Assembly: GCF_001435575.1 (NCBI RefSeq)
Contig: NZ_AZEA01000005.1
Coordinates: 1-64,000, forward strand
Origin: Lentilactobacillus sunkii DSM 19904
GTDB lineage: Bacteria > Bacillota > Bacilli > Lactobacillales > Lactobacillaceae
Length of the DNA: 64,000 nt
Direction of reading: 5' to 3'
This document shows positions 1-64,000 of the stretch, piece by piece. Positions within the stretch are counted from its first letter, which is position 1. Each line of letters begins with the position of its first letter. A program made the translations under genes and the position numbers. Under the pieces are notes generated by a model. The model ran no database searches, was not told where the DNA came from, and was given only the letters and a program-made list of their open reading frames with translations.

Positions 1-103
1 CGAAAATTTTGTTCAGTTTTCAAAGGTCTACTGGTTGTCGGAAGCGCTTATTCATCGCTTTTGACAACTATTTAATATTATCATGACGACCATTCAGTGT
101 CAA
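1..103 (-). promoter_or_regulatory. rRNA operon-type promoter and leader, reading left out of the window
   Basis: On the minus strand a consensus -35 TTGACA (98-103) is followed after exactly 17 bases by TAATAT (75-80). Downstream, towards base 1, comes CTTTGAAAACTGAACAAA (about 8-25), which resembles the boxA-like leader and spacer sequence found in front of 16S and 23S genes in lactobacilli. I infer that an rrn operon starts just left of the window. The rRNA itself is not in view. Confidence 0.55.
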
Positions 104-197
104 TGATTTTTTAAAATTTGTGACTTGTCGAAGAAGTCATTCTTGCGAAAGCCGCACTAAATAATATACCGACTTTTGCGAGGTATGTCAACTAAAA

Positions 198-225
198 AAA
201 GACAGATCGAATTCGATCTGTCTTT
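198..225 (-). terminator. Rho-independent terminator of tyrS
   Basis: A perfect palindrome with AAAGACAGATCGA as its left arm ends just downstream of the tyrS stop. Read on the minus strand it is followed by a T-rich tail. Confidence 0.85.
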
Positions 226-229
226 CCTA

Positions 230-1486
230 CTATTTAACTCTTGCTAAAAAGTACTTCTTCTTGCCTCGACGTACAATGACAAATTTACCATCAAATTTAT
301 TAGCCGGATTGATTTCATAATCAACATCTTCAATTCTTTCGCCATTAATTCGAATTGCTCCATTGGTGATATCTTCTCTTGCCTGACGACGAGACTTCTC
401 AATCTTGGTTGCATCAACCAGCCACTGCACAATGTTAAGTGGCTCTGAAGACACCTCAACTGATGGCATATTCTTGAATCCTTGTTCAATTTCTGCCGTC
501 GTTAAGTCGGCAACGTTTCCAGAGAACAATGCTGCAGTAATATGTTCAGCCTGCTTAACCGCTTCTTTGCCGTGAACAAACTCAGTGACTTCTTCAGCAA
601 GTTTCCGTTGAGCTTCACGTTTCTCAGGTTGGGTTTCAACCTTCTTCTGCAAGTCGGCAATCTCATCTTGTGACAGGAAGGTAAAGTACTTCAGGTATTT
701 GATAACATCATGGTCATCTTGGTTGATCCAGAATTGATAGAACTCGTATGGGCTTGTCTTCTCGGGATCGAGCCAGACATTGCCGCCTTCAGACTTGCCA
801 AACTTGGTTCCATCAGATTTTAATAACAGCGGAATGGTCAAGCCAAACACTTTGGCATCCTGGCCTTCAACTCTATGGATCAAATCAGTACCGGATGTAA
901 TGTTACCCCACTGATCGGCGCCGCCTAATTGAATTTGAACATCGTTGTGACGGTATAAGTGCAGAAAATCAATGGACTGAAGAATTTGATAAGTGAATTC
1001 AGTAAAGGAAATTCCAACTTCCAATCTGCTAGCCACAATTTCCTTGTTCAGCATCGTATTAACGTTAAACAACTTACCGTAGTCCCGCAGGAAATCCAAT
1101 AATGATAATTTTGAAAGCCAGTCATAGTTATTGACGATTTCAAACTTACCATCCTGACCAAACAATTTTTCCATTTGGGCAGTAAGGGCGTCTTGGTTGT
1201 GGCGAACCTGATCCATCGTCTGGAGGACCCGTTCGGATTTCTTACCACTTGGGTCACCGATTGAACCGGTCCCTCCGCCAATAACAATCACCGGATGGTG
1301 TCCTGCCAACTGGAATCGTTTCAAAATCATAAACGGAATTAAATGACCAATATGCATACTATCACCAGTCGGATCGATTCCAACATAAATTCCGACCGAC
1401 TTTTTGTTGACCAAGTCATTCAAACCATCATGATCAGTTTCCTGGTTGATGGCGCCACGCCACTTCAATTCTTCCAAAATGTTCAT
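230..1486 (-). CDS. tyrS: Tyrosyl-tRNA synthetase
   Basis: Class I aminoacyl-tRNA synthetase that charges tRNA-Tyr with tyrosine in the cytosol. The 418-residue length is normal for bacterial TyrRS. The Rossmann-fold catalytic domain carries HIGH at residues 45-48 and the second signature KFGKS at 228-232. Tyrosine-pocket sequences such as the QLGGADQWGN stretch (186-195) are intact, and an S4-like RNA-binding domain occupies about residues 350-418. The start ATG has a GGAGG-type ribosome binding site just upstream. The gene stands alone, between an upstream T-box leader and a downstream terminator, so expression should respond to uncharged tRNA-Tyr. Confidence 0.97.
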   Translation of the reverse strand: MNILEELKWRGAINQETDHDGLNDLVNKKSVGIYVGIDPTGDSMHIGHLIPFMILKRFQLAGHHPVIVIGGGTGSIGDPSGKKSERVLQTMDQVRHNQDALTAQMEKLFGQDGKFEIVNNYDWLSKLSLLDFLRDYGKLFNVNTMLNKEIVASRLEVGISFTEFTYQILQSIDFLHLYRHNDVQIQLGGADQWGNITSGTDLIHRVEGQDAKVFGLTIPLLLKSDGTKFGKSEGGNVWLDPEKTSPYEFYQFWINQDDHDVIKYLKYFTFLSQDEIADLQKKVETQPEKREAQRKLAEEVTEFVHGKEAVKQAEHITAALFSGNVADLTTAEIEQGFKNMPSVEVSSEPLNIVQWLVDATKIEKSRRQAREDITNGAIRINGERIEDVDYEINPANKFDGKFVIVRRGKKKYFLARVK

Positions 1487-1504
1487 CTAATAATTCCTCC
1501 TAAA

Positions 1505-1745
1505 ATAAAAACGTCCCCGGCAAAATTAATTGCCAGGGACGAAAGTTTTCCGCGTTACCACCCAAGTTCTTGCTGGAACAGGTCCAGCAACCACTCAATT
1601 CATCGGTAACGAGATGATCCGTCTAACTTAGTTAAAGACTCGGCAGCTGTATGTTCGTCGGCCATTCGCCCAGCTCACATCCCCGCTGAGTTTCTTAATT
1701 CTCAAAATGACCAACTATCGTACTGCTTCAACATCCATAAAACAA
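1505..1745 (-). promoter_or_regulatory. T-box leader of tyrS (tyrosine)
   Basis: The minus strand has the T-box core GGGTGGTAACGCGG (1550-1563), which pairs with uncharged tRNA. It is followed by a terminator hairpin with arms CGTCCCCGGCA (1531-1541 with 1512-1522 on the plus strand) and a run of T. In the stem I region GAACA is followed directly by TAC at 1649-1651, a tyrosine codon, then A. This matches the tyrS gene that follows. The hisD leader in this window has the same GAACA-codon arrangement. Confidence 0.92.
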
Positions 1746-1798
1746 TAGTTTAATCATAGTGGTTGCAACCTGCATTGTCAATGGAATCCTGATGAAAA

Positions 1799-2452
1799 TC
1801 AAAGACGGCCGTTGAGCATCTGCTGATAATACAGTCCCGTGTTTGAACGGTAATGTCGAAACTCGGTTTGTGACATCGTCCGGGTTTTCTTCAATGTCCA
1901 TTTGGCAAGCTTTGTATCGAAACTTTTAATATGAGTGGAATAATTTCCGCCCATTATGGTCTGCTTCTTAAACATGCCTCGCAAATCAGCATTCGGATAT
2001 GCATACAAATCTTTCGTTCCAAATGTATGACCCAATTCATGAATCACAACCGCCCGCCGTTTCTGCTGATTATATCGATTCATCCACGACGTGTTTAATG
2101 CAATCACACCACTATTTATTTCTGCTACACCCGCATAATTTCGCCCGAGCTTATTGGTTCCGGTAAAGACCAAGCGGGAATGGCCAATGTTGGTCGTCGG
2201 TTTAAATACCTTTTTACCTAGGGCCCTGTTCCATTTTTTGGTGGCGTATGAGATTTCAGGCGAATATTTTTTGGCATCTGATTTAACGTAATACTTGATT
2301 GTTCCGTTATAAGTCAAATTCTTGCTGGTGTGCATAGCGCTGGTAAACTTAATGGTCTGAGCTGAACTTGACTGACTGCCAATCGCAGCAAATCCGATCA
2401 TTACTATCAACGTTGTTAACACAAGAACAAAAAAAGGCTTAAACTTCAACAT
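1799..2452 (-). CDS. Secreted snapalysin/metzincin-like zinc protease
   Basis: A 217-residue protein with an N-terminal signal peptide (about residues 1-32, hydrophobic core then SSSAQT). The zinc site is HELGHTFGTKD at residues 138-148, the HExxHxxGxxD form typical of snapalysin-type metzincins, in which Asp replaces the third His. An IMGG sequence about 20 residues later could be the Met-turn. I expect a small extracellular protease or a cell-surface maturation enzyme, with unknown substrate. A distant relative with the HExxHxxGxxH form is at 32693-33523. It is probably transcribed alone. Confidence 0.7.
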   Translation of the reverse strand: MLKFKPFFVLVLTTLIVMIGFAAIGSQSSSAQTIKFTSAMHTSKNLTYNGTIKYYVKSDAKKYSPEISYATKKWNRALGKKVFKPTTNIGHSRLVFTGTNKLGRNYAGVAEINSGVIALNTSWMNRYNQQKRRAVVIHELGHTFGTKDLYAYPNADLRGMFKKQTIMGGNYSTHIKSFDTKLAKWTLKKTRTMSQTEFRHYRSNTGLYYQQMLNGRL

Positions 2453-2680
2453 TCAATTCCCCCTAATTAAACGTCAACTACTCCAATTCAATTTAAAAAT
2501 TCGTTGCCATTCCCCACTCATAATATATCATGGCACAATTTTTCCAACAAATTTAAAGTCTCAAAAAAGTCAAACAATCTTCACACTAATTTCATAATGC
2601 CAGTTAGTTGTATTTCAAAAACTTTCAATCTAAAATTAAAGTATATGGAGAATCAGTCTTCTATATAGAAAGAAAGTGAC

Positions 2681-2893
2681 ATGATGTTAAAAATTAAGTA
2701 TGAAAATGGCGCCGGCACAGAGTCCATCGAATACCAATCGGCAGCAGCTTTTGTAGCTAATCAGCGGTTGGAAATTCCTGATTTGGAAGATTATTACAAA
2801 ATCGTTGAAGTTACCTTGGATGGTAAACCGGTTGAATTAAAGGACAAAACAATCATCGGCTTGTACAAGAAGTTTGATGCAGAAGCAAAATAA
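2681..2893 (+). CDS. Small DUF4649-type protein
   Basis: A 70-residue acidic cytosolic protein with no signal peptide or membrane segment. It resembles the small DUF4649 proteins common in lactobacilli, whose function is unknown. A GAAAGTGAC ribosome binding site precedes two consecutive ATG codons, so the start could also be 2684. It is monocistronic, with hairpins directly downstream. Confidence 0.65.
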   Translation: MMLKIKYENGAGTESIEYQSAAAFVANQRLEIPDLEDYYKIVEVTLDGKPVELKDKTIIGLYKKFDAEAK

Positions 2894-2897
2894 TGCC

Positions 2898-2962
2898 GTG
2901 TGACAAACTTCAATTCATCTGTCACACAATAAAAATAGCGCGGGAAAATTCCCGCGCTTTAT
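2898..2962. terminator. Double hairpin with bidirectional terminator
   Basis: Two hairpins follow the DUF4649 gene. The first has 8-base perfect arms GTGTGACA/TGTCACAC (2898-2927). The second has arms AGCGCGGG/CCCGCGCT (2937-2958), flanked by A-rich and T-rich sequence. The second should terminate both the plus-strand gene and the convergent MerR gene. Confidence 0.8.
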
Positions 2963-2981
2963 TTGTTCGCTCAATTATTAC

Positions 2982-3413
2982 CTAAACATCTTTTATTCGA
3001 AAATATGTTTCGCCGTCTTTGACAACGCCAAAAATTCGCTGATGGTGAGATGCATCCACATAGCCTAAATCCAGAATGCTTTCATCATCTTCAAAATCCA
3101 CTCCCTTGAGCTGGGATCGCAAGAACTGGCGAAGAACGGGCAGCTGACGGTCAAATTGTTTGGCTTTGTCGACTGCTGCTTGAAGGGTAAACCCGTCTTT
3201 TAGGAATCGAGTAACGTGAAAAACGAAGAACAGCGTGTGGAGCGAATATTCTCTGGCGGCGCCTTTTTTCTGATTCAATGATTGAATGTATCCCTGCTCT
3301 TCCCAGTATCGTAATTGTCGGCCCGAGACACCTGTAATCTGTTGTACCTGACCGATTCCAAAGATCAATTTGTCTGTATCAATAAACGCATCGCTGCCGT
3401 TCAACTCTGCCAT
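2982..3413 (-). CDS. MerR-family transcriptional regulator
   Basis: A 143-residue DNA-binding protein. The N-terminal MerR-type winged helix-turn-helix reads FGIGQVQQITGVSGRQLRYW and continues with EEQGYI, the usual helix-turn-helix plus RYWEE wing signature. The rest is a helical region plus a short tail and has no cysteine cluster, so the ligand cannot be guessed. AGGTGA stands just before three in-frame candidate starts (GTG 3422, ATG 3416, ATG 3413). I prefer 3413 on spacing. It reads away from the small membrane-protein gene at 3540, which it might control. Confidence 0.8.
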   Translation of the reverse strand: MAELNGSDAFIDTDKLIFGIGQVQQITGVSGRQLRYWEEQGYIQSLNQKKGAAREYSLHTLFFVFHVTRFLKDGFTLQAAVDKAKQFDRQLPVLRQFLRSQLKGVDFEDDESILDLGYVDASHHQRIFGVVKDGETYFRIKDV

Positions 3414-3539
3414 CATTTTCACCTGACTTTAATTAATAGCTCTATTATATCAATTTTACTCCTGCAGACAAACTTTCTTAAGATGTTACGGCAATGTGGA
3501 AAATGTTTGTTATAATGCTTTTTGAAAGGTGTGAAAAGT

Positions 3540-3737
3540 ATGGGATTTTCTCCAAAGTTAATTGTGGCAGATGTTTCGTTGATCATTTCAATCGCACTGG
3601 CATTCTTCATTCAAAAGTCCGGATTTCCAAGCGATGTCAAAATTGGCCTGCTGATTCTAGCATCCATCTTCCTGCTGGTTTCCGTTATCATCAACTTAGT
3701 CGTTGCAAATCAGCGCCGAAAAGAACGAAAAAAATAA
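3540..3737 (+). CDS. Small two-segment membrane protein
   Basis: A 65-residue protein with two hydrophobic helices (about residues 6-23 and 31-53) and a basic tail ending in RRKERKK. It is probably an integral membrane protein. I do not recognise a family. The ATG at 3540 is preferred over a TTG at 3522 because AAAGGTG (3525-3531) sits at ribosome-binding distance. An extended -10 element TGTTATAAT (3508-3516) lies just upstream, and the transcript would be short-leadered. Confidence 0.65.
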   Translation: MGFSPKLIVADVSLIISIALAFFIQKSGFPSDVKIGLLILASIFLLVSVIINLVVANQRRKERKK

Positions 3738-3764
3738 AGTTGTGGAAATTCATTCCACAGCTTT
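3737..3764. terminator. Bidirectional terminator
   Basis: Arms AAAGTTGTGGAA and TTCCACAGCTTT surround a 5-base loop. T-runs lie on the plus side and A-runs on the other side. It separates the small membrane-protein gene from the convergent oxidoreductase gene. Confidence 0.8.
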
Positions 3765-3779
3765 TTCTTTTACACTAAA

Positions 3780-4649
3780 TTATTGATTATCATACACTTT
3801 CATCAATCCTTGAGTACCCAAGTCACCAAGATGAAGTTGATCGGTCATCTTTTCATATAGGTCTCGTGCGACTTTCGTGGCCGGTAAATCAAGATTCATC
3901 TCGTCTGCAGAATCCAGAGCAATTCGAAGGTCCTTTAAAAAGTGTTTGGCCGCAAATCCGGGTTTAAAATCATTCTTTAGAATTCTTGGCCCATAATTTG
4001 TCATACTCCAGTTGGCCGCAGCGCCACCGTTGATCGTCTCAATCATCTGATCAAGATCAATTCCGGCTTTCTGAGCATACATCAATGATTCAATCATCCC
4101 AGTCATCGTCCCGGCCACCATGATTTGATTGGCCATTTTGGCATTTTGCCCCTGACCGGCATCCCCAAACCGGGTGATTGCCGAACCCATTGCACTTAAA
4201 ATTGGCTTTGCTTTTTCAAAAGTATCCGGATGACCACCGACCATAATCGTCAAAGTTCCTTGAGCAGCACCAACGTCACCGCCTGAAACCGGCGCGTCCA
4301 ATACGCCAATCTGCTTGCCAATCCCTGTATCAGCAATCTTTTTGGCCAAGCTGGGTGAACTGGTCGTCATGTCAATCAATATCTGGCCGGAGTGGGCAGT
4401 ACTAAAGATGCCATCCCTGCCAAAATAAACTTCTTCAACGTCTGCTGGAAAGCCGACAATTGTGATAACCACGTCACTTAAACGCGTCACTGCTGCTGGC
4501 GTATCCTGCCACTCGGCACCCGCGGCAAGCACTTTTTGAGCATGCGCTTTTGTGCGGTTGTAGACCGTTACTTGATAACCGGCCTTCAATAAATTCTGAA
4601 TCATCCCGGTTCCCATCACGCCTGTTCCAATAAAACCAATCTTCATCAT
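3780..4649 (-). CDS. 3-hydroxyisobutyrate / tartronate semialdehyde reductase-family dehydrogenase
   Basis: A 289-residue beta-hydroxyacid dehydrogenase. The N-terminal Rossmann fold has GFIGTGVMG at about residues 5-13, followed by a YNRT turn that suggests NADP(H) preference. The substrate loop DAPVSGGDVGA and the catalytic-lysine segment GQGQNAKMANQ are both present. This family oxidises or reduces 3-hydroxyisobutyrate, tartronate semialdehyde or similar short hydroxyacids, and the exact substrate cannot be told. It starts 9 bases after the rfbB stop on the same strand, so the two are probably co-transcribed. Confidence 0.85.
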   Translation of the reverse strand: MMKIGFIGTGVMGTGMIQNLLKAGYQVTVYNRTKAHAQKVLAAGAEWQDTPAAVTRLSDVVITIVGFPADVEEVYFGRDGIFSTAHSGQILIDMTTSSPSLAKKIADTGIGKQIGVLDAPVSGGDVGAAQGTLTIMVGGHPDTFEKAKPILSAMGSAITRFGDAGQGQNAKMANQIMVAGTMTGMIESLMYAQKAGIDLDQMIETINGGAAANWSMTNYGPRILKNDFKPGFAAKHFLKDLRIALDSADEMNLDLPATKVARDLYEKMTDQLHLGDLGTQGLMKVYDNQ

Positions 4650-4658
4650 GCCACCCCA

Positions 4659-5642
4659 CTATCTATTTTTAACTTTTCCTAATAAAGGCCGCCACCATTG
4701 TTCATGATTGACGTACCAATCAATCGTCTGATCAATTCCTGCATCAAAATCAACCCTTGGCTGCCAACCCAATTCATGTCGAATTTTGGCATCATCGATT
4801 GAATAAAGCAGGTCATTTGCCGGCCGATCAGCCACATACTCGATCTGTGATTTGGAGATATTCAAATGATTAATCACTTTTTTAACAATTTGGATATTTT
4901 TAGCATAGTTGTGAGCCGCAATATTATAAATTTCACCCGCCTGCCCGCGACGCAAGACAGCGTCAATCGCCCGACAATTGTCAGCGACGTTCAACCAATC
5001 ACGCACATTCGTTCCATCACCATAAACCGGTAATGGCTTGCCTAAGATCCCATTGGTCACCATCAGCGGGATCAACTTTTCCGGAAATTGAAGCTTGCCA
5101 TAGTTGTTGGCGGACCGGGTGATATTAACATTTAAGCCATAAGTTTTAAAATAGGCCAGCACAAGTAAGTCGGCCCCTGCCTTGGTCGCCGAATATGGTG
5201 AACTCGGATTCAAATCAGCAGTTTCAGAAAACTGTTCACCAGGGCGAGAGCTGCCGTATACTTCGTCAGTTGAAATTTGAACAAACTTGTCTACCTTAAA
5301 TGTCTTAACCGCATCCAACAACGTGCTGACACCAACGTAATTACTGCGGACAAAGGCATCCGGATCCAAAATTGAACGGTCGACGTGTGATTCTGCCGCA
5401 AAATTGACAATCGCATCAACGTGATAATCATTGATAGCCGCTTCCACAGCAGTCTTGTCTGCGATGTCACCCTTGATAAACGTGTAAGAAGAATCATCGG
5501 CCACATCTGCCAGATTTGCTAAATTGCCAGCATATGTCAGTTTATCAAAATTAATAATGTGATCATGCAACCCGTCTCCCAACAGATAATGAATGAAATT
5601 TGAACCGATAAAACCTGCACCGCCAGTAACCAGAATGTTCAA
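4659..5642 (-). CDS. rfbB: dTDP-glucose 4,6-dehydratase
   Basis: An extended short-chain dehydrogenase of 327 residues. The NAD-binding GGAGFIGS is at about residues 7-14, the catalytic stretch STDEVYGS is in the middle, and YSATKAG provides the Tyr-Lys pair. It converts dTDP-glucose to dTDP-4-keto-6-deoxyglucose for dTDP-rhamnose-type precursors of cell-surface polysaccharide. The other rml genes are not adjacent, so it is either a solitary copy or supplies a pathway encoded elsewhere. RBS AGGAGGTGC precedes the ATG. Confidence 0.9.
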   Translation of the reverse strand: MNILVTGGAGFIGSNFIHYLLGDGLHDHIINFDKLTYAGNLANLADVADDSSYTFIKGDIADKTAVEAAINDYHVDAIVNFAAESHVDRSILDPDAFVRSNYVGVSTLLDAVKTFKVDKFVQISTDEVYGSSRPGEQFSETADLNPSSPYSATKAGADLLVLAYFKTYGLNVNITRSANNYGKLQFPEKLIPLMVTNGILGKPLPVYGDGTNVRDWLNVADNCRAIDAVLRRGQAGEIYNIAAHNYAKNIQIVKKVINHLNISKSQIEYVADRPANDLLYSIDDAKIRHELGWQPRVDFDAGIDQTIDWYVNHEQWWRPLLGKVKNR

Positions 5643-5697
5643 AGTGCACCTCCTGTTAAACTATTTGATACATATAATTTACCATAATTAACATAAA

Positions 5698-5738
5698 AAT
5701 GAGATTGTCTACCAATCATCCTGGTAAACAACCTCATT
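5698..5738 (-). terminator. Terminator downstream of the secreted protein gene
   Basis: AATGAG...TTGT...TACCA pairs with TGGTA...ACAA...CTCATT around a short loop. T-runs flank both sides. On the minus strand it ends the gene at 5746-6252. Confidence 0.75.
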
Positions 5739-5745
5739 ATTTTTT

Positions 5746-6252
5746 TTAGTCATCAATTGCGTCTTCATTTACCCAATAACGAGTGGCAGTTTTGTTGGCT
5801 GAAACTCGAATCCGATAAAAATCTTCACTTTCTCTTTCGCCGTCGTCATCGCGATAATAGGCTTTGGCTTTCTTATCAACGTAAACCCGTTTGCCGGTAT
5901 GGCCGTTGATCTTTTTCCAACTATATGTGCGGTTGTTCTTCTTAGCGCCGGGTACATAGCGATAAAGCTTTTCCTCGCGGTAATCTTCATCGAGCACCGT
6001 TTTGAAGTTAACGATCCGATATTTAACACTAAATACCCTTGATGCTTGGAAATAAAGTGGCCGCACGGATCCTTTGTTCAGGTCCGATTTGCCGGAATAT
6101 TCAGTATCGATTGTTTCCCCAATTTTATTCACCTGTGCTGCTTTGGTTGTTGAAATATCATTGTTGTGGGTGTGGATGCTGGCAGAAAAGCCAATCATCG
6201 TCAGTGGAATTAGCAGAAGCATTGCGGCATCCGTCAGTTCAAACTTTTTCAT
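5746..6252 (-). CDS. Secreted or membrane-anchored hypothetical protein (YREE-VPG family)
   Basis: A 168-residue protein with an N-terminal hydrophobic segment (about residues 8-24) that could be a signal peptide or anchor. The C-terminal half matches, residue by residue, the lipoprotein at 12804-13295. Shared features include YREE-LY-YVPG, the TYSWK/TYSWD turn, VYVDKKA, FYRI and a final YWVN-D. The family is unknown to me. Two paralogues with different N-terminal export signals suggest a conserved extracellular domain of about 90 residues. Confidence 0.55.
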   Translation of the reverse strand: MKKFELTDAAMLLLIPLTMIGFSASIHTHNNDISTTKAAQVNKIGETIDTEYSGKSDLNKGSVRPLYFQASRVFSVKYRIVNFKTVLDEDYREEKLYRYVPGAKKNNRTYSWKKINGHTGKRVYVDKKAKAYYRDDDGERESEDFYRIRVSANKTATRYWVNEDAIDD

Positions 6253-6519
6253 CTTAATCGCCCTCCAATATTGATTCTTGAATCCATTTTCTATTATGAT
6301 CCCTTATTCACACTATAATCATATATGAATATGTGTGGGAAGTTGTGAAGAAAGTGTGAAGATTGTTGGAAGGTTTTGAATTAATATTTCACTGAAGGCC
6401 ATCTTGGCGATGAATTAAAACCCCATTTCGAAAACAAAAGAGACGCACAGTAATGAATAAATCATCCATCCCTGCATGCCTCTAATTACGCTCTTAGCCT
6501 TAACCGGCTTCGCTGCGCA

Positions 6520-7689
6520 TTACTTCATCTCATATGCCTTTTTAAACAGTTCTACAATTTCTTCCTTTGTGCCTTTGCGTGGGTTTGAGAAAGCATTTCC
6601 GTCCTTTAAAGCATTTTCTGCCATCAACTCAAAGTCTTCAGGTTTGGCACCAATTGCCTTAATGCTGCGTGGAATGTGAACATCATCGGCCATTTGACGC
6701 ATTGCTTTGATTGAAAGTTCTGCCGCATCTCTGGTTGATAAGCCATCAGTATTTTCACCCATTGCCTTTGCGAGTTGAGCAAATCGTTCAGGGCATGCAA
6801 CCAAGTTGTATTCCTCAACAATTGGCAACAGCATTGCACAGCAGACACCATGGGGTGCATCATATTGGCCGCCAAGCTGGTGAGTCATGGCATGAACATA
6901 ACCTAAGTCAGCATTATTAAAGGCCATACCACCCAACATTTCTGCTTCAACCATTTTGGTTCGAGCTTCCAGATTATGACCGTTCGCAACGGCTTCACGC
7001 AAGCTTTCTTCACATAATTTAATTGCTTGAATACATTGACCATCGGTGATTTCGTTACGGTTGGTTGACACATATGGTTCGATTGACTGGACAAATGTAT
7101 CCATTCCGGTAGCGGCAGTCATTGCGGCTGGTACATCCAGTTCCAACATTGGATCATTAAACGAAACCAGTGGAATATTACGCCATGAGACAACTACAAA
7201 CTTTAACTTGGTTTTCTCGTTGGTGATAACACAGTGTCTCGTAAGTTCCGAAGCTGTTCCGGCAGTCGTATTGACAGCCATCAATGGCGGAAGTGAATTT
7301 TCCAAAGTTTCGATTCCGGCCAACTTCGTAATATCATCACCGTTGGTCAAAATGATGCCGGTTCCTTTGCCGCAGTCGTGAGCTGAACCGCCGCCAACCG
7401 TGATAATACTGTCACAGTCGTTGTCCAGATAGACTTTCTTAGCGGCTTCAATGTTACGAATCTTTGGATTGGGTTCAACTCCGTCAAAAATGACATTCGT
7501 GACGCCAGCGGCTTTTAACGAATCAAGGGTTTGAGCAACCGGACCGTTATCCATGCCCCGCAGAAACTTGTCAGTCACAATCAGCGGCTTTTTCATGTTC
7601 AGCATCTTTGCCCGATCACCGATTTTCTTAATGACCCCTTTGCCAAAGAAGTTAACACTTGGCATCAAAAAATCAAAATTTTCTTTCAT
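6520..7689 (-). CDS. Iron-containing alcohol dehydrogenase, 1,3-propanediol dehydrogenase type
   Basis: A 389-residue group III Fe-dependent alcohol dehydrogenase. The N-terminal FLMPSVNFFGKG and the NAD-binding GGGSAHDCGKGTG (about residues 98-110) are typical. The metal-binding HAMTHQLGG and APHGVCCAMLLP segments supply the conserved histidines. The N-terminus strongly resembles lactobacillus enzymes that reduce 3-hydroxypropionaldehyde to 1,3-propanediol with NADH. The role is probably redox balancing, but lactaldehyde or methanol-type substrates cannot be excluded. A glycerol facilitator gene lies 2.5 kb away. A weak cre-like half site lies in its upstream region. Confidence 0.85.
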   Translation of the reverse strand: MKENFDFLMPSVNFFGKGVIKKIGDRAKMLNMKKPLIVTDKFLRGMDNGPVAQTLDSLKAAGVTNVIFDGVEPNPKIRNIEAAKKVYLDNDCDSIITVGGGSAHDCGKGTGIILTNGDDITKLAGIETLENSLPPLMAVNTTAGTASELTRHCVITNEKTKLKFVVVSWRNIPLVSFNDPMLELDVPAAMTAATGMDTFVQSIEPYVSTNRNEITDGQCIQAIKLCEESLREAVANGHNLEARTKMVEAEMLGGMAFNNADLGYVHAMTHQLGGQYDAPHGVCCAMLLPIVEEYNLVACPERFAQLAKAMGENTDGLSTRDAAELSIKAMRQMADDVHIPRSIKAIGAKPEDFELMAENALKDGNAFSNPRKGTKEEIVELFKKAYEMK

Positions 7690-7938
7690 AATTTCTTCCT
7701 CCTAAAAAATAATTCAATTTATAAACCGCTTTCATGCTAACATCTTGTGAAAAATATGTAAATAGGCTCAACAAGCAGTTCAGCCCCTTTAAACAAATTC
7801 GGTTAGGGACTTTTTTTACTTGTAAATAAAGGGTTTTTAATAGAACTATGTTTACAAATCGACTGGTTCTCCCACCCATCGACGCCATTAGAAGTGAAAA
7901 GATTGTGAATAAATATACGATTGTTTTTGATTAGGTCA

Positions 7939-8265
7939 TTGACCTTATCCCAAAATTATCCTACAATGAAATAAATTTTAATTTACTTAAGTGTAGATGA
8001 GAAGAGTAACGCTTTTAAGCTGATAAAGAGAGCTTCGGTTGGTGAAAGAAGACTGATTAAAAACGTGAAGATGATCTCTGAACTCCGATGCGGTCCAAGG
8101 GCCAATTCGACGTCAGCAAGCGTTACTTTGCCGAGTATCCTATATTTTTGTATAGCGTACTTATTGAGGCTGGGGTTGTGAAACTCCAGTAAAGCCAGGT
8201 GGTATCGTGGAAAAGCCTTCACCCTGAACAATGTTAACGGCATTGCTCAGGGTGAAGGCTTTTTT
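7939..8265 (+). promoter_or_regulatory. Promoter and T-box leader of the transsulfuration gene
   Basis: The promoter is TTGACC (7939-7944), a 17-base spacer and TACAAT (7962-7967). The leader holds a stem I with GGTTGGTGAAA, a T-box core AGGTGGTATCGTGG (8197-8210, slightly non-consensus) and a terminator with 16-base perfect arms (8212-8227 and 8247-8262) before a T-run. The specifier is unclear: GAACT is followed by CCG and then ATG, with a TGC overlapping at 8089-8091. Met or Cys would suit the gene. The rest of 7690-7938 shows nothing I can name. Confidence 0.88.
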
Positions 8266-8306
8266 AATTTATTCAACTATTTAATTATCTAAAGGAGAAA
8301 GATCAT

Positions 8307-9437
8307 ATGTCAGACAAATTAATCGATATCGATACATTACTCGCACAAGCAGGAAACCGGGATAACAACGACCAGTATCATTCTGTGTCCACACCCATTT
8401 ACTTAACATCGAACTTTAGGCATCGGGATTTGGAAGATGCCGAAACCTTTGATCCGCACAAGCAATATTCGTATTCCCGCCTCTCAACCCCTACTCGAAG
8501 CGTGCTTCAGAAGACACTCGCACAGCTCGAGGGTGGTGCCAATGCATTCGCGGTTAGTTCCGGTATGGCGGCAATTCAACTGGTCTTTTCATTATTCAAA
8601 TCCGGCGATGAAATCATTACGTCAGATGATCTGTACGGCGGTTCATTTCGCTACTTTGATTATTTAGCAGATCATTATAACGTCAAATTCAATAAGTGGA
8701 ATGGTAAAGATTATGAAAAGTTGAGTGAATTGATCACCTCAAAAACCAAAGCCGTCTGGCTGGAAACTCCATCCAATCCAACCATGAAAATTATTGATAT
8801 TCAAAAAGTTGCTGATCTCATTCATGATGCCAATAAAAACACGTTGGTTTGTGTCGACAACACCTTTTTAACTCCTGTTTACCAACAACCTCTGCGTGAA
8901 GGTGCGGACATCGTGGTTCACAGTGCCACAAAGTATCTTTCCGGCCATAACGACATGCTGGCCGGTTGTGTCATTGCCAAGTCAAAAGAAATTGCCGACG
9001 AGTTGGAATTCAACTTCAATACGACTGGCGTCACCCTTGATCCGTTCGATTCATGGTTGCTGTTACGAAGCTTAAAAACGTTATCGGTTAGAATGGAGCG
9101 CCACACAAGCAACGCCAAATATGTCGCAGCGTGTTTGGAGAAACTTCCACAAGTCACAAAAGTGCTGTATCCCGGTGTCGGTGGGATGATCAGCTTTTAT
9201 CTTCAGAACATGGATCAAGTCGATCATTTATTCAAAAATCTAAAAATTATTTCATTCGCCGAAAGTCTGGGCGGTGTGGAAAGTCTGTTGACAATTCCAT
9301 CTCTTCAAACCCACAGTGACATGGCCAAAGAAGACCGGTTAAAGCTCGGAATTACCGACGAACTGTTACGTTTATCAACCGGTTTGGAAAATCCACAGGA
9401 TCTGGCCGCTGATCTCACTCAGGCATTGGGTGACTAA
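8307..9437 (+). CDS. Transsulfuration enzyme (cystathionine gamma-lyase/beta-lyase family)
   Basis: A 376-residue PLP enzyme of the Cys/Met metabolism family. The PLP-lysine motif is SATKYLSGH at about residues 206-214, and AVSSGMAAI and the SYSRLSTPT cofactor-binding segment are present. Members cleave or make cystathionine, homocysteine or methionine, and sequence alone does not decide between MetB, MetC and CGL activity. AAAGGAG is placed 8 bases before the ATG. The T-box leader indicates control by amino-acid starvation, most simply methionine or cysteine. The gene is monocistronic. Confidence 0.88.
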   Translation: MSDKLIDIDTLLAQAGNRDNNDQYHSVSTPIYLTSNFRHRDLEDAETFDPHKQYSYSRLSTPTRSVLQKTLAQLEGGANAFAVSSGMAAIQLVFSLFKSGDEIITSDDLYGGSFRYFDYLADHYNVKFNKWNGKDYEKLSELITSKTKAVWLETPSNPTMKIIDIQKVADLIHDANKNTLVCVDNTFLTPVYQQPLREGADIVVHSATKYLSGHNDMLAGCVIAKSKEIADELEFNFNTTGVTLDPFDSWLLLRSLKTLSVRMERHTSNAKYVAACLEKLPQVTKVLYPGVGGMISFYLQNMDQVDHLFKNLKIISFAESLGGVESLLTIPSLQTHSDMAKEDRLKLGITDELLRLSTGLENPQDLAADLTQALGD

Positions 9438-9441
9438 ATAA

Positions 9442-9467
9442 AAAGTCGGGGCAATTGCCCCGACTTT
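9442..9467. terminator. Bidirectional terminator
   Basis: A perfect 26-base palindrome centred on CAATTG with an AAAGTCGGGG left arm. It separates two convergent genes. Confidence 0.9.
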
Positions 9468-10178
9468 TTATTTGTCTTCTGAAAGCTGTGCAACTTTGAC
9501 ATAAAAGTTGGCAAATGACAGCTGAAAGTACGGCTGCAGCCATAGCAATAAAATACCATAAGTAAATGAATTAAGGATGTACCAGCCAATAAAACTCAGG
9601 TCCATGATAAAATAGGTCATTTTATGGCCAACCATCATCTGTCGACTTCTGGTAATTGCTTCAAGGTAGCCAATTGGTTTGCCGGCATCCACGGAATCCC
9701 GATAGATATTCAATGCCTGCGAATATGCAAATCCTTTAATAATCCCGGGAACAATGAACAGGATCGACCACAATAAGGTCAAAACAGTCGTTAAGATTCC
9801 AATCATAATTGCACCCATGAAATACTGCCCATGGTTCAGAATTGTAAACGACTTGGTGACCGGCTGATCGAACTTTGTCTTATTTCGAATAATATCGATG
9901 CAGACAAACATCATTCCCGACAACAGCAGGCCGGAAATAATCGAAATAAACGTGGAAATTCCCCACAGATTCAACATTTCATTACTGCCAAATCGTGCCG
10001 TTCCCTGAATAATCTGATTAAAGGCATGGTTCATATCAGTTTCATGGAGCGGATTCATCGAATAGGCCACAGAATATCCCAGTTGAATAATAATTGCCGG
10101 GAGAAATAATAAGATAAAGAATGGAAAATGGCTGTTAATGATGCGCTTAGCTTCTAATTTTAATCCTACGCGGTCCAT
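9468..10178 (-). CDS. DUF975-family membrane protein
   Basis: A 236-residue integral membrane protein with about six hydrophobic segments. The family pattern includes an N-terminal LEAKRIINSHFPFF-type segment, IVPGIIKGFAYSQ in the middle and a C-terminal LQPYFQLSFANFY. DUF975 members have no settled function. GGAGG lies upstream of the ATG at 10178, so I prefer this to the upstream ATG at 10190. A broken paralogue is at 17141-17910. Confidence 0.82.
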   Translation of the reverse strand: MDRVGLKLEAKRIINSHFPFFILLFLPAIIIQLGYSVAYSMNPLHETDMNHAFNQIIQGTARFGSNEMLNLWGISTFISIISGLLLSGMMFVCIDIIRNKTKFDQPVTKSFTILNHGQYFMGAIMIGILTTVLTLLWSILFIVPGIIKGFAYSQALNIYRDSVDAGKPIGYLEAITRSRQMMVGHKMTYFIMDLSFIGWYILNSFTYGILLLWLQPYFQLSFANFYVKVAQLSEDK

Positions 10179-10205
10179 AAATGCCTCCAATTTTATTAAT
10201 AGCTT

Positions 10206-10910
10206 CTATTTAACCATAACTTGGACGGCTGCCGCAATGATACCTCCAGTAAGCGGGCCAAACATTGGGACCCAAGAATAATACCACTCGCCACTGCCAC
10301 GGTTGGGAACCGGAATAATTGAATAAGCAAACCGTGGCCCCCAATCACGGGCGGGATTCAAAGCAAATCCGGTAGTAGTCCCCACGCCAAGACCAACAAC
10401 CATAATCAATAAGCCAACCACCAACGGCTTGAGACCCAGGCTGAAATTCCCCAAATTCAATAATGCAAATACAAAGATGAAAGTTGCCACAACTTCTGAT
10501 AAAAAGTTGGATAACGGCGAATAGATGGCCGGTCTGGTAGCAAATATTCCGACCGTATTACCATTTTCAGTGGTCGTTGCTTTAAAGTGTGGATAGAAGA
10601 TAACCATGATGGTGGCTGCGCCCAAGAACGCCCCGATAAACTGACCCAACAGGTATGGAACAACTTGAGACCATGGGAATAATCCAAAGATTGCGTAAGG
10701 GATTGTGACTGCCGGATTCAAATGGCCCAATGATCCCAGCGATGAAGCCACATAAACGCCCATTGTAACTGCCATTCCCCAAGCAACACTGATAAATGTC
10801 CAATTTGCACCTTTTGCATACGCCTGCTTAAGATTAGCTCCCGCACACGCTCCGGTTCCCAGCACAATCAATACATACGTTCCAAAAAGTTCACCAATAA
10901 ATCCATTCAT
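10206..10910 (-). CDS. glpF: Glycerol facilitator / aquaglyceroporin (MIP family)
   Basis: A channel of about 234 residues for glycerol and small polyols or water across the cytoplasmic membrane. Both half-helix motifs are visible: NPAVT (about residue 65) and NPARD (about 190). The Asp after NPAR is the mark of glycerol-conducting members. Six membrane spans are expected. The ATG at 10910 is preferred to an upstream in-frame GTG. Together with the nearby propanediol-type dehydrogenase it suggests glycerol or propanediol metabolism, although no diol dehydratase genes are in the window. A PduF-like role is an alternative. Confidence 0.9.
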   Translation of the reverse strand: MNGFIGELFGTYVLIVLGTGACAGANLKQAYAKGANWTFISVAWGMAVTMGVYVASSLGSLGHLNPAVTIPYAIFGLFPWSQVVPYLLGQFIGAFLGAATIMVIFYPHFKATTTENGNTVGIFATRPAIYSPLSNFLSEVVATFIFVFALLNLGNFSLGLKPLVVGLLIMVVGLGVGTTTGFALNPARDWGPRFAYSIIPVPNRGSGEWYYSWVPMFGPLTGGIIAAAVQVMVK

Positions 10911-10945
10911 ACGCTCACCCACTATTTTTTATATTCAATCACATT

Positions 10946-12133
10946 TTACAAGTTACTGGAACTCGTGGAAAGCCCTTTCGAAGTTAAATAATTGAGCCAT
11001 AACACAAGGCCGAGGGAAACAACTGCATATACTGCACCTCCGGGACCAACGCCGTTTAGACTCAGCGTGCTGACAATCACACCGCCGGTAGCCGATCCAA
11101 GAGCAATTCCAAAATTAGAGAAAATTGAATTCAAAGAAGATGCCAGGACGATTGACTGAGGATACTCCCGCTCGGCAATTTGAAGGAAAAACAGCTGAAT
11201 CGGTGAATTAAGCAACGGCATGGTAAAAATCACAAGAGTCAGCAAAATTGCCCCAGGCCAACTAAAGTTGAACGCAAACGGCATCAGCATCATCAACAAG
11301 AATTGTGCAATAAAAACAGCTGGCATCCGCTTCATTCCAGGCCCTTCACTCAACTTACCGCTGGCCCGATTTCCAATGATATTTGAGATTCCAAATACCG
11401 ACAATAGAATGGTTAGCATTGGGATTGAAAAATGAAGCTGGGTCGTAATAATTGGTCGCAAATAAGTATAGAACACGTAAATGGCGGCCAAATTGAACAT
11501 TGGCAATAACATGCCAAGTTGAATTTTATGGTTTTTCAATAACGCCAACTGACCTGAAACGGTACTCTTCCTCTGCTTAAAGTCCTTTGGCAAACTGAGA
11601 AAAATCATGATCATCGTTGCTGTGGAAACGACAATAACCGTCAAAAATGAGATTCGCCAACCAAACCTGGTTGAAATCCAAGTTCCAAGCGGCACGCCGA
11701 CAACTGAGGCAATTGAGAAACCGGAAAACACCCAGGAAAGCAGCCATCCCCGCTTTGACATAGGCGCAATGTACCCGGCAAAAGTGAGCCCAAGAGAGAT
11801 TGATACGCCGGCAACCATGGCAGTGATTACTCGTGACAGAGCCAGCGTAAAAAAGTTGGGTGCCAAAAAGCTCAAAATATTGCCTACTGTAAAAACAGTC
11901 ATTGTCGCCATCAAATCCCAAAACAAATTGAAACGACCAATCAAGATCGTGATAAACGGCGTACTAATCGCATAAACAATCGCAAAGGCGGTGACCAAGT
12001 ACCCAACCGTTGCCACAGGCACATTAAACTGCGTACTCAAATCATCCAGGATCCCCACAATTAGGAATTCACTGAACCCCAATACAAATGCAATAAGAAC
12101 TAAAACGAAGCTTTGAAACTTGAATGTTTTCAT
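10946..12133 (-). CDS. MFS transporter, DHA1 (AraJ/PbuE-like) efflux family
   Basis: A 395-residue major facilitator protein with about 12 hydrophobic segments. The N-terminal GFSEFLIVGIL segment and the SRVITAMVAG and GVPLGTWIS motifs are typical of drug:H+ antiporter-1 relatives such as AraJ, YdhP and PbuE. Substrates in this group range from drugs to purines and sugars, so none can be assigned here. It is monocistronic and divergent from nothing nearby. Confidence 0.85.
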   Translation of the reverse strand: MKTFKFQSFVLVLIAFVLGFSEFLIVGILDDLSTQFNVPVATVGYLVTAFAIVYAISTPFITILIGRFNLFWDLMATMTVFTVGNILSFLAPNFFTLALSRVITAMVAGVSISLGLTFAGYIAPMSKRGWLLSWVFSGFSIASVVGVPLGTWISTRFGWRISFLTVIVVSTATMIMIFLSLPKDFKQRKSTVSGQLALLKNHKIQLGMLLPMFNLAAIYVFYTYLRPIITTQLHFSIPMLTILLSVFGISNIIGNRASGKLSEGPGMKRMPAVFIAQFLLMMLMPFAFNFSWPGAILLTLVIFTMPLLNSPIQLFFLQIAEREYPQSIVLASSLNSIFSNFGIALGSATGGVIVSTLSLNGVGPGGAVYAVVSLGLVLWLNYLTSKGLSTSSSNL

Positions 12134-12349
12134 TGATTTCTCATCCCCTTTATTAATTTCTAAAAATCACAACTTGTTTATACTACAGGTTTTTACATAG
12201 ATTTTCTAGGAATTTGGATGGAAAAATCAATTATTTATTTCGTGGGTGGTGAATAAAGCCTTTTCAGTTTGGACGGCTAGTTGTCAGTATGACGACAAAA
12301 CGATAACTATCTCCGATGGCCTGCGAAGGCTGCCTAGGATACTTGGCGA

Positions 12350-12632
12350 CGCCCTTGACCCCCCGACGGCGTGAAATGCCTTGCCTCCTTGGTGCTACAC
12401 AAATAGAAAATCCCAACGATGAACACACTACGTTCGTTGTTGGGTGTTATCAGTTCTATATGTTACAGGGTTAGTGCATTAATTTTATTGACTGCTCCCT
12501 TCGGCCTTTGAGCTATGCTTCGACGCAACTGCTGCTAACGTGTAAAGGGGCGGTGATTTAAATCCAAAATCAGGATTTTAATCACCGCCCCTTTACACAC
12601 CGCATCACTCGTTGCTTGTCGCACACTACAAA
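12350..12632. repeat. Extragenic repeat with long hairpin (copy A)
   Basis: The gap 12134-12803 has no convincing ordinary gene. At 12502-12520 it carries the header CGGCCTTTGAGCTATGCT, preceded 85 bases earlier by CGATGAAC (about 12417). The tandem repeat at 23.5 kb has the same spacing. The header runs into a hairpin with 18-base perfect outer arms (12541-12558 with 12580-12597) and inner arms AAATCC/GGATTT (12560-12565 with 12573-12578). The flanks CGACGCAAC and GTTGCTTGTCG pair partly, and the minus strand begins AGTGTGCGA as in the other hairpin repeats. Confidence 0.75.
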
Positions 12633-12660
12633 AAAGGACCCACACTTGATTTGCGAGTCC
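12630..12660 (-). terminator. Terminator of a short minus-strand transcript
   Basis: On the minus strand GGACTC pairs with GGGTCC around a loop and is followed by TTTTTT. It lies just after the tiny reading frame at 12679-12732. Confidence 0.55.
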
Positions 12661-12678
12661 CCTTTCCTAATGCATCAA

Positions 12679-12732
12679 CTATTTTAATTCGTTCTCCACA
12701 GCTGATGCTTTAAGAGATATTCCACTATTCAA
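12679..12732 (-). CDS. Possible 17-residue peptide with perfect Shine-Dalgarno
   Basis: A TTG-started frame of 17 codons (reads MNSGISLKASAVENELK) ends in TAG. It is preceded by AAGGAGGTGAT (12738-12748 on the minus strand), which pairs fully with the 3' end of 16S rRNA at a 9-base spacing. A possible promoter TTGCAT-17-TATTCT lies upstream, inside 12759-12800, and a terminator lies downstream, so a transcript of about 150 bases can be drawn. Coding status is uncertain. It could be a peptide, a leader or a small RNA that binds ribosomes. Confidence 0.35.
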   Translation of the reverse strand: MNSGISLKASAVENELK

Positions 12733-12803
12733 AAAGCATCACCTCCTTTTTTGATTGTCAATAGAATACAACCAATCAAAAAGAAATGCAAGTGTTTAAA
12801 TTG

Positions 12804-13295
12804 TCAGTCATCATAATCGTCTTCATGATCGTTTTGTAAAACATCATCGTTAACCCAATATTGTTGATTGGATTGTCGACTGCCTAACTTAATGCGGTAA
12901 AATTCTTCATGCTCATACTCGTTATCATCATTATCTTTGAACGTTGCGACAGCCTTCTTGTCGACATAAACCTTTGTTTTGGCAGAAACATTCAGATTGT
13001 CCCATGAATAAGTTTTATTCTGATCCACTGTTCCAGGAACATACTTATATAGATGTTCTTCTCGATACTCGTGATCCAGGGTCGTCGTCAGGTTCATCTT
13101 CTCATAACGGACTTTAACTGCCCGTTTTGAAGAAGAGGTGTTGCTTGACGCTTCAGAAGTACTAGCTGAGTTGGACTTGGCCGATTGAGTATTGGTCGAC
13201 GTGTGGCTGCCAGAATTATTCGAATTTGAAGAACAGCCAAACAGTCCAAGTGGCAGGACAAACAGTATACAAAATACGGTAAATATTTTTTTCAT
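12804..13295 (-). CDS. Putative lipoprotein (YREE-VPG family)
   Basis: A 163-residue protein with a lipoprotein signal: a basic start, a hydrophobic core and LFGC with Cys at residue 21, followed by a Ser/Asn/Thr-rich linker to about residue 57. Phe at the -2 position makes the lipobox slightly atypical. The C-terminal domain is the same as in the protein at 5746-6252 (YREEHLYKYVPG, VYVDKKA, FYRIKL, YWVNDD) and ends in a very acidic tail. It is probably anchored on the outer face of the membrane. Function unknown. Confidence 0.6.
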   Translation of the reverse strand: MKKIFTVFCILFVLPLGLFGCSSNSNNSGSHTSTNTQSAKSNSASTSEASSNTSSSKRAVKVRYEKMNLTTTLDHEYREEHLYKYVPGTVDQNKTYSWDNLNVSAKTKVYVDKKAVATFKDNDDNEYEHEEFYRIKLGSRQSNQQYWVNDDVLQNDHEDDYDD

Positions 13296-13397
13296 GATAA
13301 CATCCCCCTATGCAATTCATGTTTGAATATCTGTCCTCATTATAAATGATCAGGCAATTCAAATCTAACAAACTGCTTAAGGTTGTTACCTATAAAA

Positions 13398-13832
13398 TTA
13401 ATCCAACACTTTGTATGAATACTTGTGTTCATACTTGTGGCTTGGGAATACGTGATAAGTCCCAATTCCACGATACTTTATCAATACCCGCTTGTATGAA
13501 CCACCGATTAGTTGCTTTGTCGCCTTGTATTGGCCCAAATCTTTACTGGATGACTTGGACTTGTTGAATAGATACCATGATCCCCATTTAGACACTTGCA
13601 ACTTTCGGTCGCTCTTCTTCGATGGGGTGTAGCTCTTACCGTTAGTCGTAAAGCTGTGGGTGGTAATCTTAATGATATTGAACTTACCCTCGCCACGATA
13701 TTCAAACCAGGTCCCCCGAAGCGCCTTGGGGGTAGTCGTGGATGCGCTGGCACTGGCATCGGCCGGAAGAGCTGTTAACTGAATTCCGAAAATGACAGCC
13801 ATTGTGAATATGATGCCTATAAATTTTTTCAT
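13398..13832 (-). CDS. Secreted hypothetical protein
   Basis: A 144-residue basic protein with a clear signal peptide (about residues 1-28, cleavage near ADASA). The mature part is rich in Lys, Ser and Tyr and contains LRGTWFEYRGEG and several Y-H-V/K-Y short beta-like segments. It has no catalytic motif I recognise. Similar small secreted proteins are common in lactobacilli. It is probably monocistronic. Confidence 0.5.
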   Translation of the reverse strand: MKKFIGIIFTMAVIFGIQLTALPADASASASTTTPKALRGTWFEYRGEGKFNIIKITTHSFTTNGKSYTPSKKSDRKLQVSKWGSWYLFNKSKSSSKDLGQYKATKQLIGGSYKRVLIKYRGIGTYHVFPSHKYEHKYSYKVLD

Positions 13833-13919
13833 TATTCCGCCTCCCGTTTGTTATTAAAAAGTATATCATTGATTTCTCAATCTTTACTTTTCCATCTAAC
13901 TACAATTGTTTTACAGAAA

Positions 13920-13952
13920 AAGCCTCTGACACAAAAGTGCTGTCAAAGGCTT
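13920..13952 (-). terminator. Terminator downstream of hisD
   Basis: AAGCCT-TGACA pairs with TGTCA-AGGCTT. On the minus strand it is followed by a T-run. The rest of 13833-14062 shows nothing else. Confidence 0.75.
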
Positions 13953-14062
13953 CATGGTGCGTGATTAGAAAAAATGTTATTTCATAAGATAATGATTAAT
14001 TAAGTAATTTGATGCCACTTTTGTAAACAATATTACAAACAGACAACAGCATTGCAATCACA

Positions 14063-15343
14063 TTAGTCATCAAATCGGCTCTCAATGGCTCTTGCATGAG
14101 CTTCCAATCCTTCAACTCGAGCAAGGGTTGTGATGGCATCCTTTTCTTTCTTGAGAGCTTCTCTAGTATAGGAAACAAATTGTGTTCGTTTAACAAAATC
14201 CTGTACGCCCAGAGGTGAGAAGAACCGCGCTGTCCCACCAGTTGGTAGAATGTGGTTGGGCCCTGCCAGATAGTCGCCAAGTGGTTCGGAAGCAGAGAAT
14301 CCAAGGAACACGGAACCCGCATTCTTAATTTGGTTTAAATATTCAATCGCGTCTGGTAATTGAACTTCCAAATGTTCTGGTGCGACGGCATTCATCAAGG
14401 TAAACGCATCATCAATGTCATCAACCACTGCGATAAAGCCTTCATTATCCATGGCTGCTTTGGCAATTTCTTTTCGTGGCAGCAAATCCACTTGTCTATC
14501 CATTTCTGCACTCACGGCGTCGGCAAGCTTGCGGTCGTCGGTGACTAAGATTGGCCGTGCCAGCTTATCATGTTCAGCCTGAGAGAGCAAATCAGCTGCG
14601 ACTTGGCTGGGAACAGCCTGTGATCCGGCAATGACACCAATTTCCGATGGGCCGGCAATCATGTCAATATCAACTTGACCGAAAACCTGCTTTTTGGCGG
14701 TTGCAACAAAGACGTTACCCGGACCAGTAATCTTATCAACTTGCGGAATCGTTTCTGTCCCGTATGCTAGGCTGGCGATCGCTTGGGCACCACCGACCAT
14801 ATAGATTTCATCGACTCCGGCAATCTTAGCTGCAGCAAGAACGGCTTTATTCAACCCGTCTTTTTGTGGTGGTGTGACCATGACAATTCGATCAACCCCG
14901 GCAATCTTGGCAGGAATCACGTTCATCAAAATTGAAGATGGATAAGCTGCCGTACCACCAGGAACATATAAGCCAACTGCTGCGAGCGGCGCAATCTTTT
15001 CACCCCGGATAATGCCTTTTTTCTTGGCATCAATAAAGCTGTCTTCCACTTCCATCTTGTGAAATGAAATAATATTTTCTTTTGCCAACTCCAGTGCCTG
15101 GATGACTTTATCATCGGTTTGGGCGTATGCATCATCAATTTCTTGTTCTGTCACCTTCAGACTGTCCAAGTCGACATTGTCAAACTTCTTTTCATACATT
15201 TTGACGGCTTCATCACCATCTTTAATGACATTTGAAATGATTTCCCGAACAGCCTGTTCAACCTCTTCACGGTTCGCAACCGCGTTAGTCCTGATGGCAA
15301 CCTGTTTTAATAATTGATCTAAAGAATCTTCGATAATTTGCAT
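14063..15343 (-). CDS. hisD: Histidinol dehydrogenase
   Basis: A 426-residue zinc enzyme that oxidises L-histidinol to L-histidine in two NAD-dependent steps. Family signatures include PGGTAAYPSS, GPGNVFVATAKK, DMIAGPSEIGVIA, QAEHDKLARP and the HILPTGGTARF segment near the C-terminus. The ATG at 15343 is chosen because GGAGAGTGG lies just upstream. A longer frame to 15460 would run back into the T-box terminator. No other his genes are adjacent, so this is an orphan or separately placed copy under a histidine T-box. Confidence 0.95.
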   Translation of the reverse strand: MQIIEDSLDQLLKQVAIRTNAVANREEVEQAVREIISNVIKDGDEAVKMYEKKFDNVDLDSLKVTEQEIDDAYAQTDDKVIQALELAKENIISFHKMEVEDSFIDAKKKGIIRGEKIAPLAAVGLYVPGGTAAYPSSILMNVIPAKIAGVDRIVMVTPPQKDGLNKAVLAAAKIAGVDEIYMVGGAQAIASLAYGTETIPQVDKITGPGNVFVATAKKQVFGQVDIDMIAGPSEIGVIAGSQAVPSQVAADLLSQAEHDKLARPILVTDDRKLADAVSAEMDRQVDLLPRKEIAKAAMDNEGFIAVVDDIDDAFTLMNAVAPEHLEVQLPDAIEYLNQIKNAGSVFLGFSASEPLGDYLAGPNHILPTGGTARFFSPLGVQDFVKRTQFVSYTREALKKEKDAITTLARVEGLEAHARAIESRFDD

Positions 15344-15404
15344 AAATTCCACTCTCCATTTCCGCTGGCCAAACAATTCGTCACAATCAAATCCTATGAA
15401 ATAA

Positions 15405-15660
15405 AAAAGTCCCCAGACATTGCCTAAGCAATATCTGAGGACGAAAATTCGCGGTTCCACCTCACGTTTATCGTTTCCTTACAAAAACGACCTTACGCTG
15501 CTCGTAACTAGTCATCCAATTGGAGAACAGTCACAGTAGCCGTGGTAACGCTCACTAGCGGGACAACCTACTTGGTTCAATCATCCAGTTCATAGATGTG
15601 TGTTCATCACTGTTCGCTTCCCCTTCTCACCAGCGGGGCTCTCTTTATGTGAAACCAGCG
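15405..15660 (-). promoter_or_regulatory. T-box leader of hisD (histidine)
   Basis: The T-box core AGGTGGAACCGCG (15450-15462, minus strand) precedes a terminator hairpin (15409-15442) and a T-run. In stem I, GAACA is followed by CAC (15598-15600), a histidine codon, then A. This is the same arrangement as the tyrosine leader at 1649-1656. It predicts read-through when tRNA-His is uncharged. Confidence 0.92.
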
Positions 15661-15801
15661 ATTACTTTTCTAATCGTAACTTCATGTTTATTATTTATTT
15701 TTAATTTGTTGATACTTGTAATTTACCACCAAAGAAAAATAAGTCAAGACAATTTTAAATGTAATAGTTATTCCATTTACTTTTTGAAATGATCAATCCG
15801 G

Positions 15802-16452
15802 CTAAATATTAAAGTAAATTGAAAGAAACATGGTGAGTGTGCCGCCCATCACGAAGAAATGCCAGATCAGGTGCATCCCTGGAACTCTGGGAATACTGTA
15901 GATCAGTGCCCCAACCGTGAATGTCACGCCACCTGCGACCAGCAGCCAAAAACCGCTAGTACTCAGATTAGCATAAAGTGCTTTTCCCAAAAGCAGGCAC
16001 ATCCAACCCATGACAACGTATATCGTCGTTTCAGTTTTCTGAAAACGGCCATGGAAGACCACGTGACTAACAATTCCACCGATCGCAAGCGTCCAAATGC
16101 TGGCCAATAATAAATAACCAGACCAATCATGAACGAAAATAATGCAATACGGTGTGTAAGTTCCCGCGATCAGAATAAAAATGTTGCTATGATCCAAAAT
16201 TTGAAAGACCCGTTTGGCTCTGGTAAAGACAAAACAGTGGAGTAAAGTGGATGCCAGGTATAGCGAAAGAACGGTCGCACTATAAATAATCAGGCTGGTA
16301 ACGGCAACGGCTGAATGGCCATCCTGGATTGCCTTATGAACAAGCATAATTGATAATATAATTGCCACCACAAACGAAACACCGTGGGTAACGGCGTTTA
16401 GAACTTCATAAACAATTTGCTGGCGACGGATTTTTTGAGTTGCTTCTTTCAT
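15802..16452 (-). CDS. Hemolysin III-family (PAQR-like) membrane protein
   Basis: A seven-span membrane protein of about 216 residues. The family's conserved histidine/aspartate residues appear in EVLNAVTHG, STLLHCF, LDHSNIFILIAGTYTP and the C-terminal PGMHLIWHF. These residues probably bind zinc, and bacterial members are linked to membrane-lipid homeostasis rather than proven hemolysis. AAGGAGGT lies 8 bases before the ATG at 16452. Confidence 0.88.
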   Translation of the reverse strand: MKEATQKIRRQQIVYEVLNAVTHGVSFVVAIILSIMLVHKAIQDGHSAVAVTSLIIYSATVLSLYLASTLLHCFVFTRAKRVFQILDHSNIFILIAGTYTPYCIIFVHDWSGYLLLASIWTLAIGGIVSHVVFHGRFQKTETTIYVVMGWMCLLLGKALYANLSTSGFWLLVAGGVTFTVGALIYSIPRVPGMHLIWHFFVMGGTLTMFLSIYFNI

Positions 16453-16585
16453 CACGATACCTCCTTAGCACCATAATAAGTTATTCTATTTTATAAGTCA
16501 AGATAACATAGACTTAATATCTAGATACTTTATTTTTCCATTGTCATATGTAATAATACAAGTATTTAATTGTAAGGGGAATACT

Positions 16586-17059
16586 ATGGCTAAAGAAATT
16601 TTTACCAAAAAATTAGCGGGCATGACAATGCCGCATTTTGATGATTTACCCAACTTGGATCTTTACATGGATCAGGTTATCGATGAAGTGAACCAATATT
16701 TAGCACCAATTACCCACACGGATATTACAAAGTCCATGATTAACAGTTACGTCAAAAAGGGAATCGTCGACCGTCCCACCAAGAAACGATATTCTCGCGT
16801 TCACTTGGCTAAAATTCTGGTGGTCAGCCTCCTCAAGCCGATCCTTTCACTTGATACGATCGACCAGGCAATGAAGATTGCCCTGAAGTTAGACTCCGCC
16901 CAAAAGGCTTATGACCAGTTTATTGACCTGTTCAATCAGGAACTCACCGATGTCGATATCGACAATTTATCTGCCAAACAATACCAGTCGATGGCCATTA
17001 AATCTTTACTTTATAAATTGGTTGTCGACGACCTAATTGAAAACAGCAGGAAATCATAA
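16586..17059 (+). CDS. DUF1836 domain protein
   Basis: A 157-residue cytosolic protein. DUF1836 proteins have a MerR-like helix-turn-helix. Here DITKSMINSYVKKGIVDRPT and the following KKRYSRVHLAKI fit a DNA-binding winged helix. Its target is unknown. AAGGGGA (16575-16581) precedes the ATG at 16586, and an upstream frame opening at 16541 lacks a ribosome site. The gene lies 80 bases before the broken DUF975 gene on the same strand. Confidence 0.75.
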   Translation: MAKEIFTKKLAGMTMPHFDDLPNLDLYMDQVIDEVNQYLAPITHTDITKSMINSYVKKGIVDRPTKKRYSRVHLAKILVVSLLKPILSLDTIDQAMKIALKLDSAQKAYDQFIDLFNQELTDVDIDNLSAKQYQSMAIKSLLYKLVVDDLIENSRKS

Positions 17060-17140
17060 AGGACTTTATATTAAGTCAAATGCCCAAATTGTTTTATAAT
17101 TAAGTCGTTAAGATAATATAGATCGACGGGGGTTGAGATT

Positions 17141-17910
17141 ATGAATAGAAAAGCATTGAAATTAGACGCGAAAACGCTACTGAATGCTCATTTTAAGTTT
17201 TTTCTTTTGCTATTTATTCCAGTATTTGTATTAGAGCTTATCGGTGGCTACATGACATCGCCCCGACAGGATTATAGCGTCGAACTGAACGCTACCACGG
17301 CCACACCAATTTGGACTGGCCAACAGACATTTGGCACGATTGTTAGCCTTTTAAGTTCAATCATTGCGATTGGTATCGCATTTGTCTGTATTGATGCCAT
17401 GCGGCAAAAGCTGACGTATGAAAAGCCACTCCAGAAATCAATGACCGTTTTTGATAACGTGGACTACTTTTTGGGAACGATTTTAATTTATATCATTGAA
17501 ACAATTTTTGTATTTCTTTGGATGATTTTGTTGATCATTCCCGGAATCATCAAATCAATTGCCTACTCACAAGCATTTTATGCTTACCGTGACGCAGTCG
17601 ATAACGGTGAGAAAATCAGTTATCTGGATGCGATAACCCGCAGCCGAAAGTTGATGGATGGTCATAAATGGGAATACTTTGTGATGGCATTGAGCTTCAT
17701 TGGCTGGGACTGTTGGTAGTTGTAACCCTTGGGATTGCGGCTATTTGGGTCCAGCCTTACATGGCTTTGAGCTATGCAAACTTCTATCGTGAATTGGTTG
17801 ATGAAGAGCATGCCAAAACTTTGGCAGCTGCTGATAGCATTAACCAAGGAACACAGACAGACGCCAACAGTAACCCATCCGAATCAAATAACGAATCCGA
17901 TAAAGACTAA
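17141..17910 (+). pseudogene. DUF975 membrane protein, frameshifted
   Basis: The first frame runs from 17141 to a TAG at 17717-17719 and the C-terminal part continues in another frame to 17910. Against the intact paralogue at 9468-10178 the alignment switches frame after FIGW. Restoring one G in the GGG run at 17706-17708 gives FIGW, then 18 residues matching the paralogue's C-terminal span and QPY motif without gaps. The repaired protein would have about 256 residues with a Ser/Asn/Glu-rich tail. It may be a real deletion or a sequencing error. Confidence 0.8.
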
Positions 17911-17924
17911 AAATCATTGCAGTC

Positions 17925-17970
17925 AAAGAAGGTCCAAGACTCCTTTCATCAGGAATCTTGGACCTTCTTT
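17925..17970. terminator. Strong bidirectional terminator
   Basis: 15-base perfect arms AAAGAAGGTCCAAGA (17925-17939) and the reverse complement (17956-17970) are followed by a T-run. It separates convergent genes. Confidence 0.92.
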
Positions 17971-17977
17971 TTTTGGT

Positions 17978-18379
17978 TTAATCCTTTCGTTTCTTAAAAA
18001 TCAATCCGCCAATCAGTGCGGTAATTGCCAGAAGAACACTACCAACAATCGTCAGTTGCGTTGCTTTGTAGTCACTGGTTTGAGGCATTTTGGGGTTACC
18101 CGGCTTGCCGCTTAATGCAGTCATCGGTGGTTTAATGATTGACTTGGCCGACTGTACGTCGGCAATCAGCATTCTTGGTTTCTCAAGGGAAATTTGTTGG
18201 TTCAACACCCGGCTTTGTGGGGCATCCCGTACAGACTGGTTACTTGAAGCGACAACGTCATCTACTCCACCGATTACAGAGATACTTACCGCAATAATCA
18301 CTACTCCAGAGATTAACCAACGTCCCACTGGGTTATCAAATATAAAATGCACCGGTCGCTTTGGTAGATTTTGCTGCAT
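17978..18379 (-). CDS. Small LPXTG-like cell-wall-anchored protein
   Basis: A 133-residue protein with an N-terminal hydrophobic segment (about residues 19-37) and a C-terminal sorting signal. The signal consists of MPQTS (an LPXTG variant), a hydrophobic helix and a basic FKKRKD tail. The extracellular part is only about 60 residues. The variant motif suggests sortase A anchoring, though Met at position 1 is unusual. GGGGGG stands just before the start. Role unknown. Confidence 0.6.
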   Translation of the reverse strand: MQQNLPKRPVHFIFDNPVGRWLISGVVIIAVSISVIGGVDDVVASSNQSVRDAPQSRVLNQQISLEKPRMLIADVQSAKSIIKPPMTALSGKPGNPKMPQTSDYKATQLTIVGSVLLAITALIGGLIFKKRKD

Positions 18380-18526
18380 AACAAATCCCCCCTGTGTGTG
18401 CCTGTATTAATTCCTTATTAGTTATTAATTATATAACATTCATCTTCATCTACATTACACAGGATTTCAGATAATAAAGCAACTACTTAGCCTCCAAATT
18501 CATTCATATTTAACTGATGTACCAGA

Positions 18527-18538
18527 TTGAATATGGTA
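18527..18538 (+). promoter_or_regulatory. Shared motif TTGAATATGGTA before the KDG kinase gene
   Basis: The same 12 bases occur at 20820-20831 in the uxuA/GntR intergenic region. I infer a shared operator or promoter element of this small uronate set. Confidence 0.4.
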
Positions 18539-18577
18539 TTATACAGTTATCAAACATAACGAATGGAGATTTTCAAG

Positions 18578-19597
18578 ATGAAGGTCACTACTTTTGGTGA
18601 AATTATGCTGAGGCTGACGGTCCCAGGCGGAAGGAAGTTTGTCCAAACGGATTCTTTTAATGCCAACTACGGAGGCGCTGAGGCCAATGTGGCAGTGTCC
18701 TTGGCTTTATTGGGCGATCAGGTCGCTTATGTTACCAAGCTGCCGAAAAACGAGTTGGGAACGGCAGTCACGCAAAGGCTGGGAGGGTATGGCATTGATA
18801 CAAAGAAAATTCTCTATAATGATTCCCGGCTTGGAATCTATTTTCTTCAACAGGGATCGGGTGTCCGTTCAAGCAGTGTGATTTATGATCGTGCCGACAG
18901 TGCGTTTGCCACATCAAATTCTAACGATTATAATTGGCAGGAACTTCTCAAAGATACTGATTTTTTCTATATTTCCGGCATTACGCCTGCCCTGTCGACA
19001 GAATTACAGACAAGTCTTCTATCAGCCGTCGAATTCTGTCGCAGCCATCATATTCAAGTGGTTTACGATGCTAATTTTAGAGGCAAACTGTGGACGCCTG
19101 ATGAAGCGGCCGCTTTCAACAAAAAATTACTGCCGTTTGTGGATATCTGCTTTGTTCATGATGAAGATATTGAAAATGCCTTTGGCCTCGCCACATTCTC
19201 AAAGCATGACAATCACGCGATTAACCAAAAGGCATCCTTCAAACAGTCACTCAAGAAACTTATCACTGCGTACCCAAATATTAAGTTAGTCGGCAGTGTT
19301 TTAAGAAATATTGATTCAGCTCAGGAAAGCCAGTGGATGGCCCTTATGTTAACTGGTGGAACTTTCTATGAAAGTCCAACTTATAAGATGAACGTTGTAC
19401 CTGAAGTCGCTTCCGGTGACGCATTTGGTGCCGGCATTGTCCACGGCATTCTTAACCACTTTGATCCTCAGTTCCAAGTGGATTACGCCATCGCAGCGGC
19501 GGTATTAAAACTAACCATTCCAGGTGATTTCAACCTTTCAAGTGACGCCGAAATAAAAGCAGCAATGATCAATCCAACCGGTTCAATTAAAAGATAA
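18578..19597 (+). CDS. kdgK: 2-keto-3-deoxygluconate kinase (PfkB family), copy 1
   Basis: A 339-residue ribokinase-type sugar kinase. The N-terminal FGEIMLRLTVPGG and NYGGAEANVA motifs are typical of KDG kinases. The C-terminal catalytic SGDAFGAG replaces the usual GAGD with a DAFGAG variant. It would phosphorylate 2-keto-3-deoxygluconate to KDPG. The ATG at 18578 follows GGAG at 18565-18568. It is convergent with uxuA across a short terminator. A second KDG kinase of different sequence is at 37391-38347. Confidence 0.8.
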   Translation: MKVTTFGEIMLRLTVPGGRKFVQTDSFNANYGGAEANVAVSLALLGDQVAYVTKLPKNELGTAVTQRLGGYGIDTKKILYNDSRLGIYFLQQGSGVRSSSVIYDRADSAFATSNSNDYNWQELLKDTDFFYISGITPALSTELQTSLLSAVEFCRSHHIQVVYDANFRGKLWTPDEAAAFNKKLLPFVDICFVHDEDIENAFGLATFSKHDNHAINQKASFKQSLKKLITAYPNIKLVGSVLRNIDSAQESQWMALMLTGGTFYESPTYKMNVVPEVASGDAFGAGIVHGILNHFDPQFQVDYAIAAAVLKLTIPGDFNLSSDAEIKAAMINPTGSIKR

Positions 19598-19603
19598 GCA
19601 TAC

Positions 19604-19639
19604 AAAAAGTGATGAACTTTCAAAAGTTCATCACTTTTT
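19604..19639. terminator. Bidirectional terminator
   Basis: Arms AAAAAGTGATGAACTTT and the reverse complement are separated by 2 bases. It lies between convergent kdgK and uxuA. Confidence 0.9.
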
Positions 19640-20707
19640 ATTTTTAGTAAGTGCTTCCCACAAACCATTGAGATAAGCAGCTCCCAAAGCTCGGTCATAA
19701 AGACCATAACCTGGTCGGCCGCTTTCTCCCCATATGTTTCGACCATGATCAGGACGAATGTATCCCTCATAATCATTATCAGCCAAGGCTTTCATGATTT
19801 CATACATGTCCAAAGACCCATCTGCTGATAAATGAGCGGACTCATGAAAGGCTGTCTTCTCCGCATTCATAAATCGAATATTACGGGCATGAATAAATGG
19901 TGCTCGATCTTTACCGACAAACTCACGAATGATTGCCGGCACATTATTTTTGGGGTTTTCACCTAAACTACCTGTACAAATCGTAAACCCATTATATGGT
20001 GATTCATAAAGCTGCTCAATTCTCAGCATATCTTCGCGATTTTTATAAATTCGTGGTAACCCGAATAATGGAAACGGCGGGTCGTCGGGATGCATCGCCA
20101 TGCGGACGCCATATTGCTCACAAGTCGGAATGATTGCCTCTAAAAAATACTTCAGGTTGGCAAGGAGCTTTTCAGCATCAACATTTCGATAGGCGGCAAA
20201 CAACTGCTGGACGTGAGCCAGCCGTGATGGCTCCCATCCCGGCATTTCAAATCCCTTTGAGCCATCCATGATTTGGCGAATGAGTTCATTGGGATCATCC
20301 GTCAGCATTTTCGGCTGATACGCCATGGCGTTTGAACCATCCGCCAACGGATAACTCAGATTGGTTCGCAGCCAGTCAAAGACGGGCATAAAGTTGTAAC
20401 AGATTACTTTGACACCATATTCTGAAAGATTCTTAATTGTTTGTTGGTAATTTTCAATGTATTGATCTCGTGTCGGCAGGCCAATTTTGATATCGTCGTG
20501 AATGTTAACTGATTCAATTACCTCAAACCCAAGGCCAGCATCAACCACTTCCCGCTTCAACCGGGCAATTTGGTCTTTCGGCCAGATTTCACCGACCGGA
20601 ACATCATACAATGCGGTGACAGCTTGAGAAACACCAGGTATTTGTCGTATGTCTGACAGGTGAATTGGATCATCCCTAGATCCAAACCATCTAAATCCCA
20701 TTTTCAA
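19631..20707 (-). CDS. uxuA: Mannonate dehydratase, copy 1
   Basis: A 358-residue TIM-barrel enzyme that dehydrates D-mannonate to 2-keto-3-deoxygluconate using a divalent metal. Family signatures include KMGFRWFG at the start, VICYNFMPVFDW, MAMHPDDPP, ICTGSLGE and RPDHGRNIWGE near the C-terminus, which carry the metal-binding His/Cys/Asp residues. It is divergent from a GntR regulator gene and collinear with a second copy at 51839-52921 over its whole length. Its stop overlaps the terminator's flank. Confidence 0.95.
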   Translation of the reverse strand: MKMGFRWFGSRDDPIHLSDIRQIPGVSQAVTALYDVPVGEIWPKDQIARLKREVVDAGLGFEVIESVNIHDDIKIGLPTRDQYIENYQQTIKNLSEYGVKVICYNFMPVFDWLRTNLSYPLADGSNAMAYQPKMLTDDPNELIRQIMDGSKGFEMPGWEPSRLAHVQQLFAAYRNVDAEKLLANLKYFLEAIIPTCEQYGVRMAMHPDDPPFPLFGLPRIYKNREDMLRIEQLYESPYNGFTICTGSLGENPKNNVPAIIREFVGKDRAPFIHARNIRFMNAEKTAFHESAHLSADGSLDMYEIMKALADNDYEGYIRPDHGRNIWGESGRPGYGLYDRALGAAYLNGLWEALTKNKK

Positions 20708-20739
20708 GATAATTTGTCCTTTCAGGTTCCCTTAATTTC

Positions 20740-20753
20740 ATACTAATATATCA
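20740..20753. promoter_or_regulatory. Candidate uronate-regulon operator ATACTAATATATCA
   Basis: It lies between uxuA copy 1 and the divergent GntR gene. It shares its CTAATATAT core with promoter motifs at 42.4, 49.6 and 53.0 kb. A TTGAATATGGTA element is at 20820-20831. Confidence 0.5.
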
Positions 20754-20876
20754 CTTTTTGAAAGCCCTGTCAAAACCCGTTTTGAACCGATTTATCCAGT
20801 TCTACAGTTCCGAATTAACTTGAATATGGTAACATAATCCCAGTGATTTAATTTGAAAAAAGAAAGCTGAGATGAC

Positions 20877-21542
20877 ATGGAAAGTTTACAAGATAAAGCG
20901 TATAACGCAATTTACTCAAAAATAATGAACTTGGAGTTACATCCCGGTCAACAGGTTTCCGATAAACAATTCGAAGAAGAAATCGGTGTCAGCAGAACCC
21001 CTGTCCGTGAAGCAATGCTTAGGCTGCGGCGTGATGATATGCTGTATTCTTATCCTCAAAGCGGTACATATGTTACCAGAATCGATCTAAAGAAATCGTT
21101 GGATGCCCGCTATGCACGCCAGCTTTTGGAATCAAATATCGCCAAATCGATTGGCGGCACCCTGACAAGCAATCAAATTGATGAGCTGTCCGCACTGGTT
21201 GCCGAACAGGATACGGCATCCGAAAAAGATCAAATCAATTTATTTTTTCAGATGGATAACCGATTCCATGAAAAAATTTATCAATTTGCTGACAAAACAA
21301 ACATTTGGGATTGGCTGCTGACTTTCAGCACCGATCTTAACCGCTATCGCTTATTGCGGGTTTACGATACGAATCTGCCAATGAGTCGACTCACAGCCGA
21401 ACATCGAGAAATCATTGATGCCTTCGCGAAACATGATGAGGAACGGGTCTACCAGCTGGTTTATACCCACCTGAATCTGATGTTGAGTGAACAGCAGTCG
21501 GTTCTCGAAAAATTTCCGGACTATTTCACCAACATTAAATAG
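20877..21542 (+). CDS. GntR/FadR-type (FCD) transcriptional regulator, copy 1
   Basis: A 221-residue repressor with an N-terminal winged helix-turn-helix (SDKQFEEEIGVSRTPVREA, about residues 27-45) and a helical FCD ligand domain. The FCD domain has the likely metal-binding residues D/H in NRFHEKIYQF and H in the last third. UxuR/ExuR-type relatives sense hexuronates or their products. Divergent placement from uxuA supports local control. A collinear paralogue is at 53146-53811. Confidence 0.88.
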   Translation: MESLQDKAYNAIYSKIMNLELHPGQQVSDKQFEEEIGVSRTPVREAMLRLRRDDMLYSYPQSGTYVTRIDLKKSLDARYARQLLESNIAKSIGGTLTSNQIDELSALVAEQDTASEKDQINLFFQMDNRFHEKIYQFADKTNIWDWLLTFSTDLNRYRLLRVYDTNLPMSRLTAEHREIIDAFAKHDEERVYQLVYTHLNLMLSEQQSVLEKFPDYFTNIK

Positions 21543-21651
21543 TCTCCTCTTAATGACCCCGAGCGCACAATTCTTTTACAGTTCTGTTAAAAAGGCAAAG
21601 TGGGTAAAGGTTGAATGTTACACTTTTTATAAGACGAGGAGGAGATTATGT

Positions 21652-22836
21652 ATGAAATTCAATAAAATATTACGGACAGTGCTTGTGACGTGTGCCGCTG
21701 CTATTACAGTTGGGATTGGTCTAGGGAGCCAAACGCCAACGGTGAGTGCAAGTACTTACCACACTGTTTCATCAACGAGTATCAAGAAGGCACCTTACCA
21801 TAAGAAATCATCCACTGGGGCAGTTTATAACGCTTCTCATACCAAGAAGGTTGCTAATTTAAAGACTTATCCATACACCACTTGGTACGCCACTGCCAAA
21901 GTGACTTTAAAGCATGGCAGTTCAAAAGCTCTTTACTATAAGGTTAAAAATGGATCTGGGAACGTATCTGGTATTGTTTGGAACAAATACCTTAAACCGG
22001 GAACCTCACCATTTGGCCTGAAATACGCCAAGTCAGCAGTTGCTTTGGATGTCAACACCAATAACAATGTTTGGACCAAGAATGCCAATACTGCAAGACC
22101 AATTGCTTCACTTTCCAAATTGATGACTCTCTATCTGGTTCGCCAAAAGATCGCTTCAGGCAAGGCAACCTGGTCTGATAAAGTTAATACCAGTAATGCC
22201 GGCTTAAAGCGATTGGGCAAATCAGCTGATTTTGGTGGCTTTAAGTTTAAGCACAATACTTACACGGTTCGTCAGTTGTATCTGGCTGGATTGGTTGAGT
22301 CTTCCAACAACGCTGCCATCGCCCTTGGCCAATGGGTAGCTGGTGGTTCAACGCCTGCTTACAATAAGAAATTTATCGGTATGATGAACAACCAAGCTAA
22401 AGAATGGGGATTGAAACATTCATCATTCGTATCAGCTTCAGGAATGGAACAGAACAGTCTGCAGCCTTATGGTTACAGCATTGGTGCTTCAAAGAACGCC
22501 AACTATGTTTCAGCAAATGACATTGCCAAGATTGCCCGTCACTTCATCGTTGATTACAATGATGTGTTGACAGATGCTTCAATCAAGTCAATGAAGGAAG
22601 ACGGCCAGACACTGCACAACTACAACAACCTGCTGCCTGGTAGAAAGTATTACCAGAAGTCATTGAAGGTTGACGGTTTGAAGACCGGCTACACGGATCC
22701 CGCAGGTTACTGCTTCGTGGGAACCGGCCGTAAATCAGGTCATGACCGAATCATCACTGTCGTATTACATGACGAAAACGAGTTCACGGAAACCCGTTCA
22801 TTAATGAATTATGTGTATGATAAGGGATTGGCATAG
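21652..22836 (+). CDS. D-alanyl-D-alanine carboxypeptidase (PBP5, family S11)
   Basis: A 394-residue exported serine peptidase that trims the terminal D-Ala of peptidoglycan stem peptides. Signal peptide about residues 1-34. Residues about 36-118 look like SH3-like surface repeats (Tyr/Lys-rich, W near the end). The catalytic triad motifs are SLSK (153-156), SSN (217-219) and KTG (344-346). GAGGAGGAG precedes the ATG at 21652. Unlike many PBP5 proteins, it has no obvious C-terminal amphipathic anchor, so wall binding may depend on the N-terminal domain. Confidence 0.9.
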   Translation: MKFNKILRTVLVTCAAAITVGIGLGSQTPTVSASTYHTVSSTSIKKAPYHKKSSTGAVYNASHTKKVANLKTYPYTTWYATAKVTLKHGSSKALYYKVKNGSGNVSGIVWNKYLKPGTSPFGLKYAKSAVALDVNTNNNVWTKNANTARPIASLSKLMTLYLVRQKIASGKATWSDKVNTSNAGLKRLGKSADFGGFKFKHNTYTVRQLYLAGLVESSNNAAIALGQWVAGGSTPAYNKKFIGMMNNQAKEWGLKHSSFVSASGMEQNSLQPYGYSIGASKNANYVSANDIAKIARHFIVDYNDVLTDASIKSMKEDGQTLHNYNNLLPGRKYYQKSLKVDGLKTGYTDPAGYCFVGTGRKSGHDRIITVVLHDENEFTETRSLMNYVYDKGLA

Positions 22837-22841
22837 AATCA

Positions 22842-22955
22842 GAGTGTGACGAGCAACGGTTTGACACGGAGAGCTAAGGCTTCTTTGATTTAAACCCAGG
22901 GCTTGGGTTTGAATCAAAGAATCTTAGATCGCAGTGTCAGTTGCGTCGAAACACG
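22842..22955. repeat. Long hairpin repeat (copy B) downstream of the carboxypeptidase gene
   Basis: It starts GAGTGTGACGAGCAAC five bases after the stop codon and ends GTTGCGTCG...ACACG. Nested arms are TGACAC/GTGTCA (22862-22867 with 22934-22939), CTAAG/CTTAG, TTCTTTGATT/AATCAAAGAA (22881-22890 with 22912-22921) and AAACCCA/TGGGTTT. The layout matches copies at 12.5, 33.5 and 62.2 kb. Confidence 0.8.
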
Positions 22956-22984
22956 TTTCCACTATGTAAAATTAACACGTCCAC

Positions 22985-23028
22985 AAAAAAATGCTGCTAA
23001 CCGGAACTCCCGGTTAACAGCATTTTTT
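22985..23028. terminator. Terminator
   Basis: AAAAAATGCTG...TAACCG pairs with CGGTTA...CAGCATTTTTT. It ends the carboxypeptidase transcript. Confidence 0.88.
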
Positions 23029-23124
23029 ACGCTATTAATTGACATCTTAACCAAATAATCATAATCTTAAAGATAGTGATTTCATATTACAAATGACTGA
23101 TTTCTGGGGAGAATTTACATAATC

Positions 23125-23382
23125 ATGGAAAACGAAAGTAATTATGAGCTATACAAAAAATTGAACCCAAGGTGTTTTTCCGAAGCAATGGTCGCAAGAA
23201 TTGCCCGTACCGAGTTGGAACAACGTGCAGATAACGGAGATGGCGAAGCGCGGATGTTACTAGAGCTTCAAAAGCTGGAGCCGGCACGCAAGCCATTGTA
23301 TGGTCATGTTGTTCATTCTATCAACGAACAGCCTAAAAGGCGGAAGTTTGTTTATACTTTGCGATTGAAGCGTAAAGATTAG
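23125..23382 (+). CDS. Small basic hypothetical protein
   Basis: An 85-residue soluble protein, helical and Arg/Lys/Glu-rich, with no membrane segment. I do not recognise a family. The ribosome site GGGGAG is 14 bases from the ATG, longer than ideal. A hairpin with T-run follows (23403-23435). It stands alone between repeats. Confidence 0.5.
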   Translation: MENESNYELYKKLNPRCFSEAMVARIARTELEQRADNGDGEARMLLELQKLEPARKPLYGHVVHSINEQPKRRKFVYTLRLKRKD

Positions 23383-23402
23383 ATTTTAATTGAAGTGACA
23401 CA

Positions 23403-23435
23403 GGCGTCGGACTTTTGGGTTCGGTGCTTTTTTTG
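23403..23435 (+). terminator. Terminator of the 85-residue protein gene
   Basis: GCGTCGGAC pairs, partly through G-U pairs, with GTTCGGTGC. Seven T follow. Confidence 0.65.
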
Positions 23436-23549
23436 TGAGTTGGACTATCTTTTTTGAAAATTTGACAGGCGATCAATGTGCAACGCCTAGCCTACTTTGT
23501 ACTGTGTAAGATAAAAACAGGGGGTGCGTTTGTTATTTTATCTACTACT

Positions 23550-23970
23550 CCCTCCGGCCTTTGAGCTATGCTCAGAGACCCAAGACCCTACTATACAAGA
23601 AGAAGCAGGCAACGATGAACAAGGACCGTTCATTTCTAAAGGTCTATTGCGGTTAAGGTCACGGGTTTTGAAACTTTTATTCTATTTCGAGTTTCCTTCG
23701 GCCTTTGAGCTATGCTCGGACGCCCTTGACCCCTGCCACACAAGCAAAAAAAGCTAATGATGAACAAAAATCGTTCACTTCAAATGATCTATTGCGGTTA
23801 GGGTTACGGGTTTTGAATCTTTTATTCTATTTCGAGTTTCCTTCGGCCTTTGAGCTATGCTCAGAGACCCAGGGCCCTACTATACAAGAAGAAGCAGGCA
23901 ACGATGAACAAGGACCGTTCATCATTGCCTGCTTCTTCTTGTATAGTAGGGCCCTAAACGGGTCTCTTCG
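23550..23970. repeat. Tandem 144-145 bp repeat ending in a long perfect inverted repeat
   Basis: The header CGGCCTTTGAGCTATGCTC occurs at 23555, 23699 and 23844, so the units are 144 and 145 bases long. Each unit also carries GATGAACAA...CGTTCA. Between headers there is a conserved stretch ATTGCGGTTA...TTTTATTCTATTTCGAGTTT. The last unit folds on itself: GAGACCC/GGGTCTC, then 30-base perfect arms (23872-23901 and 23925-23954), then GATGAAC/GTTCATC. Frames open through this region are repeat artefacts. It lies just past the 3' end of the SDR gene. Confidence 0.9.
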
Positions 23971-23980
23971 CACACTTGTT

Positions 23981-24715
23981 TTACATAGCCGTCATTCCGC
24001 CATCGATCACGAATTCTGATCCGGTTGAATAGCTTGAATCATCTGATGCTAAGAAGAGTACCATCTTTGATACTTCTTCCGGTTCTGCGACTCTTTGTAG
24101 TGGAATTGACTTTGCAAATTGCTTGATAACTTCTTCACTGTCACCTTGGTGAATCATTGGTGTTGAAATGACACCTGGGTGAACTGAGTTTACACGGATA
24201 TGTGATCCGGCCAATTGCAATGCAGCGGCCTTGGTCATCCCACGTACCGCGAACTTGGTGTCAGTATAACCAATTGCACCACCAACTAATCCATTCATTG
24301 ATGAAATATTAACGATACTGCCGCTGCCATTCTTCTTCATTGCTTCAGCAGCGTACTTCATTCCCAAGAATACTGAAAGTTGGTTAATCTTGAAGATCTT
24401 CATATAGTCGTCAACCGTAATATCAGCAAGTGATTTGTTCATGCTGATGCCGGCATTGTTGACTAAAATATCCAATTTACCAAAATGCTTTACAGTTTCG
24501 TCAACGACATTCTTCCAATCGTCTTCACTTGAAACATCCTGCTTGATGAAAATCACGTTGTCGCCTAATTCATCAGCAAGGGCGTTACCCTTTTCAGCAT
24601 TGATATCGGTAATGGCAACCTTTGCGCCTTCCTTAACGAAAAGCTTTGCGTGACTGGCACCCATTCCTTGTGATCCACCAGTAATAATAGCAACTTTGTT
24701 ATCTAATTTTCCCAT
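23981..24715 (-). CDS. Short-chain dehydrogenase/reductase, R-specific alcohol dehydrogenase-like
   Basis: A 244-residue classical SDR with the cofactor motif TGGSQGMG (about residues 12-19), NNAG, the catalytic Ser in NISSMNG and the YTDTK Tyr-Lys pair. The C-terminal FVIDGGMTAM resembles the lactobacillus NADP-dependent (R)-alcohol dehydrogenases that use a C-terminal metal site. It probably reduces a small ketone or acetoin-type substrate. A near-consensus cre box stands upstream at 24739-24752, suggesting CcpA control. Confidence 0.88.
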   Translation of the reverse strand: MGKLDNKVAIITGGSQGMGASHAKLFVKEGAKVAITDINAEKGNALADELGDNVIFIKQDVSSEDDWKNVVDETVKHFGKLDILVNNAGISMNKSLADITVDDYMKIFKINQLSVFLGMKYAAEAMKKNGSGSIVNISSMNGLVGGAIGYTDTKFAVRGMTKAAALQLAGSHIRVNSVHPGVISTPMIHQGDSEEVIKQFAKSIPLQRVAEPEEVSKMVLFLASDDSSYSTGSEFVIDGGMTAM

Positions 24716-24738
24716 GAGTTATACCTCCTATAATAGTA

Positions 24739-24752
24739 TGAAAACGTTTTCG
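24739..24752. promoter_or_regulatory. cre-like box before the SDR gene
   Basis: TGAAAACGTTTTCG matches TGWNANCGNTNWCA at 13 of 14 positions and is nearly palindromic. It lies just upstream of the RBS, so repression by a CcpA roadblock is plausible. Confidence 0.65.
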
Positions 24753-24805
24753 ATCTACATATACAGTATAACTGATTTATTTTAGAAGTTTAAACATGTT
24801 GCTCA

Positions 24806-25777
24806 TCAAAATGTGAGTAGGATCTTTTTCTTCTTGGAGTTGGTTTCTAACTTCAAATGTGCCCAACCTGCTTCTTCATACGATTTTTGTAATACTTGGT
24901 CCTCAAGAAGATAGCCGTCCGCCATCAGTCGGTTAATAAATTTAGCTGATTCTTGAATTTGCTCCAAAGGTGCATGGCTGATGACAAAACCGTTAATTGT
25001 TTTTGACTGGGTATAAAATTTCCGAACATCAAATTTGAATGTATTGCTCTTCGGCGCAGTGATCAAGCAGACATGGCCGCCGACATTCAGGACCTGCAGA
25101 TTATCCTGAAGTGAAACTTTGCCTGAAGTATCAACCACGTAGTCTACTTTTTTAATTGGCCCTTTCGACATCTGTTTCTTTAACGATTTTTGGTAGTCCA
25201 ATCGTTGATCACTGCCAAGGCGATCCAGCAGATCGAAATCTTTCGGATTGGATGTAGTCACAACCTTCAGCCCCAAAATATGAGCCATTTGGACAAACTT
25301 GGTACCCACATGCCCAGCAGCTCCCTCAATTAAAATGGTCGATCCAGAATTTACCGCGAACACACTTGTTAACACAATTGCGGCAGTTGCCGATGAGTGC
25401 ACCGACGCAATAAGCTGAGTTGGTTCGACATTTTCCGGCACATGAAATAAACGGTCAGCTGGAATGGCGGCAAATTCACTGGTCACCCCCTGGCGGCCGT
25501 TATAGCCCATACTGTTGGTCCAAACCCAGTTGCCCTTCGAAAAGCCGGTTACATCTTTACCGACTTCCTCAACCTGGCCAACGGCATCCCTGCCGATCAC
25601 AAACGGAAAGTCGGTATCGGTTTGAAATGCCCCTGAGCGGACAAACGTGTCCACGTGGTTGACTGCCACCGCGTTGACTTTAATTAAAACCTGATTGGCA
25701 GAAATAATCGGTTTCGGCAGATCGCCAATGATGATGTCATCCGCACTGCCATTTTTGGTAATATAAGCTGCCTGCAT
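24806..25777 (-). CDS. Zinc-less quinone oxidoreductase-type alcohol dehydrogenase (MDR family)
   Basis: A 323-residue medium-chain dehydrogenase. The N-terminal catalytic fold has VNHVDTFVRSGAF and the cofactor-binding EGAAGHVGTKFVQMA segment (NADPH-type). No structural-zinc cysteine cluster is visible, which fits QOR/enoyl-reductase-like members. The ATG at 25777 follows GGAGG. An in-frame upstream start at 25810 lacks a ribosome site. Substrate unknown. Confidence 0.85.
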   Translation of the reverse strand: MQAAYITKNGSADDIIIGDLPKPIISANQVLIKVNAVAVNHVDTFVRSGAFQTDTDFPFVIGRDAVGQVEEVGKDVTGFSKGNWVWTNSMGYNGRQGVTSEFAAIPADRLFHVPENVEPTQLIASVHSSATAAIVLTSVFAVNSGSTILIEGAAGHVGTKFVQMAHILGLKVVTTSNPKDFDLLDRLGSDQRLDYQKSLKKQMSKGPIKKVDYVVDTSGKVSLQDNLQVLNVGGHVCLITAPKSNTFKFDVRKFYTQSKTINGFVISHAPLEQIQESAKFINRLMADGYLLEDQVLQKSYEEAGWAHLKLETNSKKKKILLTF

Positions 25778-25866
25778 GATGATTCCTCCATTCTTAAAAT
25801 CCGATTTCACACTTTAATTATAAGCCATAAGTGATAGATCCATGCATGAATACACTTATCAAAAAA

Positions 25867-25897
25867 GCACCCAATCAGGTAAAGTCTGATTGCGTGC
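25867..25897 (-). terminator. Terminator
   Basis: GCACCCAATCAG pairs with CTGATTGCGTGC (one mismatch). On the minus strand a TTTTTT run follows. It would end the gene at 25982-26224. Confidence 0.75.
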
Positions 25898-25981
25898 AAT
25901 ATGTGGAACAAATGATATTCAATCGTTCAGAATCACGTTCTTGTATATTCTCGCAATTATTGCTTGCGGTAATAAACAAAC

Positions 25982-26224
25982 CTATGATTTGCTCAACCAT
26001 TGAATCTTAAACTGCTGTTCACCATCGATTGAATGAACCGTCTCTTCATCACCATTGACGGGTGCGTGCTGCATCTCAAAGCTTGGGTGCATATGGCTCG
26101 TAAAGTCAAATTCATAGCCAATGCCGGACTTCTGCTTTTCAGCTTTCATCAATCCAAACGTTCCATCAGACAGCTTAACGATTTGTTCCTTCTTTTTTGA
26201 AGGGTCAACATAAATTGTTGTCAT
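25982..26224 (-). CDS. Small hypothetical protein
   Basis: An 80-residue soluble acidic protein. GGAGGTG lies at correct distance before the ATG at 26224. It has no membrane segment or catalytic motif that I recognise. It is monocistronic, with its own terminator. Confidence 0.55.
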   Translation of the reverse strand: MTTIYVDPSKKKEQIVKLSDGTFGLMKAEKQKSGIGYEFDFTSHMHPSFEMQHAPVNGDEETVHSIDGEQQFKIQWLSKS

Positions 26225-26440
26225 AATCTGCACCTCCACTTACATTATAGCAGTGGTCACGTGAGCTGATTCAATTAACATCAATAATTATTTCAAGATT
26301 TCTTGACTTAGAGTGCACTTCAACGTTTATAGTGGTGATATTCCAAATCAGATTTTTGATAACGACGATTGCTGAAACGAGTATACTGAAATTAAGTCTT
26401 TTCAAAAATTCAATTAGATTATAAACACTAAGGAGCCGCA

Positions 26441-27307
26441 ATGAGAAAATATACAAATCAATATTTTGATGGTGAGCGCCCATTGTTCGCCGAAACCAAC
26501 GCGGACATTCAAGGGACCACATTTGGTACCGGCGAATCACCACTTAAAGAAAGTTGTCATATTCATCTAACCGATTCAATTTTTACTTACAAATACCCAT
26601 TATGGTACAGCAAGCACGTCAAAGTCGACCATTCGATACTAGAAACAATGGCCCGTTCCGGCATCTGGTACACCCATGATATTGAAATTAATGACAGCGC
26701 GATCCAGGCACCCAAAATATTCCGGCGTTGTAGTGGGATTACTTTGAACAACGATCATTTTTCCGACGCCAAAGAAACCCTGTGGAATTGTCAGAACATC
26801 AAAATCAACAACGTTCAGGCGAACGGCGATTATTTTGGTATGAATAGCGAAAACATCTACGTCGATCACATGAATCTAATTGGAAATTATGTATTTGACG
26901 GTGCCAAAAACGTTGAAGTTCACAACTCCACTTTCGTTTCCAAGGACGCCTTTTGGAACTGTGAAAATGTCAAAATTTACGATTCAACGATCAACGGCGA
27001 GTATCTCGGATGGAACACCAAGAACATCACGTTTATCAATTGCACAATCGAAAGTGACCAGGGACTTTGCTACATCGATCACCTGATGATGCGCAACTGT
27101 CGCCTGCTGCGGACAGATCTGGCATTTGAATTCTGCTCAAATATTGATGCCGAAATCAATTCAAATATTATGAGTGTCAAAAATCCAATCAGCGGCACCA
27201 TTCACGCCCACTCGGTCGGCAAAATCATCCTTGATCCCACCAAGATTGATCCAAGCAAAACGGCAATCGTTACTGATGACAAGGCCAGCAAAAAGGAGAC
27301 CGCATAA
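26441..27307 (+). CDS. DUF3737 beta-helix-like protein
   Basis: A 288-residue protein made of short repeats of about 20 residues (NCQNIKINN, DGAKNVEVHN, NCENVKIYD, WNTKNITFIN), which predicts a right-handed parallel beta-helix. This matches the DUF3737 family of lactic acid bacteria, function unknown. It has no signal peptide. AAGGAG precedes the ATG. Its stop overlaps the start of the next gene (TAATG), so translation is coupled to the PLP lyase. Confidence 0.85.
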   Translation: MRKYTNQYFDGERPLFAETNADIQGTTFGTGESPLKESCHIHLTDSIFTYKYPLWYSKHVKVDHSILETMARSGIWYTHDIEINDSAIQAPKIFRRCSGITLNNDHFSDAKETLWNCQNIKINNVQANGDYFGMNSENIYVDHMNLIGNYVFDGAKNVEVHNSTFVSKDAFWNCENVKIYDSTINGEYLGWNTKNITFINCTIESDQGLCYIDHLMMRNCRLLRTDLAFEFCSNIDAEINSNIMSVKNPISGTIHAHSVGKIILDPTKIDPSKTAIVTDDKASKKETA

Positions 27308-28470
27308 TGTACGACTTTACTTCAATTATCCCGCGAAGAAACACCGATTCAGTCAAATGGGACGTCAAACCAAATGAGTTGCCAATGTGGGTCGCTGATA
27401 TGGACTTCAAAGTTGCACCGGAAATTTTGGATGCCATGCGTCAAAAAGTCAATTTTGGTATCTTTGGTTATGAAGAACCCCACGATGATTATTTCAACGC
27501 GGTTGCCGATTGGTATACAAATGAACACCACGCCACCCCTAAAAGAGACTGGATGTTTCTGTCGACTGGTGTGGTGCCAACCATTTCGTCATCCGTTCGT
27601 CGAGTCACAAACGTCGGCGATAACATCCTGGTCCAAGCGCCAGTTTATAATATTTTCTACAATTCGATTGTCAATAACGGCCGTCACGTACTGTCCAGTG
27701 ATTTAGTCTACAATGCGGATGCGCATCAATACCATATTGATTTTGATGATTTGGAAGCCAAGTTGGCAGAACCACTAACCACCATGATGATTCTGTGTAA
27801 TCCCCACAATCCAGTTGGAAAAGTATGGACAAGAGACGAACTGATCAAGATTAATCAACTATGCATCAAACATAGTGTGACTCTCTTGTCAGATGAAATT
27901 CATGGTGATCTGGTCTTCAAAGGTCCGGACTACACCCCAATGTTCTCGTTGCCTGACGACCTCATTCAAAACATCATTGTCTGCGTTTCACCCAGTAAAA
28001 CATTCAATGTCGCTGCATTACACGCCGCGACAGTAATCATTCCCAACCCTGCATTGAGAAACAAAGTCAATCGCGGCATCAACACCGATGAACTTGGGGA
28101 GCCCAATCTATTGGCAATTCCGGGAACAATCGCGGCATACACAAAAGCCGGCCGTTGGGTTCATGAGCTCCGAAAACAAATCAAGACTAACTATGATACG
28201 GTTTTAAAATTCTGTGAAACTAACATTCCTGAAGTGACAGTTGTTCCTTCAACCGCCACCTATCTGGTTTGGATCGATGTCAGCCAGCTGACTGATGATT
28301 CTGCAAAGTTGGAATCATTCATTCGAAAAGAAACCGGCTTGTATGTGTCGGCCGGAACAGTTTATGGTGGGAACGGCAATCTGTTCTTAAGAATGAACAT
28401 TGCCAGCCCGGCATCAATGGTTGAAGACGGACTTAACCGTTTGAACAATGGAATTGAAAAATTTAAATAA
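27307..28470 (+). CDS. MalY/PatB-type PLP aminotransferase (cystathionine beta-lyase)
   Basis: A 387-residue fold type I PLP enzyme. Signatures are the N-terminal WVADMDFKVAPEI, NPHNPVGKVW, LLSDEIHGDL (PLP-binding Asp) and SPSKTFNVAAL with the PLP lysine. MalY/PatB members cleave cystathionine or cysteine conjugates to thiol, pyruvate and ammonia. It overlaps the DUF3737 stop by one base. A second PLP sulfur enzyme is at 8307-9437. Confidence 0.9.
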   Translation: MYDFTSIIPRRNTDSVKWDVKPNELPMWVADMDFKVAPEILDAMRQKVNFGIFGYEEPHDDYFNAVADWYTNEHHATPKRDWMFLSTGVVPTISSSVRRVTNVGDNILVQAPVYNIFYNSIVNNGRHVLSSDLVYNADAHQYHIDFDDLEAKLAEPLTTMMILCNPHNPVGKVWTRDELIKINQLCIKHSVTLLSDEIHGDLVFKGPDYTPMFSLPDDLIQNIIVCVSPSKTFNVAALHAATVIIPNPALRNKVNRGINTDELGEPNLLAIPGTIAAYTKAGRWVHELRKQIKTNYDTVLKFCETNIPEVTVVPSTATYLVWIDVSQLTDDSAKLESFIRKETGLYVSAGTVYGGNGNLFLRMNIASPASMVEDGLNRLNNGIEKFK

Positions 28471-28547
28471 AAGAGTGGGACAATAGGCGTTTTGATTCCT
28501 GCCGTTTGTTGCACGTTTTAGATAAGTAATAGTTGGGTATCAAAAAT

Positions 28548-28589
28548 AATAAGGTCGAGACAAAAGTTAATTTTTGTTTCGACCTTATT
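28548..28589. terminator. Bidirectional terminator
   Basis: AATAAGGTCGA-ACAAA pairs with TTTGT-TCGACCTTATT. It lies between convergent genes. Confidence 0.88.
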
Positions 28590-28602
28590 TTTGTTTGACA
28601 AC

Positions 28603-29163
28603 TTACTCTTCAACAATTTTTCCAACGGCAATTGGCAGCGTCGTATGCTGATCATATTTACCAACGGCGCCTTGAATCGTATCCGGCAGCTCCATTGAGT
28701 CCGGAACGCCATGGATATAAATCACCCGTTTTTCAAGGTGTAGATCATCGTCGTTGAATACTTCCTTGAACTTTTTGCTGATCTCTGCCAATGGCACTTC
28801 TTTCTTGTAGTGGAAATGCCCATCTGCATCTGAAGTTGGATAAGTATCAGTTGGAATATCCATCTTCTCGGGTTGGTCATTAAATGGCACCATCGTGGTT
28901 CCGGAAACCGGTTCAGTTTCTGGAAGATCAACGTAGCCGTCATGATTGGTATCCTGGGCAATGGTTGCGGGTTGAGCATCCTTGCCATCTGGGAATCCGT
29001 GGAAGTGCATCCAATGCTGCGTATTTGGTGAAGTGTGATCCATCGTAATCTCAACTGTCAGTGTATCCCCATCAACCGTGAAAGTCGCTTCACCGGTTGG
29101 ATGAGTACCGATTTTGTCCCCGTTCAATGAAGTAATTTCTGCCTTATATTTTTTTGCCATCAT
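28603..29163 (-). CDS. CHRD-like protein with an EF-hand-like loop
   Basis: A 186-residue protein with beta-rich sequence resembling CHRD/superoxide dismutase-like domains (HTSPNTQHWMHFHGFPDGK in the middle). In place of a signal peptide it has a charged start, so it should be cytosolic. At about residues 67-78 DTNHDGYVDLPE matches the calcium-binding EF-hand/dockerin loop spacing (D-x-N-x-D-G-x-x-D-x-x-E). GGGGAG precedes the ATG at 29163. A second ATG at 29160 is equally possible. Function unknown. Confidence 0.6.
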   Translation of the reverse strand: MMAKKYKAEITSLNGDKIGTHPTGEATFTVDGDTLTVEITMDHTSPNTQHWMHFHGFPDGKDAQPATIAQDTNHDGYVDLPETEPVSGTTMVPFNDQPEKMDIPTDTYPTSDADGHFHYKKEVPLAEISKKFKEVFNDDDLHLEKRVIYIHGVPDSMELPDTIQGAVGKYDQHTTLPIAVGKIVEE

Positions 29164-29281
29164 TACCGCTCCCCTTTGAATGAATTCACGATTCAATTTA
29201 AATATAACACCACAAAAACCCTTGGACAAAGGAATGCATATTTACTTTTTTTCTGTGTGTGTAAAGCTGCCAATTTGATCC

Positions 29282-29734
29282 TTAAACATTGTCCTTTGCA
29301 AAAGCCAGCATGTCCTCTGTCTGCTGATTTAACAGCGGCGGAAGCTGATCAAAGTCAAAGTAATCCAGTTCAATGGTTTCATCAGTTTCGGCTGACAACA
29401 AGCCGCCACCTACTTTTTTGACCAGGAATAGCTGAGTTACATTTTGGACCTTGTCACCGTTTGGATATGTAAAAATACCTTCGTCAAACAATTTGAGCGG
29501 TCTGACAATTTCAACATCCACCCCACTGTCTTCTTTATATTCCCTGACACACGTTTGGGCAAAGGTTTCACCAAACTCCATATACCCACCAGGCAGACTC
29601 CAGTTATGGGTATCCGTCCTTAAGTTCAGTAGAACCTGTTTCTTGTCATTCAGTAAAATGCCACCAGCCGTATTCAAGATCAACGGCATGTGACCCACTA
29701 ATTTTCTAATGTCACCAATGTATCCAGTTGCCAT
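29282..29734 (-). CDS. Nudix hydrolase
   Basis: A 150-residue pyrophosphatase-type protein. The nudix box reads GGYMEFGETFAQTCVREYKE followed by DSGV, which fits GX5EX7REUXEEXGU with Asp in place of one Glu. Members hydrolyse nucleoside diphosphate derivatives (NTPs, NDP-sugars, ADP-ribose), and no substrate can be chosen here. It is monocistronic. Confidence 0.88.
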   Translation of the reverse strand: MATGYIGDIRKLVGHMPLILNTAGGILLNDKKQVLLNLRTDTHNWSLPGGYMEFGETFAQTCVREYKEDSGVDVEIVRPLKLFDEGIFTYPNGDKVQNVTQLFLVKKVGGGLLSAETDETIELDYFDFDQLPPLLNQQTEDMLAFAKDNV

Positions 29735-30082
29735 TCAATCACCACTTTCAAGAAAATTTATCGTTTCCTGTTGTTATAATCTTACAAAAAAGTACCTAAA
29801 TCAAGAGAACATCATGATTCCTAATGAAAAAATCAGCGGTGTACTAGTATACCAGTGATAATTTCCGATAAATGCTGCTGGTTTCCTTAAGATAACGTTT
29901 CCAATTAAAATAATTTAAAATATCCAGTATTGTCAACGTTTTCATAGACGTTTTCACTTGTATTATTTTCAAAAGTGTTTAGAATGAAAATTGAAGTAAG
30001 GGGAATAATTAAGTAACTAATATGTCAGTTTACTGATTCCTTACGAATATTTGCTGCTTATGAAATGAAAGGAAGATTTAAA
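29735..30082. promoter_or_regulatory. Intergenic region with cre boxes before a small paralogue gene
   Basis: At 29931-29944 TGTCAACGTTTTCA matches TGWNANCGNTNWCA perfectly. A degenerate second copy follows at about 29945-29956. A near-palindrome with GGTGTACTAGTATACC (29838-29853) resembles GntR-type operators. The downstream gene is a member of the five-copy family found in the uronate locus. Confidence 0.7.
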
Positions 30083-30433
30083 ATGACAAACACAACTTGG
30101 AAAGAATCACTACAATCAGAAAAAGCATTTAACGATTTCATCATTGATTACTTTAAGGATCACAAGCAATTAACCGGAAATTACGAGACAACTTCATATT
30201 ACGAGTATTATACCGTTACGTTGAACAGCAAAAAGGGCCTGATTATTACCCTGATCAGTTCAGTTAACCCTGCTGTTAACTCAGATGGCCCAACCATCCC
30301 ATTCAAGGACGTTGAGACCATCAGCGTTGAAGAATTCCGTCAACTCATTCTCCACAAGAAGTTTGCCGACATGCACACTTCATTGGCAGATGTCTTCCAG
30401 ACCGTTGCCGGTGTCCCTGATTCAACTAAGTAA
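30083..30433 (+). CDS. Unrecognised small protein, five-copy family (member 1)
   Basis: A 116-residue soluble protein, no signal peptide or membrane segment. Conserved across the five family members: a Trp near residue 6, FxDFI, a YF..H..LTG..Y block, SYYEYY followed by TV.L, an ITL strand, an E..S.E.FR.L(I/V)L(H/N)KKF segment and SLADVF near the C-terminus. AAAGGAAG precedes the ATG at 30083. It is the only member not beside a transporter or hydrolase in the uronate locus, but it has a perfect cre box. It diverges from the nudix gene. Confidence 0.6.
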   Translation: MTNTTWKESLQSEKAFNDFIIDYFKDHKQLTGNYETTSYYEYYTVTLNSKKGLIITLISSVNPAVNSDGPTIPFKDVETISVEEFRQLILHKKFADMHTSLADVFQTVAGVPDSTK

Positions 30434-30469
30434 TTTCAAATTATAACCAACTTAACTCAACAAAAAATG

Positions 30470-30512
30470 TGCGGTTATCCAAGTCTTGGACTTGTGATAG
30501 CCGCATATTTTT
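30470..30512 (+). terminator. Terminator of small family member 1
   Basis: TGCGG-TATC pairs with GATA-CCGCA, with an inner CAAGTC/GACTTG stem and a TATTTTTTA tail. Confidence 0.8.
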
Positions 30513-30534
30513 TATTTTCTATTTTCTAATTCTA

Positions 30535-31992
30535 TCAATGAATAATCTTCCTGTTCGGATCCAAAACATTAATCACCAGCACGACCACAAGCATCGTGAC
30601 CACCCCGACAAACACCATATGAAGTGCTGTGAGGACGATCGGATCGATCAGTGAACGATTGACCACAACTGCGGTACCCTTCGAACTGATGACATTATTG
30701 ACCTGTGAGAAGGTAATGCCACCATGGAGCTGCAGGCGCACGACCAGGTTCAGAATCGCCCCATAGACACCTGCCATGACGGTCTGACCAAGAGAGCGGC
30801 CCAACGTCAATACAGAAGTCGCTGAACCCACCATCTCGTTGGGGACTAAATGCTGGCTGAGCACAGTATTCATGCTGACAACAACCCCCATACCGATTCC
30901 ATTGACCATCGCAATCACATAAAAGGCCCAAACAGGAAATGACAGACCAGCAAAAATAAGGGATACATAACTGATCAGCATCACACTGATCAAAGCCACT
31001 GCAATCTGCTTTGGCACAAAGTGGGCAATCAATTTCCCAACGAAAAAGGATGCTGCCAGCCACATAATCGAACTTGATGTGACCACCAATCCGGCGACGG
31101 TTGCCGAAACCCGGTACAACGACTGCAGCCAAATCGGGAAGTACATCTGATAGCCAATCAAGACACCGCTCAAAATAGTGGCGGTCACAATTTGAATCGT
31201 AAAAGTTTTCGACTTAAACATGGTCGGAGAAATTAACGGATCGGTAAATCGTTTTTCTTGGTGGACCAGCAAAATAACCGAAATGAGTGTAATCACCAGC
31301 AATCCGGCTGCCAGGACCGGTATCGTGTCCAGCGCTTGGATGCCTAACAACAAGGTAACCAAAGAAACCGCCAGCCACAGAATTCCAAACCAATCGATCG
31401 TCAGGTTGCTGCTCAATTCAACATTTTCGTGATAACCCAGCCAAACCAACAATGCAACGATGATCCCAAGCGGCACGTTAACAAAAAATACCCAGTGCCA
31501 GGAAAGATGGTCTACGAGAAAACCGCCGATTAACGGCCCCACCAGAGCTGATAAGCCCCACGCTGTATTATTGAGTGCAAGCACATTTGCCCGTTCTTTA
31601 AAGCTGAAAATATCGGCAATAATGGTAAACGTGAGCGGCATCACGGCACCGGCACCAATTCCCTGAATTGCCCGGGCAATGATTAGGAATAAAATTGAAG
31701 GCGATAGACCGCTTAATAGAGAACCGATCGTAAATACAATCACGCCCCACTGAAAAACGTTTCGGCGCCCCATCGTATCAGCCATCTTGCCATAAATCGG
31801 TGTGGTAATTGCGGTTGTCAGCAGATAAGCACTCATGATCCAGCTTTGATATGCCAACCCGTGCAGCTCACTGATAATTGACGGCAACGCCGTTGTTACA
31901 ATAGTCACTTCAACAGAAGTCATGAAAGTCGCAATAAAAACAGCGGTCATGATTACCCACCGTTGATGTTGAACTAATTTTGAATGATTCAT
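30535..31992 (-). CDS. MFS drug transporter, DHA2 (14-span) family
   Basis: A 485-residue integral membrane protein with about 14 hydrophobic segments. The N-terminal FMTSVEVTIVTTALPSI and the VGPLIGGFLVDHLSWHW and RAIQGIGAGAVMPL motifs are those of EmrB/LmrB-type drug:H+ antiporters. The substrate is not predictable. The gene is convergent with small family member 1 and divergent from the acetyltransferase gene. Confidence 0.9.
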   Translation of the reverse strand: MNHSKLVQHQRWVIMTAVFIATFMTSVEVTIVTTALPSIISELHGLAYQSWIMSAYLLTTAITTPIYGKMADTMGRRNVFQWGVIVFTIGSLLSGLSPSILFLIIARAIQGIGAGAVMPLTFTIIADIFSFKERANVLALNNTAWGLSALVGPLIGGFLVDHLSWHWVFFVNVPLGIIVALLVWLGYHENVELSSNLTIDWFGILWLAVSLVTLLLGIQALDTIPVLAAGLLVITLISVILLVHQEKRFTDPLISPTMFKSKTFTIQIVTATILSGVLIGYQMYFPIWLQSLYRVSATVAGLVVTSSSIMWLAASFFVGKLIAHFVPKQIAVALISVMLISYVSLIFAGLSFPVWAFYVIAMVNGIGMGVVVSMNTVLSQHLVPNEMVGSATSVLTLGRSLGQTVMAGVYGAILNLVVRLQLHGGITFSQVNNVISSKGTAVVVNRSLIDPIVLTALHMVFVGVVTMLVVVLVINVLDPNRKIIH

Positions 31993-32083
31993 TTTTTCAG
32001 ATCTCCTATCGTGCTATGATAAGAATTATTTATTAATTCAAATGCGCACAATAAGATGATACCACATGCCCAGGAGGACAAAA

Positions 32084-32578
32084 TTGGAATTACACTTTGA
32101 ATCCGCTCAGATGGATGAACTCCAACAAATTATGTTAATCGAACACGCCGGATTTTCTGAAGAGGAAGCCGCAACTCGAACCGCAATGCGAGATAGAATC
32201 AAGCTTTATCCAGAAACTTTTGTGGTTGCCAAAGTTCCCACCGGACAACTTGTTGGCTACGTTGTCGGTCCTGCGTTCGATCAACGATATTTAACTGATG
32301 ACTTATATGCTCAGTCCCATCCCAATCATCCAGAAGATCCCTATCAAACCGTTTTGAGTCTGGCCGTTGATCCTGACTTCCAACATCATGGGATTGCCAG
32401 TCAATTACTGACCAAGTTCGCAAAGGTCGCAAAAGCCCAGGGACGGTCTGCCGTTACCCTCACCTGCTTGGAAACCCTTGTCTCATTTTACGAAAACAAC
32501 GGCTACAAGAATGAAGGCGTTTCTGCGTCCAGTCACGCAGACGAAACCTGGTACAACATGGTATTGCCACTGACATAA
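32084..32578 (+). CDS. GNAT-family N-acetyltransferase
   Basis: A 164-residue acetyltransferase with the acetyl-CoA-binding motif A segment LSLAVDPDFQHHGIASQLL (about residues 89-107) and C-terminal FYENNGYKNEG. A TTG at 32084 has AGGAGG (32072-32077) at 6 bases. An ATG at 32066 would place that same ribosome site inside the gene, so I prefer the TTG. Substrate unknown. Confidence 0.82.
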   Translation: MELHFESAQMDELQQIMLIEHAGFSEEEAATRTAMRDRIKLYPETFVVAKVPTGQLVGYVVGPAFDQRYLTDDLYAQSHPNHPEDPYQTVLSLAVDPDFQHHGIASQLLTKFAKVAKAQGRSAVTLTCLETLVSFYENNGYKNEGVSASSHADETWYNMVLPLT

Positions 32579-32692
32579 TTCGTAAGGGTTCATTAAGAGC
32601 ATCAATTTTTAAGCAAGATTGCTTGAACCATGAATAATGGAATGATATTATTCAGGCGAAATGTATTTTATGCCATTTTTATGGGGGTCATT

Positions 32693-33523
32693 ATGAAAAA
32701 AAGAAGTTTCATTCTCGTTGCAGTGGCAAGCATTGCCTTTGCACTATCAGTTCCAATTACATTGGATACACCAACAACTTCGGTTACTTATGCAAAATCG
32801 ACTAAACGCATCGCTGGAAAAACGGTTGCCAAAGCGATTAAAAGCACGCCTGATTTGAATCCAACTTCAAGTGTCCGCAAATACCCAGCATATATTTACG
32901 ATAAATACTGGAAAGTCTTCGACCGTTGGTACAATGTTCAGCCAATGAGTGAACCCGGCACATTCAACTCAAAACACACCGCCAAAGTATACGTTGCCAA
33001 TAAAGCATTAAAATCCTATACCTATACTGCAATGCAGAATTGGAACAAGGCCCTCAAAGTTAAAGCATTCAAGCTGGGGACCAAATCCAACCACACAATC
33101 ACCGTTGGATTTAAGAATGCCGGCACCGGCGAAGGCAGCTGGGATGGCTACTATATCACCAGCAAGCTTTTCATCAACTATAATTTTTTTGACAATGCAA
33201 ATTACATGCCGGCAGCTTATAAAGCCATCACAGGTAAAGCCATGCCGTCCGCGGATAAACCAAACAGTGCCGAATATCAATCGATTTATGATACGTACTG
33301 GAAATCCGTGGTCACGCATGAACTGGGTCACAGCTTGGGGCTTGATCATACACCGTACTCCAACGACATTATGGAGGCTGATTCCGGTACCAGGAGCGGT
33401 GACGCCAAGTATACCTGGAACAGTACAAAAGTTGTGAATGACGATTATGCAATCTTTGAAGACAAGCTATCCTCACGGGATATTAACCGTGCCAAGCTCA
33501 CGAAAGTTTTGGGATATTGGTAG
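32693..33523 (+). CDS. Secreted matrixin-like zinc protease
   Basis: A 276-residue protein with an N-terminal signal peptide (about residues 1-34, ending near VTYAKS). The zinc-binding site is HELGHSLGLDH at residues 209-219, the HExxHxxGxxH metzincin form, with a possible Met-turn IM at 226-227. Residues 35-200 form an N-terminal region with no motif I can name. GGGGG precedes the ATG at 32693. It is probably an extracellular peptidase acting on proteins or on the cell envelope. A long hairpin repeat follows directly. Confidence 0.7.
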   Translation: MKKRSFILVAVASIAFALSVPITLDTPTTSVTYAKSTKRIAGKTVAKAIKSTPDLNPTSSVRKYPAYIYDKYWKVFDRWYNVQPMSEPGTFNSKHTAKVYVANKALKSYTYTAMQNWNKALKVKAFKLGTKSNHTITVGFKNAGTGEGSWDGYYITSKLFINYNFFDNANYMPAAYKAITGKAMPSADKPNSAEYQSIYDTYWKSVVTHELGHSLGLDHTPYSNDIMEADSGTRSGDAKYTWNSTKVVNDDYAIFEDKLSSRDINRAKLTKVLGYW

Positions 33524-33529
33524 AAAACA

Positions 33530-33650
33530 GAGTGTGGGAGCCGGCGATTTGACCCCTGAATTTAAGGAAATAACGCGATTATTCCGGGTCCTGGAATGGT
33601 CGCGTTATTTCCTTAAATTACTGGGGTCAGCCGGCTCCCACACGTTTCAA
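33530..33650. repeat. Long hairpin repeat (copy C)
   Basis: It begins about 7 bases after the stop codon. The arms nest: GTGTGGGAGCCGGC (33532-33545) with 33630-33643, TGACCCC with TGGGGTCA and 19-base perfect arms (33560-33578 with 33600-33618). The central part is a short loop containing GGTCCTGGAATGG. The arm pattern is shared with copy D at 62.2 kb, including ATTTAAGG and TGACCCC. Confidence 0.88.
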
Positions 33651-33675
33651 CTAGATATAAGCAATGAATTAAAAT

Positions 33676-33712
33676 GAGGCCCGAACAAAAGCAAAACTTT
33701 TGTTCAGGCCTC
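33676..33712 (-). terminator. Terminator of the CPBP protease gene
   Basis: GAGGCC-GAACAAAA pairs with TTTTGTTC-GGCCTC. It lies six bases from the CPBP stop. Confidence 0.85.
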
Positions 33713-33717
33713 TTCGT

Positions 33718-34506
33718 TTAATCATTTTTAATTAAAGAATCTTGATGATTATAACTACCATCAAACGCAACCAGGAAAATCACGGTCACAACCAGCAGCG
33801 TTCCCCAAACCGCCAAAAAGACGGGCCAAGAAGCAATCGTGCTGACCGTATGGGTAACCGAAATTCCCGGCTGCCAATCAATTAACCAGTGGATTAACAC
33901 CACCCAAGTCAACGTATTGGTAGTCAACCGAATCGACGCAAAGATTGCCCCAATCACGAAAGCATAGGTTGCCTGCTGCAACGTCTGCGCGATCCCTTGG
34001 CCGGAAATTAAATTCATGAAATGAAACAGCCCGAAGAAAATTCCGGTAGCTAATGCCGCTCCGGTAAACTTATATTTAGTCTTTTCAAAAACTGAAAGAA
34101 ACGCCGAGAATAACAAGCCACGGCATAAAAACTCTTCAAAGATTCCGGCGGATAACGCCATCATCGTATCGGCAGCCAGTGTCTTGACGTGCATCATCAT
34201 GGCAGAATGGCCAAGAATACTGATTAACAGAAATAAACCACCTAGACAGATGCCAAAAATAAATCCCCAGATTTTGGTAAAGGTTCCCAATTTAATCTTC
34301 TTTCCGAAAATCTTCATCGTGCCTAATATATAATACACAATTCCGGCAACAACCACGGCAAATACCAACCGTACACCGCCACGCATGAGAGGGCCAGTCC
34401 CTTTCACAGAGAAGTCGACTCCCATCAATAGGACAAGGAAGAGTGCTGCCAACAGAAATTCTTTTGCCCATGACATCTTGTTCTTAATCATTAATTTGAG
34501 CCCCAT
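33718..34506 (-). CDS. CPBP-family intramembrane metalloprotease (Abi/CAAX-like)
   Basis: A 262-residue membrane protein with about eight hydrophobic spans. Catalytic signatures of the family are EEFLCRG (EExxxR), FGLFHFMN and a C-terminal IHWLID. Such proteins are linked to bacteriocin self-immunity or membrane-protein processing. No bacteriocin gene is visible beside it. It lies on the same strand as the esterase and GPH transporter, perhaps in one unit. Confidence 0.85.
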   Translation of the reverse strand: MGLKLMIKNKMSWAKEFLLAALFLVLLMGVDFSVKGTGPLMRGGVRLVFAVVVAGIVYYILGTMKIFGKKIKLGTFTKIWGFIFGICLGGLFLLISILGHSAMMMHVKTLAADTMMALSAGIFEEFLCRGLLFSAFLSVFEKTKYKFTGAALATGIFFGLFHFMNLISGQGIAQTLQQATYAFVIGAIFASIRLTTNTLTWVVLIHWLIDWQPGISVTHTVSTIASWPVFLAVWGTLLVVTVIFLVAFDGSYNHQDSLIKND

Positions 34507-34557
34507 TTCTATGTATGAAAATGGCCGGAAGTTATCCGACCACTTAATTTTACTCCA

Positions 34558-35352
34558 TTATAATGTTTGGTCAAAGAAGCCAACAATGTCATCCCACACG
34601 TCATCCAGGTACCCTTTGGCATGCCTACTTCCTGTCAGCATTCTGGTTCTGTAAGGAATCTGGTGTTCAGTCAGGGCTTTAGCGATATCAAGCACACCAC
34701 TCGTCGGAACAAATTCATTCAGTGAATTTGCCAAATACATCTGACCGGTCTCATCAGTCACCCGATGAACCGGTGTGGCTTCTTTGTACTGATCGGTCCT
34801 TCCGTCAAAATAGTTGGTCACAAACCATTTATAGAACGGATCGTTGGCCCCCGTTTGATTGATGTTGGAACTGGCAGTTGAATTAAACCCACTGGTGTCA
34901 CCTTCTGCAGCAACCACATCTTCATGATCCCCCAACCACTTGTCAATATCCAAAATACCAGAAAGCGATACGATTGGAATGCCATATTTGATGGCCAGTT
35001 CAACGGTCATGTTACCGCCGGCAGAGGAGCCGAAAGCCCCAATATGATCGTGGTTAAACGGCAGGTCTGATTTCTTCAGCCAGTCATACAAATGATCCAT
35101 GTCTTCCAACGGAGCTGGATAAAAGGCTTTAGGGGTAATCCGATATTCAGGAGTCACAACCAGATAACCAGCTTCAACGAAACGGATTGATGCATCGGCA
35201 TCCTTGGATTTATTACCGCGGAACCAGCCGCCACCATGGATATCAATGATGGCACCCTTGCTCTGAGCTTTTTCACCATCGTAATAAATATCAGCTAATT
35301 GATGATTGATGGAATCGTATTCAACGTCTTTTTTAATCACTAAGTTAGTCAT
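34558..35352 (-). CDS. Alpha/beta-hydrolase, carboxylesterase-like
   Basis: A 264-residue esterase. It has the oxyanion motif HGGGW (about residues 37-41), the nucleophile elbow GSSAGG and Asp/His partners (LTGSRHAKGY near the C-terminus). It probably cleaves short-chain acyl or acetyl esters, possibly from polysaccharide substituents in this locus. GAGGAGG precedes the ATG at 35352. The start is 139 bases downstream of the GPH transporter stop. Confidence 0.82.
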   Translation of the reverse strand: MTNLVIKKDVEYDSINHQLADIYYDGEKAQSKGAIIDIHGGGWFRGNKSKDADASIRFVEAGYLVVTPEYRITPKAFYPAPLEDMDHLYDWLKKSDLPFNHDHIGAFGSSAGGNMTVELAIKYGIPIVSLSGILDIDKWLGDHEDVVAAEGDTSGFNSTASSNINQTGANDPFYKWFVTNYFDGRTDQYKEATPVHRVTDETGQMYLANSLNEFVPTSGVLDIAKALTEHQIPYRTRMLTGSRHAKGYLDDVWDDIVGFFDQTL

Positions 35353-35490
35353 GTAAATCCTCCTCAAAATAAATGACTTTTCGATTTCAGGAAAAGTATC
35401 TACCCAGAGGATATGAAGGTCAATCAAATCGACTTTAACAAACAATTGATGCTTTAATAATTATCATTCGTATTGTCAACAGGGTTTGAA

Positions 35491-37086
35491 TTATTGTTGA
35501 GCGCCGTCTTGGGGATCGTCATTTTTCTTCCAAAACTCGATTGAGTCATATTTGACCCCTGTCAGGTCTTCGCAGACTGCTTTGGTTTGCGGATCAACAT
35601 CCTTCATGCTGCCGCCTTTTTGTAATCGGACAAGTTCGGCGGACAGAACTGTGAAGGTCTTCTTACTCAAATGAAAACGGCTGACAAAAAATATGGCTAA
35701 TAAAATCATGATACCAACGCCACCGGAAACAATAAAAATAATCATATTGATTGCACTTTGCGGTTGAACGACCGCACCACTGGCTGATTCTCGGAAATTG
35801 GCAAAATCAAGCAGGTATCCGGCAACAACCCCGGCAACACCCACGCTGATCTGATTAACAAAGGTCATAACCGAGGCAAACAGACCGGCACGATTTCTAC
35901 CTGTGACCAGCGTATCCAAGTCGGGGATAAAGGGAAAGGCATTCCAAGGTGCAAAATACAAGATATACAGGCCAATTTCCCAAAATATCATAAAAATAAT
36001 CAGCCAGACCATTTCCGCAGCCGGTTTGGCAAGAGCAATGAACGTCCACCCAAAACAACTCACAAGAATTAACGAGAAGCCAAATAAATCCAAAGTTCGA
36101 TAACTGATCTTGGTAATGGCAAAGCCGGCAATAATTGTAACCGGAATTGAGACAATGCTTAAAGACTGCAAAAGTCCTGATAAGCTGGTTGTCTTGCCCA
36201 ACACATAAACAATGTAATAAACAAACACTGTGGTAAACATGGTTGCTGCAAAATACGAGCTTAAATAGATTCCCATATGAAGCCGGAAAGTTTTAATTTT
36301 GAACGTCGAAAAATAATTCTTTAATACTGATTTAAGGCTGGCCTTTTGCCCATCGTTTTCTTCCAGGGCTTCAGCTTCCATTTTTTTGGCCTCATCCTTG
36401 GTCACAAAATGCTCCCATGTAGAATTATATGTCACAATAATCAGGAAAAATGTCACGATTGAAAATGCGGCCTGCATGAGGATATATGGTTCAGGTGATG
36501 TCTTCGGAAAGTATTTAAATAACTGAGCTGGGATAAATTGTGTGAGCATCCCACCCAGTCCAGCCAAAACCATTTGCATCGTGGACATCTTTGTTCGATT
36601 ATTGAAGTTTTTTGTCATTTCATTTGGCAGGGTTTCCCACGGAATTTGGAGGGTTGACATTAGCACCGTCACAATCACGTATGTAATCAGATAATACCAG
36701 AAGTTCATTCCAGCCACCCACAGTGTAATGGCAACTAATACTGACGGTGCAGCAGCCAAAATGAATAAATGACGGCGGCCAAACTTTCGGCCCAACTTAT
36801 ATTTATAAACATTGTCGGAAATGTTCCCCATAACCAGAGATACCACCGCATCAGCAACTCGGCCGATTAAAAAAATGGTGGCCCCTTGCCCGGCACTCAA
36901 ACCGGCAAAGGTGGTGTAAAAAAACATCAGCCATGCTCCAACGAGTCCCTGCATTGAAATGCTGAAGAATGAGAAGACACCATATCCTAATGATCGCCAA
37001 ACACCGATTTTGCCACGGTTTTGATAAATCCTTTTAGTCGCATACTCGTCCCAACCGTCGTGAACGTTTTGCTTTTCATTGTCCAT
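35491..37086 (-). CDS. GPH-family sugar/uronide:cation symporter, copy 1
   Basis: A 531-residue membrane protein with 12 or so hydrophobic spans. GPH-type signatures include the loop KLGRKFGRRHLFIL after the second span and the D-containing NISDNVYKYK segment. This family (MelB/UidB-like) imports glycosides, pentosides and hexuronides with H+ or Na+. Here the substrate is likely a uronide or oligosaccharide. It is a collinear duplicate of 47825-49420. Upstream are an AT-rich operator palindrome and a cre-like box. Confidence 0.88.
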   Translation of the reverse strand: MDNEKQNVHDGWDEYATKRIYQNRGKIGVWRSLGYGVFSFFSISMQGLVGAWLMFFYTTFAGLSAGQGATIFLIGRVADAVVSLVMGNISDNVYKYKLGRKFGRRHLFILAAAPSVLVAITLWVAGMNFWYYLITYVIVTVLMSTLQIPWETLPNEMTKNFNNRTKMSTMQMVLAGLGGMLTQFIPAQLFKYFPKTSPEPYILMQAAFSIVTFFLIIVTYNSTWEHFVTKDEAKKMEAEALEENDGQKASLKSVLKNYFSTFKIKTFRLHMGIYLSSYFAATMFTTVFVYYIVYVLGKTTSLSGLLQSLSIVSIPVTIIAGFAITKISYRTLDLFGFSLILVSCFGWTFIALAKPAAEMVWLIIFMIFWEIGLYILYFAPWNAFPFIPDLDTLVTGRNRAGLFASVMTFVNQISVGVAGVVAGYLLDFANFRESASGAVVQPQSAINMIIFIVSGGVGIMILLAIFFVSRFHLSKKTFTVLSAELVRLQKGGSMKDVDPQTKAVCEDLTGVKYDSIEFWKKNDDPQDGAQQ

Positions 37087-37205
37087 GAATACAATGATCT
37101 CCTTTTCTAGCGTATCTTAATTTACCCATGATGGGTTTAAGAATCGTATAACTTTAAACTTCACAATCCCTAATTGATGAATTATTAATTTGTAACATTT
37201 TAAAT

Positions 37206-37258
37206 TAGAATACTAATATTCTACTTTGTTATAATAGTTCTAACGGAAAACGCTGTCA
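37206..37258 (-). promoter_or_regulatory. Operator palindrome and cre box upstream of GPH transporter 1
   Basis: TAGAATACTAATATTCTA (37206-37223) has 7-base arms around CTAA. GGAAAACGCTGTCA (37245-37258) matches the cre consensus at 13 of 14 positions. Both lie between the transporter and the kdgK terminator. The remainder of 37087-37390 holds only AT-rich DNA and the terminator. Confidence 0.65.
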
Positions 37259-37299
37259 ACCACGATTCCACGTTTTGGGCGCAGATTAAAAACAAAAAC

Positions 37300-37328
37300 G
37301 GCTTCTACCCACTCTGTAGGTAAAAGCC
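37300..37328 (-). terminator. Terminator of kdgK copy 2
   Basis: GGCTTCTACC pairs with GGTAAAAGCC, and a T-run follows on the minus strand. Nearly the same hairpin is at 49728-49757 beside the duplicated transporter. Confidence 0.8.
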
Positions 37329-37390
37329 ACACCTGTTTTCAGTTAGATTTCATCTGAGAAATCAAGATTCATTCAATTTGGATATTTGGT

Positions 37391-38347
37391 TTAGTCTTGC
37401 TCATTTTGATACGCATCCAACTCTTCTCGGGTTGGATAACCATCATTGTCACCAGGAGCCTGCACGGCCAATGAACCAATTGCATTGCCGCGTTTGGCGG
37501 CATCTTCAATGCTCAGGCCTTCAAGCAATCCAGTAATCACCCCAACTGCAAAGCCGTCCCCGGCACCAACCGTATCGACGACTTTGTTAACATGATAGCC
37601 GGTTACCATTGATGACTTTCCGTCCTTGGTCTTAATGAAAGCTCCTTTTGAGCCAACTTTGACAATCACGGTATCGGTGCGGTCGCCATTATTCAAATAA
37701 AAGTCGGCAATTTTTTCCGGATCACGACTGCCCATCAAAATTTCACCTTCATTAACGCCGGGCAAAATGATGTTGGCCTCCGCAGCTAATGCATTAATTG
37801 TCGTAACCATCTTTTCTTTTGAGGCCCACAATTGAGGACGTAAGTTCGGATCAAAAGTTGTTCGAACAGTTGGATGACTTTGAATTAAACCAATTAAATA
37901 CTTGAAGGCATCCAAAGCTGTATCTGAAATGGCCGGGAAAATCCCGGAAAGGTGGACAAGTTTGATTCCATCGAAATCAATGTTGTCCAGTATGGACTTT
38001 TGAAAATGGGCTGCAGCGGAATTGCGACGGTAATAGAAGATTCCCGGGTCCCCTTTTGTAACCCGCTGCTTCATTTGAAAGGCCGTCCAATATTCGTCAG
38101 TCGTGTCGATATAATGGGTGCCAATGTGATTCATCTCAAGCTGCTTGCTGATGAACCCACCAAGTGGATCAGATCCCAACCTGGTTACATATTCGGCTGA
38201 ATGCCCCAATCTCGAAACACCAACTGAGACGTTGACTTCGGCTCCGGCCAGAAACTTCTCGAAGTGGGTTGCATCAACTAAGGATTGGTCTGCATCCTGT
38301 GAAGCAAACAGCCCAATCGGCTCGCCAATCGTTAAAAATTCACTCAT
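37391..38347 (-). CDS. kdgK: 2-keto-3-deoxygluconate kinase (PfkB family), copy 2
   Basis: A 318-residue ribokinase-type kinase. N-terminal GEPIGLFAS and the AEVNVSVGVSRLGH segment are typical, and the catalytic VDTVGAGDGFAVG (GAGD) is intact, so this copy is the canonical one. It phosphorylates KDG to KDPG. It is divergent from kdgA across 147 bases that carry two operator repeats and a cre-like box. Confidence 0.9.
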   Translation of the reverse strand: MSEFLTIGEPIGLFASQDADQSLVDATHFEKFLAGAEVNVSVGVSRLGHSAEYVTRLGSDPLGGFISKQLEMNHIGTHYIDTTDEYWTAFQMKQRVTKGDPGIFYYRRNSAAAHFQKSILDNIDFDGIKLVHLSGIFPAISDTALDAFKYLIGLIQSHPTVRTTFDPNLRPQLWASKEKMVTTINALAAEANIILPGVNEGEILMGSRDPEKIADFYLNNGDRTDTVIVKVGSKGAFIKTKDGKSSMVTGYHVNKVVDTVGAGDGFAVGVITGLLEGLSIEDAAKRGNAIGSLAVQAPGDNDGYPTREELDAYQNEQD

Positions 38348-38361
38348 GATTATCCTCCTAT

Positions 38362-38464
38362 ATTAAGCGCTTACAAACAATTTTAAAAATAAAGGTCAAA
38401 CCATTGCATATTTCGGAACAAAGTAATATATTAATATGTGTAAGTAATATATTAATATTATAAT
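38362..38464. promoter_or_regulatory. kdgK/kdgA divergent control region with repeated operator
   Basis: AAGTAATATATTAATAT occurs twice (38421-38437 and 38442-38458), 21 bases apart. The second copy abuts a -10 TATAAT (38459-38464) for kdgA. A weak cre-like ATTAAGCGCTTACA (38362-38375) lies on the kdgK side. A repressor bound to both copies would block the kdgA promoter. Confidence 0.65.
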
Positions 38465-38494
38465 ACAATGTTGTTGAATTTAAAAGGAGCTAAT

Positions 38495-39142
38495 ATGATG
38501 AGTATGAATCGTGTTCAGAATCTCAATAAGATTGCCGATGCAGGTATTATTGCGGTTGTCCGTGCCGATACCCCAGAAAAAGCCGAAGCAATCAGTAAAG
38601 CTGCTATCAAAGGTGGCGTGATGGGGATTGAACTGACCTTTACCGTTCCCCACGCAGACCAGGTCATCGCAAAATTGACCGAGGAACTCCCTGATGGTGT
38701 CATTGGTGCCGGGACTGTTCTGGATGTTACTTCAGCACGTTTGGCAATGATGGCCGGCGCTGGCTACATTGTCAGCCCAACATTTGATCCTGACATCGCA
38801 AAATTATGTAACCTTTATCAAATCCCTTATCTGCCGGGCTGCAGCTCAATGACAGAAATGCAACGGGCCCTTGAAGGCGGTTCAGATATCGTTAAGCTGT
38901 TCCCAGCAAGTGTCGCGGGACCCGGCATGATCAAAGCCGTACACGCACCATTCCCACAAATCAACATTATGCCTACTGGCGGTGTTAACCTGGATAACCT
39001 CCAAGAATGGTTTGATGCGGGTGCTGTCTGTGTTGGTGCCGGTGGCAATCTTGTCGGTCCTGGTGAGACTGGTGATTACGCACAAGTTACTGAAAATGCC
39101 AAAGAATACATCAAGAAGTTTAAAGAAATTAAATCCAAATAA
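38495..39142 (+). CDS. kdgA: KDPG aldolase (2-keto-3-deoxy-6-phosphogluconate aldolase)
   Basis: A 215-residue class I aldolase that cleaves KDPG to pyruvate and glyceraldehyde-3-phosphate. The Schiff-base lysine is in GGSDIVKLFPAS. IAVVRADTPEKA and the GVIGAGTVLD phosphate-binding segment are present. AAAGGAG precedes the ATG at 38495. The upstream frame to 38468 lacks a ribosome site. It ends in a terminator at 39150-39186. This is the last step of the uronate route. Confidence 0.93.
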   Translation: MMSMNRVQNLNKIADAGIIAVVRADTPEKAEAISKAAIKGGVMGIELTFTVPHADQVIAKLTEELPDGVIGAGTVLDVTSARLAMMAGAGYIVSPTFDPDIAKLCNLYQIPYLPGCSSMTEMQRALEGGSDIVKLFPASVAGPGMIKAVHAPFPQINIMPTGGVNLDNLQEWFDAGAVCVGAGGNLVGPGETGDYAQVTENAKEYIKKFKEIKSK

Positions 39143-39149
39143 TTTAACC

Positions 39150-39186
39150 AAAACCGTTTCGACTCCCCCCTGTCGAAACGGTTTTT
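39150..39186 (+). terminator. Terminator of kdgA
   Basis: AAAACCGTTTCGAC pairs with GTCGAAACGGTTTTT around a CCCCC loop. Confidence 0.9.
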
Positions 39187-39215
39187 ATTGATTAATATAG
39201 ATCTCAACACAAATA

Positions 39216-39249
39216 GACCACGGTTCCTCATTTCTGAGAATCCGTGGTC
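39216..39249 (-). terminator. Terminator of the uxuB-uxaC operon
   Basis: GACCACGG pairs with CCGTGGTC, with an inner CTCA/TGAG stem. The tail on the minus strand is only moderately T-rich. Confidence 0.6.
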
Positions 39250-39289
39250 CATTGTCGTAAATGGTCAATTAACGAATCGTGATGAACGG

Positions 39290-40708
39290 TTAATCAAAAA
39301 AGCCAAATTGATCATGCGCATTGTTATACGAAATATCTTCCACAATTCTGCCCAAATAATCTTCATCTTCTGGAACTTGACCCCGAGCTGCCCATTGGCC
39401 AATCACACTGCACAGAACCCGTCTAAAGTACTCATGACGAGGATACGACAAGAAACTGCGTGAATCGGTCAGCATCCCCACAAAGTTTGGCAGAAGGCTT
39501 TGTTCGGCCATCGTGGTTAACTGTCGGGTCATACCGCTGAATGTATCATTAAACCACCACGCAGCGCCCAGCTGAATCTTTTGAACACCATCCTGCTGAA
39601 AGTCGCCCATACCCGTTGCCAACTGCATCCAGTCATTTGGATTAAGCGAGTACAGAATCATCTTTGGAAGTTGATTCTGAGTTTGCATGCTGATCAAAAG
39701 CTTCATAAACTCCTGAGCCAAGTCCGGCTGGGTTCCCATGGAATCAAAGCCACCATTGGAGCCGAATTCTTTGAACATTGGTTTATTGGCGTCACGAATG
39801 ACGTTCATATGAAACTGCATCGTCCAGTTGAATTGTTTATTCAACTTCATCAACGCTTCAACAAGCATCGTTTGATACTGATTGATCTCTTTGTCAGTCA
39901 AAGATTGATTAGCGCGCGCTTTGAAGATAATTGCATCCATCTCTTCTTCGGTTGCGGGAACGAAATGAAAGAAATTCAAACCGTGATCAGACAAGCGCCC
40001 GCCAATGCTTTGGAAGTATTCAAACCGTCGTTTGAGAGCTGCAACCAGTGTCTTAAACGAGGTAATCTTGGTATCCGAAATACTGCTCAATTCATTCAGA
40101 TAAGCATCATAGCCATCATCGGTGAGATTGAATGCTTTGTCAGGACGCATTGCCGGAAGCACTTTAAAACCATTTTCAGCTTCCTCTTCCTTCAACAGCT
40201 TGTGATATTTTAAATCAGACGCTGGATCATCAGTCGTGCAGACAACTTTGACATTTGAACGACGAATCAGGCTTCGAGGTTTGAAATCGTCGGTCTTGAG
40301 TAATTCATTGGTTTTTTCCCAAATTTTTGGGGCACTTTGGCGATTAAATACTTCATCGATCCCAAAAAATCTGCGAAGTTCCAAGTGTGTCCATTCGAAT
40401 AAGGGATTCCCAACGGCCTTTTCAATTGTACCGGCCCATGCCATGAATTTATCATAGTCATCCCCATTTCCGGTAATCAGTTTTTCAGGGACCCCATTTG
40501 CTCTCATCAAGCGCCATTTGTAATGATCGCCAAAGCCGTTTTCGTAAATCCAAATTTTGGTAATATTGGCATAATTTTTGTTTTCATAAATCTCCTTGGG
40601 CTCCAGATGACAATGGAAATCAATAATTGGCATCTTCGCCGCGTGATCATGAAACAGCTTTTTAGCCATCGGGGTCGTTAATAGAAAGTCATCATTTAAT
40701 AGCGTCAC
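39290..40708 (-). CDS. uxaC: Glucuronate/galacturonate isomerase
   Basis: A 472-residue metal-dependent isomerase of the uronate isomerase family that converts D-glucuronate to D-fructuronate (or galacturonate to tagaturonate). [13 protein letters not shown] (residues 29-41) holds the first metal-binding histidines, and the family [13 protein letters not shown] and [18 protein letters not shown] motifs are visible. It lies 14 bases after uxuB, so they are co-transcribed. uxuB downstream of isomerisation favours glucuronate as substrate. Confidence 0.95.
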
Positions 40709-40722
40709 GGTCGATTTCTCCT

Positions 40723-42348
40723 TTATTTAACTTCTTGTGCGTATTTGGCCAAAGTCTCCTGCAAGGTCTTGCGGACTGCCCCTTTGCCTGCAATCTGCTT
40801 AGCAAAATAGCGTTCAACTTCTTTACCCAGTCCAACTTGGTATAAGTCGTGGCCAAAGATTGATTGGGTACTCAATAATTCTTTCAAGTGGTCATGGACA
40901 TCGGTTGACTCGCCCAACTTAATATCTTGAACTAATGGCTGTAATTCTTTCAGCAATGGATCTGGACTCGGGGTAAATGATTTCCCCTGATCGTTAATCC
41001 CCATTAGATAACGGCACCAAGTTGCCAAGACCAACGGAATAAAGTGTAAATCAGATGGTTTGCGTGCTGGGTCATCCAAATAATGTTTAATTGTGACACC
41101 ATAACGAACAGCTAATTTTTGTGATGTATCGGATGCAATTCTTTGCGGCTTGTCAGGGATATAAGGGTTAGGGAGCCGTTTATTGACAACTTGGTCAATA
41201 AACTTACGCGGGTTAATGACCTTTGGATCAGTTACAACTGGCAATCCCTCAACGTATCCGATTTGCTTGATCAGGTTCAGTAAGTCTGGATCCTTAACTT
41301 CTTCTGAAATTGATTCAAATCCTAACAAACTGCCATTCACGGCCAGTGCGGTATGCAGCGGATTTAGACAGGTAGTTACTTTCATCTCATCAGCATCATT
41401 AACTGTATCACGATCAGCAAGAATAACCCCTGCTTTCTCAAGTGCAGGACGCCCATTGGGGAAGTCGTCTTCAACAACCAAATAGTGAACAACTTCAGTG
41501 TTGGTAAATGCTGCTAAATTGGTATGACCCGGAGTATGGGTAATCTCATAGTCTTCAAAGCCATCTTCTTTTAAGCGCTTTGAAACTGTTTCAGAAGGAT
41601 TTGGGGTGATTCGGTCAATCATCGAAAGTGGGAAACTGACTTTTTTAGGATCCTGCAGATAATCTATAAATTCAGTTGGAACAAATCCATTTGCCTGCCA
41701 ACCTTTGGCAATCGTGAGCACACTTTTTTGAAGTCGTTCACCATTTTGCGAGAAGTTATCGGTACTAACCAAAGCCATTGGGTACTTGCCGGCCTTATAC
41801 CGGGCAAACATCAACGCTGTCAGACTCGCCATGTTGTTCTTTGGCTTTTCCGGACCATCGTTGATATCTGCTTGAATAAGTGGCAGCAACACCCCGTTGG
41901 CATCCCATAAATTGTAACCTTTTTCTGTGATGGAAAAGGTCGCCAACTGAAGGGCAGGATTCTTGAAAATGCCAAACATTTTGTTCCAGCCTTCAGGATT
42001 ACTTTGATCGAAAAACATTGCATCCGATACAGAGGCAAACAGTTCTTTTTCAAAACGGCCGTCTTCATGGGTGATCACCCGTAAAGTCCGATTGGCATAT
42101 CGTTGATAAACTTTTTCAACGACATTGGCATCGTGGGTTTCTGCTACGACCACGCCACCATCAAGGTCTCCAGATTCCAGCAGACGATCGGCAATGGCAG
42201 CATGGAATGCACGAAATAGATTGCCACCGCCAAAGTGGACCCACTTGGTTGCACCGTTTCTTCGCCTAATATCATATGTTGGGGTCTTAATTCCGGCATC
42301 GGCAAACGCCTTTTGATTGTTAAGATAATCTCCTGTTACTTTTACCAT
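40723..42348 (-). CDS. uxuB: D-mannonate oxidoreductase (fructuronate reductase)
   Basis: A 541-residue mannitol dehydrogenase-family enzyme that reduces D-fructuronate to D-mannonate with NADH. The N-terminal [15 protein letters not shown] is the cofactor-binding region, and [19 protein letters not shown] and [14 protein letters not shown] are family motifs. First gene of the uxuB-uxaC unit. A strong operator palindrome and a cre-like box lie upstream. Confidence 0.93.
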
Positions 42349-42403
42349 TGATGAACTCCTCCAAACAAATTGGTTTCATTAACTTGAACATAAACGTTAA
42401 ACA

Positions 42404-42466
42404 ATTGATATTCTAATATATCAATATACATATGTAAACTTTAACACTCTGAAGTAAGCGCTGTCA
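42404..42466 (-). promoter_or_regulatory. Operator and cre box upstream of uxuB
   Basis: An inverted repeat ATTGATAT-N6-ATATCAAT (42404-42425) contains TATTCTAATATATCAAT, identical over 17 bases to 53001-53017. AGTAAGCGCTGTCA (42453-42466) matches cre at 13 of 14 positions. Confidence 0.75.
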
Positions 42467-42504
42467 ATAGTGTATAGGAGTATTGTCTTGAAAGCCAAAA
42501 CAAA

Positions 42505-42544
42505 AGAGGTTGAAACAAGTGTTCACACTTTTGTTTCAGCCTCT
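42505..42544 (-). terminator. Terminator of the GPH-GH43-small protein operon
   Basis: AGAGG-TGAAACAA pairs with TTGTTTCA-CCTCT. A TTTTG tail follows on the minus strand. Confidence 0.75.
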
Positions 42545-42611
42545 AATCGTTAGGTCTACCAACAACAGTTTGATCAAAATTCAAGAATACTTCCTGTGGA
42601 TTTTGTAGCTG

Positions 42612-42980
42612 CTATGATTTATTTTGTTCATCTGAGCTTGGCACTCCAGCGACAGTTTGGAATACATCAGCTAATGACATATTTGAGTCAGCAAACTTTT
42701 TGTGCAAAATAAGCTTGCGAAAATCCTCAATTGACATACTCTCCTTCTGTTTGAAAGGCAATGGGGCAACCGATCCACTACCAGTTGGCGTTACGCCCGT
42801 TTCAAGTGTTATTACAATTCCCTCTTTGCTATCAAGCCTGACCGTATAATGCTCGTAGTATGATGGAATATCATACATTCCAGTTAATTGACTGTGCTCT
42901 TTGAAATATCGCGTAATGAAATCTCTGAATGAATCCTCCGATTTTAAAGATTCTCTCCAGTTATTGCTGCTTTCTGCCAT
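42612..42980 (-). CDS. Unrecognised small protein, five-copy family (member 2)
   Basis: A 122-residue soluble protein, clearly related to members at 30083, 46918, 47361 and 58934. It shares W at about 11, FRDFI, YF..H..LTG..YD and SYYEHY, plus FRKLILHKKF and SLADVFQTVAGVP near the end. GAGGAG precedes the ATG at 42980. It is third in a minus-strand unit behind the GPH transporter and the GH43 gene, and ends in a terminator. Confidence 0.6.
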   Translation of the reverse strand: MAESSNNWRESLKSEDSFRDFITRYFKEHSQLTGMYDIPSYYEHYTVRLDSKEGIVITLETGVTPTGSGSVAPLPFKQKESMSIEDFRKLILHKKFADSNMSLADVFQTVAGVPSSDEQNKS

Positions 42981-43019
42981 AATAAACGCTCCTCTCATAT
43001 TTAGCTGATGAAGGATAAG

Positions 43020-44279
43020 TTATCTCGTTACAGAATATCCGGTAAGAGTGACATAATAATCATTACTACCGAACCGATCACCTGCTTTATCAAACCAAAC
43101 CCCATTTTCGTCCATCACAGTGATGCTTAATTGATAATCATCTCGTGGCAGTATTGGTGAAACATACCGCAATCCATCACTTGCCACCAAACTATAAAAA
43201 TCAATAACTGTGTCTTGAACCATGTGACCACGCGAATCAGTTAGTTTAATTTTCGCGTACCCACCATGCCTATCAGTGTGTCCGTATAACATAACCCTGG
43301 TTCCATTATATCGAAACGATCGTGATTTATTTGGAATATTTGATTGAAAGTCCAGCTTGGACTCATTTTTATTCAAAATGTATGGGGCGTCTTTCTTCCA
43401 ATCCCACGCATCCCAATATTCCGGTATCTCCATCTCATCACCATGAACGGTAATCGGAAGCCAGACCTGTGTCGCACTGGATTTTTGTTTAGGGAAGGAC
43501 CAGCGATCTCCCATATACATTGGAACTCTACCCTTCTCGGTTTGCAATTGATAGACAAATGAGCATTGGGAATTGTAGGTCAAGGTGCCTTGGGGACAGA
43601 ATAATCCTTTCTTTACCCAGGGGCCACGAATGTTTGTCGCAGTCAGATAATAGTTGTCATTTCGTTCCCAACTCGTCTTGTTGGAAAACATAATGAAATA
43701 ACGATCGCCTGACCGGAACATAGCTGGAGATTCTCCTCCAACTGCAATATGGTGGGCAACTTCCTCCTCGACATACAAATAATCCTTTGAAAGTTTGAAG
43801 ATATTACCTTCATGGGTTAATAGATAGGCAGTTCCATCGTCATCAATAAAACTTCCCATATCCCACAGCTTAATTGGTTTCCCGTTAAACTGTAATGGGC
43901 CAACAAATTTGAATGGTTTGTCAATATTGTCAGTTGTAGCAACTCCAATATATGGGTCATTATATTTCAGATCATCCGTATGCATCAGCATGACATAATG
44001 ATTGTCGGGAGTTTGTAAAACTTTTACCCTCTCGCCAATTCGATTTGATCCCAGCAATCCGCTTTTTTGAGTTGATAAAGCCATTCCATCAAAATGCCAA
44101 TTTGATAAATCAGTTGAAGAATATTTGGAAAATCCGACGAAGTGGTTCACATCATCAGTTTTGTACTCACCAAATAGATAGAACTTATTATCAACCTTAA
44201 TTAGGCATCCTGCTTCTGCATTAACTGGATCATTATTTTGATCGTACCATGGAACGCCATTGTATATAATATTCCCCAT
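43020..44279 (-). CDS. GH43-like hydrolase resembling exo-beta-1,3-galactanase
   Basis: A protein of about 419 residues, no signal peptide, so intracellular. The N-terminal beta-propeller start with VNAEAGCLIK and FYLFGEYKTDD, the central ESPAMFRSGDRYFIMFSNK and the MYMGDRWSFPK motif resemble GH43 subfamily 24 exo-beta-1,3-galactanases; other beta-propeller glycosidases are possible. The C-terminal ~100 residues look like a beta-sandwich. The ATG at 44279 follows GGAG. Between the GPH transporter and family member 2, it probably acts on imported galactan-type oligosaccharides. Confidence 0.62.
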   Translation of the reverse strand: MGNIIYNGVPWYDQNNDPVNAEAGCLIKVDNKFYLFGEYKTDDVNHFVGFSKYSSTDLSNWHFDGMALSTQKSGLLGSNRIGERVKVLQTPDNHYVMLMHTDDLKYNDPYIGVATTDNIDKPFKFVGPLQFNGKPIKLWDMGSFIDDDGTAYLLTHEGNIFKLSKDYLYVEEEVAHHIAVGGESPAMFRSGDRYFIMFSNKTSWERNDNYYLTATNIRGPWVKKGLFCPQGTLTYNSQCSFVYQLQTEKGRVPMYMGDRWSFPKQKSSATQVWLPITVHGDEMEIPEYWDAWDWKKDAPYILNKNESKLDFQSNIPNKSRSFRYNGTRVMLYGHTDRHGGYAKIKLTDSRGHMVQDTVIDFYSLVASDGLRYVSPILPRDDYQLSITVMDENGVWFDKAGDRFGSNDYYVTLTGYSVTR

Positions 44280-44302
44280 CAAATTCTCCTTTTTCAGTTA
44301 TT

Positions 44303-45742
44303 TTAGTCGGCTGACTCATCAGACTTCTGTGGTTTATGAAGTTCAACATTTAGTTTTTCAACAATTTGAGCATGCTTTTCTTCAGTCAGCTTTACTTTTG
44401 CCAAGAATATGATTAATGAAATAATCATGAACACAGCTGGAACAACGAACGCTGACAGATGGAAAGTTTGAACGTTTTGAGCCGAAAGATGAGCTGCTTT
44501 GGTTGCATTTCCCATTCCCGAGATAATCACAATAAATCCTACAATTCCGCTTGAAAGAGCACCGGCAATCTTATCTAACGATCCATGAACAGAAACCGTA
44601 ACTGCCTCGTTTCGAATGCCATGCTTCAACTGTTCATATTCAATCGAATCAATACCAATCATCATAGTAACCAGCGCAATCAGTTGTTGTGGCAGGAAGT
44701 ACAGAATTGTAGCGATAACAACCAACACAAGGTTCTTGCCAGAGACAACGAACAGAAGCTCAGATAGCAGCATCCCGCAGATAGCCACGATGTATACTCG
44801 ACGACGGGTAATCATTTTAGATAGAACCGGATAGAATGGAACCGAGAATATTCCGCATAAAGTTGACGCAGCACCAACAACCCAATACCAAGCTGGACGA
44901 GCCAGAACATAGTTATAAATATAAAAGATTGATGGCTTACTTGTAACGTTACCAATAGCAAATACTAAATAGGTTAAAGAAATCCACATTAATTGATCAT
45001 TTTGGAAAATCGATTTAAAGATGTCGGTGATAGATGCTCGTTTCCGACTCTTTCTGATGGCACTTGTATTTTCCTTAACATTGGCCATTGAAATTGTCAT
45101 CGTAACCATGCAATAGATTGCGAGAATCAAGCCCAACCAGAACCATCCTTGAATGCCTTGGGTATGATGACCAGTTGACAAATATGTGAAGAATACAATT
45201 GCTGGAACCATGAACAGTGGAATAATATCCCCACCCCCAAGAGCTGCTCCAACACGGGCAAACGAATTGATAATGCCTCGTTCCTTTGAATCCACACTCA
45301 GTGCAGGAACCAGTCCGGCAAATGATGTGTCTTTAATTGTATAAACAAAGTCCATCAATGCATAGAATGCAACAACGGTAATTGCTAGCAAAGCATAATT
45401 TTGATCCAACAATCTTAGAAATCCTGAATAAAGGATAATCAGTAAGACTGCATGAATCATGGTTGCACCCCACGCCCATGGCCGAAACTTGCCCCAGCGG
45501 GTGGTTTTAGCATTATCGATAAAACCAGCAATCAGTGGATCAAAGAATATTTCAATCAATCGAATTACAACAATCGAGCTCGTAAGTAACGCAATTAATG
45601 AGTTTGCGTTTTTAAGCCCTGAGAATAATGACGTTGTGGCATAAATGATGAATGTATTGGCCATGAGGTTATAGGCCATATCATGCCCAGCCTCACCAAT
45701 TGTATATGCGACACGCTGCTTCATTTTACTTGTAGCTGCCAT
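44303..45742 (-). CDS. GPH-family sugar:cation symporter
   Basis: A 479-residue MelB-type membrane transporter with about 12 spans. The N-terminal GEAGHDMAYNLM and the loop FIDNAKTTRWGKFRPW (cation/sugar site Asp plus RWGKFRPW) are standard. It precedes the GH43-like gene by 20 bases, so it likely imports the substrate of that hydrolase. The promoter is shared back to back with the AraC gene. Confidence 0.9.
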   Translation of the reverse strand: MAATSKMKQRVAYTIGEAGHDMAYNLMANTFIIYATTSLFSGLKNANSLIALLTSSIVVIRLIEIFFDPLIAGFIDNAKTTRWGKFRPWAWGATMIHAVLLIILYSGFLRLLDQNYALLAITVVAFYALMDFVYTIKDTSFAGLVPALSVDSKERGIINSFARVGAALGGGDIIPLFMVPAIVFFTYLSTGHHTQGIQGWFWLGLILAIYCMVTMTISMANVKENTSAIRKSRKRASITDIFKSIFQNDQLMWISLTYLVFAIGNVTSKPSIFYIYNYVLARPAWYWVVGAASTLCGIFSVPFYPVLSKMITRRRVYIVAICGMLLSELLFVVSGKNLVLVVIATILYFLPQQLIALVTMMIGIDSIEYEQLKHGIRNEAVTVSVHGSLDKIAGALSSGIVGFIVIISGMGNATKAAHLSAQNVQTFHLSAFVVPAVFMIISLIIFLAKVKLTEEKHAQIVEKLNVELHKPQKSDESAD

Positions 45743-45950
45743 AGATACATTTCCCCTTTGGATTAATTAATTATAAACAATGCCGATATAGTTAAGGAGT
45801 ATCGAAAAATAATATGTGTAATTAATTGCAAAAGCATTTATCTTATTTAACGATCAAATTTGTTCATCGTAATCCTGCCCTACCATGGTATTCGTACGAA
45901 CTGCGCGTTACGGTGGACTCTCTGAACTATTCAACATTGTAATTATAGGC

Positions 45951-45964
45951 TGAAAGCGGTACCA
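45951..45964. promoter_or_regulatory. cre-like box between GPH transporter and AraC regulator
   Basis: TGAAAGCGGTACCA matches 13 of 14. The palindrome TTCGTACGAA (45891-45900) in the same 278-base gap could be an AraC site. No CTAATATAT operator is present here. Confidence 0.55.
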
Positions 45965-46020
45965 TTTATATGGAGTTTTTGTCAAAAAATATGTTATTTT
46001 GATTTTTTAGGAGCTTGCTT

Positions 46021-46827
46021 ATGCGAATTCAATTTATGAGAAAAGGAACCAATTTACCATTGTTTTGTGAAAACATTGGTTATAACTGGAATCAAGAAGA
46101 TGTGAAACGTCCAAATGGCTACTATTACTATCATTGGCTTCAATCTGAACGTGGAAAAGGGATTGCAACAGTCGATAATCAGACTTTTGAGCTCAATCCT
46201 GGGGATGGGTTCCTAATCAGGCCAAACGTTCCCCACCAATACCACAGTGCCTCCCCATATGAAACGTGGATAACAGGATTCTTTGTTATTTCAGGTGATA
46301 TCATTGATGACTTAATGGAGTTCGTCGGGATCAAAGATTTCCTTTATTTGCCAGAGCTTCATCCTGAGACTTTCTCATTTATTCAAAATAGTTATAATGA
46401 CTTTTTGAAGGAAGACCTTTCAGCAACATTAATCCAATCCACAAAGATTTATCAATTCATTATGCTGTTAAAAAATGAAAACCAAGGCAGTTTTAATTCA
46501 TTCGATGATCAAGCAATCATAAATCCAATTACAGACTACATCAGCGATAATTTCGATCATGCAATCACAAATGAAGACCTATCAAAATATACAGGGTACT
46601 CAATTTCACACCAAAATAAGATATTTAGGGAACACTATGGTCTTACACCTTTAAAATACTTGGATGATTACCGCCTGAGAAAATCAAAATCATTAATGAT
46701 GATTCATCCTGATTGGCTGATTCAACAGATTGGCGAAGCGGTTGGTTATACGGATATTTCAAGATTTATTCATCAGTTTAAATTATCTAATGGGATTACA
46801 CCTCACCAATTTATTAAGCAAAGGTGA
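46021..46827 (+). CDS. AraC-family transcriptional regulator
   Basis: A 268-residue activator with an N-terminal cupin sugar-binding domain (about residues 1-150) and a C-terminal double helix-turn-helix (AITNEDLSKYTGYSISH and IQQIGEAVGYTDISRFIHQF). The ATG at 46021 follows AGGAG. A TTG two codons upstream has no better support. It is divergent from the GPH-GH43 operon, which it probably activates when the substrate is present. Confidence 0.87.
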   Translation: MRIQFMRKGTNLPLFCENIGYNWNQEDVKRPNGYYYYHWLQSERGKGIATVDNQTFELNPGDGFLIRPNVPHQYHSASPYETWITGFFVISGDIIDDLMEFVGIKDFLYLPELHPETFSFIQNSYNDFLKEDLSATLIQSTKIYQFIMLLKNENQGSFNSFDDQAIINPITDYISDNFDHAITNEDLSKYTGYSISHQNKIFREHYGLTPLKYLDDYRLRKSKSLMMIHPDWLIQQIGEAVGYTDISRFIHQFKLSNGITPHQFIKQR

Positions 46828-46860
46828 GCCGTGACACAATGATTTTTACACGGCAGCCAA

Positions 46861-46897
46861 AAGCCGGCAGGGTTTGCTTTCCCCGCCGGCTTTTTTT
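46861..46897. terminator. Terminator of the AraC gene
   Basis: AAGCCGGC pairs with GCCGGCTT around a G/C-rich loop, with seven T following. Confidence 0.9.
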
Positions 46898-46917
46898 AAT
46901 TTCCAAATTTTCACGCA

Positions 46918-47310
46918 CTATTTTAAAGTTTGTTTTTTTGAGACATTCCCATACTCTTTGTTTTGGTTAGGAACACCGGCAACTGTTTGAAACACATCTG
47001 CCAATGACATGTTTTGGTCAGCAAACTTCTTGTTGAGAATCAATGTCCGGAAATTTTCTATCGACATTTTTTCTTTTTCCTTTGTTGGCAACGGCGCCGA
47101 AACATTGTCACCGGCCAGATTCATTCCTACTGTCAGTGAAATTACAATATTATCGTGCTTATCCAACTTAACAACATAGTGCTCGTAGTAAGAAGGAATG
47201 TCGTAAGTTCCGGTCAATTCCTCGTGCTGCGTAAAATATCTGATAATAAAGTCACGAAATATGTCTTGAGACTTTATAGCAGCTTTCCAATCATTGCTTC
47301 TTTCTGCCAT
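46918..47310 (-). CDS. Unrecognised small protein, five-copy family (member 3)
   Basis: A 130-residue soluble protein. It keeps the family blocks: W near residue 8, FRDFI, YF..H..LTG..YD, SYYEHY, FRTLILNKKF and SLADVFQTVAGVP. It has a longer, Lys-rich C-terminal tail than its relatives and a divergent middle. It is 51 bases behind member 4 on the same strand, so the two come from one duplication. Confidence 0.58.
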   Translation of the reverse strand: MAERSNDWKAAIKSQDIFRDFIIRYFTQHEELTGTYDIPSYYEHYVVKLDKHDNIVISLTVGMNLAGDNVSAPLPTKEKEKMSIENFRTLILNKKFADQNMSLADVFQTVAGVPNQNKEYGNVSKKQTLK

Positions 47311-47360
47311 TTCTTCAACCTCTATTTTGGGTTTATCGCATTCACAAATTAAAACAACTG

Positions 47361-47732
47361 TTAGTTGTTATCATCGTTTGCATCAGGGACACCGGCAACT
47401 GTCTGGAAAACGTCTGCCAATGACATGTTTTGATCGGCAAACTTTTTATGAAGAACCAGGTTACGGAAGTCTTCGATCGTCATGGTTTCTTTTTGCTTAA
47501 ATGGAAGTGGTGCTGAAACATTACCGCTGCCACCCGTTTGATTCATCCCGGTAACCAGGGTAATCACAATTCCTTCACGACTGTCCAACGTAACCGTGTA
47601 ATGCTCATAATATGAAGGAATGTCATATGATCCGGTCAATTCTTTGTGGTCTCTGAAGTAATTGGTGATAAAGTCCTTGAACGCATCCTTTGACTTCAGT
47701 GCTTCTTTCCAATCCATATTTTTGTCTGACAT
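47361..47732 (-). CDS. Unrecognised small protein, five-copy family (member 4)
   Basis: A 123-residue soluble protein, the most typical member: W at 8, FKDFI, YF..H..LTG..YD, SYYEHY, VITLVTGMN, FRNLVLHKKF and SLADVFQTVAGVP. AGGAG precedes the ATG. It follows GPH transporter 2 by 92 bases, separated by a hairpin without a T-run. Confidence 0.6.
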   Translation of the reverse strand: MSDKNMDWKEALKSKDAFKDFITNYFRDHKELTGSYDIPSYYEHYTVTLDSREGIVITLVTGMNQTGGSGNVSAPLPFKQKETMTIEDFRNLVLHKKFADQNMSLADVFQTVAGVPDANDDNN

Positions 47733-47768
47733 ATTGACTTATCTCCTTTATTTTCATTCGGTAATACC

Positions 47769-47808
47769 AAACGGCATGGCCCGATCGGTTTCCGGAGACA
47801 TGCCGTTT
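47769..47808. other. Intergenic hairpin between GPH transporter 2 and small proteins
   Basis: 10-base perfect arms AAACGGCATG/CATGCCGTTT around a 20-base loop. It has no T-run on the minus strand, so it may be an RNA-processing or stability element rather than a terminator. Confidence 0.55.
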
Positions 47809-47824
47809 TAAGTTAACGCGCTAA

Positions 47825-49420
47825 TTAAGATTGTTTCTGAAATTTAGGATCATCGTTCTTCTTCCAGAAATCAATTGAATCATAATCCACACCGGTTAAG
47901 TCTTCACAGACTTCCTTGGTATGTGGATCAACTTCTTTAGGACTACCACCCTTTTGGAGACGACCCAATTCTTGGGCAAGAACTTTAAAGGTCTTCTTGC
48001 TTAAGTGGAAGCGAGCTGCAAAGAACATCGCCAATAAGATCATGAAACCGACCCCACCGGAAACGATGAAGATAATCATGTTTGTAGCACTGGCAGGCTG
48101 TGATACAGCACCGCTGGCTGACTGACGGAAGTGAGCAAAGTCAAGTAAGTATCCGGCAACAACTGATGCCAAGCCTTGACTGATTTGGTTAATGAAAGTC
48201 ATAACTGAGGCAAATAATCCGGCACGGTTTTTACCAGTAACCAAAGTATCCAAATCAGGAATGAATGGGAAGACATTCCATGGCGCGAAGTACAGGATGT
48301 ACAGACCAACTTCGTAGAATGACATCCCAACAATCAACCAAACCATCATGTGGGCTGGACGAGTCATGGCAACGAAAGCCCAGTTGATGGCACTAATGAG
48401 AATTAATGAGTAACCAAACAGGTAAAGTGTCCGATAAGAAAACTTTGTAACGGCAAATCCAGCGATAATGGTAACGGGGATTGACACAATACTCAATGAT
48501 TGTAAGAATCCGGAGGTACTGGTTGACATCTTTAATACATAAACAATGTAATAAACAAACACAGTTGAGAATAAGATCGTTGCGAAGTAAGAACTTAAGT
48601 AAATACCCATGTGAAGTCTGAAGGTCTTAATCTTGAAAGTCGAGAAGTAATTCTTCAATTCTGACTTCAGGTTAGGCTTTTCACCATTATTTTCTTCAAG
48701 CGCTTCAGCTTCCAACTTCTTGGCTTCTGCCTTGGTTACAAAATGCTCCCAAGTTGTGTGGTAAGTCACTAAGATCAAGAAGAAAGTGGCAACTGAGAAG
48801 ATTACCTGCATAATGAGGTATGGTTCTGGTGATGTCTTTGGGAAGAACTTGAATAATTGAGCTGGAATGAATTGAGTTAACATTCCACCTAATCCGGCAA
48901 GTACCATCCGAGTCGTTGACATCTTAGTCCGCTCGTTGAAGTCTTTGGTCATTTCGTTTGGAAGAGTTTCCCAAGGAATCTGAAGGGTTGACATCAAGAC
49001 AGTTACAATCAGGTAAGTAACCAGGTAGTACCAGAAGCTCATCCCGGCAACCCACATTGTAATGGCAATCAGCACTGATGGCGCAGCTGCCAGAATGAAG
49101 ATGTGTCGACGGCCAAACATCCGACCGAGCTTGTACTTATAAATGTTGTCTGAAATGTTACCCATAACCAGGGAAACAATGGCATCAGCCACACGACCGA
49201 TTAAGAAGATGGTGGCACCTTGCCCAGCCGTTAAGCCGGCGAATGTGGTGTAGAAGAACATCAACCAGGCACCAACTAATCCCTGCATTGAAATACTGAA
49301 GAATGAGAATGCACCAAATCCTAATGATCGCCAAATTCCGATTTTTCCACGACTTTTATAAATGCGTTTGTTGGCATATTCATCCCAACCGTCGTGAACA
49401 ACTTGCTTTTGATTGTCCAT
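47825..49420 (-). CDS. GPH-family sugar/uronide:cation symporter, copy 2
   Basis: A 531-residue membrane transporter, a near-duplicate of 35491-37086 along its whole length, including the C-terminal GVDYDSIDFWKKNDDP block. The loop KLGRMFGRRHIFIL and TFAGL...GRVADA segments are family signatures. It probably imports a uronide-containing sugar. It is followed by two small family proteins. The promoter carries a palindrome and a perfect cre box. Confidence 0.88.
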   Translation of the reverse strand: MDNQKQVVHDGWDEYANKRIYKSRGKIGIWRSLGFGAFSFFSISMQGLVGAWLMFFYTTFAGLTAGQGATIFLIGRVADAIVSLVMGNISDNIYKYKLGRMFGRRHIFILAAAPSVLIAITMWVAGMSFWYYLVTYLIVTVLMSTLQIPWETLPNEMTKDFNERTKMSTTRMVLAGLGGMLTQFIPAQLFKFFPKTSPEPYLIMQVIFSVATFFLILVTYHTTWEHFVTKAEAKKLEAEALEENNGEKPNLKSELKNYFSTFKIKTFRLHMGIYLSSYFATILFSTVFVYYIVYVLKMSTSTSGFLQSLSIVSIPVTIIAGFAVTKFSYRTLYLFGYSLILISAINWAFVAMTRPAHMMVWLIVGMSFYEVGLYILYFAPWNVFPFIPDLDTLVTGKNRAGLFASVMTFINQISQGLASVVAGYLLDFAHFRQSASGAVSQPASATNMIIFIVSGGVGFMILLAMFFAARFHLSKKTFKVLAQELGRLQKGGSPKEVDPHTKEVCEDLTGVDYDSIDFWKKNDDPKFQKQS

Positions 49421-49629
49421 GATTATAATAATCTCCTTTTCTTAATTATATCCGATGAAACCTACTGTGCCACATTGGCAGTGAACCGCTTTCAATAATC
49501 AACGCAGTTCTGAAAGGTTACGACGCTCAATGGATTAAATGAAAATTCAGGTAAAATAGCAATACTTCCAATCCATCAGTCGTGACAACAAAACTGTTGT
49601 ATTTCAGTTATCATTTATTGAAATACTAA

Positions 49630-49680
49630 AATACTAATATATTAGCATCTTTATAATAACGCTTGTTGAAAACGCTGTCA
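49630..49680 (-). promoter_or_regulatory. Operator and perfect cre box upstream of GPH transporter 2
   Basis: CTAATATATTAG (49634-49645) is a perfect 12-base palindrome within AATACTAATATATTAG. TGAAAACGCTGTCA (49667-49680) matches the cre consensus at all 14 positions. Nothing else is seen in 49421-49776 besides the terminator. Confidence 0.8.
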
Positions 49681-49727
49681 ATCATTAATTCCAGTTTTAT
49701 TGACTTTTTTAATCATCGTATAAAAAA

Positions 49728-49757
49728 GGCTCTTACCCCACTACAGAGGTAAAAGCC
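49728..49757 (-). terminator. Terminator of the GH115-like gene
   Basis: GGCTCTTACC pairs with GGTAAAAGCC. It is nearly identical to 37300-37328. Confidence 0.8.
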
Positions 49758-49776
49758 AGTCATTTGATCTTTACAA

Positions 49777-51801
49777 TTAATAGTCCTTGTCGCCTTTTAA
49801 GCGCAAAGCCATTTCATCATCACTATAAGCCTTATGCGTATTGGACAGCAGCATAACCTTGCCATCACTTGGCAGCATCAAGTATTGACGTTCCCATTGA
49901 TCTTCATCGGGACCATCGCCAATAATTCTGACGTAGTTTCGTAAGGTCTTAAGGGTGTCGATTGCCAACGTAATGTTGGTGTAGCAGTCATTATCGTAAA
50001 TGTGTGCCCACTTCTCGGTTGGGTTATGGTGCCAGGCAGTCACAATCACCCGCAGGCTGTCAATCGCATCACTGAGAGACAGGAACGACTTGAGGCTGTC
50101 CCCATCACTGAACTCGTCAAAAGCATCAATCGTGAGTTGAAGGGATTTGATTGAATAACGATGAATCGCAATGCTCAACCAGATGTCATTGAAGAATCTG
50201 CCACGATCGTCCTCAGGCAGCTGCTTCATCAAAATTTGGGCATCCGTATCCAACTTGGCAAATGGTGCAATATGCGGCTTGATCATGTTGGAAATCATTG
50301 CCAATTGATCACCAAGCTTTTTATTACCGGTTACCCACTCCATCTCAGGAAGCTTGTCCTCATGATTCAACCAAGTTCGGATCAACTTTCTCAGCGTATA
50401 CTCGTAGAACTCATCGCCGGCTTTTTGGTCTTCAATGTCACGATAGTTAAAAGTGGTCTCAAAGTATTTCAAGTAAACATCGGCAATCTCTTGCTGGTGT
50501 GACCCATAGAAGTGATCCACATATTCAGCAAGAATCTCCTTATTTGATTTAAGCTTGAAGTCCTCACGCCATGATTGAGCCACTAACCAAATATAGAAGA
50601 TGTGTGGTTTAATACTACCAGTATTACACATAACCAGATCATCCATACCGGCTTTTCTGACTTCAGTAAGTTGATTAGCAACATAATGTGGGTCAATTTG
50701 AAGCAGGGTTAAGAAATTAGAGGCCTGCAAATCATGGAAGGCCACATGATAGTAAATGCCTTGAGAAATCGCATTATCTTTGGCTGAAAGAACCTCGGAA
50801 CGGGGATCATCGTTGCCTTGACGACGTGAAACCATCGTCCCGTAACCATTATCTGCCCAAATTTGAATAACGTCTTTTGGCAGTTTTAATAAGCCAGCAT
50901 TGTAGATAGCGGTCGTTTCACCATAGATGTTGGTTGAGCAAATGGCATCTGGAACCGCCTTTTTGACCATATCATACTGCAGCTTAATGACCGAATTAAT
51001 CACGTCAGCCTTGTCTTGAAGGGTGTACTCACGATCTTCATCAGCCCAGAATGGTCGGTCTCCCTGGCCACGAAAGCCAATGTTGAAAATGGTGTTGGTT
51101 CCTTTTTGGCGGTCAATACTCTCCTGCCAAATTTTCTTGAATAGATCCGGGTGTTTGAGATAAGATGCTTCCAAATCAGGATAGACCCGTGAGAACATAT
51201 CGGCACCAAGCGGTTCGGCATGGTGATGAGCAATCGTTAAGCCCATTGCTGCTGCAAGTTTCCGGTTGGAATGGGCATTCTTGTCAGTTCCAGGAATAAC
51301 CACGTTGCCACCACATCTGAGCAGGGTTTCAAAGATCAGCTTCCAGACATACTCATTGGATTCGCGGTATTCCCAGTTATTGAACAGCAACTCATCATTG
51401 ACGAACCAGCCACGGTACTTAACGTGGTAATTTTGCATCTTGAGTGAGTCAAAGTCCGACCATTCAATTGTGTCGTGCTTGGTTGTCTTTGTATCCAACC
51501 AGAACCAGAAGTTATCAATGCCCAGCACACTTCTTGAAATTGCGAGGGCACCATACATCACGCCGAGCGCTGTATAGGCAGTCACTTTAACGTGTTCTGA
51601 ATCAATGAGCTTAACGGCATATTCATCAGAACTGCCATTGCCATCCCCACTTAAAGTTAAAGTGATTAGATTTTTAGGCCCATTACCAGTGACTGTTTTA
51701 TCAATATCCCGCTCCAAAATACTAACAGCGTTTCTTAATACTTCGTTGCTGAAATCAGTTTGAACAGCGGTATTTTTTGAAATTACAAATTTTGTACTCA
51801 A
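49777..51801 (-). CDS. GH115-like alpha-glucuronidase
   Basis: A 674-residue cytosolic protein (no signal peptide). The N-terminal ~130 residues look like a GH20b/alpha-beta domain ending in FWFWLDTK, matching the PWYWWADVP-type corner of GH115. The barrel has GFRGQGDRPFW and an IYYHVAFHD segment, and CNTGSIKPHIFYIW resembles the GH115 site. Known GH115 enzymes release (4-O-methyl-)glucuronate from xylan or arabinogalactan side chains, and many are longer, so an added C-terminal domain is absent here. A GH67 enzyme is less likely. Same strand as uxuA copy 2, 38 bases ahead. Confidence 0.65.
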   Translation of the reverse strand: MSTKFVISKNTAVQTDFSNEVLRNAVSILERDIDKTVTGNGPKNLITLTLSGDGNGSSDEYAVKLIDSEHVKVTAYTALGVMYGALAISRSVLGIDNFWFWLDTKTTKHDTIEWSDFDSLKMQNYHVKYRGWFVNDELLFNNWEYRESNEYVWKLIFETLLRCGGNVVIPGTDKNAHSNRKLAAAMGLTIAHHHAEPLGADMFSRVYPDLEASYLKHPDLFKKIWQESIDRQKGTNTIFNIGFRGQGDRPFWADEDREYTLQDKADVINSVIKLQYDMVKKAVPDAICSTNIYGETTAIYNAGLLKLPKDVIQIWADNGYGTMVSRRQGNDDPRSEVLSAKDNAISQGIYYHVAFHDLQASNFLTLLQIDPHYVANQLTEVRKAGMDDLVMCNTGSIKPHIFYIWLVAQSWREDFKLKSNKEILAEYVDHFYGSHQQEIADVYLKYFETTFNYRDIEDQKAGDEFYEYTLRKLIRTWLNHEDKLPEMEWVTGNKKLGDQLAMISNMIKPHIAPFAKLDTDAQILMKQLPEDDRGRFFNDIWLSIAIHRYSIKSLQLTIDAFDEFSDGDSLKSFLSLSDAIDSLRVIVTAWHHNPTEKWAHIYDNDCYTNITLAIDTLKTLRNYVRIIGDGPDEDQWERQYLMLPSDGKVMLLSNTHKAYSDDEMALRLKGDKDY

Positions 51802-51838
51802 AGTATATTCATCCTTCCATTAACGGAACAGCTGAGAA

Positions 51839-52921
51839 TCAACTTTTAGCCTTTTCCAGTGCTTCCCACAATCCGAGCAGATACGTAATCCCGAGTGCCC
51901 GATCGTAGAGCCCATATCCTGGACGGCCGTCTTCATCCCAAATATTGCGACCATGGTCCGGACGAATATAGCCATCGTAATCAGTATCATGCAATGCCTT
52001 CATGATTTCAAACATATCCAATGAACCTTCACTGGATGGATGAGCTGACTCATGGAAGTCACCCTGCTTGTTAACAAACTTGATGTTTCGAACGTGCATG
52101 AACGGTACCCGGTCCTTAGGTACGAATTCGCGGATAATTGCCGGTAAGTCGTTATTCTGGTTCTCACCAAGGCTTCCAGTACAGATTGTAAAGCCGTTGT
52201 ATCGTGACTCGTACAGCTTTTCAATTCTGAGCATGTCATCGCGGTTCTTGAAAATCCGTGGTAGACCAAACAATGGCTTCGGTGGATCATCCGGATGCAT
52301 TGCCATTCGAACATCATACTTCTCACAAACCGGAATAACGGCATCGAGGAAGTACTTCAAATTCTCCACCAATTTATCTTCATCGACATCTTTATATGCG
52401 TCAAATAAATCTTGGAGGGCTGCCAATCGTTCAGGTTCCCAACCAGGAAGTGAGAAACCGTTTGAACCGGATTTCATGTGGGCCATCAATGCTTCTGGAT
52501 CTTTAGGCAGCTTGGCTTGTTCATACATCATCGCATTTGAGCCATCGGCCAATTGATGATGCAGATCAGTTCTTAACCAGTCAAAGACCGGCATGAAGTT
52601 ATAACAGATAACCTTGATGCCCACTTTCGAAAGGTTTTTAATTGTTTGAATGTAATTTGCGATGTACTTGTCGCGGCTTGGCAGGCCAATCTTGATGTCA
52701 TCATGAATGTTGACTGACTCAATCACCTCAAGCTTTAAGCCGGCATCGGTCACTTGTTTTTTTAATGCATTGATCTTGTCTTGCGGCCAAACTTCGCCCA
52801 CAGGAACATCAAACAACGCACCAACTACTTGTTTGGTTTGAGGAATCTGACGGATCTGTGATAAGGAAATGTCATCGTCCTTTTCACCGAACCAGCGGAA
52901 TCCCATCTTAATCTGTCCCAT
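51839..52921 (-). CDS. uxuA: Mannonate dehydratase, copy 2
   Basis: A 360-residue enzyme that converts D-mannonate to KDG. Its motifs KMGFRWFGEKDD, ICYNFMPVFDW, MAMHPDDPP, ICTGSLGE and RPDHGRNIWDE match copy 1 at 19631-20707 through its whole length. It probably leads an operon with the GH115-like gene downstream, linking glucuronate release to its breakdown. Divergent from the GntR gene. Confidence 0.95.
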   Translation of the reverse strand: MGQIKMGFRWFGEKDDDISLSQIRQIPQTKQVVGALFDVPVGEVWPQDKINALKKQVTDAGLKLEVIESVNIHDDIKIGLPSRDKYIANYIQTIKNLSKVGIKVICYNFMPVFDWLRTDLHHQLADGSNAMMYEQAKLPKDPEALMAHMKSGSNGFSLPGWEPERLAALQDLFDAYKDVDEDKLVENLKYFLDAVIPVCEKYDVRMAMHPDDPPKPLFGLPRIFKNRDDMLRIEKLYESRYNGFTICTGSLGENQNNDLPAIIREFVPKDRVPFMHVRNIKFVNKQGDFHESAHPSSEGSLDMFEIMKALHDTDYDGYIRPDHGRNIWDEDGRPGYGLYDRALGITYLLGLWEALEKAKS

Positions 52922-52983
52922 TATTTCCTCCTTGAAAAGACATGATACAATTTAGTAAATGAAGAATACTTTAGTAAATATTG

Positions 52984-53125
52984 CTAATATATTAATCTAG
53001 TATTCTAATATATCAATTACTTAAAATTTACCACCATGTGTAACCGCTGTCAATGGTAAGCGACAATTTCTTTCAACATCCTATAAATCTTTCCCTGCTT
53101 AGTGGTACAATTAGAATGCTAATAC
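52984..53125. promoter_or_regulatory. uxuA/GntR divergent control region: operators and perfect cre
   Basis: CTAATATATTA (52984-52994) and TATTCTAATATATCAAT (53001-53017) lie on the uxuA side. TGTAACCGCTGTCA (53039-53052) matches cre at all 14 positions. ATTAGAATGCTAATAC (53110-53125), with TTAG/CTAA arms, lies by the GntR start and suggests autoregulation. Confidence 0.78.
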
Positions 53126-53145
53126 AACAAATAATGAGGTTTAAT

Positions 53146-53811
53146 ATGCAAAGCTTAAATGAAGTCGCTTATGAAGCTATTTTAAACGACATTTTAAAAT
53201 TAAAATTTTTGCCTGGTGAAAAGATCCAGGATAAGACGCTGATCGACCGTCTAAATATCAGTCGCACCCCTGTTCGGGAAGCCATTTTACGCCTAAAAAA
53301 TGACGGCTTGATGATGACCGTTCCCCAAAGCGGCACATATGTGACTAAGATCAGTCTGAGTAGCGCCCTAAATGCCCGTTTTGTCCGCCAGAGTGTTGAA
53401 CGGAGTATTGTCAGTGAAGCGGCAAAGAAAATGTCAAAGATGGATATTCTCGACAGCCGAACCGTTATCAGCAAACAGCAAATTGCAGCTGAAGAGCACA
53501 ATGCAGTCGACTTCTTCTACTTGGATAATGATTTTCACAAAAGCTTTTATAAAGCTACGAACCGTCTGCAAGTGTGGGATTGGCTCGAAAATCTGTCACT
53601 CCAGCTTGATCGTTACCGATTCCTGCGAATCCAGCAAACCAACATGCCGCTTGATGAACTCATCAAGGAGCATACGGAAATCCTGGATGCCGTGGAAGCT
53701 CATGATGCTGATGCCGCTGAAAAGTATGGCTTTAATCATTTGAATTTGATGCTTGCCGAAAAAGATGAATTGATTAAACAATTTCCAAGTTATTTTGCTG
53801 ATGAAAACTAA
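53146..53811 (+). CDS. GntR/FadR-type (FCD) transcriptional regulator, copy 2
   Basis: A 221-residue repressor with winged helix-turn-helix (IDRLNISRTPVREAILRL, about residues 30-47) and an FCD domain with DNDFHKSFY and a C-terminal His-rich pair. It is collinear with the regulator at 20877-21542, including the PQSGTYVTKI linker. The ATG at 53146 follows a TGAGGT site, and an upstream ATG at 53053 lacks one. It is the most likely regulator of the CTAATATAT sites. Confidence 0.88.
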   Translation: MQSLNEVAYEAILNDILKLKFLPGEKIQDKTLIDRLNISRTPVREAILRLKNDGLMMTVPQSGTYVTKISLSSALNARFVRQSVERSIVSEAAKKMSKMDILDSRTVISKQQIAAEEHNAVDFFYLDNDFHKSFYKATNRLQVWDWLENLSLQLDRYRFLRIQQTNMPLDELIKEHTEILDAVEAHDADAAEKYGFNHLNLMLAEKDELIKQFPSYFADEN

Positions 53812-53822
53812 AGATCATATCA

Positions 53823-53854
53823 AAAAATCCTACCATGAAATTGGTAGGATTTTT
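53823..53854. terminator. Bidirectional terminator
   Basis: AAAATCCTACC pairs with GGTAGGATTTTT. It separates the regulator and the DUF2264 gene. Confidence 0.88.
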
Positions 53855-53864
53855 GTGTTATTGA

Positions 53865-55751
53865 TTAAAATTCATCAAACGTTGCTTCAACACTATGGTC
53901 ATTAAACCCAATCGTCAACTTGTTACCATCAAGCTTTACTTCAGGAATAACAACATTTCCGTCATCGTCCAAGCTTTCGAGTTCACGGTCACCCAGGTAA
54001 AGAGATACCAATACATAATGACCGGGCTTTAATACCCCTGTCTGTAAAGGAATCTTTGTCTTAGGGAAGTACAAATTGGTATTTGGTTCCGGAACCGATA
54101 ATTCAGCTTTGAGTTCTTTTGACAAACCGATAATCCCGGTAATACCAACTTCAGTCTTGTAGAAGACGGCGTTATCAACGTTGGTCTTCATCTCAACTTG
54201 AGTTGGGGCACCGGTATCAGGAGCTGCGAAGCTTCCTTCTGCCAAATGAATCGTGCGGCCGTTGTCAATTTCATGAACCCGGACGTGCCAAGGCATTGCT
54301 GGAACAACGAAATTCTTAATCTCAACGTCGTCATACGGTTTCCAGTCGGAGTAGACGTAATTATCATGAATTGCGTAGTTTTCGTACTTGAAAGCTGTCT
54401 GCCAGAAGTTATCAGATTCAGCAACTGCCAAAGTGTTATCATAGGCACCCTGTTTCAAAAGAACTGATCCTTTTGGTGTACTGAAACCAAATGTTGTGGA
54501 ATAAACGTACTTTTCATATTTGGCTTCACCATGGGCATGCTCATGTGAATGTTGGCCAGCAGTGAATGACTGAACTTCCAAGCCATTTTGACTGTGGGCA
54601 ATCAGCATTCTTGGTTCAGGCTGTTTCTTCAAAGCTTCAAACTTAAAGTCGTCGCTTTCCTTAGTGGTCCAGAATGGATCATCATCAGGAAGTGCAAAGA
54701 AGATAAAGGTCTTCAATGCCCAGTATGCTGAGGCAGGTCCGTTATAACCTTCCGCAAAGTTCATATTTGGATATGAATAACCAATTGGAATCAAACCATC
54801 AGTTTGGAAGATATTCTGTTGGAACCACCAACGCAGGTTATTCAACAACAGATGTTTAATATCTCCTAAGCTGTATCCATCCGGCATGTCAACGTGCGCA
54901 TAGGCATAAGCAGCCCAGAATGCGGCTTGGGCAAATCGATAATCCAAGCTTCGACCATAAGGAAGTGCTGCACCATCTGCAGCGAACCAGTTGGCATAGC
55001 TTGGGACAAAGGCCTTTGCCCGTTCCTTTAAGAGCTTACTTTGTTCGTTGTCGGTATGGGCCAACCCAACCGTTAAGATCGTAAAGAACTGGTAAGCAAA
55101 TGGAATGTAGTTATCAATCTGGTTCACATAACCATCGTACGACCAGCCGTGGCCCAAATAATGTTTGTTGGTAATGGCATAGTCGGCGTCGATTAATTCA
55201 GAATTATCCATATATCCTGAATCGTCAATGAACTGGTTAACCATGGCCCGGAAGAACAACCAGTTAGTCTTTGGAATCGTCTTGTGGTTAACCTGATCCA
55301 TCCACTTCACGATTGTTTTTTGCTTAGGAACAGATAAAGTATCCCAGAAAGTTTCTTTGGTTTCATAGAAGAAAGCAGTTAAGGCACCCATTTCAACGAA
55401 AACCTGGTCGTAGTCGCCAAGGTCTCCGCCCCAATAATCTGGGGAATCCGGATCAGTTCCGGCGATAATGCCTTCGGTCACTAGTTCGTACCAGTCAGGA
55501 TGTTCATAAATGCGTTTGCGGTCGCTAAAGAATGGTCCCAGGCCCCAAAGTAAACGCATGAAGCCTTCAATCTCGGTTTTATCTTGAAGATAAACGGCAC
55601 CGCTGTCGCTCATCCGGAAACGGCCCTTGCGTTTTTGCTGAGCCAGAACTTCCATGGCTGGCGTTAAAATATCAACCAGGGCAGCCTTAACGTCAGCTTT
55701 GCTGCGTAAGGGGTTATCCTTAATTTGTTCGTTAAACAGTTTTCGTTTCAA
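53865..55751 (-). CDS. DUF2264 family protein (candidate glycoside hydrolase)
   Basis: A 628-residue cytosolic protein. The N-terminal NPLRSKADVKAALVDIL and the RMSDSGAVYLQDKTEIEGF stretch and the alpha/alpha-barrel-like Trp-rich middle are typical of DUF2264. From memory, proteins of this kind have been tied to beta-glucuronidase activity (GH154), which would fit this uronate locus, but this needs checking. A TTG at 55751 follows GAGGTGA and is preferred to a GTG four codons upstream. It is convergent with the regulator and lies near lacM on the same strand. Confidence 0.65.
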   Translation of the reverse strand: MKRKLFNEQIKDNPLRSKADVKAALVDILTPAMEVLAQQKRKGRFRMSDSGAVYLQDKTEIEGFMRLLWGLGPFFSDRKRIYEHPDWYELVTEGIIAGTDPDSPDYWGGDLGDYDQVFVEMGALTAFFYETKETFWDTLSVPKQKTIVKWMDQVNHKTIPKTNWLFFRAMVNQFIDDSGYMDNSELIDADYAITNKHYLGHGWSYDGYVNQIDNYIPFAYQFFTILTVGLAHTDNEQSKLLKERAKAFVPSYANWFAADGAALPYGRSLDYRFAQAAFWAAYAYAHVDMPDGYSLGDIKHLLLNNLRWWFQQNIFQTDGLIPIGYSYPNMNFAEGYNGPASAYWALKTFIFFALPDDDPFWTTKESDDFKFEALKKQPEPRMLIAHSQNGLEVQSFTAGQHSHEHAHGEAKYEKYVYSTTFGFSTPKGSVLLKQGAYDNTLAVAESDNFWQTAFKYENYAIHDNYVYSDWKPYDDVEIKNFVVPAMPWHVRVHEIDNGRTIHLAEGSFAAPDTGAPTQVEMKTNVDNAVFYKTEVGITGIIGLSKELKAELSVPEPNTNLYFPKTKIPLQTGVLKPGHYVLVSLYLGDRELESLDDDGNVVIPEVKLDGNKLTIGFNDHSVEATFDEF

Positions 55752-55778
55752 TGCTAAGATCACCTCATCATATTATTT

Positions 55779-55792
55779 TGAAAGCGCTTTTA
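55779..55792. promoter_or_regulatory. cre-like box before DUF2264
   Basis: TGAAAGCGCTTTTA matches 13 of 14 positions of the cre consensus. It lies about 30 bases upstream of the start. Confidence 0.6.
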
Positions 55793-55881
55793 CAGTATTA
55801 AGAATACCGCGTATTTTACTAAAATGCAAGATGATTTAGAAAGTATTTTCCTAAAATTAACTTTTATTATGGTAAACAAAA

Positions 55882-55902
55882 AGACAGCCGTTATGGCTGC
55901 CT
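55882..55902 (-). terminator. Terminator of lacLM
   Basis: AGaCAGCC pairs with GGCTGcCT, with a run of T on the minus strand. It follows the lacM stop by 12 bases. Confidence 0.75.
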
Positions 55903-55913
55903 CATGCATGCAT

Positions 55914-56873
55914 TTATGCTTTCGTAATCTTAAATCCAAAATCAATATCCTTGCCAGCTGGAATGTGGTATTGTTCTTCAACATCCCTGCCCCAGCTGTC
56001 AATGCCGCCGACACCACGAACCGCACCTAGAATCGAAACAACAGTGCGTCTTGGTAATGGCAGCTCTTCTTGATGGGTCGCGTTCTCAAGCTCTTCAGCC
56101 GTATATGGTAGGCAGCTAAAGGCAAATGGAGCACCATCTTTTTCAAATTTGATACTAAACGGCGTATCGGAGTGGTCTGAACTGTCCTTGGTGGTATTTC
56201 GGGTAACAGTTACCCAATCAGTCTTCATGTGCACACCACAGTCTTGTGGGACCATGTAGTTGGTCACAGGCAGGCCGTCGACCTTATACTCCCCGGGAAT
56301 TCCGCCAGCCATTCGATCCGGATAAGTTTCACCAGACAAGCCAGCGTACTCAAAGCCGGTAGCCGCTGTTGGCAAAATGAAGCGCATCCCAAATACCGGC
56401 AAATCAGGCAATTGATCGTTTCCAGTATAGTGGGTATGAACCTTAATAACGCCATCTGGTGTTACCGTATAACTGACATTCACGTCGGTTCTTGGAATGG
56501 TCTGTGTCCGATAGTGATAAACCACTTCAACTTTATCAGCAAACTCGTGGTTGGAATATTTGTTATTACCAGGAGCACTTGGAAATTCAATCAATTGATC
56601 ATTGATTTTAATATCAACTTTGTCTGCCCCTGAAAACATATCGGCACCATACCACTGAACAGCTTGCTTGGAGAAGCCGTTACCGTGGTCATTATCGGTG
56701 GTTGCCCGCCAGAAAGTCGGCTTGGGTTCGCGATACATCCATTCACGACCGTTAATCACCATGGACTCCATCCCGCCTCGGGTGTAATTGAAAATGTAGT
56801 GGAAATCCTCGCCACCAACACCAATGCCACCGTCACCGTATATCACATGCAATTGTTTATTTGTGTTGACCAT
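55914..56873 (-). CDS. lacM: Beta-galactosidase small subunit
   Basis: A 319-residue protein corresponding to the C-terminal (beta-sandwich) half of GH2 beta-galactosidase, including [19 protein letters not shown] near the start and [12 protein letters not shown]. It completes the active site with LacL as a LacLM heterodimer, as in other lactobacilli. Its start overlaps the end of lacL by 17 bases, so translation is coupled. Confidence 0.95.
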
Positions 56874-58746
56874 AGTAATATTTCACCTCCTGCATTGCTG
56901 GCTTTTCAGTTCGATCCGCAAACATCAAACCGTCACCTGAAAATTCATAGTCAGACATCCGGTCATCAAAGTCGCCGCCATATCTGAGTACTTTTTTGCC
57001 GGTCACCTCATCGTTGACTTCAATGGCTTGGTCAATGAAGTCCCAGATAAAGCCGCCTGCATACATTGGATACTTGTCGATCAAGTCAATATATGATTTC
57101 ATGCCGCCAAGTGAGTTACCCATATCATGCATGTATTCGCACAGCATAAACGGCTTCTTTGGATCATGATCCAAATAATCTTTAATTTCATCAGGAGAAG
57201 CGTACATCCGACTTTCAACATCGGAAATAACATCTTCGTATTTTCTGTTCTGAACAACCCCTTCATAGTGAACCAAACGGGTTGGGTCAACACTCTTGTA
57301 GAATTCTTCCATCGCCTGAATATCGTCACCGGCATAGGATTCGTTTCCCAGTGACCAGAAAAGAATGCTGGCATGGTTCTTAAGCATCTCATAATTATTT
57401 CGTGCTCGGTCAATGACAGCAGCTTTCCACTGTGGTACGGAACCCGGAACGTTGTATGATGGCTCAACCGCACCAAGCTTCTGCCAGGTACCGTGAGACT
57501 CCAAATTATTTTCAGCCATCACGTAAATCCCATTAATGTCACATAAGTGATACCACAACGTGTGATCAGGATAGTGGCAGGTTCTCACAGCATTGATGTT
57601 GTTCTTCTTGAAGGTTCGGATATCAGCCTTCATATCGTCGACGGAAACAACCCGGCCGGAATGGCAATCCCATTCATGGCGGTTAACGCCGTTAATAATC
57701 AGGCGCTTACCGTTCAACGTGATAACCTTGTCGGAATTAATTTCAATCTTCCTGAAGCCAAATTTGTAAGGCACAATCTCAAGGACATGACCATCTTTAT
57801 CATCAATTTCAATTGTGAGCTGGTAAAGATAGGGATCATGATTGTCGTAGAGATGAACGTTTTTGAATTCAATATCTTTTAGCGAAATTGAATCGGTAAC
57901 CGGTTGAGTTTCGTCGTATAGTTGCTTTCCGTCAGCATCCGTCACTTGTACTTTTGCTGTGGCACCGGACTTGTTAACCGTCATCTTGGTGTCGACGTTC
58001 AAAGTTCCATCTTTAAGATCATCAGACAACGTTGGCTTGATTGTCAGGTCCTCAATATGAATTTCAGGTTGGGCAATCAACGAAACATCCCTGAAAATCC
58101 CAAAGAATCGGAACATATCCTGGTCTTCCAGCCATGCCGCTGTGCTCAGCTTAAAGGCTTCCACTGCCAACGTGTTCTTACCTTCCTGCAGATAAGGTGT
58201 CAAATCAAACTCCGACGGTGTAAAACTGTCTTCCGCATAACCCAGAAAATGCCCGTTCAGCCAGACGTACATGGCCTTTTCGACACCATCAAAGCGAACG
58301 CGGACCTTTTTATCTTTAAATTCTGAATTCAGAGTAAATTTTTTGATGTATTGACCAACTGGATTATCAGTCGCCTCACTGAACTGCCCCTCAGCCTTGT
58401 CATTTTGGTCAAGCGCGTATGCCGGACGGCGATAAATCTTGCCTTCCCAAGGATACATCGTGTTAATGTAATGAAATTTATCGTATCCCGCAAATTCAAT
58501 GTGTTGAGGGACCTTGATATGATCAAAGTCACTGCTGTCAAAATCGGCAGCATAAAAATTCTTGATTCGGTGCATTGGGTCCTTTGCATAAGCAAATTGC
58601 CACTGCCCGTTTAAGCTTTGCACATAACTGCTTTGACCATTCCTAATCTCATCATTACTTTGATAAAATTGATGGTCGCTGTGTGCAGGAATCATCCCCA
58701 CCCGAAATGTTTCGGGATCGTCTAGCCATTTAATGTCTGGTTCCAT
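56857..58746 (-). CDS. lacL: Beta-galactosidase large subunit
   Basis: A 629-residue GH2 catalytic subunit. Visible motifs are the sugar-binding jelly roll (residues 1-220), the acid/base [11 protein letters not shown] and the nucleophile segment [12 protein letters not shown]. It hydrolyses terminal beta-galactosides. In this setting it could remove galactose from imported oligosaccharides rather than serve lactose alone. The ATG is close to a terminator-separated small-protein gene, and a weak cre-like box lies at 58791-58804. Confidence 0.96.
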
Positions 58747-58790
58747 GAACTTATCACACTCCTCTAGCTTAGTATGAACACTAACTACAA

Positions 58791-58804
58791 TGTAAGCGCT
58801 TTAT
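58791..58804. promoter_or_regulatory. Weak cre-like box before lacL
   Basis: TGTAAGCGCTTTAT agrees at 12 of 14 positions with the cre consensus and lies 45 bases upstream of the lacL start. Confidence 0.45.
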
Positions 58805-58878
58805 GGATTTTTGTCAATAAACAATTTATTCCATTGATTAAATGTTTAATAATATTTACTAAATATTTTAAAACAAAA

Positions 58879-58905
58879 AATCAGGCCCTATGTAAGGACC
58901 TGATT
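58879..58905 (-). terminator. Terminator of small family member 5
   Basis: AATCAGG-CCT pairs with AGG-CCTGATT, and on the minus strand a TTTTTT run follows. It separates this gene from lacL. Confidence 0.85.
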
Positions 58906-58933
58906 AATAGTGACAAGATTAATGACTATAACT

Positions 58934-59314
58934 TTATTTATTCCCGTGGCCGTGCTTAAAGCGGGCATTTGGTTCCGATGCAAGCATCTTTGAAAAGACG
59001 TCGGTCAAGCTTTCACTCTGATCTTCGAACTTCTTGTTCAAAACAAGCTGTCTGAAATCTTCGATCGAGATATGTTCAACATCTTTAAATGGAAGCGGCG
59101 CGTTTACGTCGCCGGTGGTTTGATTCAAACCGGTCTTCAGGGTGATAATCAACCCTTCTTTACTGTCCAAAGTAACCACGTAATATTCGTAGTAACTTGG
59201 GGTTTCATAATTTCCAGTTAAATCTTTGTGATCCTTGAAGTATTCGTAAATAAAGTCTGCAAATGCATCCTTTGACTGTAAAGCTCGTTTCCAGTCATCT
59301 GAGTTCACTGACAT
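58934..59314 (-). CDS. Unrecognised small protein, five-copy family (member 5)
   Basis: A 126-residue protein and the most diverged member. It keeps FADFI, YF..H..LTG..YE, SYYEYY, ITLKTGLN, FRQLVLNKKF and S-L-DVF, but loses the QTVAGVP end and has a Lys/His/Gly tail. It follows the MFS transporter by 39 bases and is probably co-transcribed with it. Confidence 0.58.
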   Translation of the reverse strand: MSVNSDDWKRALQSKDAFADFIYEYFKDHKDLTGNYETPSYYEYYVVTLDSKEGLIITLKTGLNQTTGDVNAPLPFKDVEHISIEDFRQLVLNKKFEDQSESLTDVFSKMLASEPNARFKHGHGNK

Positions 59315-59353
59315 AGTTCATCCCTCTTCCTTACAAATAACGATTCATTGTTA

Positions 59354-60646
59354 CTACTTAACACGCTTAATCATGGCAATCGCAATACCACCAATAATTT
59401 CCATACCAATGGCAAAGATGAAGATGGCACCGTAACCAAAGGCTTCAACAATGGCTGAAGCAACCATGGCACCAAGCATTTGACCTAAGGTGTTGGCCAA
59501 GTTAATTAATCCCAAATTCTTACCGGCAGTATCTGATGATGGCAAAACATCCATGTTCAAGGCACCATCAACTGAGTTGTACAAACCATTACCAAAAGCA
59601 GCGATAACGGCATATGCAAACATTGCCCATGGTTCCTTAACAAACAGTGGGAACAGTGCGGCAGCACCCAAAGCGAAGGTTGCAATTACAACTGGGGCTT
59701 TAACACGGCCAAGCTTATCGGCAAGTGGTCCACCAACCAGGGCAAAGAACACACCGATAAAGAGCATGATGGAACTAAAGATTGAAATTGAAACGCCGGC
59801 TTGACCGGTATTTTGACCAATGTAATCAGTGAAAATAAACAGCAGGAAGGTCGTAACAATTGTTGAACCAACAACCATGAAGAACTTACCGAACAAAGCC
59901 AGGTAGAAGTCACGGGCATCATGAGTTGGGAAGAAGAAGTACTTCTTCAAACTATCTTTATCAAACTTAACTTTTGGTTCGTCAAGGTTGCCTTTTTCGT
60001 TAATGAGCAACACATGGATGAAAGCTAAGATAACGGTACACCCAGCCATGAAGTAAATACCAAATTTAACGTTACCCAGGAATTGAGCTGCTAACAGGGC
60101 GAATCCTTGTTGGGCAATGGTAAATCCAACTCCATAGAACGTCGACACGGTACCTCGCCATTTTGGCGCAACCCGATCTGAAATCTGCGGGTATATGGCG
60201 GCCGCAATCGCATTTTCAGCGGCTGCTGCAACAATCCAAATTCCAATAATGGCAACAATGGACTTCGTGTTGGCAATCAGTACCAATGAAATCGCGATCG
60301 CAATGGTTCCTAATACAATATATGGCTTACGTTTACCAAAGCGCGTCCTGGTAACATCAGATAATGCACCAAACAACAGGTTGGTGACCGCACCGGTAAT
60401 TGAAGCGATTGTTGCAAGGATACCAACGGCCCAAACTTTATGAGCCGGATCCAGTTGCGCGAACAATTGTGGAATTAAAACGCTTCGAGTAGATCCGATA
60501 GGACCATACCAACATAATGGTGCTAAAAACATTGCGGATGAAATCATCCAAGGTAACTTGGGCTGTTGTTCATCCTTAACTTTGGCGTTGGTAACAACAC
60601 CAACGGTTGTTTTAACAACGTCTTTTTCTTCATCTTTTTTGGCCAT
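59354..60646 (-). CDS. MFS sugar transporter
   Basis: A 430-residue membrane protein with about 12 spans and a charged N-terminal 28-residue extension. The loop TRTRFGKRKPYIVLG and the start APLCWYGPIGSTRS place it with GPH-related or disaccharide MFS carriers. The ATG at 60646 follows TTAGGAG. The promoter has the operator AATACTTATATATCAG and a cre-like box, as for GPH transporter 2. Its substrate is likely part of the same oligosaccharide set as lacLM. Confidence 0.82.
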   Translation of the reverse strand: MAKKDEEKDVVKTTVGVVTNAKVKDEQQPKLPWMISSAMFLAPLCWYGPIGSTRSVLIPQLFAQLDPAHKVWAVGILATIASITGAVTNLLFGALSDVTRTRFGKRKPYIVLGTIAIAISLVLIANTKSIVAIIGIWIVAAAAENAIAAAIYPQISDRVAPKWRGTVSTFYGVGFTIAQQGFALLAAQFLGNVKFGIYFMAGCTVILAFIHVLLINEKGNLDEPKVKFDKDSLKKYFFFPTHDARDFYLALFGKFFMVVGSTIVTTFLLFIFTDYIGQNTGQAGVSISIFSSIMLFIGVFFALVGGPLADKLGRVKAPVVIATFALGAAALFPLFVKEPWAMFAYAVIAAFGNGLYNSVDGALNMDVLPSSDTAGKNLGLINLANTLGQMLGAMVASAIVEAFGYGAIFIFAIGMEIIGGIAIAMIKRVK

Positions 60647-60655
60647 GAATTTCAC

Positions 60656-61180
60656 TCCTAATTAAAAATTTTGTGCTTCCAACTACTTAACCTGAGCTTG
60701 CGAACCGAATAAGTGAGCCTGCAGCGCCTCCCCTGAGCATTAATACTCAATCATGTAATCATTGTGATCACAGTTGGAGCATCATTAACCGCTTACATTT
60801 TGCCTAAAAATATAAAAGCATTCAGTGTTCAGTGAGTGATCGTCCAAAAATAAATCTAAAAATTGCTTTTTCGTCGTAACGATCAAGCCCACATTATCGT
60901 TTGGAAACGATGGAATACTTATATATCAGCATCTATATAATAGCGCTTGAAGAAAGCGCTGTCAACATAGTTTTTCTATTTTTTACTAGAATTATTCGTA
61001 TCAATGATTAGCAGCTTTTACAGAACCAGCGGTGATATACTGCTTACCGGCGACGATATAAGCCCATTTTAGTTAAATGAAATTCCCCTACTGATTACCA
61101 GCAATTGATATGTTAGTTCGATAGAAAGGAAAATAGTTAGTATAACGATAATTAATTTCTTAATTTTTAGTAAATCAAAA
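60656..61180. promoter_or_regulatory. Upstream region of MFS transporter, otherwise empty
   Basis: It holds AATACTTATATATCAG (60915-60930), AGAAAGCGCTGTCA (60952-60965, 13 of 14 to cre) and the palindrome TGTGATCACA (60763-60772). The order operator, GCATC, -10-like ATAATA, then cre matches GPH transporter 2. No gene is supportable here. Confidence 0.6.
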
Positions 61181-61210
61181 AGCTACCAGACAGTTTCCTA
61201 TCTGATAGCC
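61181..61210 (-). terminator. Terminator of the phosphatase gene
   Basis: AGCTACCAGA pairs with TCTGATAGCC (with one or two mismatches), and a T-run follows on the minus strand. Confidence 0.7.
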
Positions 61211-61222
61211 TTAATCTGCTTA

Positions 61223-62086
61223 TTACTCCAAATACATTTCTCTTAGTCGTTCCTGCTGTTCATGAGTGATGTGAAGGCCTTCGGTAATATATTCACCAAC
61301 CGATCCATAATCTTGGTGAATCTCATCAATTAAGGCTTTCAGATATGATAAATCAACACCACCATCAATCTTTGCGAATTTGATTTCAGCGCGACTGGCA
61401 CCCTTTGCTTTCAAGTGGGCAATCCGTTGATTGATTTGAACTTACAAAAAATCATTGGAAGCTACATAGTCCTTGAATATCGTTCTGGAATCAACTCCCA
61501 ACACGTACAGAACCAATGCTGCAGCAACCCCTGTCCGGTCCTTTCCGGAAGTACAGTGCCACAAAAATGCCTGGCCGATCGGCTTGTTTAAAAGGCTTGA
61601 GAATAAATCATGGTAGACTTTTCTGGCCTGAGGTGAAGTTGCGTAGGTCCGGTAATGCTTGCGATTATTTTCTGGATTAATTTGATAATAATACGTTTCC
61701 CGAGTATCAACGGTATCATTGATGTACTTAACACCAGGGATGGTAACGTCTGGGTTCTCGCTGACTTCTTCAGGGCGACGTAAATCAAAATCAACTGCCA
61801 AATTATAAGTATTTTGAAGTTTATTAATATCCATTTGGGTTAACTGATTTAATCTGGCTGATCTCAAAAGAACATGACTTTTAACGACCAAACCGTCTTT
61901 GGTCGGATAGCCACCCATATCGCGGACGTTGAAAGCGCCCTCTAAGTGAATTTCATGTTCTTTCACATTTTTCAGTGTTCTTACAGCAGGTTGACTGATG
62001 GAAAAAGTGTTTGTGGAGTCTCCAGTGGTTGGAATTGCCTCCCCGGTTAATGCTGAAGCGGCAAATGATTCATTGCTTTCTTTCAT
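61223..62086 (-). pseudogene. Tyrosine-phosphatase family protein with in-frame stop
   Basis: A Y_phosphatase3-type protein. Residues before the break contain the active site HCTSGKDRTG (Cys-x5-Arg). The frame meets TAA at 61442-61444 after NDFL, then continues in the same frame with VQINQRIAHLKAKGASRAE to a stop at 61223. The total is 288 codons, including the internal stop. The C-terminal part IDGGVDLSYL...YGSVGEYI is typical of the family. The ATG at 62086 follows GGAGGG. The intact N-terminal part may still be catalytic; a single nonsense change, read-through or an error could explain it. Confidence 0.75.
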
Positions 62087-62198
62087 GTAAAACCCTCCTA
62101 ACTTTCTCAATCTCGCACATTCCAATGTAACACTTTTAGTATAGAAGGGTAATGTTTTTGCTTGGTTTCGTTTGTGTAAAGGATTGGTAAAAAAGAAA

Positions 62199-62320
62199 GA
62201 GTGTGAAAACCGGCGCCTTGACCCCAGAATTTAAGGGAATCAAGTGATCATTCCAGCGCTTGGAATGGTCACTTGATTCCCTTAAATGGCCGGGGGCAGC
62301 CGGATTGAACACGTTTTATC
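62199..62320. repeat. Long hairpin repeat (copy D)
   Basis: It opens GAGTGTGAAAACCGGC and has arms ATTTAAGGGAATCAAGTGA (62229-62247) with 62269-62287, plus CATTCCA/TGGAATG (62249-62255 with 62261-62267). TGACCCC and CGGGGGCA pair near the base. It shares TGACCCC...ATTTAAGG with copy C. It occupies the gap between the phosphatase and corA. Confidence 0.85.
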
Positions 62321-62407
62321 AAAATAAAAGTCGTGCCGACCTCAACGACAAAACTACTTCACTTTTCATGACGCTTTCAACCCTTTTCACGCCACCAAAC
62401 TCAACCC

Positions 62408-63316
62408 CTACATCTTCCGCCGAGCTTTCAACATAATCAGCATGGCCACAATCAAAACAACCGAAATTCCCAACGTCACCATCCAGGCATATTGCATGGT
62501 TGCCAACGGTAATTTGACATTCATCCCGTAGAATCCGGTGATGATCGTTGGAACGGCCATTGTCAGAGACCAAATGGTTAGAAATTTCATCGTGTCATTC
62601 AGATTATTGTTAGCGATGCTGTTAAAGGTGTGATCAATTCGATCGACCACTTGAGTTTCAATTTCAAACATCCGTTGAACCTGTTCACCTTCAATTTGAA
62701 CATCCTCAAACAAATCCAGCTTATCCTGATCGGCACCAACCCCAAAATGAGTCTTTGGTAATCGATTGAGTTCACTGAGATTGGTTTGAACACCACTTGA
62801 TAGGAAGGTTAAAGTCTGTTGCAAATGCGACAAAGCCACCAGATCGCTATTCTTCGTGTTCTTATTAAGGGTTTTATCCAAATAATTCCGCTTCTTAGTA
62901 ATCCCTCTTGCAATTGGAATAAAGCTGTCAACGACGGCAAATAAAGTTTCCAGAATAAACGAGTCGACATTTTGAACTTCCGGGTTATCCCTTGCAGAAT
63001 ACAGAGCGGTGTTAACTTCTGGAATATGGCTCTGATTGAATGTAAACAAGACGCCCTTGTGAAGGAGCATCCCAAATGGTTGGGTAATGTATCTCAGCGC
63101 ATCCTTATCCAGTGCATATGGAGCCAGGAAAATAAATAATTGGTCATCTTCATTAATGTCATAGACATAATTGGTGCTTTCATCTCTATCAGTAACGTAC
63201 TCGATGATGTCCTCATCAATTCCGTAGTCATTTTCGAGTGTTTCGCGTTCTTCGGCATTAATTTGAATCGTTTCAATCCACTTGGTGCCGTTAATCATCT
63301 TTTCAGGTTTGATCAT
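62408..63316 (-). CDS. corA: CorA-family divalent cation transporter
   Basis: A 302-residue CorA-like Mg2+ channel. The N-terminal ~240 residues form the cytosolic funnel domain. The C-terminal two spans start after YGMNVKLP, the family's GMN signature. The ATG at 63316 follows GGGGG. The two more upstream in-frame starts are less well placed. It could carry Mg2+, Co2+ or Ni2+. Confidence 0.9.
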   Translation of the reverse strand: MIKPEKMINGTKWIETIQINAEERETLENDYGIDEDIIEYVTDRDESTNYVYDINEDDQLFIFLAPYALDKDALRYITQPFGMLLHKGVLFTFNQSHIPEVNTALYSARDNPEVQNVDSFILETLFAVVDSFIPIARGITKKRNYLDKTLNKNTKNSDLVALSHLQQTLTFLSSGVQTNLSELNRLPKTHFGVGADQDKLDLFEDVQIEGEQVQRMFEIETQVVDRIDHTFNSIANNNLNDTMKFLTIWSLTMAVPTIITGFYGMNVKLPLATMQYAWMVTLGISVVLIVAMLIMLKARRKM

Positions 63317-63364
63317 TGCCAATCCCCCTGTTAGTTGTTAGTTTCTATTTTAGCCCAAAAGAAA

Positions 63365-63402
63365 AGAAGTCGCTGACAAATTTTGAATTGTCAATGACTT
63401 CT
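63365..63402 (-). terminator. Terminator of the Nramp gene
   Basis: AGAAGTC-TGACAA pairs with TTGTCA-GACTTCT, and on the minus strand a TTTTCTTTT tail follows. Confidence 0.8.
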
Positions 63403-63469
63403 CACTGTTAAATACTTTTATAAAGAATAGGATGAAAATCAACTGATTTTTTATAAAGGCCTTTAACTG

Positions 63470-64000
63470 CTACTTCATCAATCCAACAGTTTGAAGAATC
63501 AGATAGATGTTTAAAGTAACCAGAACGACTGTTGCAAACCAGGCTGCATATTTTACCCAAGCGTGGTTAACAAACTCGCCCATCAGCTTCTTGTTACTGG
63601 TGAACATCACCAGCGGGATGATGGCAAACGGTAAGGCAATACTCAGGAACACTTGTGATGCTGTCAGTAAGCCTTCAATTTTTGCTTCATTTCCATGATA
63701 GTAAATGGCGAAGATCAACACTGGGGTTACTGAAAGCAAACGGGTAATCAACCGTTGTGCCCACAGTGGCATTCTTAAATGAATGAACCCTTCCATGATG
63801 ATCTGTCCTGACAAGGTTCCGGTAATCGTTGAGCTTTGACCTGATGATAACAGGGCAACCGCGAACAGCATACTCAAAACCGGGCTGGCAATTGCACCAA
63901 CAATGTGTGAATCCTGTAAGGCGTTGAATAAATCAACGAACCGGCCAACTGAACTGTCTGTTCCAAAGAACAAAGCTGCACCAAGTACCAACAGCAAACT
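63470..64000 (-). CDS. mntH: Nramp-family Mn2+ transporter, 3' part
   Basis: Only the C-terminal ~175 residues are in the window; the start lies beyond base 64000. [20 protein letters not shown] is the conserved MntH/Nramp metal-binding and gating segment, followed by about four membrane helices. It is a proton-coupled Mn2+/Fe2+ importer. It has its own terminator at 63365-63402. Confidence 0.92.

Follow-up and report, generated by a model that had tools for sequence, protein, structure and literature searches.

The window, i.e. the whole stretch of 64,000 nucleotides of Lentilactobacillus sunkii DSM 19904 that was analysed, encodes five members of an unrecognised family of small proteins which, judging from their sequences, shares ancestry with a small phage protein, is kept by selection and, in bacteria of food and silage, is placed in operons that combine symporters with hydrolases. 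Computation yielded the family itself, its phage homology, its tree, the operon positions of its genes, a cre-containing promoter and purifying selection. From these we tentatively infer that the proteins may be cytosolic, catabolite-controlled modulators of sugar uptake with phage ancestry which act on a symporter by binding to it, a reading that we regard as possible rather than probable.

All five paralogues named in an earlier note on this DNA were found as open reading frames of 116-130 residues (Table 1), each with every motif that the note had listed as shared (5/5). Identity to copy 4 ranges from 57 to 69%. Position 30083 was preferred as start of copy 1 over the in-frame ATG at 30065 because of the ribosome-site-like stretch GAAAGGAAG. 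The predicted lack of a membrane span was borne out, the highest Kyte-Doolittle mean over 19 residues being 0.67-1.03. With three copies outside the window, the L. sunkii genome holds eight. Four of the five paralogues lie in operons behind sugar symporters, as had been described: copy 4 follows its GPH gene after 92 nt and is itself followed by copy 3 after 50 nt, copy 2 stands 39 nt behind a GH43 gene preceded by a GPH gene, and copy 5 stands 39 nt behind an MFS gene. The GPH gene at 35491 has no copy behind it, again as described. The protein encoded at 47825 scored above the cut-off of Pfam MFS_2 and below that of the GPH model TIGR00792 (124 of 231 bits). Between this gene and copy 4 a simple scan gave no terminator-like site, and an inverted repeat considered as RNA structure was discarded, as it is not the minimum-energy fold (z -1.6). 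The neighbour names RarA, Nudix, GNAT, UraA, GH51, MFS c40 and AraC are informal assignments made by eye.

Table 1. Family copies, associated genes and promoter elements in the window.
Feature	Position	Strand
Family copy 1, 116 aa, solo, between Nudix-like gene and MFS gene	30083..30433	+
Exact cre pattern match upstream of copy 1	29890..29904	-
Exact cre pattern match upstream of copy 1, centre -54 from predicted start, retained by related solo copies	29931..29945	-
Copy 1 predicted -10 hexamer TAGAAT	29980..29985	+
Family copy 2, 122 aa, behind GPH and GH43 genes	42612..42980	-
GH43-type hydrolase gene, between GPH and copy 2	43020..44282	-
GPH-type symporter, first gene of copy 2 operon	44303..45742	-
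Family copy 3, 130 aa, tandem behind copy 4	46918..47310	-
Family copy 4, 123 aa, directly behind GPH gene	47361..47732	-
GPH-type symporter, group c1, first gene of operon of copies 4 and 3	47825..49420	-
Exact cre pattern match upstream of GPH of copies 4 and 3	49666..49680	+
Family copy 5, 126 aa, directly behind MFS gene	58934..59314	-
MFS-type transporter, group c0, in front of copy 5	59354..60655	-

The earlier note had not recognised the family and had allowed that it might prove widespread or already characterised. Neither was the case: no genera other than Lentilactobacillus (18 of 24 genomes, up to eight copies per genome) and Agrilactobacillus yielded members, and Pfam, NCBIfam, PHROGs, PADLOC and PDB sequences gave no match. 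Among open-licence PMC papers, judged by titles and abstracts, none dealt with the family. The available part of an L. buchneri transcriptome study describes strongly expressed hypothetical genes which could not be mapped to it (PMC4521753). Collapsing identical proteins left 75. The tree comprised 74 of them, with L099, truncated to 78 aa, left out, and alignment A2 had 73 rows; the G302 copy L036, with three stops, gave no open reading frame. Apart from L099, the bacterial proteins are 102-130 aa long and mostly acidic (median pI 4.9-5.3 in the larger groups). Nine residues of the types Tyr, Pro, Arg, Leu, Lys and Phe are invariant across 73 members, some Glu and Asp are nearly so, and the C-terminal half is strongly conserved in all gene contexts. 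Orthologous pairs evolve under purifying selection: dN/dS was 0.02-0.05 in six of 12, and the remaining six, with saturated dS, retain 70-92% protein identity.

Homologues were found in Lactobacillus phage SAC12B (Tybeckvirus, Herelleviridae; SAC12B_0027, QBJ03816.1) and in the prophage proteins L140 and L148, the first lead having been the weak match G275. Homology spans most of the length; alignment A2 matched the L140 protein with a probability of 96.9 (E 1.7e-10, 95 columns), and a profile built from the three phage proteins alone found the bacterial family, its 13 best bacterial matches all being copies at one PPK2/RarA region. The SAC12B_0027-like proteins differ from the bacterial copies in being longer (134-142 aa) and more acidic (median pI 4.4), and in carrying DDGYYWD where most bacterial copies have PSYYE. 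This motif is complete in the three phage proteins and partly kept in the core copies as a Y-D-D stretch; in most derived copies it is replaced. The bacterial family probably descends from the phage protein, transfer presumably having run in this direction. Carriage as plasmid or phage cargo was rejected, since tblastn of copy 4 gave no match in 72,556 plasmid and 50,697 phage records and alignment A2 none in viral contigs. Weak matches in 15 genomes (E 0.016-0.098; no evident relative in the two inspected) were taken as chance, as were the weak matches G131 and G489. A search for PPK2 in eight genomes, among which were six family-free Lentilactobacillus genomes, found none in a run without positive control, and hence no empty site was available for comparison.

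Linkage to transporters is real but specific to certain symporters, which import plant sugars. Close relatives of two of them, GPH c1 and MFS c0, are directly followed by a family copy in 20 of 28 cases, at distances of 38-96 nt and 31-66 nt, respectively; copies are missing at 4/16 GPH c1 and 2/12 MFS c0 loci within the genus. Less similar symporter homologues of the genus never have a copy directly behind them (0/48), nor do close orthologues in other genera (0/18), where a GH115-like gene occupies the place of the copy at two of seven GPH loci. As the same symporters occur in other genera without it, the gene was added to older operons and is not a required symporter partner. The linkage thus stands for two symporter groups and not for GPH and MFS transporters in general, as the earlier note would have had it, and in large part it reflects vertical descent of a few insertions. 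Symporter operons hold at least 31 of the 74 copies, including operons of two other transporter types (that of the GPH gene at 44303 and the MFS-like c40, named by eye), and most of the remainder stand alone. By an automatic rule 41/74 copies are solo, so that absence of transporter linkage, which the note had named as a possible objection, applies to about half of the copies and not to the others.

Copies also stand behind GH30, GH127 and GH43 genes, and solo with a cre site. It is therefore conceivable, if somewhat unlikely, that the proteins act on carbon metabolism by way of something else than the symporter, be it an enzyme, HPr or a different signalling protein, and that their place in sugar operons serves to give them suitable expression. 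The C-terminal half conserved in every context suggests a single common partner and would fit this explanation, which however does not account for insertion directly behind four transporter types.

The tie to sugar regulation proposed earlier extends to many loci without a transporter. An exact cre was found upstream of 24/40 solo copies as compared to 57/459 control genes; the 16 solo copies without one include all three adjoining a UraA-like gene. Many solo copies have a common promoter with this CcpA site. Promoters were aligned for a selection of 25 copies, namely L096 and 24 of the 41 solo ones. In 21 of the 24 solo-type promoters examined for geometry (23 solo copies and L096), a cre or near-cre is centred at -53 to -55 from the predicted start site, i.e. 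upstream of -35. According to the part of the source consulted, this is the position found in CcpA-activated genes and yet no proof of activation, lev being an exception (PMC3463425). Such promoter sequences suggest that solo copies may be activated by CcpA. Alignment of the regions upstream of the MFS c0 and GPH c1 operons revealed no clear common promoter.

Three Foldseek searches of the kind advocated in the earlier note, with two AlphaFold2 models, gave no match at E 0.001 or below. The family's four-stranded sheet bears a weak, non-significant likeness to Borrelia Pur-alpha (3nm7) and YunM (7wzf) (best E 0.036). For 3nm7 the probability was 0.94, with E 0.11 and a TM by target of 0.50; the model thus has no significant similarity to the PUR fold, and titles and abstracts on YunM offered nothing to account for its likeness. 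Most core-copy mRNAs carry a hairpin at their predicted 5' end. Together with the likeness to Pur-alpha, this could point to a protein that binds nucleic acid and regulates its own operon or leader RNA, built on a Pur-alpha-like four-stranded sheet and helix. We consider this improbable in view of the lacking fold match, the acidic pI, the weak covariation of the hairpin and its absence from L108.

A domesticated phage protein serving defence or superinfection immunity is very unlikely: phage relatives exist and sugar transporters can serve as phage receptors, but there was no PADLOC match, no recognised defence genes adjoin the copies examined, and cre-linked promoters and sugar-operon positions argue against it. 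Enzymatic function as a sugar mutarotase or the like, after the pattern of RbsD, FucU or RhaM, which are likewise small and encoded beside sugar transporters, is hardly credible given the absence of a match to any curated Pfam or NCBIfam model, the types of the invariant and nearly invariant residues, and the occurrence of one family across several sugar systems and at solo loci.

According to the preferred reading, modulation of sugar uptake, a solo core copy sits at a PPK2/RarA region, and duplication produced further copies, some with their own cre-bearing promoter and others taken up by symporter-hydrolase operons that already existed, in most cases with the symporter gene as immediate neighbour in front. 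Each copy would bind part of the sugar-uptake machinery, the likeliest target being the cytosolic face of an MFS-type symporter, and match uptake to the available carbon. Solo copies, with the activation-type cre geometry of their promoter, would be produced under abundant glucose and act as a brake in a form of inducer exclusion, and a copy within an operon would tune the symporter encoded there. The cytosolic partner or regulator of sugar import envisaged in the earlier note agrees with the soluble, duplicated, symporter-linked and cre-tied nature of the proteins, and fails as regards a general GPH/MFS link and a required partner. A more far-reaching version, doubtful at best, is that a Lentilactobacillus ancestor captured a phage gene acting on the host's sugar uptake, which turned into inducer exclusion without PTS proteins, solo copies induced by CcpA on glucose braking several unrelated MFS symporters and operon copies being dedicated regulators of single symporters. 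If the proteins modulate uptake, they would throw light on the preference of heterofermentative lactobacilli for glucose or for oligosaccharides from plants, and would exemplify the conversion of a phage protein into a metabolic regulator. Species and operons that have the gene and others that lack it offer natural comparisons.

As small proteins that tune a transporter, SgrT (PtsG), AcrZ (AcrB) and MgtS resemble the proposed function, and the family could work alike. Small transporter-modulating proteins are, however, generally under 50 aa according to an excerpt of a review (PMC10710835), whereas the family proteins are soluble, have 102-130 aa and are of no known sequence relation to these modulators. 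In matching no PTS-protein family of Pfam or NCBIfam, they also differ from EIIA-Glc and HPr. HPr-type inducer exclusion is known in lactobacilli. EIIA-Glc acts on LacY and MalFGK in inducer exclusion (excerpt of PMC10710835), and the outcome proposed here may be the same, with glucose putting a brake on sugar uptake.

The five small paralogous proteins that the earlier note had placed in the window, and had described as an unrecognised family mostly linked to transporters, were all confirmed, and four of them have a symporter upstream in the same operon; the copy at 30083 stands alone. Identity of the paralogues to the copy at 47361 (copy 4) is 57–69%. The source genome (2.69 Mb, 79 contigs) carries eight copies: besides the five of the window, contigs C56, C12 and C47 have one each. 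No matching family was found in Pfam, NCBIfam, PHROG or PADLOC, none among PDB sequences, and no paper in a literature search judged by titles and abstracts of open-licence articles. A search of plasmids and phages with copy 4 gave no match.

Coordinates of family copies and of features observed beside them (window positions unless a genome, contig or locus is named)
Feature	Location	Remark
Copy 1	30083	116 residues
Copy 2	42612	122 residues
Copy 3	46918	130 residues
Copy 4	47361	123 residues
Copy 5	58934	126 residues
Inverted repeat	47769-47808	perfect, 10 bp, arms 20 nt apart, between GPH gene and copy 4
Mannonate dehydratase-like gene with divergent GntR-type regulator	19631-21542; 51839-53811	two similar pairs (by eye)
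HELGH motif (zinc-protease-like), secreted-looking protein	1799-2452	by eye
HELGH motif (zinc-protease-like), secreted-looking protein	32630-33523	by eye; relatives found near copies of 30083 type (cluster c16)
Split GPH gene, L. parakefiri	G278:C39:40583-42171	before two copies; two overlapping frames; copies kept
Decayed copy L036	G302:C123:35430-35777	three stops
Decayed copy L099	G291:C111:215518-215752	truncated
PPK2 gene	L104:12023-12916	example adjoining a core copy
Leader hairpins (examples)	L088:3246-3274; L111:10282-10310; L101:9764-9792
Viral-contig proteins	L144:5004-5402; L150:42-419	only DDGYYWD...GSxSG core in common with phage relatives

A profile of the five window proteins matched in 13 of 301 Lactobacillaceae genomes, from two genera. 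Within Lentilactobacillus, 18 of 24 genomes (17 of the 21 better ones) had matches, 74 in all; the six without are 1.2–2.0 Mb in size, and PPK2 was not found in them in a search run without a positive control. With a 73-member profile, three of 395 Lactobacillales genomes matched at E 0.01, two of these being real. At E 0.1, 36 of 397 Lactobacillaceae genomes matched, namely the 18 Lentilactobacillus, two Agrilactobacillus, G275 (which holds a prophage relative) and 15 others with chance-level matches. Phage relatives aside, the family is thus not widespread among these genomes but confined to Lentilactobacillus and Agrilactobacillus.

An automatic rule (same strand, gaps ≤130 nt) was used to assign gene contexts to 74 copies with different proteins, those placed on the tree described below. 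The upstream neighbour was a symporter of the group of 47825 (GPH c1) in 16 cases, a transporter of the group of 59354 (MFS c0) in 11, GH30 in two, and MFS c40, GH43, another copy or an unknown gene in one case each; 41 copies were solo, without an operon neighbour. Three more are symporter-linked, copy 2 (GPH-GH43-copy) and two L009 copies behind a frame-split GPH, which brings the total to at least 31 of 74. Two copies counted under MFS c0 (L033, L042) are preceded by a pair of hydrolase genes and an MFS of lower similarity. Among those classed as solo, L029 sits at a contig end, and the Agrilactobacillus copies L031 and L035 lie about 280 nt behind an MFS c0-GH30 pair. The GPH split in L. 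parakefiri may be a mutation or an assembly error.

The specificity of this linkage was determined in the 24 genomes of the genus, with pieces of one gene merged into one locus. Among 16 loci with GPH c1 homologues (≥76% identity), 11 lie directly before a copy, one with one intervening gene, and four have none; one of these four is a fragment, and G264:C44 has no copy on its own contig, where a contig end is possible. For MFS c0 homologues (≥85% identity, 12 loci) the numbers were nine directly before a copy, two without and one at a contig end. Linkage held for close homologues of the two transporters but not for less similar ones in the genus, none of which had a copy directly behind (0/17 GPH, 0/31 MFS; 0/48 together); at one such MFS locus, G308:C8, a copy follows 4.9 kb further along the same operon. 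Nor did it hold outside the genus, where orthologues with 74–88% identity had no copy within 1.5 kb downstream (0/18; 7 GPH, 11 MFS). Two of the 11 MFS loci, both from Agrilactobacillus, have a copy further downstream, behind GH30, and in two of the seven GPH loci the next gene starts like the GH115 gene located behind the copy in L086. As close symporters outside the genus lack a copy directly behind, the family gene was added to older operons, in a small number of events with subsequent descent.

Of the four exact matches to the cre (CcpA site) pattern in the window, two precede copy 1, one precedes the operon of copies 4 and 3, and one falls within an ORF. Across loci, an exact cre was found upstream of 24/40 solo copies and 16/28 operon copies, compared to 57/459 other genes (Fisher P 4e-11 and 1e-7, only a guide because the copies are related), and at 12 of 24 distinct operon heads. 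Solo copies at the MFS c8/GNAT locus (7/7), the GPH c43 locus (3/3) and the PPK2/RarA region (9/11) had it more often than those at UraA (0/3) or elsewhere (5/16). An alignment of 25 chosen promoters revealed a common architecture across paralogous loci, consisting of cre, CTTG in the -35 region and a TAGAAT-like -10. In 21 of the 24 promoters measured, the cre or near-cre is centred at -53 to -55 from the predicted start. According to one report (PMC3463425), cre upstream of -35 is typical of genes under activation, among them ackA, pta and ilvB, although lev departs from this. Judging by this promoter geometry, solo copies would be made on glucose. At ten distinct GPH c1 operon heads, cre starts 42–91 nt upstream of the first called gene in eight, at 260 nt for the head in the window, and is missing in one; repression there is only presumed, since no promoter could be placed.

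Most core copies (solo copies at the PPK2/RarA region) have a hairpin at the predicted mRNA 5' end, and twelve leaders of core type have it in common in a 9-pair form; it perhaps stabilises the mRNA or serves autoregulation. In the alignment 93.5% of cells are paired versus 30–45% in slid controls; just one pair shows changes on both sides, and 28 of 500 shuffles had a covariation score at least as high. Folding of ten of these leaders gave a stability that no shuffle equalled in eight of them and that a single shuffle equalled in one, while L108 gave no stable hairpin.

The G275 match, a 134-aa prophage protein encoded between genes for a primase and a phage transcription regulator, shares 48% identity with a hypothetical protein from Lactobacillus phage SAC12B. 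The 73-member alignment matched it over 95 columns (probability 96.9, E 1.7e-10). Another prophage, with SSB, DnaC-like, RusA-like, HNH and terminase genes, encodes a third relative of 142 aa. In the reverse test, a profile built from the three phage proteins alone matched 22 of 397 genomes at E 0.01: the same 18 Lentilactobacillus, the two Agrilactobacillus, the source prophage and G131, the last likely by chance. Its best 13 bacterial matches (E 4e-15 to 2e-9) were all PPK2/RarA-region copies. These copies were also basal, and the remaining ones derived, in a tree of 74 of the 75 different proteins rooted on the three phage proteins, which has only 123 columns, several long branches and 15 of 74 inner branches unresolved. 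The phage form is probably the older one, given that it is divergent and occurs in unlike phages whereas the bacterial clade is limited to two genera. Two more viral proteins (L144, L150), with only the central motif in common, perhaps belong to a wider phage superfamily.

In the AlphaFold2 models, two helices at the N-terminus are followed by four strands, one helix and a short final helix (mean pLDDT 73.7 for copy 4, 80.4 for the core copy), and fold comparison of predicted structures gave no significant match. Residues invariant in 73 members (Y25, Y36, Y41, P77, R90, L92, K96, L105, F109) would fit a binding surface plus core better than an active site.

Taken together, the data support a soluble protein tied to sugar use and catabolite control and partly paired with particular symporters. 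To this extent the proposed cytosolic partner or regulator of sugar import stands, but the many solo copies and the symporters without a copy show that the protein is neither a symporter subunit nor limited to its neighbours. We prefer the reading that the protein modulates symporter activity, since operons of four transporter types contain copies, mostly as the next gene after the transporter, since these copies were added to the operons rather than inherited with the transporter, and since the geometry of solo promoters suggests synthesis on glucose. Action through some metabolic partner other than the symporter is nearly as likely. Nucleic-acid binding, for proteins with a median pI of 4.9–5.3 in the larger groups (three small groups are higher), is less likely, and so is defence. 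The family itself is unnamed in the searched libraries and literature; small transporter modulators, as favoured here, and domesticated phage proteins are both already known kinds.
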